Assembly: GCA_963965975.1 (NCBI GenBank) | Contig: OZ014412.1 | Location: 6,884,501 to 6,948,500 of the forward strand | Reading direction: 5' to 3' | From: Xestospongia bergquistia | Lineage: Eukaryota; Porifera; Demospongiae; Haplosclerida; Petrosiidae | DNA: 64,000 nucleotides | The notes under the pieces: generated by a model | Database searches by the model: none | What the model saw: the letters and a program-made list of their open reading frames with translations, nothing else | What the model was told of the DNA's origin: nothing | In this document: in pieces, positions 1 through 64,000 of the stretch | Layout of the letters: each line of letters opens with the position of its first letter | Position numbering within the stretch: position 1 is the first letter of the stretch | Made by a program: the position numbers and the translations under genes

Positions 1-256
1 CTCTCCTCCAGACAAAGTGGAATTAGGCAATACACACTGAAGATGTGACATATACTCACTCATTCCTGGTGTGATATAAATATGATTGATGTATGAGCCA
101 TTAGGATAACAATTTCCATTCAACATCAGGTAGATACCTAGATTATTGTAAATAAATGATATACTATATATCAAGTCCCTAACTTGAGTCTGGTGGACAG
201 TTACTAATAACTTCAATGACACATAACAAGGAGATAACCAGTTGTATTACTAACAT
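1..256 (-). CDS. Ig/FN3 receptor, 5' exons only (gene runs off the left edge)
   Basis: The first exon (184-256) begins with ATG at 256 and encodes a hydrophobic signal peptide ending in CPPDS. A short intron follows, then the start of the N-terminal Ig-like exon (Ig-a, up to 137) with the family motif IYLMFN. The rest lies outside the window. The segment is nearly identical to the start of the broken gene at 28333-30044, whose signal peptide also lacks one codon compared with other paralogs. The first intron donor reads GTTAGG, a weak site shared with that copy. Whether this gene is whole cannot be judged here. Confidence 0.6.
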
Positions 257-882
257 TGTCCTGTTTTAACAGAGCCTTTCTTTCTAATCTTCAATGTGAA
301 GCCAACATTGTATTCACCATGATATATTTTAATGCACTAAACAAGGAATGCATGGAGATCTTATGAAATGTGAATAAATTTGCATGTTTTCATAATCATA
401 GCTGAGTAAAAATATTCATTTGGCACAGTAAACTATGTTGCCAATAAACGTTATGTTAAAATATCTAAACAGATATGCATGCAATATTTGATTGAGTAAA
501 CAATATAGGACTAGATATGTATTGTTCAATCAACTATAACATGTTGAAATTGGAAGTCTTTAAAATATAAAGTAAAGTGTTGTATGCTGTGTGTGTTGGC
601 TATTGTATAAATTTCATTGTCAAATTTATAATTACATGTAAACAAATGTTTATGAGAGTGATGTAATAAATATCTACTAATAGTTATCATGTTTGATGTT
701 AATTATCATTTTCATGATTTTGAAAAATTTAGTTATTTTGTAAATTGTTTCTTTGTCCCAAGTAATGAAAATAAATCATGGTGCCTGTATATTTAAACAC
801 AAAATACCAAAAAAATGCTGTTTAAAAGTAACAGAAGTATAGCAACAGCTTCAAAACAACCACAATTATTGACAATATAAAA
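257..882. other. Intergenic: upstream region of the edge gene
   Basis: I see no coding exon in this AT-rich stretch. It matches 30045-30664 closely as part of the 30-kb-spaced duplication. The part just before the ATG shares a leader (reading TTAGAAAGAAAGGCTCTG on the minus strand) with the upstream regions of other family members, so promoter and 5' UTR probably lie here. Confidence 0.5.
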
Positions 883-1850
883 TCAAATTGGCTCGTAGAG
901 ACTAGTATTAGCAATATCTGTTGTTGGTAGTTGACATTCATCATATATCAGACTACTCTCATCAGTTGATTTAGACTGATGAAGACTTGCATTTCAATAC
1001 CTTCTATAGATAGACAGTGTATGGATTAACACAAGTTAACAGAAATATGACGGCTTACCCATTATCTGTTTGATGTTGATCTTTAGTAGCACTAGTCTGT
1101 TTTACTTAAAATCATCACTGGATTAGACTCTCCTAGTATATTACCAGCTCTCACTGTTCATACCACTGGACAATTCTCTTAATGTATAACTAAATGTTGT
1201 AGTTAACTGATGAATAACGGAGACCAATGTCTCATTCTCTAATGATACATAAAGACAAAATGGACTATAGGAGATGTTGTAGTATGTTACATCTTCACTA
1301 TTTGGACTAGTCCAGTTTACTGTAATAGTAGTAGTTGAGACATCACTCACTGAGAGACTAGTTACTGGTTTAGGAACTAGACAATAAAATAATGCCAGAT
1401 TATATTTATCCAAATATGAACTCACCATGAAGATATTATAATAAACAAAAAAATTATATCAATACAGCTTTGCCTGTAGTCAAAATAATATTAATCTGTA
1501 CACTAACTTTATTACTAGCAGGTTCCAGTATATTGTGATAGGCTCTGACTCTTATATTATCAGTTGCTATTGATATCAGCTCCTTCAATGTGATCTTGTT
1601 CTGAATATTTTCATTCACTTGTTGTGTCGCAGTGTGTGCGTCACTAGTGACATTGACAGCATATCCATCAGGTGTCCAACTGACAGTGACAGCAATGGCT
1701 GTCTTATTGACCAGAATAGGAAGAGAGGGAATAAGAGGATTATATATATATCCTGTAACTATAGAAGTAAAAGTACATACTAGTTACTCAATTTCTTATA
1801 ACATTGTTAACTTTTTGTTGTTGGTTTTCATATTATCAGCTTGATAATAA
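883..1850 (-). pseudogene. Receptor remnant: FN3-1, FN3-3 and tyrosine-tail exons
   Basis: Read on the minus strand, it holds the end of an Ig-b exon with an early stop (about 1760-1850), an FN3-1 exon lacking four residues after its WTP motif (about 1500-1740), a truncated FN3-3 exon (about 1135-1380), and a tail exon (883-1020) ending LYEPI and a stop. No signal-peptide exon, Ig-a, Ig-c or TM exon is present. The duplicate at 30665-32220 keeps about 600 bp more (rest of FN3-3, FN3-4, part of FN3-5), so this copy lost further sequence after the duplication. A dead gene fragment is the best reading. Confidence 0.75.
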
Positions 1851-2114
1851 GTAAATGAGAGTAGTATAGTAAGTATCTACAGATTAGATACAGATAGGTG
1901 GTATTGGATTTGATGCCAATACATCTAATTATCTTTTTACATTTTTGACAAAACAAAAAACTAAAACTAAAAGTACAATTAATGAAAAAAAGTTATGTTG
2001 CTTGTTTATTTAAAACATGAAATATCAAATATTTCTTAAATGTAACATTAGTGTAGCAACAACGTGAGAAAACACAATTATTGATAATATAGTCAGTAAA
2101 TATGCATTATGTAT

Positions 2115-5100
2115 TCATATGGACTCATAGACACTGGTACCAGCAATATCTGTTGTTGACAGTTGACATTCATCATATATCACTTTACTCTCATTAGTTT
2201 GTTTAGACTGATGAAGACTGTATGGCTCACAGACTTTCATTTCAATATCTTCATCAGGTCTATAGATAGACAGTGTATGAGTTAATACAAAGTAACAGAA
2301 ATATGACAACTTACTGACTCTCTTTTTGCTGTTGATCTTTAGAAGAAGTAACAACAAGTCTGTATCAAACATGAAACATCTTTACACATGTAGACTTTTC
2401 TTACCGTCTGTTATGTATAAATTGTAAGACATTAGTAATAGAACAAGCTATCACTACAGATAATAATATACCAACAAGTACACCCAGTCCAGTAATAGAA
2501 CTAGTACAAGATATTAATATAAACATTAAATATTAGAGACAATACCTTTTACTACTACCAGTACACAATGTAGGATCTGTCGTTAATGGCTCAACTAATG
2601 TTTGATCAGCAGATATTGTCCATACTCCATAACCATTAACAGTGTAACCACGTACACCAAACAGATAACAGGTGTTAGCTACCAGATTACTTATAATCAC
2701 ATTTGTACTACTTGTATTAGTTTTAATCATTGGGTTAAACTCATCACTAGGAGAACAACTGCCATTAGACTGATGAGTAGTGTACCCTATCTCATATGTG
2801 ATAATGGGATTGTCTACAGGAATATAACTAGGTACACTCCATGAGATAACACCCCATGTAGTAGACATCAAACTAGATAGTGTACTAACTGGACCAGGAA
2901 CTGAGTAGAAGATACAAATGTAGCTCGCTAGAACTGACAATGTACTTACTACTTCCAATCTGTACTTCACTGAGATCACTGAAAGGACCTCTTCCAATAG
3001 AGTTCACACCAGCTACACTCATGTTATATACATTACCAAATACTAGATCATTCACAATGACATATCTCTCAGTACTAGTCAGGTTGTATGTGATACTATT
3101 GTTACTAATGATCACAATATACTCAATGATTCTACCATTACGTAGATAGCAATCAATCTCTTCCCATATGGTTTTGTTTGCTGTCAAATTTATTGAAAGG
3201 GCCATAATTGACTTTGGGGATCCAAGTGGAACTATAAACATCTGTAATTTATCATCATTAATAATTACTTTTTACCTGAAGTAGTTTTTGTTTCATCAAA
3301 TATTTTCATTGCACTAGACTCCCCTAGTACATTACCACCTTTCAATAAAATGATATAGTTCATACCACTGATCAATTCTCTTAATGTATAATTGAATGTT
3401 GTAGTGAATTGATGAGGAGTAATAGAAACCAATGTCACATTTACTGATGCTAATGGAGGACAAAGTGGACTATAGGAGATGTTGTAGTATGTTACATAAT
3501 ACCCATCTTTACTATTGGGATCAATCCAGTTTATTGTAATAGTAGTATTTGAGACATCAGTCACTAATAGACTAGTTACTGGTGTAGGAACTAAACAATG
3601 AAGTAAGATTATTTTTATCTAAATATGAACTCACCATTAAACTAGTGTAATTACTGGTGTAGGAACTAGACAACTAATAAAAATTATCATATATATTTAA
3701 AAACAAACTCACTATTAAATCTTAACAATGTTTGTGTATTATTAATTGAAGGAAGATCTTTGTATGAGTACACATTGATGTTATATGTACTCAATGTTTG
3801 TCCATTGATTATAAATTTATGTTCTGTAGTAGATAATATTTTGTTGGTACCTACTCCAGTAGTAGAGTTAATGACAATGACATATCCATTAGTCTGTGAT
3901 GACATAGTCCAGTTGACTTTAATACTAGTCTCATTTGAAATATATGCCATCACATTGGATGGAAGACCATTAGGAACTAGAAGATGAAACCTTTGTTAAT
4001 AGAGTAACAACTATTTTGGTCCCAATGGACTACCAGTCACAGCTACAAGCAATAAATAGCTGTAATATATATAATCTGTGAAGTTTGTTGTTTTTATAAT
4101 TAAATAAACAGTAACTAATAAAGCTTTATTTATTTAGATATCTGAACAAAGTTATGGAAAACTTACTTACTTATTACTTATTAAGTAAGAAGTAGCTAAT
4201 AAAATCAACTATAATTTGTTTGTGATATCAAAAACATTAGGAAATCCATCTAATTTTGGGTCCAAATAACAGCTATAATTAATATGTATCTGTAATGTAC
4301 CTAAAGTGAAATGTGTATTACTTATGATATCAGAACAAAGTTATGAAAATTTACAAGTAGTTTATAAATGTATATGACAGTTTGTGATATCAGATGAATA
4401 GCTAAATTCCACATACCTTCTAATATCACAGTGTCACTGTAGTTCACTCCTTTATACATTGTTATACAGGTAACATTAACTGACACTCCTAGTGGATCAG
4501 GATATACCAGTAGTGTATTATTGTATATGAGGAGATCAGAATTAATTAATGTATAGATTGAGTTGTACTTCATCATTCCATTCACTAACCAGTAAACATC
4601 AGTAGTAACATTGACAGTAATTGTCATACAATTAATATGATATTGAGTGTTTTGAAGTTCAGTAATTGATGAGATAAATGTCCAATTTATCGATAAAATA
4701 ACTAATTACAAAGAATAGTTTAAAATTAAATTTTACAACATAGATACCTGATAAATGTACACTAGTTGTATTGCTAGCAGGTCCCAGTATATCTTGATAT
4801 GCTCTGACTGTGATGTTATAAGTTGTTCCTGGTATTAGTCCCTTCAGTGTCGTCACATTCCGACTACCTCCCTTTACTTGTTGTGTCACAGTCTGTGTGT
4901 CTCTAGTGGCATTGACTACATATCCGTCAGCATCAGATGGAACAGGTGTCCAACTGATCGTGATAGTGGTAGCTGTCTTGTTGACAAGAGTAGGAGGAGA
5001 GGGAATAAATCCTGGAGCTAAGTGGATTACATATGATATCAGGTAACTATAAGAGTACCTACCAGTTACTGTAAGATAACGATTTCTTATGATATCATCA

Positions 5101-5975
5101 ACTTTTTCATAACACCTATATTTATGATCACCATTATTGTTTGATTGACTAAATATTCCACTATTGATCTCCTCTCCATTCCATGTCATATTAATAGTAC
5201 GAGATATTGTATTGTTATTATCATAAATGATATGACTTTCATTAATACAACTGTATCCAATGCTTGGTAATGAACAATTAAATTCAATACTCTGGTTAAT
5301 ATTATATACATAATACCACCTGAAATGTCTTTTAATTCCACTTAGAATACACTGAACTGTGTATTGTTGTGGTACAACTATCATATTAGAAGGAAGTTCA
5401 ACAACACTGTGTGATATGATCTCTACATGTTCTACAATAAATCAGTAACAAATGATGTTATGTACTAGTACAATGAGCTATAACTTACTGAATATATTAA
5501 CAGTGATCATGTTGGTATTAGGATCAGAACAACAAGTCGGTAGACAACACTTGTAGAAATTATTATTTGGAACAGCTTCAGTAAATGGTACACTATCATT
5601 AGGTCTGTATAGACTGATGCTAGCTGAATTATTAGTTTTGTTACAATGAAGAGGATTAGTATTACAAGTAAGAATGTTTCCATTAGGATCAACCCACTCT
5701 CCTCCAGACAAAGTAGTATTAGGTAATGCACACTTCAGAGGAGAATAGTTAGCATGATCTTTTGTGATGTAAAGATGATCAATATAGGAGCCATTAGGAT
5801 AACAACTTTCATTGAACATCAGGTAGATACCTAGAACATTGTCAATAAATGATGCACTATAAATATGATGCTCACCCGAGTCTGGTGGACAGTTACCAAT
5901 AACTTCACCAACACACATCAAGAAAATAGTCAGTAGAAGTAGTGACATTATTTTACTATTGAAGCTCATCTTCAT
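2115..5975 (-). CDS. S1: intact Ig/FN3 receptor with ITIM-like tyrosine tail
   Basis: Twelve exons give an open frame of 955 aa. They are 5876-5975 (signal peptide), 5489-5830 (Ig-a), 5063-5431 (Ig-b), 4748-5017 (FN3-1), 4417-4701 (Ig-c), 3713-3976 (FN3-2), 3276-3590 (FN3-3), 2950-3231 (FN3-4), 2546-2900 (FN3-5), 2405-2500 (TM), 2315-2359 and 2115-2259 (tail). All extracellular exons join in phase 1. The TM helix includes GVLVGILLSVVIACSI. The tail of about 63 residues has tyrosines in EPYSL, VIYDEC and the C-terminal SVYESI, which fits the ITIM consensus S/I/V/LxYxxI/V/L. A second Met at 5948 matches the start used by paralogs, so the protein may begin there. The first intron and the Ig-b/FN3-1 intron are each 45 nt, in frame and stop-free. 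The role is probably a cell-surface recognition receptor signalling through SH2 proteins; the ligand is unknown. Confidence 0.85.
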
Positions 5976-6469
5976 AGACAGTCACTAACCAAGCAATAAC
6001 CATATACAACAAGAATCCACCCCTTTTTAACTAGGATGCACAATCTAAATTATATTCATTACTTACTATAAACACTAGCCATAAATACTGTATATCTATT
6101 TTGAATTTGATGGGAACAATCTTTTAAAAATTAGAACTGAACTCTATGATTACCTCCATTCTTATATCAGAAAGCTATAAACAAAACTTGACAAGTTAAT
6201 GATGTATGGCTAAAGAGAAACAGACTTAAAGTTGTATAATCATGCGTTTGTCAACAGTACTTTTTAGCTATGCACAGAATAAGTGTGATAAGAGTAACTA
6301 CTGTAGTGTTGTTCTATTTTCTGGTGACTCTCAAATGATGCTGTGTCCATGGCCAGGATCAGTGTATGAGGTGCCACTTCAGTCAATATCATGCCATTTC
6401 GTTGCAAATAGCTGCAGGAGAAAGTATTGAAATTTAAAAAAAAGGCTTTTGATAATAAAAGATAATTAT
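5976..6469. other. Upstream region of S1, with a stretch unlike the array
   Basis: This is the presumed promoter of S1 and differs from the leader of most paralogs. On the plus strand 6242-6430 is open for 62 codons and encodes a product with CPWPGSVYEVPLQ. The reading frame recurs with few changes at 36560-36748, but that is only the duplicate copy. I recognise no protein family and no splice context, so coding is not supported. The stretch is less AT-rich than its surroundings and resembles no other part of the array. Confidence 0.35.
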
Positions 6470-6934
6470 GAAGCAGGGGACATTATCCAGTTCATTGTTA
6501 TAGTAGTAGCGGAGACATTAGTCACTGAGAGACTAGTTACTGGTGTAGGAACTAGACAATGTAATAAAGTCAGATTATCTTCATTCAAATATGAACTCAG
6601 TAGTAGAGTTAATGATAATGACATATCCACTAGTCAGTGTGATGACATAGTCCAGTTGATACTAGTTTCATTTAAAATATATGCCATCACATTAGATGGA
6701 GGACCACTAGAAACTAGAAGATGAAACCATTGTTAATAGAGTAACAATTATTTTGGGTTCCAATGGACTATCAGTCACAGCTACAAGTAATAAATAGCTG
6801 TAATATATATAATCTGTGAAGTTTGTTGTTTGATAATTAAGAAAGTAGTAACTAATAAGATGAACTGTTTTATTTATGTATATTAGTTGAGATTATCAGA
6901 ACAAAGTTTTGGAAAACCTTCAAGTACTACTGTA

Positions 6935-6935
<1 letters not shown>

Positions 6936-6975
<40 letters not shown>
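6936..6975. repeat. (AT)n microsatellite
   Basis: About 20 uninterrupted TA dinucleotides lie next to the Ig-c fragment. The counterpart at 37254-37286 is a few units shorter, as expected for slippage after duplication. Confidence 0.9.
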
Positions 6976-6979
<4 letters not shown>

Positions 6980-7116
6980 CTAATATCACAATGTCACTGT
7001 AGTTCACTCCTTTTTGCATTGCTATGCAGGTAACATTAACTGACACTCCCAGTGGATATACCAGTAGTGTGTTGTTATATATGAGTAGATTAGAATTAGA
7101 ATGTGGTACAACAGTC

Positions 7117-7536
7117 CAGGTCCATACGCTGACTTTTGAAAAAGGGGGTGCACATGTGGCATGAGTCAGGTTTGTCAACATGTACATGTATACATGCAGC
7201 ATGCAGAAAGACGTGAATTTATTACAGCAACAGAATCATTGAAATTCAAAATATTATTATCAATCCAAATAGGTGAGTGTTAATATCGATTCAATTATAC
7301 AAGTGAGTAATTAATTTAATTGAAAATCAAACTGGCTCCTTCCAATCTCCTGGGATGCTTTTCAAAAAAGAGTTTACATATGTAATCTACATCAATTTTT
7401 GTTTCATAATTGATGTGAATTAAAGCCAAAGCACTGAGCCTTTCTTCAGTCTGAGAGCACCTTTACTCATCTGAGTTAATCCTTGTAAAGGGGGGTCCAC
7501 ATGCACCCCCCTGCACCCCCCCTGGGTACGGGCCTG
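7117..7536. mobile_element. Small non-autonomous DNA transposon (MITE, hAT-like ends)
   Basis: The left end reads CAGGTCCATACGCTGAC here (CAGGCCCATACGCAGAC in the other copy). The right end, reverse-complemented, reads CAGGCCCGTACCCAGGGGGG, so the ends form imperfect terminal inverted repeats. Both ends run into G-rich GGGGGTGCACATG stretches. No transposase is encoded in about 420 bp. It sits inside the Ig-b exon sequence GTGGTACAACTGTCATATC of a broken receptor. Flanking cagtc and ctgtc suggest a 5-bp target duplication with one change. The same insertion is at 37443-37818. The hAT assignment rests only on the terminal sequence. Confidence 0.65.
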
Positions 7537-8175
7537 CTGTCATATCAGAAGGAAGTTCAACAACACTGAAGTTTAAAATTACTACATGTTCTACAGTTGA
7601 TCAGTAACAAATGACAGTGTGTACAAGTACAATATGAGATATAAGTTACTAAATATATTAACAGTGATCATGTTGGTAGTAGGATCAGAACAACTACTGG
7701 GTAGACAACACACAAATATATTGTTATTATCATTTCTATTAAATAAATTTATTAATTTTTTGTTCTTTAGGTCTGTATACAGTAATGTTACCAGGATTAT
7801 TAGAGACAATACAGTAAAGAGGTTTTTGATTTTATTGTTGTCCATCAGGATTAACTCACTCTCCTCCAGACAAAATGGAATTAGGCAATACACATTGAAG
7901 ATGTGAAATATAGTTGTTTGTTTCTGGTGTGATGTAAATATGATCAATGTAGGAGCCATTAGGATAGCAATTTCCACTGAACATTAAGTAGATACCTACA
8001 ATATTTATCAATAAATGATATACCATGCATAAGGTCACTTACCTGAGTCTGGTGGACACTTACTAATAACGTCACTGACACATAACAAGAAGATAGTAGC
8101 CAGTAGTATTACTGACATTGTCATATTATTAAAAAAGGCTTTCTTTCTAATATTCAGTACATTAAATAAGTATAC

Positions 8176-8287
8176 CTACTTTCTATTCTCTTGCATAACA
8201 ATACCTTAATAGTCACATATGATATGATAACAATCAGAGTTGATGTTGTTAATATGACTAAACATCCAAAAATAACACTAAATGTCT
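8176..8287 (-). pseudogene. Orphan transmembrane exon
   Basis: On the minus strand, an acceptor TTTATAG precedes a 112-nt open exon and a donor GTATAC follows it. The product contains the hydrophobic run CLVILTTSTLIVIISYVTI followed by basic KVLLCKR, a stop-transfer pattern. The TM sequence differs from those of both the phosphatase and the tyrosine-tail genes. Copies at 38475-38586 and 21550-21659 keep the frame. It lies between gene A and a broken gene start and has no obvious tail exon, so it is probably the relic of a third receptor type. Confidence 0.5.
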
Positions 8288-8380
8288 CTATAAACAAATG
8301 AGTATTATAACAAAACAAATTATACAAAGTACAAGGATTGGGATTATCTTCTACATATTTCTATTATCATATTTCCTAGT

Positions 8381-8882
8381 TATATTCACAGTGATGATTA
8401 TATTGTTTCTATCTGTCAAGGACAGTATCAATGATGTGTTCTCATCATGATAGGATAGAATGCTTTAAAGTCTGTGACAATTTCTGGATTACATGTATGT
8501 ATATTTTTACATTAAAAAAAACTTTATTAAATTCAAAACAAGAAGAGTATATAGGGTAACCTTGAAATTTTAATATTGATGAAGAATTTTTGCATTATAA
8601 GTTGTACCACCAAGAATAACACAGTATACTTCAGTATTATTATTAAGACAGTTACCAGTCATGTATAAACATCAATGTTGAACCTCACACCCATCATGTT
8701 ATGGAGGATTATGATTGTAGCATCCACTAAATCTAATTCCTCTAGTTTCTTACTCTTCAATTGTCATATTCTCAGAGTTAACTCCATTAAAAACCAGTAG
8801 AGATATGAACCATTACCATAACAAAACAAGGTAGGTTGTTGACCAAAGCTGACATTAATAGAGTAAGGATCTGATGAAAGAT
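8381..8882 (-). pseudogene. Vestigial Ig-like exon(s) of a divergent type
   Basis: A good acceptor (TTGTTTCAG) precedes a phase-1 exon start at 8882. The sequence encodes SINVSFGQQPTLFCYGNG and then YLYWF, an Ig strand B/C pattern. Further along are EVYCVILGG (strand F, about 8600-8640) and LILSLTDRNNIIITVNIT (about 8385-8440). A frame shift after YLYWF and several stops break it. It differs from Ig-a, Ig-b and Ig-c of the array. The same relic lies downstream of gene C (38680-39183) and partly downstream of gene B (about 22200-22321). Confidence 0.5.
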
Positions 8883-9794
8883 CTGAAACAATTAAAAATG
8901 TTTGTTATTTTCAGATAATCTTACATCCATAATAGCAACATAGTGAAGAAGATAGCAAATTCATAAGACAAAGACATTTGCAGTCTCTTTGAATTGCAAT
9001 TCATCTTGAGTGTCTTATATATGCATTACAAATAGTCTAACTAGTGAATTTATATATATTATGCTATTAATCAAAATATAGTCTACAATATACAAATAGA
9101 CTTGTATCTTTTAATTGTTTATATTTATAGCTGTACAATAAACTTAATAATGTGGACATGAATTTAAGACATCAGATAAACCTCTTCCATACATTACTAG
9201 TTCATCATTTTATCATATAACACCATAGATGCTATATCTAGCAATGTCTGTTATGTATTACTATATTTAAGACTCTTAATCATGAAAATTCAATAAATTT
9301 ACAGTATCACTGCTAATTTTAAATATAATTTGTCTTTGCCTCAACCTTACCATAGTGGCAAGTTTGTATGTAACTACAACTGAATCCTTGTACATTCCTT
9401 GAGTATAGAAATAGAAGATCCTTAGATTTTGGGTCATTTTATAAACTTATTTTTACCTACATACAAATATTTCCTTAAACTCCAACATATGGTCAGACAT
9501 TATAACATGAATTTGCATTATTTGTTTCATAAAATGTAAATAATAAAAAAGAATTATGAAAATAGTATAACTTGACATGATATTTTATTTAATATTGACT
9601 TATTACATAGATATTAGAATTCTTTTAATGTAATATTTATGTATGCTTAATATAATTTATTGTATAATGTAATTAACAAATGACTATAAGACTACAACAA
9701 TAAAATATTTGGCTGCTAGAAATAAAGCTATATTTAATTCAACATGTCTTTATAGCAGCTACCTAGTGTAGCCATATATATTATATGTATTCAT
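8883..9794. other. Intergenic: 3' flank of gene A
   Basis: I recognise no exon, RNA gene or transposon end here. It is strongly AT-rich, should hold the 3' UTR of gene A, and matches 39184-40102 closely. Confidence 0.5.
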
Positions 9795-12700
9795 TTATAA
9801 ACTAAAGTTAGCATATGTACTGTTCATTGACAGATAGAACTGGATGACATCATAAATGGAAGTATATTGTTCCTGTACAAGACAACATCAGATATCAGTC
9901 TATTATTAATAAACTACTCTATTATTACCAGTGTAGTAACAGCTCCTGGTTTGCTTCTTTTAACAGCTTTGGTCACTTGAAATACATCTATTACACCTTC
10001 TGTTTTACACTGTTCTAGAGCAATACTTAGTGAACAATATACTCCAGAACGACTCACTGTGTCACTAAAGGAAAAGGAGACAGAAGAAGGAAATATTGTC
10101 ATGATGTGTACAATTTCTCTACCTGCAATGTACAACTATTGGTCCTCCTCCAATCTTTTGTTGTACTTTAATAACTCCATCAATAACTTGTAACAATGTC
10201 TGAGGTTGTCTGACACAGCCATCATTAGGCCAGTCCAGTACTTGGAACTGAACTAAATTACAAGCCAAGCCCTTAAAATATTCTATCATTAACTTCATTT
10301 CTTTTGTGATAACTATCTCACCTCATTAGATAAATCGCTAACAAGAAAATTTCTCTTAATATATCCTTGCTTCTTTTCCTCTGAAGTACATCTTATACAG
10401 TATTCACTATATGTACGATCTGTTGTTGGCCAGTACTGATAACATGTTTCCTAATTAATTGCAATAAAATATTGTATAAAGCATAGAAGACTTACCTTTC
10501 CTTTCTCTTCTAGTTCACATAACATAACAATAGCAGATACTTCATAATCCATTATCATCTTCCAAAAGTCTCTGGTAGTGTTCTCCATTGGACTCTGAGC
10601 TATAATGAATGCTTTCTTCTCACGATAACCCTATAAATGAAGAATTGATTAATAAACAACACATTAATTTATTAACTCACATTTAAGAAAGAGGCATGAA
10701 TATAGCCTTTAGTTTCCTGAAGTGTAACAAGAAATCTTTCAGCTAAAAATATATTGTCAATAGTATTAACTTTATTGTCCAACAGTCCTTACGTGGTAGG
10801 TATTTGTCAGAACGATTTTTAGCACTATTGACTATTGCTGTATTACAGTGAATATCATCAGGATCAGGAGTTATTTGAGGTAAAAGCTTAAACTGCAATT
10901 CTAGACCTGTCTGGTATGTTTTGGAATCAGGTACTTTAAGCTTTTGAAGCTCAAATTGGTACTTATATGCTGTGATATCTGTTTCTCCACAAATAATTGT
11001 TTCTAGTACAGCATCATGAGCAAAAGCATACTGTTCCTATAAAGGTAATACATTGTTTTAGCTACAGTTCTTGATATCATGACTTACAGCTGTTTGTACC
11101 ATCTTCATTCTCTGTTCTCTGAGTCTATTGATAATACCAGCAATATCTACTACTCCCTCTCTATTAGCCTGTTCAAGAGCTATGTCCACAGCAATATATG
11201 TACCTGTACGACCTACACCAGCACTACAATGGACTAAGATGGGACCTTTAGATGGAGACCATGTATTAGTCACTCGTTTGTGAAGGATCATCAGAGGAGT
11301 AGCATAATCAGGTACTCCTTGATCAGGCCAGGAAGTAAGATGATATTGTGTTATGTCATGAGTGTGATTGGATCCATCCTCTATCTATTAACAGACAAAT
11401 CTACATGTATTTAACAGTTATCTTTACTTTCACTTTGAGACTTCGAATAGTGAAATCTGGTAAAACTTGTTCATCCAGTATTGTAACAATGAATGGTCCA
11501 AAGGTAGTGGATTCTTTATAAGGATCTGGCCAATATTGTTCACATTTACTTCTTGATCCTTCCTTTAAATTAGTTACCATGATGATAATTTGAGGTCTCT
11601 CCTGCCAAATTAGACGCCAGAAATCAACCAATGTTTTAGTCATTGGTCCTACACAAAAATAACAACATTTATAATTCTACAGAATCTATCATATTTACAT
11701 GTCTACCTTGTGATGCTATAAACTTCTTAGGACAACTATAGCCCTAATATACATTATAGTAATAATAGTAAATAATTACATCAAGTACTAGTAACTTACA
11801 TCTATATAACTAGCATTGATATATTCTCTTTGACATTGATTGAGTTCAGGATTATGTATAAGGACAATCCTATTGTCATCATCTGTACAATGATCATAAC
11901 ATGTGTTACCAGTATGTACTTATATTGAGTATATATACTACTAATAATTACATAATATAAACTACATAGTAGATATCTGTATTATATATGGTATTGTACT
12001 ACGTACATATTGTAATGATCATAACAAGACATTTATACCATATATGGTATTGATATCATATGTACTACATACATGTTGTGATGATCATAACAAGACATTT
12101 ATACCATATAGGGTATTGATATCATATGTACTACATACATGTTGTGATGTTCTTGAATCGGTTGAGAAGTTTATTCTCTTTACTAAAACCTACTGTACAA
12201 GGTTTGTCTTCTCCTTTATACAGCCCCTATTAGTTAAAAATAATGACAAAATTAAACTTCCAGGTACATTACATTTGTTTATCTAACTTACTGAAATAAA
12301 AATATGACATTTTAAACTAATTATAACATTTTGCTTACATAATGATATGATCATACAATGGTTTCATTCTTTACCTTATATTGTTCACAAAAATCTGCAT
12401 TACTATTACCATGACAACTGGCTACATGAGTACCAAGATCATCAACTGATATAGGAAGAGTAGGAGGGATCTGAGGATCAAAATTAATAGTGGGAGGAGG
12501 AGAGTGAACTGGAGAGGAGGGAACAGCATACAATGTACCACCATTTTGTGATTTGTTACCAGTAGTATTAGTGGGTATAGGAAGGTCAGTAATTTCTGAA
12601 TATTCTAACAATACAAACACTTTTACTTGTAATATATTAATATATTGTATACCTGGTTCGGGTAATGATATCTCAATGTTAGCTTGTTGTTCTACACTCT

Positions 12701-15700
12701 CATAGCCAGCTGTATTTGATAAAGAGTAATGACTGGACATTTTCAATTTATTAACTACAGCATACTGTTGTTCTTCTAGTGAACATAAAACAATAACAAT
12801 ATTCTAATTAAGTCTACTGTACCTGTTTGTGGTTCAATTGTTTTCTTTTCAATTAGTATAAAGTTTTCATTATTATAAATTTGTTTGGAATTCTTGTTTA
12901 TTTTTCTGTTTCTATGTTAAACCATAAACCCCTTTACTAATTTATGTATTTATTACATAAATTATATATTATTATATATTAATATATGTATTTATTACTG
13001 ATCTTACCTTACAACACATACTACAATTAGTATCACTAATATTAGCAATACAGTCAAGACAGTAGCACTAACAACTCCAATTGCTATTACTACAATTAAA
13101 ACATATATGTGATTAAAAATTACTTGTTATTTGTTTGGCTCTATTATAAAATTTAAACCATACTTCATTAACATTATCTTACCTCCATTAGTTGTTGAAG
13201 AATCAACTAGTGTTTGGTTAGAAATTACTGTCCATGCTCCATAACCATTAACAGTGTAACTACGTACACCAAACAGATAACAAGTGTTTTCTATCAGATC
13301 ACTTAGAGTCACATTTCTACTACTTGTATTAGTTTTAATCATTGGATTAAACTCATCATTAGGAGAACAACTACCATTAGACTGATGAGTACTGTACCCT
13401 ATCTCATATGTGATAATGGGATAGTCTACAGGAATATAACTAGGTACACTCCATGAGATAACAGCCCATGTAGTAGACAGCAAACTGGTTAGTGTACTAA
13501 CTGGACCAGGAACTATGTAGAAAGTATATTTATTACCTATAATAACTAATAACTGACAATGTACTTACTAGTTCCAATTTGTACTTGTACAGGATCACTG
13601 AAGGGGCCTGTTCCAATAGAGTTAACACCAGCTACACTCATGTTATATACATTACCAAATACTAGACCATTCACAATGATATATCTCTCAGTACTGGTGA
13701 GGTTGTATGTGATACTATTGTTACTAATGATCACAATATACTCAATGATTCTACCATTACGTAGATGACAATCAATCTCTTCCCATGTGATTTTGTTTAA
13801 TGTCAAAGTTACTGAAAGAGCCATAATTGACTTTGGTGATCCAAATGGAACTATATGATTAAAATATTTAAATAATATTATTAATTATATTTTACCTGAA
13901 GTGGGTTTTGTTTCATTATATTTCATTATTGGACTAGACTCTCCTAATACATTACCAGCTTTCACTGTGATGATATAGCTCACACCACTGAGCAATTCAC
14001 TTAAAATATAACTAAATGTTGTAATGGACTGATGAGAAGTAACAGACATCAATGTCAAATTAACTGAAATTAACTTAGAACAAATTGGACTATAAGAGAT
14101 GTTGTAGTATGTTACATAGTTCCCATCATTACTACAGGAATTAGTCCAGTTTATTGTAATACTATTAGTTGAGACATTAGTCACTAATAGACTAGTTACT
14201 GGTGTAGGAACTAGACAACGAAGCAAGGTTATTATTATCAAAATATGAACTCACCATTAAACCTTAACAATGTTTGTGTACTATAGATTGAAGGAAGATC
14301 TTTATATGAGTACACACTGATGTTATAATATGTACTCATTGTTAGTTCATTGATTATAACTTCATCTTCTGTAGTAGATAATATCTTGTTAGTACCTACT
14401 CTAGTAGTAGAGTTAATGACAATGACATATCCATTAGTCTGTGATGACATAGTCCAGTTGACTTTAATACTAGTTTCATTTAAAATATATGTCATCACAT
14501 TAGACGGAGGACCACTAGGAACTAGAAAATGAAACCTTTGCTAATAGAGTAACAATTATTTTGGGTTCCAATTGACTATCAGTCACAGTTACAACTAATA
14601 AATATCTGTAATATAAATAGTCTGTGAAGTTTGTTGTTTGCTAATTAAATAATAAAACTAACAAAATGTTTTGTTTATGAATATTAGATTAGACTATCAG
14701 AACAAAGTTATGCAAAACCTATGTGTACTATAGTAGCAGTATATATATGATATAAGATGAATAGCTATATACCTTGTAATATCACAGTATCACTGTATTT
14801 CACTCCTTTATACATTGCTATACAGGTAATATTAACTGACATTCCCCGTGGATCAGGATATACCAGTAGTGTGTTGTTGTATATGAAGAGATCAGAATCA
14901 AGTAATGTATATAGTGAGTTGTACTTCATCACTCCATTCACTAACCAGTAAACATCATTAGTAACATTGACAGTAGTTGTGATACAATTAATATGATATT
15001 GAGTGTTTTGAAGGTCAGTAATTGATGAGATAAACACCCAATTTACTGATAAAATAACTAAATTACAAAGCAAAAATTAAAATAAACTTCTGTGCCACAA
15101 ATACCTGAAAATAATGTCTGTACACTAGTTGTATTGCTAGCAGGTCCCAGTATATCTTGATATGCTCTTACTGTAATGTTATAAGTAGTTGTTGGCATTA
15201 ATCGCCTCAGTGTTGTCTCAATCTGACTGCCTCCTTTCACTTGTTGTGTGACAGTGTGTGTCTCACTAGTGGCATTGACTACATATCCATTAGCATCAGA
15301 TGGAACAGGTGTCCAACTGACAGTGATAGTGGTAGCTGTCTTGTTGACCAGAGTAGGAGGAGAAGGAGTAAATCCTGGAGCTGAGAGGATTTCATATGAC
15401 ATCATATAACTATAGTAGTACTTACCAGTTACTGTAAGATAACGATTTCTTATGACATTATCAACTTTTTCATAACACCTATATTTATGATCACCATTGT
15501 TGTTTGATTGACTAAATATTCCACTATTGATCTCCTCTCCATTCCATGTGATATTAATAGTACGAGATATTGTATTGTTATTATTGTAAATGATATGACT
15601 TTTATTAATACAACTGTATCCAATGGTTGATGATGAACAATCAAATTCAATACTCTGACTATTATATACATAATACCACCTGAAGTGTCTTTTAATACCA

Positions 15701-16315
15701 CTTAGAATACACTGAGTTGTGTATTGTTGTGGTACAACTGTCATATCAGAAGGAAGTTCAACAACACTGTGTGATATGATCTCTACATGTACTATAGTAG
15801 ATCAGTAACAAATGACAGTATGTACTGGTACAGTGAGATATAACTTACAAAATATATTAACAGTGATCATGTTGGTAGTAGGATCAGAACAATTAGTGGG
15901 TAAACAACACTTATAGAAATTATTATTAGGAACAGCTTCAGTAAATGTTATACCACCATTAGGTCTGTATAGACTGATACTAGCTGGATTATTAGTTTTG
16001 TTACAATGGAGAGGATTAGTATTACAACTAAGAGTGTTTCCATTAGGATCAACCCACTCTCCTCCAGACAAAGTAGTATTAGGTAATGCACACTTCAGAG
16101 GAGAATAGTTAACATGGTCTTTTGTGATGTAAATATGATTGATGTATGAGCCACTAGGGTAACAATCTCCATTGAACATCAGATAGATACCTAGAATATT
16201 GTCAATAAATGTAGTACTATATATTATTAAGTCACATACCTGAGTCTGGTGGACAGTTATTAATAACTTCATTGACACATAACAAGATGATAGTAGCCAC
16301 TAGTAGTGTTGACAT
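9795..16315 (-). CDS. A: intact receptor tyrosine phosphatase with Ig/FN3 ectodomain
   Basis: Twenty-five exons give an open frame of 1573 aa. Ectodomain exons: 16240-16315, 15849-16190, 15426-15791, 15105-15380, 14773-15057, 14255-14521, 13896-14210, 13569-13850, 13183-13512. The TM is in 13008-13089. Juxtamembrane exons are 12823-12911, 12653-12775 and 12375-12604. PTP exons are 12139-12226, 11800-11882, 11707-11743, 11428-11648, 11088-11384, 10793-11036, 10681-10742, 10496-10630, 10322-10450, 10123-10271, 9929-10064 and 9795-9872. D1 has NRFKNI, the WPDQGVP loop (Asp about 1185) and HCSAGVGRTG (Cys about 1217, Arg about 1223), so it should be catalytic and dephosphorylate phosphotyrosine at the membrane. 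D2 has WPND instead of the WPD loop and an atypical HCSDTVSRSG loop (Cys about 1502), so it is probably regulatory. The last exon restores the D2 end EQYTSIYDVIQFYL; without that splice the frame would stop five codons after TTL. Confidence 0.88.
12010..12141. repeat. Tandem 66-bp duplication across a PTP splice donor
   Basis: Two 66-bp units (12010-12075 and 12076-12141) both start TTGTRATGATCATAACAAG and end TACTACATACATG. The unit includes the donor of the exon at 12139-12226 plus its last three exon bases, so an extra donor-like site lies inside the intron. Genes B and C have a single unit, so the duplication is specific to gene A. Confidence 0.85.
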
Positions 16316-17049
16316 TGTCTTACTTAAAGCCTTTCTCTTTAATCTTCAGTGTATAGTCAACATTCTACATTATCAAAGATGGGATGTTTACTGTACTAAA
16401 CAAGTAAATGTACATATTATGAAATATGAATAACTATTATAAACTTGGCTAGTTATTTTAAGTAAAAAAAAACAGTAAACATGTTGACAATAAATACTAC
16501 ATTATTTACTCAACCAAACATTTAATTACAGTTGTTTAGCATAGTTTAATGTAGTGTTTGGATTAGATATGTGCTGTCAATACTACAACTAACTATATCA
16601 TGTTGAAAATTAGAAGTGTGTAAATATAAACTGAAGAATTGTATGTTGTACTATTGTCTTTCACACTGTCAGTTTGATAATCACATGTAAAGAAGTGTTT
16701 GATGTGAGTGATGTAATAAATACCTACCAATAAGTATCAGGTTTTTGATGCCACTTCATCTAATTATCATTTTATGACATTGACAAATAATTAATTATTT
16801 TTGAAGTCATTTTTGGTCTATCTAATGAAAATAAATCATGACGCTAGTATATTTGAAACATGAAACATCAAATATAGCTTATAATGTAACATAAGTGTAG
16901 AAACAGCTTGAAAACAATTGCAATTATTAACAACAATGGTCAATGAGATTGGGCAATGTACTTACCTAATGAGTCTATATAAAATTAAAGTAAATGTAAG
17001 CTTACAAATAATAAAGATTTATTATACTATCTGTTATGTATAAATTATA
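16316..17049. other. Upstream region of gene A
   Basis: No exon is recognisable. The 60 bp before the ATG carry a leader (minus strand CTGAAGATTAAAGAGAAAGG) that is nearly unchanged before genes C, D, B and S4. The part at 16855-17049 matches 46800-46990 and 61430-61630 almost base for base, marking the same ancestral gene-to-gene spacer. Confidence 0.5.
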
Positions 17050-17560
17050 AGATATTACAAGTTTACACTAAAGATAACAATATGACAACTTACTTTATCA
17101 AAGATGATACATCTATATACATCCTCCTCTAAACAATGTAGTATTAGGTAATACACACTTCAGAGGAGAATAGTTAACATGGTCTTTTGTAATCTTGATT
17201 AGATTGATGTATATAACAATTGACATTGCAGGTAGATAGATACCTAGAACATTTTCTTTATATAGCCCCTATCAGTTAATGATATAATCATATTATGGTT
17301 TCATTCTTTACCTTATATTTTTCACTAAAAGCAGCATTACCATCACTATGACAACTGGCTACATCAGTACCAAGATCTTCAAGTGAAATAGGAAGAGTAG
17401 AAGGAATCTGAGGATGAAGGCTAATAGTGAGAGGTGGAGAGTGAACCAGAGAGGAGGAAATAGCATATAATGTATCAGTTATACCATCATTTTGTGATGT
17501 ATTACCAGTAGTAACAGTGAGTAAAGGAGTATGTTTAGATATACATTGTCCATAATACTA
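17050..17560 (-). pseudogene. Composite remnant: PTP juxtamembrane exon joined to Ig-a piece
   Basis: On the minus strand, 17290-17540 resembles the last juxtamembrane exon of the phosphatase genes. It is followed by the first bases of the next PTP exon (about 17255-17275, AGGGGCTATATAAAG), then breaks into an Ig-a fragment (about 17110-17240) with CVLPN-like sequence. No full exon survives. It shows that phosphatase and N-terminal exons have been joined by deletion, and occupies the slot taken by the mini-genes before C and D. Confidence 0.6.
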
Positions 17561-17922
17561 TTAAATGTTGGAAATTGAATTAAATTAAACACAAACTAAA
17601 TAGTTTCATGTTGTATTGTTGACTTTACTTAATTTTTACTGTCACTTAGTTACATGTACACAAAGCTTTAATGAGAGTTAATATAATAAATATATACTAA
17701 TAAATATTGGCTTGATGTTAATTCATTTAATTCTCTTTCTAAATTTTGGACAGAATAGTTTTATAAGTTTTTTCTTTGGTCCAAGTAATGGAAATAAATT
17801 ATAATGCCAGTATATTTAAAACATGAAATACCAAATATAGGTTAAAAGTAACAACAGTGTAGCAATAACATTAAAACAAACACAATTATTGACAAAATAG
17901 TCAGTAAATATGTGTTGTGAAT
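17561..17922. other. Intergenic spacer
   Basis: No exon or RNA is visible. The sequence is the usual downstream flank of a tyrosine-tail gene, similar to 28200-28330 and 1900-2110. Confidence 0.4.
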
Positions 17923-20900
17923 TCATATTGACTCATAGACACTGGTACCAGCAATATCTGTTGTTGATAGTTGACACTCATCATATATATCTTTACTCTC
18001 ATAAGTTGATGAAGAGTATATGGCTCACAGACTTGCATTTCAATATCTTCATCAGGTCTATAATGTATGAGTTAATACAAGATAACAGAAATATAACAAC
18101 ACTTACCCACTGTTTGTTTGATGTTGATCTTTAGAAGAAGAGACAACTAGTCTGTATCAAACAAGATAGATCTTTATACATGTAGACTTTTATTACCATC
18201 TGTTATGTATAAATTGTAAGACATTAGCAATAGAACAAGCTATCACTACAGATAACAATATACCAACAAGTACACCCAGTCCAGTAATAGAACTAGTAAA
18301 AGATATCAATATAAACATTAAATATTAGGGACAGTACCTTTTGCAACTTTCAGTACACAATGTACGACCAGTTGTCGATGACTCAAATAAAGTTTGATTA
18401 GCAATAACTCTCCATAGTCCATAACCATTAACAGTGTAACTACATACACCAAACAGATAACAGGTGTTTCCTATCAGATCACTTAGAGTCACATTTCTAC
18501 TACTTGAATTAGTTGGATCATTATCATTCGTTAGTATCATTGGATTAAAATCATCACTAAGAAAACAACCAGATGAGTAGTGTACCCTATCTCATATGTG
18601 ATAATAGGATAGTCTACAGGAATATAACTAGGTACACTCCATGAGATAACAGCCCATGTAATAGACATTAAACTGGTTAGTGTACTAACTGGACCAGGAA
18701 CTATGTAGAAAGTATATTATAATAACTAATAACAGACTTACCAGTTCCAATTTGTACTTCAATAAGATCACTGAAGGGACCTCTTCCAATAGAGTTTACA
18801 CCAGCTACACTCATGTTATATACATTACCAAATACTAGATCATTCACAATGACATATCTCTCAGTACTGGTCAGGTTGTATGTCATACTATTGTTACTAA
18901 TGATCACAATATACTCAATGATTCTACCATTACGTAGATGACAATCAATCTCTTCCCATGTGATTTTGTTTGCTGTCAAATTTATTGAAAAGGCCACAAT
19001 TGACTTTGGTGATCCAGATGGAGCTATAAACATCTGTAATTTATTAATATTAATAATTATATTTTACCTGAAGTGGGTTTTGTTTCATCAAATATAATTA
19101 CTTGACTAGACTCTCCTAATATATTACCAGCTTTCACTGTGATGATATAGTTCATACCACTGAGCAACTCACTTAAAACATAACTAAATGTTGTAATGGA
19201 CTGATGAGAAATAACAGAGATCAATGTCACATTAGCTGAAAATAAATCAGAACAAAATGGACTATAGGAGATGTTGTAGTATGTTACATAGTTCCCTTCT
19301 TCACTATTTGGACTAGTCCAGTTTACTGTAATAGTAGTAGTTGAGACATCAGTCACTGAGAGACTAGTTACTGGTGTAGGAACTAAACAATAAAGTCAAA
19401 TTATCTTTATTCAAATATAAACTCAACATTAAACCTTAACAATGTTTGTGTACTATAGATTGAAGGAAGATCTTTGTATGAGTACACACTGATGTTATAA
19501 TATGTACTCAATGTTAGTCCATTGATTATAACTTCATGTTTTTGTAGTAGATAATATCTTGTTGGTACCTACTCCAGTAGTAGAGTTAATGACAATGACA
19601 TATCCATTAGTTTGTGATGACATAGTCCAGTTGACTTTAATACTAGTCTCATTTAAAATATATGCCATCAGATTAGATGGAGGACCACTAGGAACTAGAA
19701 GATGAAACCATTGTTAATAGAGCAACAACTATTTTGGGGCCAATGGATTACCAGTCACAGCTACAGCTGTAATATATATAATCTATGAAGTTTGTTGTTG
19801 GCTAATTAAGTCAGCAGTAACTAATAAAACTAACAATATTTTGGTTATGTATATTAGAATAGATATGGGAACAAAATTATGCAAAACCTACATGTACTAT
19901 ATTTGTATATATGATATCAGATGAATAGCTATATACCTTGTAATATTACAGTGTCACTGTAGTTCACTCCTTTATACATTGCTATACAGGTAACATTAAC
20001 TGATACTCCAAGTGGATCAGGATATACCAGTAGTGTGTTATTGTATATGAGGAGATCAGAATCAATTAATATATAAATTGAGTTGTACTTCATCACTCCA
20101 TTCACTAACCAGTAAACATCAGTAGTAACATTGACAGTATTTGTCATACAATTAATATGATATTGATTGTTTTGAAGTTTAATAATTGATGAGCTACAAA
20201 CCCAACTTACTGATAGAATAACTAAATTACAAAGAAAAAATTGAAGTAAACTTCTAAATAAATACTGTAAACACCTGAAAATAATGTCTGTACACTAGTT
20301 GTATTACTAGCAGGTCCCAGTATATCTTGATATGCTCTGACTGTGATGTTGTAAGTTGTTACTGGTATTAGTTCTTTTAGTGCCATCTCATTCTGACTAC
20401 CTCCCTTTACTTGTTGTGTCACAGTGTGTGTGTCACTAGTGGCATTGACTATATATCCATCAGCATCAGATGGAACAGTTGTTCAACTGATAGTATTAGT
20501 TGTAGCTGTCTTGTTGACCAGAGTAGGAGGAGAGGGAATAAATCCTGGAGCTAAGAAGCTTATACATATGACATTGTATCACTATAGTAGTACTCACCAG
20601 TCACTGTAAGATAACGATTTCTTATGACAAAGTCAACTTTTTCATAACACCTATATTTATGATCACCATTGTTGTTTGATTGACTAAATATTCCACTATT
20701 AATCTCTTCTCCATTCCATGTGCTATTAATAGTACGAGATATTGTATTGTTATTATTGTAAATGATATGACTTTCATTAATACAACTGTATCCAATGGTT
20801 GGTAATGAACAATTAAACTCAATATACTCTGACTATTATATACATAATACCACCTGAAGTGTCTTTTAATTCCACTTAGAATACACTGAACTGTGTATTG

Positions 20901-21489
20901 TTGTGGTACAACTTTCATATCAGAAGGAAGTTCAACAAAACTGTGTGATATGATCTCTACATGTTCTACAATAAATCAGTAACAAATGACAGTGTGTACT
21001 ACTACAATGAAATATAACTTACTGAATATATTAACAGTAATCATGTTGGTAGTAGGATCAGAACAACTACTGGGTAGACAACACTTATAGAAATTATTAT
21101 TTGGAATGGATTCAGTAAATTCTATACCACCATTAGGTCTGTATAAACTGATACTAGCTGGATTATTAGTTTTGTTACAATGGAGAGGATTAGTATTACA
21201 AGAAAGAGTGTTTCCATTAGGATCAACCCACTCTCCTCCAGACAAAGTAGTATTAAGTAATGCACACTTCAGATGAAAATAGTTAGCATGGTCTTTTGTG
21301 ATGTAAATATGATTGATGTATGAGCCATTAGGATAACAATCTCCATTGAACATCAGATAGATACCTAGAATATTATCAACAAATGAAGTACTATATATTA
21401 TTAAGTCACATACTTGAGTTTGGTGGACAGTTGCTAATAACTTCATTGACACACAACAAGAAGAAAGTCAGCAGTAGTAGTACTGACAT
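17923..21489 (-). pseudogene. S3: decayed tyrosine-tail receptor gene
   Basis: All exon types of the tyrosine-tail class are in order: signal peptide 21414-21489, Ig-a 21023-21364, then Ig-b, FN3-1, Ig-c, FN3-2 to FN3-5, a TM exon near 18200-18290 and a tail ending at 17923. The first two exons are good. The Ig-b exon has a 2-bp insertion near 20833. FN3-1 has TGA for the conserved Trp of the ISWT motif (near 20482). FN3-2 has an extra T near 19540. FN3-5 is rearranged around 18520-18575, and the tail exon has lost bases around 18000-18010. Several independent lesions make this a pseudogene; transcription is not excluded. Confidence 0.82.
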
Positions 21490-21549
21490 TGTCTTGTTAT
21501 TAAGAAAACCTTCCTTTCTAATCTTCAATACATTCACTACTAAATATAC

Positions 21550-21659
21550 CTGACAACTTCTCTTGCATAATAGCATTTTAATAGTCATACATGATATGAT
21601 AACAATCATAGTTGATGTTTTTAATGTAAATAAACATCCAAAAATAACAGTAAATGTCT
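21550..21659 (-). pseudogene. Orphan transmembrane exon, third copy
   Basis: This is the counterpart of 8176-8287 and 38475-38586. The hydrophobic stretch (with STMIVIISCMTIK) and the basic flank MLLCKR are kept in an open frame, while the upstream acceptor is less clear here. It lies just before the start of S3. Confidence 0.45.
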
Positions 21660-23277
21660 CATCAACTATAATACTCTAACCTGTTGACATTATAGCATTA
21701 TTAGATGGATGTTTGTTAAACTAGATATGACACATGATGATTGAATTGTTTGTAAATATGGTAATAATTAACATTTTCATTGCCATGAAGACTTATAAGT
21801 TGGTGAATGAAGTTGAAATTATAGCATCAAGTCCACCACAAATTTCTTAAAACATATTTTAAACTTCTCTACATATTATATCTCTTATCACATCTTTATA
21901 ATATGTATGTTTCATTATTAGATGACTGTCGATAAACACATCTTCGTTCCATTTCTAATGATATTTATGTCCTTCAAATCTACCTGAGTAATGAAAATAT
22001 AGTTATATGATAATAGAGTTATACACTTACTGATTTGATATGGTTCTGTTATTGTTGATTCTAATGAATTATACATTTTAGTCTCAAATTATATATTATT
22101 GCTTTTTAAAATTAATTTTCAATCTATTTCTATTTAATTAGTCTTGCTATTACGCCATAGTGAACAAGGTAGTATATTCATAAAACAAAGAAGATTGCAC
22201 AGTCATAATCTCAGAATTGACTCCATTAAAAACCAATAAAGATATGAACCATCACCATAACAAAACAAGGTAGTTTGTTGACCAAAGCTGACATTAATAG
22301 AATAAGGACATTATAACAGATCTGAAACAACTTTAAATGTTTGTCATTCTCAGATCTTACATCCATAATGGTATCATAATGAACAGGATAGCAAATTCAA
22401 AAGACAAAGAAGTTTGCAATTTCTTTGAGAAACAATTCGTCTTGTTTGTCTTAAGTATACGTTGCAAATAGTCTAACTTCTGAACTTATAGATTTTATAC
22501 TAATAATTATATAGTCTACACTATGTAAATAGACTTGTATATTTTAACTGTTTATGTTTATAACTGTATGATCAACTTAATAATATGGGGAAGAGTTTAA
22601 TACATGATGTAATCAGACAAAATGTCTCCTCTCCATATATTACTAGTGGAATCATACCATCTCTGTATATAGTAGTATGTCATTGATATTATCATATAAC
22701 TCATAGATTCTAAAATTAGCAATGTGTGTTATATGTTACTATATTTAGAATTCTGAAATAAAAAATTCAACAAATTTACTCTATTTATACATAGACTAGA
22801 AAAAGTGGCAGCTCTGGATGTAAAATATACAAGTCTGTTCACATAGTATAGACTATATAATTATCAATATAACAAGTTAGACTATTTGTAATGTATACAC
22901 ATGTATCCTTGTACCTTCCTTAGGTGTAGAAGTAGATCATTACATCTTTGGGTCATTTTAAAAATATCTACATATAGAAAATTAATATGTGGTCATATAT
23001 TATAGTATGAATATTAATTATATTGACATTTGTTTTATAAATTTTAAAAAATCACCATCAACAGAAATATAAAAATAATAATATAACTTGATATGATATT
23101 TTAAATAATACTCACTTAAAACATAGACATTAGAGTTTCCTTCCATTCTAATATAATAGTTTATTGTATTACATAATTATGAAATATCAGGTTACGGCAA
23201 CTACCAATACATGCTATTCTTAATTCAACATGTCTTTATAGCTACCTAGTGTAGCCACATATATTATATGTGCTCAT
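21660..23277. other. 3' flank of gene B with a partial Ig relic
   Basis: Bases 22200-22321 match the vestigial Ig exon downstream of genes A and C (FCYG.G and YLYWF region on the minus strand). Nothing else is recognisable in 21660-22199 or 22322-23277. These parts are very AT-rich and only partly alignable with the flanks of A and C, so gene B's neighbourhood is the most diverged of the three. Confidence 0.45.
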
Positions 23278-26200
23278 TTATAAACTAAAGTTAGCATATG
23301 TACTGTTCATTGACAGATAGAACTGGATGACATCATAAATTGAAGTATATTGTTCCTGTACAAGACAACATCAGATATCAGTCTATTATTAATAAACTAC
23401 TCTATTATTACCAGTGTAGTAACAGCTCCTGGTTTGCTTCTTTTAACAGCTTTGGTCACTTGAAATACATCTATTACACCTTCTGTCTTACACTGTTCTA
23501 GAGCAATACTTAGTGAACAATATACTCCAGAACGACTCACTGTGTCACTAGAGGAAACATAGATGGAAGAAGGAACTATTGTCATGTGTATAATTTCTCT
23601 ACCTGCAATGTACAACTATTGGTCCTCCTCCAATCTTTTGTTGTACTTTAATAACTCCATCAATTACTTGTAACAATGTCTGAGGTTGTCTGACACAACC
23701 ATCATTAGGCCAGTCCAATACTTGGAACTGAACTAAATTGTAAGTCAATCCCTTAATAAATATTGCTGTCATTAACTTCATTTTTTTGTTACAACTATCT
23801 CACCTCCTTATACAAATTACTAACAAGAAGATTTCTCTTAATATATCCTTGCTTCTCCTCTTCAAAAGTACATCTTATACAGTACTCACCATACATACGA
23901 TCTGTTGCTCGCCAGTACTGATAACATGTTTCCTAATTCAGTGCAACATAAACAATTATACAAATTACTAACAATTTACTTTTCCATTCTCTTCTAGTCC
24001 ACATAACATAACAATAGCAGACACTTTAAAATCCATTATCATCTTCCAAAAGTCTCTGGTAGTGTTCTCTATTGGACTCTGAGTTATAATGAATACTTTC
24101 TTCTCACGATAACCCTAATGAAGATTTAATTAATAAACAACACAACAATTTATTAACTCACATTTAAGAAAGAGGCATGAATATAGCCTTTAGTACCATG
24201 AAGTGTAACAAGAAATCTCTCAGCTAAAAATATATTGTCAATAGAATTAGGTTTAATTTTTTAACACTCCTTACGTGGTAGATACTTGTCAGAACGATTT
24301 TTATCACTGTTGATCTTTGCTGTATTACAGTAAACATCATCAGGATCAGGAGTTATTTGAAATAAAAGATTAAACTGAGATTCTAAACCTGTCAGGTGTG
24401 TTTTGGGATTAACATTTTTAAGTTTTTGAAGCTCAAATTGGTACTTATATGCTGTGATATCTGTTTCTCCACTAATAATTGTTTCAAGTACAGCATCATG
24501 AGCAAAAGTGTACTGTTCCTATAAAGGTAATACATTGTATAAGGAACAGTTCTTGATATCATGACTTACAGCTGTTTGTACCATCTTCATTCTCTGTTCT
24601 CTGAGTCTATTGATAATACCAGCAATATCTACTACTCCCTCTCTACTAGCCTGTTCTAGAGCTATGTCCACAGCAATGGACTAAGATGGGACCTTTAGAT
24701 GGAGACCATGTATTAGTCACTCGTTTGTGAAGGATCATTAAAGGAGTAACATAGTCAGGTACTCCTTGATCAGGCCAGGAAGTAAGATGATATTGTGTTA
24801 TGTCATGAGTGTGATTGGATCCATCCTCTATCTATTAACAGACAAATCTACATGTATTTAACAGTTATCTTTACTTTCACTTTGAGACTTCGAATAGTGA
24901 AATCTGGTAAAACTTGTTCATCCAGTATTGTAACAATGAATGGTCCAAAGGTAGTGCATTCTTTATGAGGATCTGACCAATATTGTTCACATTTACTTCT
25001 TGATCCTTCCTTTAAATTAGTTACCATGACAATAATTTGTGGTCTCTCCTGCCAAATTAGACACCAGAAATCAACCAATGTTTTAGTCATTGGTCCTACA
25101 CAAAAATAACAACATTTATAATTCTACAGAATCTATCATGTTTACATGTCTACCTTGTGATGCTATAAACTTCTTAGGACAACTATAGCCCTAATATACA
25201 TTATAGTAATAATAATAAATAACTACATCAACTACTAGTAACTTACATCTATATAACTAGCATTGATATATTCTCTTTGACATTGATTGAGTTCAGGATT
25301 TGGTATAAGGACAATCCTATTGTCATCATCTGTTCAATTATTACAACATGTGTTACCAGTATTTAGATATATTGAGTATATGTACTACTAATAATTACAT
25401 AATATAAACTACATAGTAAGATATCTATATTATATATGATATTATACTACATACATGTTGTAATGATCATAACAAGACATTTATACCATATATGGTATTG
25501 ATATGATATGTACTACATACACGTTGTGATGTTCTTGAATCGATTGAGAAGTTTATTCTCCTTACTAAAACCTACTGTACAAGGTTTGTCTTCTCCTTTA
25601 TACAGCCCCTATCAATTAAAGATAATGTCAACAAATAAATAATAAATATTTACGTGCTTGATTTCTTTATCTACCTTACTTCTGCAAAACAAAACATGGC
25701 ATTTTGAAACTTAATACAATATATTGTTGACACACTGTTTGATCATACTATGGTTACATTATTTACCTTATATTGTTCACAAAAATCTGCATTACTATTA
25801 CCATGACAACTGGCTACATGAGTACCAAGATCATCAACTGATATAGGAAGAGTAGGAGGGATCTGAGGATCAAAATTAATAGTGAGAGGAGGTGAGTGAA
25901 CTGGAGAGGAGGGAACAGCATACAATGTACCATCATTTTGTGATTTATTACCAGTAGTATCAGTGGGTATAGGGATGTCAGTAATTGCTGAATATTCTAA
26001 CAATACAAACAATATTACTTGTTAATATATAGACACATTGCATACCTGGTTCAGGTAATGATATCTCAATATTAGCTTGTTGTTTTATATACTCATAACC
26101 AGCTGTATTTGATAAAGAGGAATGACTGGACTTTTTCAATTTATTAACTACTTGTTGTTCTTATAGTGAACATAAAACAATAACAATATTCTAATTAAGT

Positions 26201-27644
26201 CTACTGTACCTGTTTGTGGTTCAATTGTTTTCTTTTCAGTTAGTATAAAGTTTTCATTATTATACATTTGTTTGGACTTCTTGTTTATCCTTCTGTGTCT
26301 ATATTAAACCATACACAAATTATCCAATAGAGTTCACACCAGCTACACTCATGTTATATACATTACCAAATACTAGATCATTCACAATGACATATCTCTC
26401 AGTACTAGTTAGGTTGTATGTGATACTATTGTTACTAATGATCACAATATACTCAATGATTCTACCATTACGTAGATGACAATCAATGTCTTCCCATATG
26501 ATTTTGTTTGATATCAAATTTATTGAAAGAGCCATAATTGACTTTGGGGACCCAAATGGAACTATAAGATTATATTATTCAAATAATATTAATAATTATA
26601 TTTTACCTGAAGTGGGCTTTGTTTCATCAAATATCATCACTGGATTAGACTCTCCTAGTATATTACCAGCTCTCACTGTGATGATGTAGTTTATACCACT
26701 GGAAAATTCTCTTAAAACATGTAATCACAACTCATGTAATCACAGTAATAGAAGTACTTACCAGTTACTGTAACATAACGATGTCTATTAATCTCACTAA
26801 CTCTTTCATAACACAAATGTGTATGATCACCATTATTAGTTGACTGACTAAATATTCCACTATTGATCTCCTCTGCATACCAAGTAATAGTAAGATTACG
26901 AACAATTGTATTATTAATACTATAAAGTGTTTGATTCTCAATACTACAACTGTATCCAAAGTGTGGTGATACACAATTAAATTTATTATTTTTATTAATG
27001 TAATACCATCCAAAATACTTTTCCAGTCCACTTAAAATACACTGTAGTGTGTATTGTTGTGGTACAACTGTCATATCAGAAGTAAGTTCAACAACACTGA
27101 AGTTTAAGATTGCTACATGTTCTAAAGTAGAACAGTAACAAATGATAGTATGTTCTAGTACAATATGATATATAACTTACTAAATATATTAACAGTGATC
27201 ATGTTGGTAGAAAGATCAGAACAACTAGTAGGTAGACAACACTTGAATGTATTGTTATTATTATTTCCATCAAATTCATTAAAAGCTTTAACACCTCTGT
27301 ATAGACTGATACTAGCTGGATTATCAGTTGTGTCACAATTGAGAAGAACATTATTGTTATTATTGTTACAATTGACAGATTGTCCATTAGGATCAATCCA
27401 CTGTCCTCCAGATAAAGTAGAATTAGGCAATACACATTGAAGCTTGCTTGTTTGTGTGACATACATTTCATTGATGTAGGAGCCATTGGGATAACAATCT
27501 CCATTGAACATCAGATAGATACCTAGAACATTATCAATAAATGATATACTACTGATTAAGTCACATACCTGAGTTTGGTGGACAGTTACTAATAACTTCA
27601 TTGACATGTAACAAGATAATAGTAGCTAGTGGTAGTATTGACAT
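23278..27644 (-). pseudogene. B: broken receptor tyrosine phosphatase
   Basis: Good 5' exons are the signal peptide (27569-27644), Ig-a (27181-27522) and Ig-b (26762-27121). Ig-b is a divergent version sharing LEK.FGWYYI and NCVSPHFGYSC with gene S4. A deletion then removes FN3-1, Ig-c, FN3-2 and half of FN3-3. A second deletion near 26322 removes the end of FN3-4, FN3-5 and the TM helix. In the PTP part, a deletion of about 35 bp near 24680 removes the D1 catalytic loop (HCSAGVGRTG in paralogs) and shifts the frame. D2 exons (about 23400-24120) and the last exon look open. The product would lack membrane anchor and D1 activity, so it is a pseudogene. Confidence 0.85.
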
Positions 27645-28332
27645 TGTCTTATTATTAACAGAGCCTTTCTCTTTAATCTTCAGTATATAGTCAACATTCT
27701 ACATATATCAAAGATGGGATATTTAGTGTACTAAACAAATGTACATCTTATGAAATATGAATAACTGACAAAGTTATTTTAAACAACAACTTATTTTTAT
27801 AAGTAATAATAACAGTAACCATGTTGCCAATATACACTATATCGTTTACTCAACCAAAGGTTTAGTTATGGTTATTTTAAACTAGATATGTGCTGTCTAT
27901 ACTACAAATAACTATATCATATTGAAAATTGAAAGTCTGCAAATATAAACTGAAGAGTTGTATCCTTTGTAATTGTATTAATAACATATTATGCTCAAAA
28001 CTAGAAGTCTGTAAAAAGTAAACTAAAGAGTTGTATGTCATGTTGTTTGCTTACTTAAATTTGATACTTACATGTAAATACATTATTAATGAGAGTAATG
28101 TAATAAATATCTACCAATAGGTATTAGGTTTTATGGTAGTTCATCTAAATTAGCATTTTTATAATTTTGGCAAATATTAATTAGTTAGTTTTCTTGGGCC
28201 CATTTAATAGAAACAAATCATATATTTGAAACACGAAATACCAAACATTGTTTAAAAGTAACATAAGTGTACCAACAACATTAAAACAAACACAATTATT
28301 GACAACATAGTCAGTTAATATGTATTATGTAT
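27645..28332. other. Upstream region of gene B
   Basis: The family leader (minus strand CTGAAGATTAAAGAGAAAGG) lies at about 27660-27680. The remainder resembles other intergenic spacers and has no exon I can support. Confidence 0.4.
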
Positions 28333-30044
28333 TCATATTGACTCATAGACACTGGTACCAGCAATATCTGTTGTTGTCAGTTGACATTCATCATAATATT
28401 ATATCACTTTACTCTCATCAGCTAGTTTAGATTGATGAAGACAGTGTGGCTCACAGACTTGCATTTCAATATCTTCATCAGGTCTGTAGATAGACAGTGT
28501 ATGATTTAACACAAGATAACAGAATATGACAACTTACGCAATCTCTTTTTGATGTTCACTTTTACAGGTAACATTTCCCACCCTATTGAGTCTGTATAAA
28601 ATTAAAAAAGATGTAAGCTTATGAATAACCAGTAAACATCAGTAATAACATTGACAGTAGTTGTGATACAATCAATATGATATTGAGTGTTTTGAAGTTC
28701 AATAATCGATGAGATAAATGTCCAATTTACTGATAAAATAACAAACTAAATTATTAACAATTATTAATAATTAATAACTAAATTACAAAGAAAAATTAAA
28801 ATAAACTTCTGTACCATAAATACCTGAAAATAATGTCTGTATACTAGTTGTATTACTAGCAGGTCCCAATATATCTTGATATGCTCTGACCTTGATGTTA
28901 CAAGTTGTTGCTGGTATTAGCCCCTTCAGTATCATCACATTCTGATTACCTCCCTTTACTTGTTGTGTCACAGTGTATGTGTGTCACTAGAGACTACATA
29001 TCCATCAGCATCAGATGAAACAGATGTCCAACTGACAGTGATTGAGGTGGCTGTCTTATTGACCAGAATAGGAGGAGAAGTAGTAAATCCTGGAGCTGAG
29101 ATAATTACAAATGTCTTTAAGTAACTATAGTAGTACTTACCAGTTAATGTAAGATAACGATTTCTCATGACATTGTCAACTTTTTCATAACACCTATATT
29201 TATGATCACCATTGTTGTTTGATTGACTAAATATTCCACTATTAATCTCCTCTCAATTCTATGTCATATTCATAGTACAACATATTGTATTGTTATTATT
29301 GTAAATGATATGACTTTTATTAATACAATTGTATCCAATGGTTGGTAATGAACAATTAAATTCAATACTCTGACTATTATATACATAATACCACCTGAAG
29401 TGTCTTTTAATTCCACTTCGAATACACTGAACTGTATATTGTTGTGGTAGAACTGTCATATCAGAAGGAAGATCAACAACATTGTGTGATATGATCTCTA
29501 CATGTTCTAAAGTAGATCAGTAACAAATAACAGTGTGTATTAGTACAATATGAGATAAAACTTACTGAATATATTAACAGTGATCATGTTGGTAGTAGGA
29601 TCAGAACAACTACTAGGTAGACAACACTTGAATGTATTGTTATTATCATTTCCATCAAATTCATTAAATATTTGTACACTAGGTCTATATACAGTGATGT
29701 TAGCAGGATTATTAGAGACAATACAACGAAGAGGATCAGTAATATTATTGTTGTTACAGTTGACAGGTTGTCCATCAGGATTAACCCACTCTCCTCCAGA
29801 CAAAGTGGAATTAGCCAATACACACTGAAGATGTGACATATACTCATTTATTCCTGGTGTGATATAAATATGATTGATGTATGAGCCATTAGGATAACAA
29901 CTTCTATTGAACATCAGGTAAATATCTAGATTATTATAAATAAATGATATACTATATATCAAGTCCCTAACTTGAGTCTGGTGGACAGTTACTAATAACT
30001 TCAATGACACATAACAAGGAGATAACCAGTTGTATTACTAACAT
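28333..30044 (-). pseudogene. S7: truncated tyrosine-tail receptor gene
   Basis: The signal-peptide exon (ATG at 30044) and Ig-a exon (about 29579-29920) are open. The Ig-b exon has TAG in place of the conserved Trp codon near 29262. FN3-1 (about 28826-29098) has an altered reading frame near 28980. Only a short Ig-c piece follows (28640-28740), then the tail exons (to the stop at 28333). FN3-2 to FN3-5 and the TM exon are absent. The left window edge carries the twin of its 5' end. Confidence 0.8.
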
Positions 30045-30664
30045 TGTCCTATTTTAACAGAGCCTTTCTTTCTAATCTTCAATGTGAAGCCAACATTGTA
30101 TTCACCATGATATATTTTAATGCACTAAACAAGGAATGCATGGAGATCTTATGAAATGTGAATAATTTTGCATGTTTTCATAATCATAGCTGAGTAAAAA
30201 TAATCATTTAGCACAGTAAACTATGTTGCCAATAAACATTATGTTAAAATATCTAAACAGATATGCATGCAATGTTTGATTGAGTAAACAATATAGGACT
30301 AGATATGTATTGTTCAATCAACTATAACATGTTGAAATTGGAAGTCTTTAAAATATAAAGTAAAGAGTTGTATGCTCTGTGTGTTGGCTATTGTATAAAT
30401 TTCACTGTCAAATTACTAATTACATGTAAACAAATGTCTATGAGAGTGATGTAATAAATATCTAATAATAGGTATCAGGTTGATGTTAATTATCATTTCA
30501 TGATTTTGACAAATTTAGTTATTTTGTAAATTGTTTTTTTGTCTCAAGTAATGGAAATAAATCATGGTGCCTGTATATTTAAACACAAAATACCAAATGC
30601 TGTTTAAAAGTAACGTAAGTATAGCAACAGCTTCAAAACAACCACAATTATTGACAATATAAAA
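30045..30664. other. Upstream region of S7
   Basis: It is a near copy of 257-882. No exon is recognisable. Confidence 0.45.
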
Positions 30665-32220
30665 TCAAACTGGCTCATAGACACTAGTATTAGCAATATC
30701 TGTTGTTTGTAGTTGACATTCATCATATATCAGACTACTCTCATCAGTTGATTTAGACTGATGAAGACATGCGTTTCAATACCTTCATCAGGTCTATAGA
30801 TAGACAGTGTATGGATTAACACAAGTTAACAGAAACATAACAGCTTACCCATTATCTGTTTGATGTTGATCTTTAGTAGCACTAGTCTGCATCAAAGATT
30901 ATATGCTAATATTATTGAATCACTAGGAGAACAACTACCATTAGACTGATGAGTAGTGTACCCTATCTCATATGTGATAATGGAATAATCTACAGGAATA
31001 TAACTAGGTACATTCCATGACATAACAGCCCATGTAGTAGACATCAAGCTGGATAGTGTACTAACTGGATCAGGAACTGAGTAGAAAGTATAAATTAGCT
31101 TATTAGAACTGACAATATACTTATCAGTTCCAATCTGTACTTCGACAGGATCACTGAAGAGACCTCTTCCAATAGAGTTCACACCAGCTACACTAATGTT
31201 ATATACATTACCAAATACTAGATCATTCACAATGATATATCTCTCAGTACTAGTTAGGTTGTATGTGGTACTATTGTTACTAATGATCACAATATACTCA
31301 ATGATTCTACCATTTAGATAGATGACAATCAACATCTTCCCAAGAAATTCTGTTTATCATCCCATCAAATATACTAAAAACTCATAATTGACTTAGGTGA
31401 TCCAAATAAAACAGTAAGATTATATTATTTAAATTATATTAATAATTAACCTGAAGTGGGTTTTGTTTTACTTAAAATCATCACTGGATTAGACTCTCCT
31501 AGTATATTACCAGCTCTCACTGTGATGTTATAGTTCATACCACTGGACAATTCTCCTAATGTATAACTAAATGTTGTAGTTAACTGATGAGTAATGGAGA
31601 CCAATGTCCCATTCACTAATGATACATAAAGACAAAGTGGACTATAGGAGATGTTGTAGTATGTTACACCATCACTACTTGGACTAGTCCAGTTTACTGT
31701 AATAGTAATATTTGAGACATCACTCACTGAGAGACTAGTTACTGGTTTAGGAACTAGACAATAAAATAATGCCAGACTATTTTTATCCAAATATGAACTC
31801 ACCATGAAGATATTATAATAAACAAAAAAATTATATTAATACAGCTTTGCCTGTAGTCAAAATAATATTAATCTGTACACTAACTTTATTACTAGCAGGT
31901 TCCAGTATATTGTGATAGGCTCTGACTCTTATATTATCAGTTGCTATTGATATCAGTCCTTTCAATGTGATCTTGTTCTGAATATTTTCATTCACTTGTT
32001 GTGTCGCAGTGTGTGCATCACTAGTGACATTGACAGCATATCCATCAGGTATCCTACTGACAGTGGCAGCAATGGCTGTCTTATTGACCAGAATAGGAAG
32101 AGAGGGAATAAGAGGATTATATATACATCCTGTAACTATAGAAGTAAAAGTACATACTAGTTACTCAATTTCTTACAACATTGTTAACTTTTTGCTGTTG
32201 GTTTTCATATTATCAGCTTG
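30665..32220 (-). pseudogene. Receptor remnant: FN3-1, FN3-3, FN3-4, part of FN3-5, tail
   Basis: This is the duplicate of 883-1850 but more complete. FN3-1 is near 31880-32110, FN3-3 (about 31450-31764) is open, FN3-4 (about 31130-31380) has a damaged middle near 31315-31330, and the first half of FN3-5 is at 30930-31075. The tail exon ends at 30665. Signal peptide, Ig-a, Ig-c and TM exons are missing. Confidence 0.75.
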
Positions 32221-32489
32221 ATAATAAGTAAATGAGAGTATTATAGTAAGTATCTACAGATTAGATACAGATAAGTGGTATTGGATTTAATGTCAATACA
32301 TCTAATTATCTTTTTACGTTTTTGACAGAACAAAAAACTAAAACTAAAAGTACAATTAATGAAAAAGTTATGTTGCTTGTTTATTTAAAACATGAAATAT
32401 CAAATATTTCTTAAATGTAATATTAGTGTAGCAACAATGTGAGAAAACACAATTATTGATAATATAGTCAGTAAATATGCATTATGTAT

Positions 32490-35400
32490 TCATATTGACT
32501 CATAGACACTGGTACTAGCAATATCCGTTGTTGACAGTTGACATTCATCATATATCCTTTTACTCTCGTCAGTTGGTTTAGACTGATGAAGACTGTATGG
32601 CTCACAGACTTTCATTTCAATATCTTCATCAGGTCTATAGATAGACAGTGTATGAGTTAATACAAAATAACAGAAATATGACAACTTACCCATTATCTTT
32701 TTGCTGTTGATCTTTAGAAGAAGTGACAATTAGTCTGTATCAAAGATGAAACATCTTTATACATGTAGACTTTTCTTACTGTCTGTTATGTATAAATTGT
32801 AAGACATTAGCAATAGAACAAGCTATCACTACAGATAATAATATACCAACAAGTACACCCAGTCCAGTAATAGAACTAGTACAAGATATCAATATAAACA
32901 TCAAATATTAGAGACAGTACCTTTTACTACTACCAGTACGCAATGTAGGATCTGTCGTTGATGGATCAACTAATGTTTGATCAGCAGATATTGTCCATAC
33001 TCCATAACCATTAACAGTGTAACCATGTACACCAAACAGATAACAGCTGTTAGCTACCAGATTACTTATAATCACATTTGTACTACTTGTATTAGTTTTA
33101 ATCATTGGGCTAAACTCATCACTAGGAGAACAACTGCCATTAGACCGATGAGTAGTGTACCCTATCTCATATGTGATAATGGGATAGTCTACAGGAATAT
33201 AACTAGGTACACTCCATGAAATAACAGCCCATGTAGTAGACATCAAACTGGATAGTGTACTAACTGGACCAGGAACTGAGTAGAAAATACAAATGTAACT
33301 CACTATAACTGACAATGTATTTACCAGTTCCAATCTGTACTTCACTGGGATCACTGAAGGGACCTCTTCCAATAGGGTTCACACCAGCTACACTCATGTT
33401 ATATACATTACCAAATACTAGATCATTCACAATGATATATCTCTTAGTATTAGTTAGGTTGTATGTGATACTATTGTTACTAATGATCACAATATACTCA
33501 ATGATTCTACCATTACGTAGATAACAATCAATCTCTTCCCATATGATTTTGTTTGTTGTCAAATTTATTGAAACAGCCATAATTGACTTTGGGGATCCAA
33601 GTGGAACTATAAACATCTGTAATTTATCATCATTAATAATTACTTTTTACCTGAAGTAGTTTTTGTTTCATCAAATATTTTCATTGCACTAGACTCCCCT
33701 AGTACATTACCAGCTTTCAATAAAATGACATAGTTCATACCACTGATCAATTCTCTTAATGTATAATTGAATGTTGTAGTGACTGATGAGGAGTAATAGA
33801 AACCAATGTCACATTTACTGATGTTAATAGAGGACAAAGTGGACTATAGGAGATGTTGTAGTATGTTACATAGTACCCATCTTTACTATTGGGATCAATC
33901 CAGTTTATTGTAATAGTAGTATTTGAGACATCAGTCACTAATAGACTAGTTACTGGTGTAGGAACTAAACAACTAATAAAAGTTATCATATTTATTTAAA
34001 AACAAACTCACTATTAAAACTTAACAATGTTTGTGTACTATTAATTGAAGGAAGATCTTTATATGAGTACACACTGATGTTATATGTACTCAATGTTAGT
34101 CCATTGATTATAAATTTATGTTCTGTAGTAGATAATATTTTGTTGGTACCTACTCTAGTAGTAGAGTTAATGACAATGACATATCCATTAGTTTGTGATG
34201 ACATAGTCCAGTTGACTTTAATACTAGTCTCATTTAAAATATATGCCATCACATTAGATGGAGGACCATTAGGAACTAAAAGATGAAACCTTTGTTAATA
34301 GTGTAACAATTATTTTGGTCCCAATGGACTATCAGTCACAGCTACAAGTAATAAATATCTGTAATATATATAATCTGTGAAGTTTGTTGTTTTAATAATT
34401 AAATAAACAGTAACTAATAAAACTAACTATGCTTTAATTTATTTAGATATCTGAACAAAGTTATGAAAAACTTACTTACTTACTACTTATTAAGTAAGAA
34501 GTAACTAATAAAATCAACTATAATTTGTTTGTGATATCAAAAACATTATGAAATCCATCTAATTTTGGGTCCAAATAACAGCTATAATTAATATGAATCT
34601 GTAATGTACCTAAAGTGTAATGTGCATTACTTATGATATCAGAACAAAGTTATGAAAATTTACAAGTAGTTTATAAATGTACATGACAGTTTGTGATATT
34701 AGATGAATAGCTAAATTCCACATACCTTGTAATATTACAGTGTCACTGTAGTTCACTCCTTTATACATTGCTATACAGGTAACATTAACTGACACTTCTA
34801 GTGGATTAGGATATACCAGTAATGTGTTATTGTATATGAGAAGATCAGAATCAATTAATGTATAGATTGAGTTGTACTTCATCACTCCATTCACTAACCA
34901 GTAAACATCAGTAGTAACATTGACAGTAATTGTGATACAATTAATATGATATTGAGTGTTTTGAAGTTCAGTAATTGATGAAATAAATGTCCAATTTACT
35001 GATAAAATAACTAATTACAAAGAATAGTTTAAAATTAAATTTTACAACATAGATACCTGATAAATGTACACTAGTTGTATTGCTAGCAGGTCCCAGTATA
35101 TCTTGATATGCTCTGACTGTGATGTTATAAGTTGTTCCAGGTATTAGTCCCTTCAGTGTCGTCACATTCCGACTACCTCCCTTTACTTGTTGTGTCACAG
35201 TCTGTGTGTCTCTAGTGGCATTGACTACATATCCGTCAGCATCAGATGGAACAGGTGTCCAACTGATCGTGATAGTGGTACCTGTCTTGTTGACAAGAGT
35301 AGGAGGAGAGGGAATAAATCCTGGAGCTAAGTGGATTTCATATGATATCATGTAACTATAAGAGTACCTACCAGTTACTGTAAGATAACGATTTCTTATG

Positions 35401-36286
35401 ATATCATCAACTTTTTCATAACACCTATATTTATGATCACCATTGTTGTTTGATTGACTAAAGATTCCACTATTGATCTCCTCTCCATTCCATGTCATAT
35501 TAATAGTACGAGATATTGTATTGTAATTATCGTAAATGATATGACTTTCATTAATACAACTGTATCCAATGCTTGGTAATGAACAATCAAATTCAATACT
35601 CTGGTTAATATTATATACATAATACCACCTGAAGTGTCTTTTAATTCCACTTAGAATACACTGAACTGTATATTGTTGTGGTACAACTGTCATATCAGAA
35701 GGAAGTTCAACAACACTGTGTTCTATGATCTCTACATGTACTATAGTAGATCAGTAACAAATAACAATGTGTACTAGTACAATATGAGATATAACTTACA
35801 AAATATATTAACAGTGATCATGTTGGTAGTAGGATCAGAACAACTAGTGAGTAGACAACATTTGTAGAAATTATTATTAGGAACAGATTCAGTAAATATT
35901 ACACTATCATTAGGTCTGTATAGACTGATACTAGCTGGATTATTAGTTTTGTCACAATGAAGAGGATTAGTATTACAAGTAAGAATGTTTCCATTAGGAT
36001 CAACCCACTCTCCTCCAGACAAAGTAGTATTAGGTAATGCACACTTCAGAGGAGAATAGTTAGCATGATCTTTTGTGATGTAAAGATGATCAATATAGGA
36101 ACCATTAGGATAACAACTTTCATTGAACATCAGGTAGATACCTAGAACATTGTCAATAAATGATGCACTATAAATATGATGCTCACCCGAGTCTGGTGGA
36201 CAGTTACCAATAATTTCACCAACACACATCAAGAAAATAGTCAGTAGAAGTAGTGACATTATTTTACTATTGAAGCTCATCTTCAT
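32490..36286 (-). pseudogene. S2: twin of S1 with one frameshift
   Basis: It matches S1 exon for exon: signal peptide 36187-36286, Ig-a near 35810-36141, Ig-b and FN3-1 within 35050-35740, Ig-c within 34725-35010, FN3-2 to FN3-5, TM, and a tail ending STSVYESI. The two genes keep the same unusual signal peptide (MKMSFNSK) and 45-nt in-frame introns. In the FN3-3 exon, around 33784, S2 has GTGACTGATGAGG on the plus strand where S1 has GTGAATTGATGAGG; this one-base loss shifts the frame. All other exons look open. It is either very recently inactivated or the base is a sequencing error. Confidence 0.75.
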
Positions 36287-36784
36287 AGACAATCACTAAC
36301 CAAGCAATAACCATATACAACAAGAATCCACCCCTATTTAACTAGGATGCACAATCTAAATTATAAATTATATTCATTACTTACTATAAACACTAGCCAT
36401 AAATACTGTATATCTATTTTGAATGTGATGGGAACAATCTTTTAAAAATTAGAACTGAACTCTATGATTACCTCCATTCTTATTTCAGAAAGCTATAAAC
36501 AAAACTTGACAAGTTAATGATGTATGGCTAAAGAGAAACAGACTTAAAGTTGTATAATCATGTGTTTGCCAACAGTACTTTTTAGCTATGCACAGAATAA
36601 GTGTGATAAGAGTAATTACTGTAGTGTTGTTCTATTTTCTGATGACTCTCAAGTGATGCTGTGTCCATGGCCAGGATCAGTGTATGAGGTGCCACTTCAG
36701 TCAATATCATGCCATTTTGTTGCAAATAGCTGCAGGAGAAAGTATTGAAATTTAAAAAAAAAGGCTTTTGATAATAAAAGATAA
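36287..36784. other. Upstream region of S2
   Basis: It is a near copy of 5976-6469, including the plus-strand open stretch at 36560-36748. I see no supported gene. Confidence 0.4.
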
Positions 36785-37252
36785 TTATGAAGCAGGGGAC
36801 GTTATCCAGTTCATTGTTATAGTAGTAGTGGAGACATTAGTCACTGAGAGACTAGTTACTGGTGTAGGAACTAGACAATGTAATAAAGTCAGATTATCTT
36901 CATTCAAAATATGAACTCAGTAGTAGAGTTAATGATAATGACATATCCACTAGTCAGTGATGACATAGTCCAGTTGATACTAGTTTCATTTAAAATATAT
37001 GCCATCACATTAGATGGAGGACCACTAGGAACTAGAAGATGAAACCATTGTTAATAGAGTAACAATTATTTTGGGTTCCAATGGACTATCAGTCACAGCT
37101 ACAAGTAATAAATAGCTGTAATATATATAATCTGTGAAGTTTGTTGTTTGATAATTAAGAAAGCAGTAACTAATAAGATGAACTGTTTTATTTATGTATA
37201 TTAGTTGAGATTATCAGAACAAAGTTTTGGAAAACCTTCAAGTACTACTGTA

Positions 37253-37253
<1 letters not shown>

Positions 37254-37286
<33 letters not shown>
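37254..37286. repeat. (AT)n microsatellite
   Basis: About 16 TA units, the counterpart of 6936-6975. Confidence 0.9.
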
Positions 37287-37289
<3 letters not shown>

Positions 37290-37442
37290 TAGCTATATAT
37301 ACCTTCTAATATCACAGTGTCACTGTAGTTCACTCCTTTTTGCATTGCTATGCAGATAACATTAACTGACACTCCCAGTGGATGTACCAGTAGTGTGTTG
37401 TTATATATGAGTAGATTAGAATTAGAATGTGGTACAACAGTC

Positions 37443-37818
37443 CAGGCCCATACGCAGACTTTTGAAAAGGGGGGTGCACATGTGGCATGAGTCAGGTTGT
37501 CAACATGCAGCATGCAGAAAGACGTGAATTTATTGAATTCAAAATATTATTATCAATCCAAATAGGTGAGTGTTAATATCGATTCAATTATACACATGAG
37601 TAATTAATTTAATTGAAAATCAAACTGGCTCCTTCCATTCTCCTGGGATGCTTTTCAAAAAAGAGTTTACATATGTAATCTACATCAATTTTTGTTTCAT
37701 AATTGATGTGAATTAAAGCCAAAGCACTGAGCCTTTCTTCAGTTTGAGAGCACCTTTACTCATCTGAGTTAACCCTTGTAAAGGGGGGTGCACATGCACC
37801 CCCCTGGGTACGGGCCTG
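37443..37818. mobile_element. Small non-autonomous DNA transposon, second copy of the same insertion
   Basis: The ends CAGGCCCATACGC and (reverse-complemented) CAGGCCCGTACCCAGG match the element at 7117-7536 at the same site in the same broken gene. It is about 44 bp shorter through small indels. It spread by segmental duplication, not by a new insertion. Confidence 0.65.
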
Positions 37819-38474
37819 CTGTCATATCAGAAGGAAGTTCAACAACACTGAAGTTTAAAATTACTACATGTTCTACAGTTGATCAGTAACAAATGACAGT
37901 GTGTACAAGAACAATATGAGATATAAGTTACTAAATATATTAACAGTGATCATGTTGGTAGTAGGATCAGAACAACTACTGGGTAGACAACACACAAATA
38001 TATTGTTATTATCATTTCTATTAAATAAATTTATTAATTTTTTGTTCTTTAGGTCTGTATACAGTAATGTTACCAGGATTATTAGAGACAATACAGTAAA
38101 GAGGTTTTTGATTTTATTGTTGTTTCAATTGACAGGTTGTCCATCAGGATTAACTCACTCTCCTCCAGACAAAATGGAATTAGGCAATACACATTGAAGA
38201 TGTGAAATATAGTTGTTTGTTTCTGGTGTGATGTAAATATGATCAATGTAGGAGCCATTAGGATAACAATTTCCACTGAACATTAAGTAGATACCTACAA
38301 TATTTATCAATAAATGATATACCATGCATAAGGTCACTTACCTGAGTCTGGTGGACACTTACTAATAATGTCACTGACCCATAACAAGAAGATAGTAGCC
38401 AGTAGTATTACTGACATTGTCATATTATTAAAAAAGGCTTTCTTTCTAATATTCAGTACATTAAATAAGTATAC

Positions 38475-38586
38475 CTACTTTCTATTCTCTTGCATAACAA
38501 TACCTTAATAGTCACATATGATATGATAACAATCAGAGTTGATGTTGTTAATACGACTAAACATCCAAAAATAGTACTAAATGTCT
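38475..38586 (-). pseudogene. Orphan transmembrane exon, second copy
   Basis: Same structure as 8176-8287: acceptor TTTATAG, a 112-nt open frame with CLVVLTTSTLIVIISYVTI and basic KVLLCKR, donor GTATAC. It lies between the end of gene C and a broken gene start. Confidence 0.5.
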
Positions 38587-38679
38587 CTATAAACAAATGA
38601 GTATTATAACAAAACAAATTATATAAAGTACAAGGATTGGGATTATCTTCTACATATTTATAACATTATATTTCCTAGT

Positions 38680-39183
38680 TATATTCACAGTGATGATTAT
38701 ATTGTTACTATCTGTCAATGACAGTATCAATGTTGTGTTCTCATCATGATAGGATAGAATGCTTTAAAGTCTGTGACAATTTCTGGATTACATGTATGTA
38801 TATTTTTACATTAAAAGAAAACTTTATTAAATTCAAAACAAGAAGAGTAGACTAGGGTAACCTTGAAATTTTAATATTGATGAAGAATTTTTGTATTATA
38901 AGTTGTACCACCAAGAATAACACAGTATACTTCGGTATTATTATTAAGACAGTTACAAGTCATGTATAAACATCAATGTTGAACCTCACACCCATCATGT
39001 TATGGAGGATTATGATTGTAGCATCCACTAAATCTAATTCCTCTAGTTTCTTACTCTTCAATCATCATATTCTCAGGATTAACTCCATTAAAAACCAGTA
39101 GAGATATGAACCATCACCATAACAAAACAAGGTAGGTTGTTGACCAAAGCTGACATTAATAGAGTAAGGATCTGATGAAAGAT
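38680..39183 (-). pseudogene. Vestigial Ig-like exon(s), second copy
   Basis: It matches 8381-8882 with the same FCYGNG and YLYWF segments and the same broken frame downstream. The acceptor TTGTTTCAG at its start is kept. Confidence 0.5.
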
Positions 39184-40102
39184 CTGAAACAATTAAAAAT
39201 GTTTGATATTTTCAGATAGTCTTACATCCATAATAGCAACATAGTGAAGAAGATAGCAAATTCATAAGACAAAGACATTTGCAGTCTCTTTGAATTGCAA
39301 TTCATCTTGAGTGTCTTATATATGCATTACAAATAGTCTAACTAGTGAATTTATATATATTATGCTATTAATCAAAATATAGTCTACAATATACAAATAG
39401 ACTTGTATCTTTTAACTGTTTATATTTATAGCTGTACAATAAACTTAATAATGTGGACATGAATTTAAGACATGATGAAATCAGATAAACTTCTTCCATA
39501 TATTACTAGTTCATCATTTTATCATATAAAACCATAGATGCTATATCTAGCAATGTCTGTTATGTATTACTATATTTAAGACTCTTAATCATGAAAATTC
39601 AATAAATTTACAGTATCACTGCTAATTTTTAATATAATTTGTCTTTGCCTCAACCTTACCATAGTGGTAAGTTTGTATGTAACTACAAATGAATCCTTGT
39701 ACATTCCTTGAGTATAGAAATAGAAGATCCTTAGATTTTGGGTCATTTTATAAACTTACTTTTACCTACATACAAATATTTCCTTAAACTCCAACATATG
39801 GTCAGACATTATAACATGAATTTGCATTATTTGTTTCATAAAATTTAAATAATACAAAATAATTATGAAAATAGTATAACTTGATGTGATATTTTATTTA
39901 ATATTGACTTATTACATAGATATTAGAATTCTTTTCATGTAATATTTATATATGCTTAATATAATTTATTGTATAATGTAATTAACAAATGACTATAAGA
40001 CTACAACAATAAAATATTTGGCTGCTACAAATAAAGCTATACTTAATTCAACATGTGTTTATAGCTACCTAGTGTACCCATATATATTATATATGTATTC
40101 AT
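39184..40102. other. Intergenic: 3' flank of gene C
   Basis: Near copy of 8883-9794. No exon is recognised. Confidence 0.45.
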
Positions 40103-43100
40103 TTATAAACTAAAGTTAGCATATGTACTGTTCATTGACAGATAGAACTGGATGACATCATAAATTGAAGTATATTGTTCCTGTACAATAGAACATGAAA
40201 TATCAGTCTATTCTTAACAAACTACTCTATTATTACCAGTGTAGTAACAGCTCCTGGTTTGCTTCTTTTAACAGCTTTGGTCACTTGAAATACATCTATT
40301 ACACCTTCTGTTTTACACTGTTCTAGAGCAATACTTAGTGAACAATATACTCCAGAACGACTCACTGTGTCACTAAAGGAAAAGGAGACAGAAGAAGGAA
40401 ATATTGTCATGATGTGTACAATTTCTCTACCTGCAATGTACAACTATTGGTCCTCCTCCAATCTTTTGTTGTACTTTAATAACTCCATCGATAACTTGTA
40501 ACAATGTCTGAGGTTGTCTGACACAGCCATCATTAGGCCAGTCCAGTACTTGGAACTGAACTAAATTACAAGCCAAGCCCTTAAAATATTCTATCATTAA
40601 CTTCATTTCTTTTGTGATAACTATCTCACCTCATTAGATAAATCGCTAACAAGAAAATTTCTCTTAATATATCCTTGCTTCTTTTCCTCTGAAGTACATC
40701 TTATACAGTATTCACTATATGTACGATCTGTTGTTGGCCAGTACTGATAACATGTTTCCTAATTAATTGCAATAAAATATTGTATAAAGCATAGAAGACT
40801 TACCTTTCCTTTCTCTTCTAGTTCACATAACATAACAATAGCAGATACTTCATAATCCATTATCATCTTCCAAAAGTCTCTGGTAGTGTTCTCCATTGGA
40901 CTCTGAGCTATAATGAATGCTTTCTTCTCACGATAACCCTATAAATGAAGAATTGATTAATAAACAACACATTAATTTATTAACTCACATTTAAGAAAGA
41001 GGCATGAATATAGCCTTTAGTTTCCTGAAGTGTAACAAGAAATCTTTCAGCTAAAAATATATTGTCAATAGTATTAGCTTTATTGTCCAACAGTCCTTAC
41101 GTGGTAGGTATTTGTCAGAACGATTTTTAGCACTATTGACTATTGCTGTATTACAGTAAACATCACCAGGATCAGGAGTTATTTGAGGTAAAAGCTTAAA
41201 TTGCAATTCTAGACCTGTCTGGTATGTTTTGGAATCAGGTACTTTAAGCTTTTGAAGCTCAAATTGGTACTTATGTGCTGTGATATCTGTTTCTCCACAA
41301 ATAATTGTTTCTAGTACAGCATCATGAGCAAAAGCATACTGTTCCTATGGAGGTAATACATTGTTTTAGCTACAGTTCTTGATATCATGACTTACAGCTG
41401 TTTGTACTATCTTCATTCTCTGTTCTCTGAGTCTATTGATAATACCAGCAATATCTACTACTCCCTCTCTATTAGCCTGTTCAAGAGCTATGTCCACAGC
41501 AATATATGTACCTGTACGACCTACACCAGCACTACAATGGACTAAGATGGGACCTTTAGATGGAGACCATGTATTAGTCACTCGTTTGTGAAGGATCATC
41601 AGAGGAGTAACATAGTCAGGTACTCCTTGATCAGGCCATGAGGTAAGATGATATTGTGTTATGTCATGAGTGTGATTGGATCCATCCTCTATCTATTAAC
41701 AGACAAATATACAAGTATTTAACAGTTATCTTTACTTTCACTTTGAGACTTCGAATAGTGAAATCTGGTAAAACTTGTTCATCCAGTATTGTAACAATGA
41801 ATGGTCCAAAGGTAGTGGATTCTTTATGAGGATCTGGCCAATATTGTTCACATTTACTTCTTGATCCTTCCTTTAAATTAGTTACCATGACAATAATTTG
41901 AGGTCTTTCCTGCCAAATTAGATGCCAGAAATCAACCAATGTTTTAGTCATTGGTCCTACACAAAAATAACAACATTTATAATTCTACAGAATCTATCAT
42001 GTTTACATGTCTACCTTGTGATGCTATAAACTTCTTAGGACAACTATAGCCCTAATATACATTATAATAATAATAGTAAATAACTACATTAAGTACTAGT
42101 AACTTACATCTATATAACTAGCATTGATATATTCTCTTTCACATTGATTGAGTTCAGGATTTGGTATAAGGACAATCCTATTGTCATCATCTGTTCAATG
42201 ATTATAACATGTGTTACCAGTATGTACTTATATTGAGTATATGTACTACTAATAATTACATAATATAAACTATATAGTGTGATATCTATATTATATATGA
42301 TATTTGTACTACATGCATATTGTAATGATCATAACAAGACATTTATACCATATATGGTATTGACATATGTACTACATACATGTTGTGATGTTCTTGAATC
42401 GATTGAGAAGTTTATTCTCCTTACTAAAACCTACTGTACAAGGTTTGTCTTCTCCTTTGTACAGCCCCTATTAGTTAATAATAATGACAAAATTAAACTT
42501 CCAGGTACATTACATTTGTTTATCTAACTTATTGAAGTAAAAATATGACATTTTAAACTAAATATAATATATTGTTGACACAGTGATATGATCATACTAT
42601 GGTTTCATTCTTTACCTTATATTGTTCACAAAAAGCAGCATTATCATCACTATGACAACTGGCTACATGAGTACCAAGATCATCAACTGATATGGGAAAA
42701 GTAGGAGGGATCTGAGGATCAAAACTAATAGTGGGAGGAGGAGCGTGAACTGGAGAGGAGGGAATAGATTATAATATATATGTTATACCACCATTTTGTA
42801 ATTCATTACCAGTAGTATTAGTGAGTATAGGAAGGTCAGTAATTGCTGAATATTCTAACAATACAAACAATATTACTTGTAATATATTAACATATTGTAT
42901 ACCTGGTTCAGGTAATGATATCTCAATATTAGCTTGTTGTTTTATATACTCATAACCATCTGTATTTGATAAAGAGGAATGACTGGACATTTTCAATTTA
43001 TTAACTACAGCATACTGTTGTTCTTCTAGTGAACATGAAACAATAACAATATTCTAATTAGGTCTACTGCACCTGTTTCTGTTTCAATTGTTTTCATTTC

Positions 43101-46100
43101 AGTTAGTATAAAGTTTTCATTATTATAAATTTGTTTTGACTTCCTGTTTAGTCTTCTGTGTCTGTTTTTAACCATACACACTTTTAATATATGTATGTAT
43201 ACTGATCTTACCTTACAACACATACTACAATTAATATCACTATTATTAGTAATATAGTCAAAACAATAGCACTAACAACTCCACTTGCTATACCTACAAC
43301 TGAAAAATATATATGTGGTTAAACTTTACATTAATATATTTTAGGCCCTACTATAAATTAAACCTTATCTTACCTCCATTAGCAGCCACTGACTTTGGTT
43401 CTGTTGTTGATGGCAAAACTAATGTTTGATTTGCAGCAACTCTCCATACTCCATAACCATTAACAGTGTAACCACGTACACCAAACAGATAACAGGTGTT
43501 ATTTATCAAATCACTTATAGTCAAATTTCTACTACTTAAATTAGTTTTAATCATTGGGTTAAACTCATCATTAGGAGAACAACTACCATTAGACTGATGA
43601 GTAGTGTACCCTATCTCATATGTGATAATGGGATAGTCTATAGGAATATAACTAGGTACACTCCATGAAATAACAGCCCATGTAGTAGACATCAAAATGG
43701 ATAGTATACTGACTGGACCAGGAACTGAATAGAAAATATAAGTGTAATTCACTATAACTGACAATGTACTTACTAGTTCCAATTTGTACTTCAACTGGAT
43801 CACTGAATGGACCTCTTCCAATAGAATTAACACCAGCTACACTCATGTTATATAGATTACCAAATACTAAATCATATACAATGATATATCTCTCAGTACT
43901 AGTGAGGTTGTATGTGATACTATTGCTACTAATGATCACAATATACTCAATAATTCTACCATTATGTAGATGACAATCAACATCTTCCCAAGTGATCTTG
44001 TTTACCATCAAATTCACTGAAACAGCCATAATTGACTTTGGGGATCCAAGTGGAACTATAAACATCTGTAATTTATCAACATTAATAGTAACATTTTACC
44101 TGAAGTGGGTTTGGTTTCATCAAATATTATCATCGGGCTAGATTCTCCTAGTACATTACCAGCTCTTACCGTAATGATATAGTTCATACCACTAGACAAT
44201 TCTCTTAATGTATAGCTGAATATTTTAGTGGACTGATGAGGACTAACAGAGACAAATGTTACATTAACTGATGTTAAAGGAGGACAAAATGGACTATAGG
44301 AGATGTTGTAGTATGTTATGTAGTTCCCTTCTTCACTATTAGGACTAGTCCAGTTTATTGTAATAGTAGTAGTTGAGATATTAGTCACTAATAGACTAAT
44401 TACTGGTTTAGGAACTAAACAATGAAGTAAGGTTATTTTTATCTAAATATGAACTCACCATTAAACCTTAACAATGTTTGTGTACTATTAATTGTAGGAA
44501 GATATTTATATGAGTACACACTGATGTCATATGTACTCAATGTTAGTCCATTGATTATAACTTCATCTTCTGTAGTAGATAATATCTTGCTAGTACCTAC
44601 TCCAGTAGTAGAGTTAATGACAATGACATATCCATTAGTCTGTGATGACATAGTCCAGTTGACTTTAATACTAGTCTCATTTAAAATATATGCCATCACA
44701 TTAGATGGAGGACCACTAGGAACTAGAATATGAAACCATTGTTAATAGAACGTCATCTAATTTGGAGCCTTATAGACTACCAGTTGCAGCTACAACTAAT
44801 AAATATCTGCAATATGTGTAATCTGTAAAGCTTGTTGCTTGTTGTTTGTTTCTTAAAAAAACACTAGCTAACAAAACTAACTATTTTTGTATATTTATAT
44901 TAGTTATGATATCAGAAAAAAGTAATAGAATAACTACATGTACTGTAATAGTATATATGTGATATCAGATGAATAGCTATATACCTTGTAATATCACAGT
45001 GTCACTGTAGTTCACTTCTTTATACATTGCTATACAGGTAATATTAACTGACACTCCCAGTGGATCAGGATATACCAGTAGTGTGTTGTTGTATATGAGG
45101 AGATCAGAATCAATTAATGTATACATTGAGCTGTACTTCATCACTCCATTCACTAACCAGTAAACATCAGTAGTAACATTGACAGTAGTTGTGATACAAT
45201 TAATATGATATTGAGTGTTTTGAAGTTTAGTAATTGATGAGATAAATGTCCAATTTACTGATAAAATAACTAAATTGCAAAGAGTAAAATAAATTAAATT
45301 CTACTACATAAATACCTGAAAATAATGTCGGTACACTAATTGTATTACTAGCAGGTCCCAGTATATCTTGATATGCTCTGACTGTGATGTTATAAGTTGT
45401 TCCTGGTTTTAGTCCCTTCAGTGTCATAACATTCTGACTACCTCCCTTTACCTGTTGTGTCACTGTGTGTGTGTCACTAGTGGCATTGACTACATATCCA
45501 TCAGCATCAGGTGGAACAGGTGTCCAACTGACAGTGATAGTGGTAGCTGTCTTGTTGACAAGAGTAGGAGGAGAAGGAGTAAATCCTGGAGCTGTAAGAA
45601 TTACATATGACATCATGTAACTATATTAGTAGTACTTACCAGTTACTGTAAGATATTGATTTCTTCTGACATGGTCAACTTTTTCATAACACCTATATTT
45701 ATGATCACCATTGTTGTTTGATTGACTAAATATTCCACTATTGATCTCCTCTCCATTCCATGTGATATTAATAGTACGAGATATTGTATTGTTATTATTG
45801 TAAATGATATGACTTTCATTAATACAACTGTATCCAATGGTTGGTAATGAACAATCAAATTCAATACTCTGACTATTATATACATAATACCACCTGAAGT
45901 GTCTTTTAATTCCACTTAGAATACACTGAACTTTGTATTGTTGTGGTACAACTGTCATATCAGAAGGAAGTTCGACAACACTGTGTGATATGATCTGTAC
46001 ATGTACTACAGTAGATCAGATCAGTAACAAATGACAATGTGTACTAGTACAATGAAATATAACTTACAAAATATATTAACAGTGATCATGTTGGTAGTTG

Positions 46101-46534
46101 GATCAGAACAATTAGTGGGTAGACAACACTTGTAGTAATTTTTATGTGGAACAGCTTCAGCAAATGTTATACCACCATTAGGTCTGTATAGAATGATACT
46201 AGCTGGATTATAAGTTTTGTCACAATGGAGAGGATTAGTATTACAACTAAGAGTGTCTCCATTAGGATCAACCCACTCTCCTCCAGACAAAGTAGTATTA
46301 GGTAATGCACACTTCAGAGGAGAATAGTTGGGTTCTCCTTTTGTGATGTAAATATGATTGATGTATGAACCATTAGGATAACAATCTCCATTGAACATCA
46401 GATAGATACCTAGAATATTGTCAATAAACATAGTACTATATATTATTAAGTCACATACCTGAGTTTGGTGGACAGTTATTAATAACTTCATTGATACATA
46501 ACAAGATGATAGTAGCCAGTAGTAGTGTTGACAT
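40103..46534 (-). CDS. C: receptor phosphatase locus with an in-frame stop before the PTP domains
   Basis: Ectodomain exons are open: 46459-46534, 46068-46409, 45640-46005, 45316-45591, 44985-45269, 44459-44722, 44100-44414, 43774-44055, 43374-43724. TM exon is 43212-43293; juxtamembrane exons are 43073-43161 and 42903-43025. The next exon (42616-42854) has TAA at 42769-42771, so plain translation gives 978 aa and no phosphatase. The following PTP exons are open: 42380-42467, 42108-42190, 42015-42051, 41736-41956, 41396-41692 (WPD loop, HCSAGVGRTG), 41101-41344, 40989-41050, 40804-40938, 40630-40758, 40431-40579, 40237-40372, 40103-40180. D2 carries HCSDTVSRSG as in gene A. Either this is a PTP-less surface receptor with relic PTP exons, or the stop is avoided: a GT..AG segment of 39 nt covering it could be spliced out in frame. 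The start at 46534 follows the family leader. Confidence 0.75.
42678..44923. repeat. 2.25-kb block, apparently identical to 57309-59554
   Basis: It covers part of the last juxtamembrane exon through FN3-2 of gene C. I found no base difference on reading both copies (offset 14631), including introns. Identity ends at a 2-bp overlap on one side and within a homologous intron on the other. Confidence 0.85.
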
Positions 46535-47064
46535 TGTCTTACTTAAAGCCTTTCTCTTTAATCTTCAGTATATAGTCAACATTCTACATATATCAAAGAT
46601 CGGATGTTTACTGTACTAAACAAGTAATTGTACATCTTATGAAATATGAATAACTATTATAAACTTGGTTAGTTATTATAAGTAAAAATAACAGTAACCA
46701 TGTTGACAATAAACACTACATTATTTACTCAACTAAACATTTAATTACAGAGTTGTTTAGCATAGTTTAATGTAGTGTGAAATAAATCATGATGTCTGTA
46801 TATTTGAAACATGAAAACATGAAATATAGCTTAAAATGTAACATAAGTGTAGAAACAGCTTGAACACAATTGCAATTATTAACAACAATGGTCAATGAGA
46901 TTGGGCAATGTACTTACCTAATGAGTCTATATAAAATTAAAGTAAATGTAAGCTTACAAATAATAAAGATTTATTATACTATCTGTTATGTATAAATTAT
47001 AAGATATTACAAGTTTACACTAAAGATAACAATATGACAACTTACTTTATCAAAGATGATACAT
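46535..47064. other. Upstream region of gene C
   Basis: The family leader is just before the ATG. The remainder matches 61166-61695 and 16316-17049. A motif TACTTACCTAATGAGTC near 46910 looks like an isolated splice donor (GTAAGTA on the minus strand) after an open stretch too short to call an exon. Confidence 0.4.
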
Positions 47065-47329
47065 CTATATACATCCTCCTCTAAACAATGTAGTATTAGG
47101 TAATACACACTTCAGAGGAGAATAGTTAACATGGTCTTTTGTGATGTAAATATGATTGATGTATGAGCCATCAGGATAACAACTTCCATTGAACATCAGA
47201 TAGATACCTAGAATATTATCAATAAATGATATACTACTGATTAAGTCACATACCTGAGTTTGGTGGACAGTTACTAATAATTTCATTGACACATAACAAG
47301 ATGATAGTAGCCAGTAATAGTACTGACAT
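47065..47329 (-). pseudogene. Two-exon mini-gene: signal peptide plus truncated Ig-a
   Basis: Exon 1 (47254-47329) encodes a full signal peptide ending CPPNSG with a normal phase-1 donor. Exon 2 (47065-47207) encodes the first half of Ig-a (IYLMFNGSCYPDGSYINH) and ends abruptly LFRGGCI and a stop, before the second Cys of the domain. The product would be a secreted peptide of about 73 aa. The copy at 61696-61960 gives the same protein. A gene truncated by deletion is most likely; a short secreted product or an alternative first exon for gene C (same phase, 0.5 kb upstream) is possible. Confidence 0.55.
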
Positions 47330-47994
47330 TGTCATATTATTAACAGAGCCTTTCTCTTAAATCTTCAGTATATATATCCAACATTCTATATATATTAAAG
47401 GTGGGATGCTTACTGCATTAAACAAGTAAACATAGATTTTATGAATAATGAATAACTGACTAAGTTATTGTAAAGAACCAAAACTTAATATTATAAGTAA
47501 TAATAACAGTAACCATGTTGACAATAAACATTACATTATTTTTTCAACCAAACATTTACTTACAATTCTTTAGCATAGTTTAATGAAGTTTTTGGACTAG
47601 ATATGTGTTGTCAATAGTCAAGACTCAATTATCACAACTAACTATATCATATTGAAAATTGGAAGTCTGTAAATATAAACTGAAGAGTGCATGTTGTGCT
47701 GTTGTTTTATACACTGTCAGTTTAACAATCACACATATATGTACAAAGTTTGATGTAATGTAATAAATGACTACCAATTGGTATCAGGTTTGATACCAAT
47801 TCATGTAATTAACATTTTCACAATTTTCACAAATTAGTTATTTTGAAATTATTTCTTTGGTCCAACTAATGAAAAAGGTTACGATGTCTGTATATTTAAA
47901 ACACGGAATACCAAATATTGTTTAAATTTAACGTAAGTGTAGAAACAGTATGAAAACAACTACAATTATTAATAACATAGTCAGTTAATATGTA
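47330..47994. other. Upstream region of the mini-gene
   Basis: No exon is seen. The sequence matches 52650-53270 and 61961-62639, showing the same spacer lies before S4 and both mini-genes. Confidence 0.4.
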
Positions 47995-48690
47995 TTATGC
48001 ATTCATATTAACTCATCGACACTGGTACCAGCAATATCTGTTGTTGACAATTGAAAGTCATCATTAACTGATACTCCAAGTGGATCAAGATATATCAGTA
48101 GTGTGTCGTTGTATATGAGGAGATCAGAATCAATTAATATATACATTGAGTTGTACTTCATCACTCCATTCACTAACCAGTAAACATTATTAGTAACATT
48201 GACAAGTTATGTGACAGCTAACAGAGTTTAGAAATCCAGTAATAGAAAATAATGAAGTCATTGATAATATACCAATAGCTGTGTGTAAGATATTGCAATA
48301 AACCACAAAATTATCTGCTTTACCTGTAGTCAAATTAATTATAGTTTTTATGCTAACATTATTAACAGCAGGTCCTACTATATTTTAATAGGCTCTGACT
48401 GTGATGTTATAATTTCTTTCTGGTATCAATGTCACTTAGTTCTTATTACCTCCCATCACCTTTTGTGTTACAGTGTGTGGCATTGACTACATATCCATCA
48501 GCATGACATGGAACAGGTGTCCAAATAACAGTGATAGCAATGACTGTCTTGTTGACCAGAATAGGAGGAGAGGGAATGAGATGATTACAACCTGTAGCTA
48601 TAGTAGTAAAAATATTTACCAGTTAATGTAAGATAAAGATTTGTTATGACATTATCAACTTTTGTTGTTGGCTTTCACTTTATCAGTTGA
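47995..48690 (-). pseudogene. Compact remnant: Ig-b end, FN3-1, TM-like exon, Ig-c piece, tail piece
   Basis: On the minus strand: the end of Ig-b (about 48610-48680), FN3-1 with internal deletions and a stop (about 48330-48560), a hydrophobic segment with AIGILSMTSLFSITGFL (about 48235-48290) after an acceptor-like CACACAG, an Ig-c fragment (48065-48205) and the last tail codons (to about 48005). Copies are at 53275-53975 and 62640-63290. All are broken. Confidence 0.65.
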
Positions 48691-48954
48691 TAATAATTGA
48701 ATGAGAGTAGTATAATAAGTATCTACAGATAGATGTAGGTTTGATTTAATTGGGTTTGATGTCAATTCATATAATTACCTGTTTACATTTTTTGACATAT
48801 ACATGATCTATTTCCATTAATTATGTAAATGACACACACTTCATGAAAATTAACTGAAACATACAAAATATCAATGTGAACTTAAAGTACAACAGCAACA
48901 ACATGAAAAAAAAACAATTATTGACAACATAGACAGTTAATATGTAATATGTAT

Positions 48955-51900
48955 TCATATTGACTCATAGACACTGGTAGCAGCAATATCTGTTGTTGAT
49001 AGTTGACACTCATCATATATCACTTTACTCTCATCAGTTAGTTTAGACTGATGAAGACTGTATGGCTCACAGACTTTCATTTCAATATCTTCATCAGGTC
49101 TATAGATAGACAATGTATGAATTAACACAAAGTAACAGAAATATGACAACTTACTGACTCTCTTTTTGCTGTTGATCTTTAGAAGAAGTGACAACTAGTC
49201 TGTATCAAACAAGATAGATCGTTATACATGTAGACATTTCTTACCGTCTGATATGTATAAATTGTAATACATTAGCAATAGAACAAGCTATCACTACAGA
49301 TAATAATATACCAACAAGTACACCCAGTCCAGTAATAGAACTAGTACAAGATATCAATATAAACATTAAATATTAGAGACAGTACCTTTTGCAACTTTCA
49401 GTACACAATGTAGGATCAGTTGTCAATGACTCAACTAAAGTTTGATTCGCAATAACTGTCCATGCTCCATAACCATTAACTGTATAACCACGTACACCAA
49501 ACAGATAACAAGTGTTAGCTACCAGATCCCTTATAGTCACATTTCTACTACTTGTATTAGTTTTAATCATTGGATTAAACTCATCATTAAGAGAACAACC
49601 ACAATTAGACTGACGAGTAGTGTACCCTATCTCATATGTGATAATTGGATATTCTACAGGAATATAACTAGGTACACTCCATGAGATAACAGCCCATGTA
49701 TTAGACATTAAACTGGTTAGTGTACTAACTGGACCAGGAACTATGTAGAAAGTATATTTATTACCTATAATAACTAATAACAGACTTACCAGTTCCAATT
49801 TGTACTTCAATAAGATCACTGAATGGACCTCTTCCAATAGAGTTTACACCAGCTACACTCACGTTATATACATTACCAAATACTAGATCATTCACAATGA
49901 TATATCTCTCAGTACTGGTGAGGTTGTATGTGATACTATTGTTACTAATAATCACAATATACTCAATGATTCTACCATTACGTAGATGACAATCAATATC
50001 TTCCCATATGATTTTGTTTGATATTAAATTTATTGAAAGAGCCATAATTGACTTTGGTGATCCAGATGGACCTATAACATTATACTATTAATATAAAATA
50101 TAATATATAATTAATATATGGAAACAAATCATGTATTAGCACATATATTTAAAACATGAAATGGTAAAATATAACTAATAAATATCTTTTACCTGAAGTG
50201 GGTTTTGTTTCGCCAAATATCAAAACTGGATTAGACTCTCCTAGTACATTACCAGCTCTCACTGTGATGGTATAGTTCATACCACTGGACAATTCTTTTA
50301 AAATATAACTGAAGATTGTATTTAACTGATATGGTATAACATAAACTGATGTCATATTTACTGATAACACAGGAGGACAGAATGGACTATAGGAGATGTT
50401 GTAATATGTCACATAGTTCCCATTTTTACTACTGGGACTAGTCCAGTTTACTGTAATAGTAGTTGTTGAGACATCAGTCACTGAGAGACTAGTTACTGGT
50501 GTAGGAACTAGACAATGTAATAAAGTCAGATTATTTTAATCCAAATATGAACTCACCATCAAATTTTAGCAATGTTTGTGTTCTATTAATTGAAGGAAGA
50601 TCTTTATATGAGTACACTCTGATGTTATAATATGTACTCAATGTTAGTCCATTGATTATAACTTCATGTTCTGTAGTAGATAATATCTTGTTGGTACCTA
50701 CTCCAGTAATAGAGTTAATGACAATTACATATCCATTAGTCTGTGATGACATAGTCCAGTTGACTTTAATACTAGTCTCATTTAAAATATATGCCATCAC
50801 ATTAGATGGAGGACCACTGGGAACTAGAATATGAAACCATTGTAAATAGAGTAACAAGTATTTTAGGTTCAAATGGACTATCAGTCACAGCTACAATTAA
50901 TAAATATCTGTAATATATATAATCTGTGAAGTTTTTATTTGCTACTTAAGTAAGCAGTAACTAATAAAAATAACAATATTTTGTTTATGCATATTAGAGT
51001 AGATAACAGAACAAAGTTATGAAAAGTCTGCAAATAGTTTATGAATTAGTATATGATATCAGATGAATAGCTATATACCTTGTAATATCACAGTATCACT
51101 GTACTTCACTCCTTTATACATTGCTATACAGGTAATATTAACTGATACTCCAAGTGGGTCAGAATATACCAGTAGTGTGTTGTTGTATATGAAGAGATCA
51201 GAATCAATTAATGTATACATTGAGTTGTACTTTATCACTCCATTCACTAACCAGTAAACATCAGTAGTAACATTGACAGTAGTTGTCATACAATTAATAT
51301 GATATTGAGTGTTTTGAAGTTTAGTAATAGATGAGATAAATGTCCAATTTACTGATAAAATAGCTAAAAATACAAAGCATAAATTAAAATAAACTTCTGT
51401 ACCATAAATACCTGAAAATAATGTCTGTACACTAGTTGTATCACTAGCTGGTCCCAGTATATCTTGATATGCTCTGACAGTGATGCTATAAGTTGTTGTT
51501 GGCATTAGTTCTTTCAATGTCATCACATTCTGACTACCTCCCTCTACCTGTTGTGTCACAGTGTGTGTGTCACTAGTGGCATTGACTACATATCCATCAG
51601 CATCAGATGGAACAGTTATCCATCTGATAGTGATTGTGGTAGATGTCTTGTTGACCAAAATAGGAGGAGAGGGAGTAAATCCCGGAGCTTATACAATTAT
51701 AAATAACTCAGGTAATTACAGTAATAGAAGTACTTACCAGTTACTGTAAGATAGCGATGTCTATGAATCTCACTAACTCTCTCAAAGCACAAATGCGTAT
51801 GATCACCATTATTGTTTGACTGACTAAATATTCCACTATTGATCTCCTCTGCATACCAAGTAACAGTAAGATTACGAACAATTGTATTATTAATACTATA

Positions 51901-52628
51901 AAGTGTTTGATTCTCAATACTACAACTGTATCCAAAGTGTGGTGATACACAATTAAATTTGTTATTTGTATTAATGTAATACCATCCAAAATTCTTTTCC
52001 AGTCCACTTAAAATACACTGTAGTGTGTATTGTTGTGGTAGAACTGTTATATTAGAAGGAAGTTCAACAATAATGAAGTTTAAGATTGCTACATGTTCTA
52101 AAGTAGAACAGTAACAAATGACAGTGAATACTAGTACAATACGAGAGATATAGCTTACTGAATATATTAACAGTGATCATGCTGGTAGTAGGATCAGAAC
52201 AACTACTAGGTAGACAACACTTGAATGTATTGTTATTATCATTTCCATCAGCCTCATTAAATGATATACCACCATTAGGTCTGTATAGACTGATACTAGC
52301 TGGATTATTAGTTTTGTCACAATAAAGAGGATTAGTATTACAACTAAGAGTGTTTCCATTAGGATCAACCCACTCTCCTCCAGACAAAGTAGTATTAGGT
52401 AATGCACACTTCAGAGGAGAATAGTTAGCATGATCTTTTGTGATGTATATATGATAAATATAGGAGCTATTGGGATAACAATCTCCATTGAACATCAGGT
52501 AGATACCTAGAATATTGTCAATATATGCTATAGTATTAATTAAGTCACTCACCTGAGTTTGGTGGACAGTTACTAATAACTTCATTGACACATAACAAGA
52601 TGATAGTAACCAGTAGTAGTATTGACAT
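48955..52628 (-). CDS. S4: intact Ig/FN3 receptor with ITIM-like tail and divergent Ig-b
   Basis: Twelve exons give an open frame of 949 aa: 52553-52628, 52159-52506, 51738-52097, 51412-51687, 51079-51363, 50557-50823, 50193-50507, 49790-50071, 49386-49740, 49245-49340 (TM), 49155-49199 and 48955-49099 (tail). The tail has EPYSL, VIYDEC and the final SVYESI. The Ig-b exon is of the second type (FGWYYI, NCVSPHFGYSC, TWYAEEINSG) otherwise found only in gene B, whereas the remaining exons follow the common type. Acceptors, donors and phases are all regular. The FN3-1/Ig-c intron is 48 nt and stop-free. Likely a surface recognition receptor; ligand unknown. Confidence 0.85.
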
Positions 52629-53274
52629 TGTCTTACTTAAAGCCTTTCTCTTTAATCTTCAGTGTATAGTCATTTTATATATATTAAAGGTGGGATGATT
52701 ACTACATTAAACAAGTAAACATAGATTTTATGAAATATGAATAACTGACTAAGTTATTGTAAACAACCAAAACTTATTATTATAAGTAATAATAACAATA
52801 ACCATGTTGACAATAAACACTACATTATTTACTCAACCAAACATTTACTTACAGTTTAATTCTTTAGCATAGTTTAATGTAGTGTTTGGACTAGATATGT
52901 GCTGTCAATAGTCAAGACTCAATTATCACAACTAACTATATCATATTGAAATTAGAATTCTGTAAATATAAACTGAAGAGTGCATGTTGTGCTGTTGTCT
53001 TTCACACTGTCAGTTTAACAATCACACATATATGTAGAAAGTTTGATGTAATGTAATAAATGACTACCATTTGGTATCAGGTTGATACCAATTCATGTAA
53101 TTAACATTTTCACAATTTTCGCAAATTAGTTAGTTATTTTGAAGTTGTTTCTTTGGTCCAACTAATGAAAAAGGTTATGATGTCTGTATATTTAAAACAC
53201 GAAATACCAAATATTGTTTAAATTTAACATAAGTGTAGAAACAGTATGAAAACAACTACAATTATTAATAACAT
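52629..53274. other. Upstream region of S4
   Basis: The family leader precedes the ATG. The remainder is spacer homologous to 47330-47994. No exon is recognised. Confidence 0.4.
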
Positions 53275-53975
53275 AGTCAGTTAATATGTATTATGCATTC
53301 ATATTAACTAATCGACACTGGTACCAGCAATATATGTTGTTGACAATTGAAAGTCATCATTAACTGATACTCCAAGTGGATCAAGATATATCAGTAGTGT
53401 GTCGTTGTATATGAGGAGATCAGAATCAATTAATGTATACATTGAGTTGTACTTCATCACTCCATTCACTAACCAGTAAACATTATTAGTAACATTGACA
53501 AGTTATGTGACAGCTAACAGAGTTTAGAAATCCAGTAATAGAAAATAATGAAGTCATTGATAATATACCAATAGCTGTGTGTAAGATATTGCAATAAACC
53601 ACAAAATTATCTGCTTTACCTGTAGTCAAATTAATTATAGTTTTTATGCTAACATTATTAACAGCAGGTCCTACTATATTTTAATAGGCTCTGACTGTGA
53701 TGTTATAATTTCTTTCTGGTATCAATGTCACTTAGTTCTTATTACCCCCCATCACCTTTTGTGTTACAGTGTGTGGCATTGACTACATATCCATCAGCAT
53801 GACATGGAACAGGTGTCCAAATAACAGTGATAGCAGTGACTGTCTTGTTAACCAGAATAGGAGGAAAAGGAATGAGAGGATTACATATACAACTTGTAGC
53901 TATAGTAGTAAAAATATTTACCAGTTAATGTAAGATAAAGATTTGTTATGACATTATCAACTTTTTGCTGTTGGC
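53275..53975 (-). pseudogene. Compact remnant, second copy
   Basis: Same order and lesions as 47995-48690: Ig-b end, broken FN3-1, TM-like segment, Ig-c piece and tail piece. It lies between S4 and S6. Confidence 0.65.
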
Positions 53976-54256
53976 TTTCACTTTATCAGTTGATAATAAT
54001 TGAATGAGAGTAGTATAATAAGTATCTATAGATTAGATGTAGGTTTGATTTAATTGGGTTTGATGTCAATTCATATAATTATCTTTTTACATTTTTTGAC
54101 AAATACATGATCTATTACCATTAGTTGTGCAAATGACACACACATCATGAAAATTAACTGAAACATACAAAATATCAATGTGAACTTAAAGTACAACAGA
54201 AACAACATGAAAAATACAATTATTGACAACGTAGACAGTCAATATGTAATATATAT

Positions 54257-57200
54257 TCAAATTGACTCATAGACACTGGTACCAGCAATATCTGTTGTTG
54301 ACAGTTGACACTCATCATATATCACTTTACTCTCATCAGTTGGTTTAGACTGATGAAGACTGTATGGCTCACAGACTTGCATTTCAATATCTTCATTAGG
54401 TCTATAGATAGATGGTGTATGAGTTAACTCAAGATAACAGTGTATGAATTAACATTACTTTATTTATTTAAATAACAGAATATGACAACTTACCCACTGT
54501 CTGTTTGCTGTTGATCTTTAGAAGAAGTAACAACTAGTCTGTATCAAACAAGATAGATCGTTATACATGTAGACTTTTCTTACCGTCTGTTATGTATAAA
54601 TTGTAAGACATTAGCAATAGAACAAACTATCACTACAGATAATAATATACCAACAAGTACACCCAGTCCAGTAATAGAACTAGTACATATCAATATAAAT
54701 ATCAAATATTAGAGACAGTACCTTTTGCAACTTTCAGTACACAATGTAGGATCTGTTGTCGATGACTCAACTAATGTTTGATTAGCAATAACTGTCCATG
54801 CTCCATAACCATTAACTGTATAACCACGTACACCAAACAGATAACAGGTGTTACCTATCAGATCACTTATAATCACATTTGTATTACTTGTATTAGTTTT
54901 AATCATTGGATTAAACTCATCATTAAGAGAACAACTACCATTAGATTGATGAGTAATGTACCCTATCTCATATGTGATAATGGAATAGTCTACAGGAATA
55001 TAACTAGGTACACTCCATGAGATAACAGCCCATGTAGTAGACATCAAACTGGATAGTGTACTAACTGGACCAGGAACTGAGTAGAAAATATAAATGTAAC
55101 TCACTATAACTGACAATGTACTTACCAGTTCCAATCTGTACTTCACTGGAATCACTGAATGGACCTCTTCCAATAGAGTTCACACCAGCTACACTCATGT
55201 TATATACATTACCAAATACTAGATCATTCACAATGACATATCTCTCAGTACTGGTCAGGTTGTATGTCATACAATTGTTACTAATGATCACAACATACTC
55301 AATAATTCTACCATTACGTAGATGACAATCAATATCTTCCCATATGATTTTGTTTGATATCAAATTTATTGAAAGAGCCATAATTGACTTTGGGGACCCA
55401 AATGGAACTATAGATTATATTATTCAAACAATATTAGTAATATATTTTACCTGACGTGGGTTTTGTTTCATTAAATATCATCACTGGATTAGACTCTCCT
55501 AATACATTACCAGCTCTCATTGTGATAATATAGTTCATACCACTGAGCAATTTACTTAAAACATAACTAAATGTTGTAATGGACTGATGAGAAGTAACAG
55601 AGACCAATGTCACATTCACAGGAAATAACTCATAGCAAAGTGGACTATAGGAGATGTTGTAATATGTTACATAGTTACCATCATTACTGTTGAGACTAGT
55701 CCAGTTTATTGTAATAGTAGTAGTTGAGACATTAGTCACTAATAGACTAGTTACTGGTATAGGAACTAAACAATGAAGTAAGATTATTTTTATCTAAATA
55801 TGAACTCACCATTAAACCTTAACAATGTTTGTGTACTATAAACTGAAGGAAGATCTTTATATGAGTACACACTGATGTTATAATATGTACTCAATGTTAG
55901 TCCATTGAATATAACTTCATCTTCTGTAGTAGATAATATCTTGTTAGTACCTACTCCAGTAGTAGAGTTAATGACAATGACATATCCATTAGTCTGTGAT
56001 GACATAGTCCAGTTAACTTTGATACTAGTCTCATTTAAAATATATGCCATCACATTAGATGGAGGACCACTAGGAACTAAAAGATAAAACCATTGTTAAT
56101 AGAGTATCATCTATTTTGAGTCCTAATCGACTATCAGTCACAGTTACAACTAATAAATATCTGTAATATAAATAATCTGTGAAGTTTATTGTTTGCTAAT
56201 TAAGAAAGAAGTAACTAATAAAACTAACAATGTTTTGTTTATGTATATTAGTTAAGATATTAGAATAAAATTATAAACAACATCTCCAATAGATACCTAT
56301 AATTAATATATATATGTAATATATTTAAAGTGAAGTGTATATCAGTTAAGATATCAGAACAAAGTTATGGAAAACCTACAAGTAGTTTATAAATGTGTGT
56401 AAGTAGTTTATAAGATAGTTTACAATATCAGATTAATAGCTATATAACTTGTAATATCACAGTGTCACTGTAGTTCACTCCTTTATACATTGCTATACAG
56501 GTAACATTAACTGATACTCCCAGTGGATCAGGATATACCAGTAGTGTGTTGTTGTATATGAGGAGATCAGAATCAATTAATGTATACATTGAGTTGTACT
56601 TCATCACTCCATTCACTAACCAGCAAACATCAGTAGTAACATTGACCGTAGTTGTGATACAATCAATATGATATTGAGTGTTTTGAAGTTTAGTAATTGA
56701 TGAGATAAATGTCCAATTTACTGATAAAATAACTAAAACACAAAGAAAAGATAAAATAAACTTCTGTACCATAAATACCTGAAAATAATGTCTGTACACT
56801 AGTTGTATTACTAGCAGGTCCCAGTATATCTTGATATGCTCTGACTGTGATGTTATAAGTTGTTGTTGGCATTAGTTCATTCAGTGTCATAACATTCTGA
56901 CTACCTCCCTTTACTTGTTGTGTCACAGTGTGTGTGTCACTAGTGGCATTGACTACATATCCATTAGCATCAGATGGAACAGGTGTCCAACTGACAGTGA
57001 TAGTGGTAGCTGTCTTGTTGACAAGAGTAGGAGGAGAGGGAATAAATCCTGGAGCTGAGAGAATTACAAATGACATCATGTAACTATAGTAGTACTTACC
57101 AGTTACTGTAAGATAACGATTTCTTATGACATTGTCAATATTTTCATAACACCTATATTTATGATCACCATTGTTGTTCAATTGACTAAATATTCCACTA

Positions 57201-57308
57201 TTGATCTTCTCACCATTCCATGTCATATTAATAGTACGAGATATTGTATTGTTATTATTGTAAATGATATGACTTTCATTAATACAACTGTATCCAATGG
57301 TTGGTAAT
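54257..57308 (-). pseudogene. S6: tyrosine-tail receptor lacking its 5' end
   Basis: Recognisable exons run from the second half of Ig-b (57100-57308) through FN3-1, Ig-c, FN3-2, FN3-3, FN3-4, FN3-5 (54722-55076), TM (54584-54679) and tail (54494-54538, 54257-54401; the stop follows SV.ESI-like codons). At 57308/57309 the Ig-b exon stops abruptly and sequence from a phosphatase juxtamembrane exon begins, so the signal peptide, Ig-a and half of Ig-b are missing. The donor after Ig-c reads AAGTTATAT where paralogs have AAGGTATAT, which would shift the frame. Either a real recombination product or an assembly junction. Confidence 0.7.
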
Positions 57309-59554
57309 GATCATCAACTGATATGGGAAAAGTAGGAGGGATCTGAGGATCAAAACTAATAGTGGGAGGAGGAGCGTGAACTGGAGAGGAGGGAATAGAT
57401 TATAATATATATGTTATACCACCATTTTGTAATTCATTACCAGTAGTATTAGTGAGTATAGGAAGGTCAGTAATTGCTGAATATTCTAACAATACAAACA
57501 ATATTACTTGTAATATATTAACATATTGTATACCTGGTTCAGGTAATGATATCTCAATATTAGCTTGTTGTTTTATATACTCATAACCATCTGTATTTGA
57601 TAAAGAGGAATGACTGGACATTTTCAATTTATTAACTACAGCATACTGTTGTTCTTCTAGTGAACATGAAACAATAACAATATTCTAATTAGGTCTACTG
57701 CACCTGTTTCTGTTTCAATTGTTTTCATTTCAGTTAGTATAAAGTTTTCATTATTATAAATTTGTTTTGACTTCCTGTTTAGTCTTCTGTGTCTGTTTTT
57801 AACCATACACACTTTTAATATATGTATGTATACTGATCTTACCTTACAACACATACTACAATTAATATCACTATTATTAGTAATATAGTCAAAACAATAG
57901 CACTAACAACTCCACTTGCTATACCTACAACTGAAAAATATATATGTGGTTAAACTTTACATTAATATATTTTAGGCCCTACTATAAATTAAACCTTATC
58001 TTACCTCCATTAGCAGCCACTGACTTTGGTTCTGTTGTTGATGGCAAAACTAATGTTTGATTTGCAGCAACTCTCCATACTCCATAACCATTAACAGTGT
58101 AACCACGTACACCAAACAGATAACAGGTGTTATTTATCAAATCACTTATAGTCAAATTTCTACTACTTAAATTAGTTTTAATCATTGGGTTAAACTCATC
58201 ATTAGGAGAACAACTACCATTAGACTGATGAGTAGTGTACCCTATCTCATATGTGATAATGGGATAGTCTATAGGAATATAACTAGGTACACTCCATGAA
58301 ATAACAGCCCATGTAGTAGACATCAAAATGGATAGTATACTGACTGGACCAGGAACTGAATAGAAAATATAAGTGTAATTCACTATAACTGACAATGTAC
58401 TTACTAGTTCCAATTTGTACTTCAACTGGATCACTGAATGGACCTCTTCCAATAGAATTAACACCAGCTACACTCATGTTATATAGATTACCAAATACTA
58501 AATCATATACAATGATATATCTCTCAGTACTAGTGAGGTTGTATGTGATACTATTGCTACTAATGATCACAATATACTCAATAATTCTACCATTATGTAG
58601 ATGACAATCAACATCTTCCCAAGTGATCTTGTTTACCATCAAATTCACTGAAACAGCCATAATTGACTTTGGGGATCCAAGTGGAACTATAAACATCTGT
58701 AATTTATCAACATTAATAGTAACATTTTACCTGAAGTGGGTTTGGTTTCATCAAATATTATCATCGGGCTAGATTCTCCTAGTACATTACCAGCTCTTAC
58801 CGTAATGATATAGTTCATACCACTAGACAATTCTCTTAATGTATAGCTGAATATTTTAGTGGACTGATGAGGACTAACAGAGACAAATGTTACATTAACT
58901 GATGTTAAAGGAGGACAAAATGGACTATAGGAGATGTTGTAGTATGTTATGTAGTTCCCTTCTTCACTATTAGGACTAGTCCAGTTTATTGTAATAGTAG
59001 TAGTTGAGATATTAGTCACTAATAGACTAATTACTGGTTTAGGAACTAAACAATGAAGTAAGGTTATTTTTATCTAAATATGAACTCACCATTAAACCTT
59101 AACAATGTTTGTGTACTATTAATTGTAGGAAGATATTTATATGAGTACACACTGATGTCATATGTACTCAATGTTAGTCCATTGATTATAACTTCATCTT
59201 CTGTAGTAGATAATATCTTGCTAGTACCTACTCCAGTAGTAGAGTTAATGACAATGACATATCCATTAGTCTGTGATGACATAGTCCAGTTGACTTTAAT
59301 ACTAGTCTCATTTAAAATATATGCCATCACATTAGATGGAGGACCACTAGGAACTAGAATATGAAACCATTGTTAATAGAACGTCATCTAATTTGGAGCC
59401 TTATAGACTACCAGTTGCAGCTACAACTAATAAATATCTGCAATATGTGTAATCTGTAAAGCTTGTTGCTTGTTGTTTGTTTCTTAAAAAAACACTAGCT
59501 AACAAAACTAACTATTTTTGTATATTTATATTAGTTATGATATCAGAAAAAAGT
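57309..59554. repeat. 2.25-kb block, apparently identical to 42678-44923
   Basis: This is the right-hand partner of the block in gene C. Its left edge falls inside exon sequence on both sides, with only GA shared at the junction. Confidence 0.85.
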
Positions 59555-61165
59555 TATCCAAAAACTACATGTACTATAGTAGCAGTATATATATGATATC
59601 AAATGAATAGCTATATACCTTGTAATATCACAGTGTCACTGTAGTTCACTCCTTTATACATTGCTATACAGGTAACATTAACTGATACTCCAAGTGGATC
59701 AGGATATACCAGTAGTGTGTTGTTGTATATGAGGAGATCAGAATTAATTAATGTATACATTGAGTTGTACATCATCACTCCATTCACTAACCAGTAAACA
59801 TCAGTAGTAACATTGACAGTAATTGTGATACAATCAATATGATATTGAGTGTTTTGAAGTTCAGTAATTGATGAGATAAATGTCCAATTTACTGATAAAA
59901 TAGCTAAAACACAAAGGAAAAATATAAAAAATTCTGTAGTATTAAATACCTGAAAATAATGTCTGTACACTAATTGTATTACTAGCAGGTCCCAGTATAT
60001 CTTGATATGCTCTGACTGTGATATTATAAGTTGTTCCTGGTATTAGTCCCTTCAGTGTCATAACATTCTGACTACCTCCCTTTACCTGTTGTGTCACTGT
60101 GTGTGTGTCACTAGTGGCATTAACTACATATCCATTAGCATCAGATGGAACAGATGTCCAACTGACAGTGATAGTGTTAGCTGTCTTGTTGACAAGAGTA
60201 GGAGGATAAGGAGTAAATCCTGGAGCTGAGAGAATTACAAATGACTTCATGTAACTATAGTAATACTTACCAGTTACTGTAAGAGATTGATTTCTTCTGA
60301 CATGGTCAACTTTTTCATAACACCTATATTTATGATCACCATTGTTGTTTGATTGACTAAATATTCCACTATTGATCTCCTCTCCATTCCATGTCATATT
60401 AATAGTACGAGATATTGTATTGTTATTATTGTAAATGATATGACTTTTATTAATACAACTGTATCCAATGCTTTGTAATGAACAATCAAATTCAATACTC
60501 TGACTATTATATACATAATACCATCTGAAATGTCTTTTAATTCCACTTAGAATACACTGAACTGTGTATTGTTGTGGTACAACTGTCATATCAGAAGGAA
60601 GTTTGACAACACTGTGTGATATGATCTGTACATGTACTACAGTAGATCAGATCAGTAACAAATGACAGTGTGTACTAGTACAATGAAATATAACTTACAA
60701 AATATATTAACAGTGATCATGTTGGTAGTAGGATCAGAACAATTAGTGGGTAGACAACACTTGTAGTAATTTTTATGTGGAACAGCTTCAGCAAATGTTA
60801 TACCACCATTAGGTCTGTATAGACTGATACTAGCTGGATTATTAGTTTTGTCACAATGAAGAGGATTAGTATTACAACTAAGAGTGTTTCCATTAGGATC
60901 AACCCACTCTCCTCCAGATAAAGCAATATTAGGTAATGCACACTTAAGAGGAGAATAGTTGGGTTCTCCTTTTGTGATGTAAATATGATTGATGTATGAA
61001 CCATTAGGATAACAATCTCCATTGAACATCAGATAGATACCTAGAACATTATCAATAAACATAGTACTATATATTATTAAGTCACATACCTGAGTTTGGT
61101 GGACAGTTACTAATAACTTCATTGACACATAACAAGATGATAGTAGCCACTAGTAGTGTTGACAT
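57400..61165 (-). CDS. D: PTP-less Ig/FN3 receptor, twin of gene C up to its stop
   Basis: Exons are 61090-61165 (signal peptide), 60699-61040 (Ig-a), 60271-60636 (Ig-b), 59950-60225 (FN3-1), 59619-59903 (Ig-c), 59090-59353, 58731-59045, 58405-58686 and 58005-58355 (FN3-2 to FN3-5), 57843-57924 (TM), 57704-57792, 57534-57656 and 57400-57485. The frame is open for 978 aa and ends at the same TAA as gene C. From FN3-2 on, the protein equals that of C; the first five exons differ by scattered substitutions. No PTP exons follow, because the sequence switches at 57309 into gene S6. The stop lies 91 bp before that switch, so the predicted protein is unaffected. Likely a membrane receptor with a cytoplasmic part of about 100 residues. 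Confidence 0.75.
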
Positions 61166-61695
61166 TGTCTTACTTAAAGCCTTTCTCTTTAATCTTCAGT
61201 GTATAGTCAACATTCTACATATATCAAAGATCGGATGTTTACTGTACTAAACAAGTAATTGTACATCTTATGAAATATGAATAACTATTATAAACTTGGT
61301 TAGTTATTATAAGTAAAAATAACAGTAACCATGTTGACAATAAACACTACATTATTTACTCAACCATACATTTAATTACAGAGTTGTTTAGCATAGTTTA
61401 ATGTAGTGTGAAATAAATCATGATGTCTGTATATTTGAAACATGAAAACATGAAATATAGCTTAAAATGTAACATAAGTGTAGAAACAGCATGAAAACAA
61501 TTGCAATTATTAACAACAATGGTCAATGAGATTGGGCAATGTACTTACCTAATGAGTCTATATAAAATTAAAGTAAATGTAAGCTTACAAATAATAAAGA
61601 TTTATTATACTATCTGTTATGTATAAATTATAAGATATTACAAGTTTACACTAAAGATAACAATATGACAACTTACTTTATCAAAGATGATACAT
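61166..61695. other. Upstream region of gene D
   Basis: Near copy of 46535-47064 with the same leader. No exon is seen. Confidence 0.4.
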
Positions 61696-61960
61696 CTATA
61701 TACATCCTCCTCTAAACAATGTAGTATTAGGTAATACACACTTCAGAGGAGAATAGTTAACATGGTCTTTTGTGATGTAAATATGATTGATGTATGAGCC
61801 ATCAGGATAACAACTTCCATTGAACATCAGATAGATACCTAGAATATTATCAATAAATGATATACTACTGATTAAGTCACATACCTGAGTTTGGTGGACA
61901 GTTACTAATAATTTCATTGACACATAACAAGATGATAGTAGCCAGTAATAGTACTGACAT
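61696..61960 (-). pseudogene. Two-exon mini-gene, second copy
   Basis: It encodes the same predicted ~73-aa product as 47065-47329 (ATG at 61960, stop at 61696), with the same signal peptide and truncated Ig-a. It lies 0.5 kb upstream of gene D in the same orientation. Confidence 0.55.
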
Positions 61961-62639
61961 TGTCATATTATTAACAGAGCCTTTCTCTTAAATCTTCAGT
62001 ATATATATCCAACATTCTATATATATTAAAGGTGGGATGCTTACTGCATTAAACAAGTAAACATAGATTTTATGAATAATGAATAACTGACTAAGTTATT
62101 GTAAAGAACCAAAACTTAATATTATAAGTAATAATAACAGTAACCATGTTGACAATAAACACTACATTATTTTTTCAACCAAACATTTACTTACAATTCT
62201 TTAGCATAGTTTAATGTAGTGTTTGGACTAGATATGTGCTGTCAATAGTCAAGACTCAATTATCACAACTAACTATATCATATTGAAAATTAGAATTCTG
62301 TAAATATAAACTGAAGAGTGCATGTTGTGCTGTTGTCTTTCACACTGTCAGTTTAAAAATTACACATATATGTACAAAGTTTGATGTAATGTAATAAATG
62401 ACTACCAATAGGTATCAGGTTTGATACCAATTCATGTAATTAGCATTTTCACAATTTTCTCAAATTAGTTAGTTATTTTGAAGTTGTTTCTTTGGTCCAA
62501 CTAATGAAAAAGGTTATGATGTCTGTATATTTAAAACATGGAATACCAAATATTGTTTAAATTTAACATAAGTGTAGAAACAGTATGAAAACAACTACAA
62601 TTATTAATAACATAGTCAGTTAATATGTATTATGCATTC
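61961..62639. other. Upstream region of the second mini-gene
   Basis: Matches 47330-47994; no exon is recognised. Confidence 0.4.
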
Positions 62640-63290
62640 ATATTAACTCATCGACACTGGTACCAGCAATATCTGTTGTTGACAATTGACATTCATCATT
62701 AACTGACACTTCAAGTGGATCAGGATATACCAGTAGTGTGTTGTTGTATATGAGGAGATCAGAATCAATTAATATATACATTGAGTTGTACTTCATCACT
62801 CCATTCACTAACCAGTAAACATTATTAGTAACATTGACAAGTTATGAGACAACTAACAGAGTTTAGAAATCCAGTAATAGAAAATAATGAAGTCATTGAT
62901 AATATACCAATAGCTGTGTGTAAGATATTGCAATAAACCACAAAATTATCTGCTTTACCTGTAGTCAAATTAATTATAGTTTTTATGCTAACATTATTAA
63001 CAGTAGGTCCTACTATATTTTGATAGGCTCTGACTGTGATGTTGTAATTTCTTTCTGGTATCAATATGACTTAGTTCCCATCACCTTTGGCATTGACTAC
63101 ATATCCATCAGCACGACATGGAACAGGTGTCCAAATAACAGTGATAACAATGACTGTCTTGTTGACCAGAATAGGAGGAAAGGGAATGAGAGGATTACAA
63201 CCTGTAGCTATAGTAGTAAAAATATTTACCAGTTAATGTAAGATAATGATTTGTTATGACATTATCAACTTTTTGCTGTTGGCTTTCACT
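62640..63290 (-). pseudogene. Compact remnant, third copy
   Basis: Ig-b end (63230-63290), FN3-1 with deletions (about 62965-63180), TM-like segment (about 62865-62920), Ig-c piece (62700-62830) and tail piece. Here the second half of FN3-1 reads open into the hydrophobic segment and ends at 62825. Confidence 0.65.
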
Positions 63291-63559
63291 TTATCAGTTG
63301 ATAATAATTGAATGAGAGTAGTATAATAAGTATCTATAGATTAGATGTAAGTTTGATTTAATTGGGTTTGATGTCAATTCATCTAATTGTCATTTTTTGA
63401 CATATACATGATCTATTTCCATTAATTATGTAAATGACACACACTTCATGAAAATTAGCTGAAACATACAAAATATCAATGTGAACTTAAAGTACAACAG
63501 CAACAACATGAAAAAAACACAATTATTGATAACATAGACAGTCAATATGTAATATGTAT
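63291..63559. other. Intergenic spacer
   Basis: AT-rich 3' flank of the edge gene, homologous to 48690-48954 and 53976-54256. No exon is seen. Confidence 0.4.
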
Positions 63560-64000
63560 TCATATTGACTCATAGACACTGGTACCAGCAATATCTGTTG
63601 TTGACAGTTGACACTCATCATATATCACTTTACTCTCATCAGCTAGTTTAGACTGATGAAGACTGTATGGCTCACAGACTTTCATTTCAATATCTTCATC
63701 AGGTCTATAGATAGACAGTGTATGAGTTAACACAAATAACAGAAATATGACAACTTACCCACTGTCTGTTTGATGTTGATCTTTAGAAGAAGAGATAACT
63801 AGTCTGTATCAAAGATAATACAACTTTATACATGTAGACATTTCTTACCGTCTGTTATGTATAAATTGTAAGATATTAGCAATAGAACAAGCTATCACTA
63901 CAGATAACAATATACCAACAAGTACACCCAGTCCAATAATAGAACTAGTACAAGATATCAAATATAAACATTAAATATTAGAGACAGTACCTTTTGCAAC
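63560..64000 (-). CDS. Tyrosine-tail receptor, 3' exons only (gene runs off the right edge)
   Basis: Exons are 63991-64000 (end of FN3-5), 63849-63944 (TM, same length and frame as in S1 and S4), 63759-63803 and 63560-63704 (tail). The tail keeps the three tyrosines and ends SVYESI. It occupies the same place before the compact remnant, mini-gene and gene D that S4 occupies before gene C. Confidence 0.75.

What the first reader, a model, noticed from the sequence alone, without database searches (positions are those of the whole stretch)
1..64000. Tandem cluster of Ig/FN3 receptors on alternative phosphatase or tyrosine-motif tails
The same ectodomain plan (Ig, Ig, FN3, Ig, four FN3) is joined to tandem PTP domains in A and C and to an ITIM-like tail in S1, S2, S4 and others. 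Seen directly: the exon order, tails and tandem layout. Known: paired receptors with matching ectodomains and opposing signalling tails typify immune receptor clusters, and cnidarian Alr allorecognition genes are clustered Ig-type receptors with tyrosine motifs. Inferred: this may be a recognition locus in which a phosphatase-tailed and an SH2-recruiting receptor share ligands.
Basis: partly seen in the sequence, partly recalled or inferred. Interest (0 to 1): 0.85.

Follow-up and report, generated by a model that had tools for sequence, protein, structure and literature searches.

The report
Shared receptor fronts, two opposing tails
An animal genome carries arrays of surface-receptor genes in which one and the same outer part is attached either to a tyrosine phosphatase or to a short tail of conserved tyrosines, which looks like an unusual form of the paired receptors that immune and self-recognition systems use.

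Summary
The layout is real. The window lies in a ~125 kb minus-strand array of an unnamed animal genome. Genes share eight ectodomain exons (Ig-like, Ig-like, FN3, Ig-like, four FN3), then end in tandem PTP domains or a short tyrosine tail. FN3 and PTP are confirmed by profiles; the Ig calls rest on Cys/Trp pattern and weak hits. Gene A is intact (1573 aa); its PTP D1 has canonical motifs and is constrained (dN/dS 0.14, ectodomain 0.67). S1 is intact; C has a stop codon before its PTP exons; S2 and S4 are frameshifted. D1-D7 exons do not sort clearly by tail; D8, next to the tail, does. The closest relative of tyrosine-tail gene 1 among the open genes compared is a PTP-tail gene (19, 5.6%). 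Three further arrays each carry almost only one tail. YDEC is invariant in 27 of 27 open tails read; the terminal motif is a strict ITIM in 13 of 13 window-type and 5 of 14 other tails. SHP-type SH2-SH2-PTP genes are expanded too. Best reading: paired receptors whose antagonist carries its own phosphatase. Allorecognition and the taxon are untested.

The parts
1..256 (-). start of open tyrosine-tail gene 16 (signal peptide and part of D1); continues outside the window to -3800
886..1732 (-). gene fragment (D3-like, D6-like, tail exon with LIYDEC and SLYEPI)
   Evidence: L041
2115..5975 (-). S1 (gene 15): intact tyrosine-tail receptor, 12 exons, 955 aa: SP 5975-5876, D1 Ig-like 5830-5489, D2 Ig-like 5431-5063, D3 FN3 5017-4748, D4 Ig-like 4701-4417, D5-D8 FN3 3976-3713, 3590-3276, 3231-2950, 2900-2546, TM 2500-2405, 2359-2315, tail 2259-2115
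2115..2259 (-). tyrosine tail exon: EPYSLH, VIYDEC, SVYESI at the C terminus
6484..8142 (-). decayed fragment (SP, D1, parts of D4, D5, D6)
9795..16315 (-). A (gene 13): intact PTP-tail receptor, 25 exons, 1573 aa
11088..12226 (-). A, PTP domain 1 exons: WPDQGVP and HCSAGVGRTG
9795..10742 (-). A, PTP domain 2 exons: WPNDG and HCSDTVSRSG, probably weak or inactive (inference)
17926..21501 (-). S2 (gene 12): tyrosine-tail gene with several frameshifts
17312..17527 (-). remnant of a PTP-gene juxtamembrane exon downstream of the S2 tail
23281..27668 (-). B (gene 11): PTP-tail gene without detectable D3-D5, most of D6, D8 and TM exon; catalytic exon split over two frames
28336..30053 (-). broken short tyrosine-tail gene (gene 10)
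30668..32109 (-). fragment (D3, D6, parts of D7 and D8, tail) downstream of S4
32490..36286 (-). S4 (gene 9): tyrosine-tail gene, frameshift in D6
36803..38441 (-). decayed fragment, duplicate of 6484-8142
40103..46534 (-). C (gene 7): PTP-tail gene, all 25 exons, stop codon TAA about 42771-42769 in the juxtamembrane exon before the PTP exons
47077..47353 (-). SP-D1 fragment
48006..48577 (-). fragment (D3, D4 part, tail part)
48955..52628 (-). gene 5: intact tyrosine-tail receptor, 949 aa, variant D2
53314..53873 (-). fragment (D3, D4 part, tail part)
54257..57310 (-). gene 4b: tyrosine-tail gene without SP, D1 and part of D2
57310..61192 (-). gene 4a: PTP-type gene cut off in the juxtamembrane exon (no PTP exons), joined at 57310 to gene 4b
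61708..61984 (-). SP-D1 fragment
62641..63187 (-). fragment (D3, D4 part, tail part)
63560..64000 (-). 3' end of open tyrosine-tail gene 2 (starts outside the window at 67278)

Best explanation
This is a multigene family of type I receptors built on one ectodomain and two kinds of tail: a paired-receptor system. Shown: the same eight-exon ectodomain sits on a tandem-PTP tail or on a short tail with three conserved tyrosines; ectodomain exons have been exchanged between the two classes by recombination; PTP domain D1 is conserved while the ectodomain diverges. Inferred: both classes bind the same kind of ligand at cell contacts. The tyrosine-tail receptor is phosphorylated, probably by Src-like kinases, and recruits SH2 proteins (SHP-type phosphatases at the terminal ITIM-like site; Nck-like adaptors, by recall, at YDEC). 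The PTP-tail receptor, drawn to the same contact, removes phosphate from its sister's tail and neighbours. The ratio of the two classes at a contact would set the response. Recognition of self or of microbes is the likely use; which of the two is open.
For: Open members of both classes: PTP A (13), 19, 24; tyrosine-tail 1, 2, 5, S1 (15), 16. Nearest-neighbour test without copy 4a: D1-D7 p 0.15-0.82 for sorting by tail, D8 p 0.005. Open gene 1 and PTP gene 19 differ by 5.6% over D1-D8, less than either differs from any open gene of its own class (C counted with the PTP class). Pair 18/19: 95.2-99.6% DNA identity in ten 250-column blocks, introns included, then 94.4, 91.2, then 70.7, 52.9, 41.2% from the end of D8 on. 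Recombination: sum-of-squares statistic above all 300 shuffles, incompatibility lower than in all 300 shuffles. dN/dS PTP D1 0.14, D2 0.35, ectodomain 0.67. Best 30 of 66 tail matches read: YDEC and a terminal Yxx[ILVM] in 27 of 27 open tails. Arrays, D4/tail/PTP places: C2:4.95-5.12 24/24/0; C9:2.16-2.73 20/19/0; C9:1.99-2.15 20/1/19; C2:6.83-6.96 23/16/6, fragments included. Eight SHP-type loci with two SH2 and one PTP match each; L001 best hit PTPN11 7.6e-197. Ten kinase matches with an SH2 match beside each in C6:1.621-1.697 Mb.
Against: No expression, ligand, phosphorylation or binding data. Gene 18 of the closest pair has a frameshift in D6; the closest pair with both genes open (1/19) differs by 5.6%, and other open cross-class pairs by 7.1-14.1%. 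With copy 4a kept, D1, D3, D6 and D7 lean towards sorting by tail (p 0.05-0.09). Extreme shared runs are in 9 of 30 cross-tail but 12 of 25 same-tail pairs. Mean within- and between-class distances are nearly equal for D8 too, so its sorting is by nearest neighbour only. Three of the four main arrays carry almost only one tail. Recent duplication alone can make similar ectodomains. Ectodomain dN/dS is below 1. Strict ITIM in only 5 of 14 tails of other arrays. Many copies are broken. Ig folds are not confirmed.
Confidence: 0.55

Rival explanations
1. Plain birth-and-death of an adhesion-type receptor phosphatase family: shared ectodomains reflect recent duplication and concerted evolution, the short tail is a lineage that lost its phosphatase, and there is no functional pairing.
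For: Large recent duplications in the window (8.4 kb at 96.3%); many broken copies; PTP-exon remnants lie downstream of the tail in 4 of 12 tyrosine-tail loci examined (genes 12, 18, 20, 21); same-tail pairs share extreme runs more often than cross-tail pairs (12 of 25 against 9 of 30).
Against: The short tail keeps its three tyrosines in array groups on C2, C7 and C9 (27 of 27 open tails among the 30 best of 66 matches) and fills two large arrays of its own, so it is not a simple loss product.
Confidence: 0.25
2. Receptors for microbes or symbionts rather than for self/non-self: a diversified innate repertoire with inhibitory control.
For: Size of the family (95 D4 places, fragments included) and mosaic variation of D1/D2; for FcR/KIR-type paired receptors direct interaction with pathogens has been proposed as the ancestral function (PMC2413239, passages read).
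Against: No microbial ligand data; eight-domain adhesion-like ectodomains also fit cell-cell contact. The two uses cannot be told apart here.
Confidence: 0.3
3. The tyrosine tail is an activating or cytoskeletal dock (pYDEC for an Nck-like adaptor), not an inhibitory ITIM; the PTP-tail class is then its antagonist.
For: YDEC is in 27 of 27 open tails read while the strict ITIM is in 18 of 27. The Nck SH2 preference for pYDE is recalled, from no call.
Against: All 13 window-type open tails have a strict ITIM, and SHP-type genes are expanded in this genome.
Confidence: 0.35

Closest known systems
Vertebrate paired immune receptors (FcR/FCRL, KIR, Xenopus XFL; PMC2413239, passages read)
   Same: many-gene, species-specific expansion; similar ectodomains on opposing tails; ITIM-type tail on one side
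   Different: there the other side associates with ITAM-bearing subunits; here it carries its own tandem PTP domains; FN3-rich ectodomain; Ig folds unconfirmed
Hydractinia Alr allorecognition complex (PMC11067881, passages read; Huene 2022 not read)
   Same: clustered single-pass receptors with many likely pseudogenes; ITIM/ITAM motifs on candidate genes according to passages of PMC12065747
   Different: the passages read mention no phosphatase tail; polymorphism and histocompatibility shown there, untested here
Botryllus fester co-receptors FcoR (PMC12065747, passages read)
   Same: ITIM, hemITAM or core tyrosine motifs on Ig-type receptors in one locus; alternative splicing can swap motifs
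   Different: variable-type Ig, sushi and C2-type Ig ectodomain; in the passages read, CD45-like RPTPs appear only as separate expressed proteins
LAR/PTPRS, PTPRA and CD45-type receptor phosphatases
   Same: tandem PTP, active-type D1; among the best PDB hits
   Different: an Ig-like domain lies between FN3 domains; D2 has HCSDTVSRSG; part of a large array with phosphatase-less siblings
SHP-2/PTPN11
   Same: SHP-type genes are expanded here and are likely SH2 effectors (the effector role is inference)
   Different: separate genes elsewhere in the genome, not part of the receptor array

Membership tests
Receptor-type PTP, tandem-domain | signal peptide, single TM, tandem PTP domains | tested here: met
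   gene A; SP and TM judged by eye from the sequence, no predictor run
Receptor-type PTP, tandem-domain | D1 catalytic Cys/Arg loop and WPD Asp | tested here: met
   HCSAGVGRTG and WPDQGVP in A, C, 19, 24; C is stopped upstream. D2 of 19 lacks the HCX5R form
LAR-type RPTP | N-terminal Ig block followed by uninterrupted FN3 block (definition recalled) | tested here: not met
   an Ig-like exon D4 lies between FN3 D3 and the FN3 exons D5-D8
Paired immune-type receptors | closely similar ectodomains on different tails | tested here: met
Paired immune-type receptors | opposing signals and shared ligand | not testable with these tools
   needs binding and signalling assays
Paired immune-type receptors | activating member couples to an ITAM adaptor | not tested
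   no adaptor search made
ITIM receptor | [SILV]xYxx[ILV] in the cytoplasmic tail (consensus recalled) | tested here: met
   13 of 13 window-type open tails; only 5 of 14 from other arrays
ITIM receptor | recruits SHP when phosphorylated | not testable with these tools
   SHP-type genes exist
Immunoglobulin superfamily | Ig fold of D1, D2, D4 | tested here: inconclusive
   weak hits only, failed folds
Alr/fuhc-type allorecognition locus | polymorphism that predicts fusion or rejection | not testable with these tools
   one assembly, no haplotypes or phenotypes

The most novel reading that the evidence does not exclude
A receptor family that carries both its phosphorylatable tail and its own phosphatase on interchangeable copies of one ectodomain, exchanged between the classes by recombination, with more than 80 copies of the D4 exon (fragments included) in four arrays and SHP-type effectors expanded in the same genome: a self-contained phosphotyrosine recognition system that may be the cell-surface allorecognition receptor repertoire of an early-branching animal.
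Probability: 0.25. Interest if true: 0.92.

Novelty: new variant of a known kind. Interest (0 to 1): 0.72.

Why it matters
Paired receptors are known with ITIM tails against ITAM-coupled partners. A family in which the antagonist is a receptor phosphatase with the same ectodomain, mixed by cross-class recombination, would be a different solution to the same control problem, in an animal genome whose SHP effectors are expanded too. It gives intact genes (A, S1, gene 5, 1, 19) with which ligand sharing and phosphatase-on-sister-tail action can be tested directly.

Tried and rejected
AlphaFold of D1 and D2 with window-only alignments failed (pLDDT 35 and 34), so no fold search was run. PDB profiles for D1, D2, D4 and the wider D1 and D2 sets gave no significant Ig hit. 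A kinase tail was considered: no tyrosine-kinase match in the listed rows falls in the receptor arrays, but only 129 of 1201 candidates were scored and the list is cut, so this is no proof. The rRNA search gave a machine error and was not repeated. Literature: searches for sponge/Amphimedon/ITIM/allorecognition/RPTP/paired-receptor/SHP combinations; in the titles and abstract starts listed I saw no description of this family. Several lists were cut (15 of 32, 20 of 47, 12 of 761), and only open-licence papers are held. PMC12065747, PMC2413239 and PMC11067881 were read as passages; the other papers only as listings.

Own errors corrected: one search stopped on a file name; one search failed on a row with stop codons (rerun without it); one search used an overwritten variable and its gene models are void (redone); one search read minus-strand loci in the wrong orientation (redone). 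In some searches the D6 row of gene 9 came from the downstream fragment, and D8 of PTP genes ran some codons too far; drop or trim these. omits gene 9 but uses the untrimmed D8. In one search gene 9 looks open only because of that borrowed D6; it is frameshifted. Rows dropped: exon copies lacking an acceptor, donor or 70% of the exon; 4a in the second run; two second halves of split PTP exons before the count of 25.
Full report
What the window is. The window is G000:C2:6884501-6948500 of a 146.46 Mb, 21-contig genome. I fetched 80 kb below and 60 kb above it. Homologous exons run from window coordinate 73891 down to about -51575, on the minus strand apart from one weak plus-strand D2 hit. The array is therefore about 125 kb, and the window is its upper middle part.

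Gene plan. S1 (5975-2115) has 12 exons and encodes 955 aa with one stop, at the end. A signal-peptide exon is followed by eight exons of one domain each, joined by phase-1 introns, then TM, a short exon and the tail. Pfam marks four fn3 stretches in S1 and five in A; by position these are D3 and D5-D8 (the match of stretch to exon is mine). D1, D2 and D4 have the Cys...Trp...Cys pattern of Ig domains but no significant match; the nearest are D1 to CRTAM and NCAM in the PDB at E 0.38-0.89 and one C9 copy of D2 to PDGFR-Ig, Ig_3 and I-set models at 0.005-0.026. Gene A (16315-9795) has 25 exons and encodes 1573 aa: the same ectodomain, another TM, a tyrosine-bearing juxtamembrane part and two PTP domains. 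Among the closest solved relatives of the PTP part are PTPRS, LAR, PTPRA and CD45.

State of the copies. Open from start to stop with splice signals: tyrosine-tail genes 1, 2, 5, S1 (15) and 16; PTP-tail genes A (13), 19 and 24. Broken: C by one stop codon in the juxtamembrane exon, B by deletion and a split catalytic exon, S4 and gene 18 by a frameshift in D6, S2 by several frameshifts, 4a/4b by a junction that removes the PTP exons of one and the start of the other, 22/23 by a 4.4 kb insertion in D7. Gene 20 has a shortened D7 and its frame runs past the usual stop. Within the window only A has a complete open PTP tail.

Ectodomains are shared across tails. For each exon I asked whether the nearest relative of a copy has the same tail. 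With the near-duplicate 4a removed, D8 trimmed and the wrong D6 row dropped, D1 to D7 show no sorting (p 0.15, 0.82, 0.17, 0.46, 0.46, 0.29, 0.28), D8 does (12.5 of 14, p 0.005). With 4a kept, D1, D3, D6 and D7 are borderline (p 0.055, 0.050, 0.087, 0.067). Mean distances within and between classes are nearly equal for all eight exons, D8 included (first version). Over D1-D8 the open tyrosine-tail gene 1 differs from PTP-tail gene 19 by 5.6%; gene 1 differs from the other open tyrosine-tail genes by 8.1-11.6%, gene 19 from the other three PTP-tail genes compared by 7.4-13.6%. Other open cross-class pairs differ by 7.1-14.1%. Neighbours 18 (tyrosine tail, D6 frameshifted) and 19 (PTP tail) are 81.9% identical in the block upstream, 95.2-99.6% over ten blocks of 250 alignment columns, introns included, then 94.4 and 91.2%, and fall to 71, 53 and 41% from the end of D8 on; amino-acid differences are 10 of 113 in D1, 0 of 121 in D2, 8 of 91 in D3, 2 of 94 in D4, 1 of 87 in D5, 10 of 93 in D7, 20 of 112 in D8. 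Eleven copies with all eight exons show strong recombination signals; 21 of 55 pairs have extreme shared runs, 9 of 30 cross-tail and 12 of 25 same-tail. Rate differences between domains can inflate the first of the two statistics.

Selection. Among PTP-tail genes 13, 7, 19, 24 the pooled dN/dS is 0.14 for PTP D1, 0.35 for D2, 0.52 for the linker, 1.05 for TM plus juxtamembrane and 0.67 for the ectodomain. Among five tyrosine-tail genes it is 0.58 for the ectodomain and 0.80 for TM to tail, the last from only 95 codons. The enzyme is conserved; the ectodomain is freer to vary, but positive selection is not shown.

The tails. Of 66 tail matches in the genome I read the best 30: 27 open tail exons, 3 fragments or broken. 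Open refers to the tail exon, not to the whole gene; one (L028) runs past the usual stop. All 27 have EPY[SI], YDEC and a Yxx[ILVM] at or near the end. The strict ITIM is met in 13 of 13 of the window type (ten here, three on C7) and in 5 of 14 from the other arrays, where the rest end in SVYECM (8) or NVYECI (1). So 'ITIM-like' is fair for this array, while YDEC is constant. In 4 of 12 tyrosine-tail loci examined, remnants of PTP-gene exons lie downstream of the tail exon, so pieces of the two gene types have been joined in the past.

Genome-wide. D4 finds 95 places, the tail exon 66, the family's PTP catalytic exon 25 at 74% identity or more after I dropped two second halves of split exons (the D4 and tail searches scored all candidates, the PTP search 150 of 178). 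By region, D4/tail/PTP: C2:4.95-5.12 24/24/0; C9:2.16-2.73 20/19/0; C9:1.99-2.15 20/1/19; the window array 23/16/6; elsewhere 8 D4 and 6 tails. These counts include fragments. Of the four main arrays the window's is the one in which both tails are interleaved. One complete gene read in each of L023, L024 and L025 keeps the same exon order; L025 also holds shorter copies.

Downstream parts. PTP and SH2 searches show SHP-type genes: L001 on C7, L002 on C3, and a tandem row of six (L003-L008) on C3:1.265-1.283 Mb; each of these eight has two SH2 matches beside the PTP match. Seven of the eight have one long open frame, L007 is cut short. Pfam confirms two SH2 and one PTP in the two that I scanned, L001 and L003, and L001 matches PTPN11 over most of its length. 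L005 has WPE for WPD and L008 lacks the HCX5R form. On C6:1.621-1.697 Mb there are ten kinase matches with an SH2 match beside each; their Src-like nature is recalled, SH3 was not tested.

Reading. The most economical account is a paired-receptor family in which the antagonist brings its own phosphatase. Shown are the two tails, the shared and exchanged ectodomain, the constrained enzyme and the conserved tyrosines. Inferred are ligand sharing, phosphorylation, SH2 recruitment and the action of the PTP tail on the sister tail. Rivals are plain duplication without pairing, microbe sensing, and an adaptor-type rather than inhibitory tail. Allorecognition is possible but rests on analogy with Alr and fuhc, on which I read only passages.

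Noticed in passing
L001-L008; C3:1.265-1.283 Mb, C3:0.917 Mb, C7:8.318 Mb; also C6:0.200 Mb: Expansion of SH2-SH2-PTP (SHP-type) genes, mostly one open frame each, some with altered catalytic motifs (L005 WPE, L008 QCSNGIGRTG), one cut short (L007); on C6 two SH2 and two PTP matches side by side.
   Followed up: partly
C6:1.621-1.697 Mb: Row of ten kinase matches each with an SH2 match beside it.
   Followed up: no
window -34346 to -38714 (C2:6845786-6850154): A 4.4 kb insertion with a long gag-pol-like open frame of a Ty3/Gypsy-type retroelement (by recalled motifs) splits D7 of PTP-type gene 22/23.
   Followed up: no
window +80 to +124 kb (C2:6.965-7.008 Mb): Seven plus-strand open frames of 1238-1562 aa, most with a similar start region, next to the receptor array; family not identified.
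   Followed up: no
C5:0.44-0.78 Mb and C10:0.97-1.25 Mb: Further large PTP arrays, about 38-61% identical to A in the catalytic exon; their ectodomains were not read.
   Followed up: no
window 28336-30053; -29183 to -30041: Short tyrosine-tail copies; the first has D1-D4 only and is broken, the second runs SP, D1, TM, tail.
   Followed up: no
window 886-1732, 30668-32109, 48006-48577, 53314-53873, 62641-63187: A decayed fragment with D3-like and further ectodomain exons, mostly with its own tail exon, follows 7 of 12 tyrosine-tail loci in the array; old duplication or alternative 3' end, not settled.
   Followed up: partly
window 11995-12149: 66-base tandem repeat, mostly in an intron of the A phosphatase part.
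   Followed up: no
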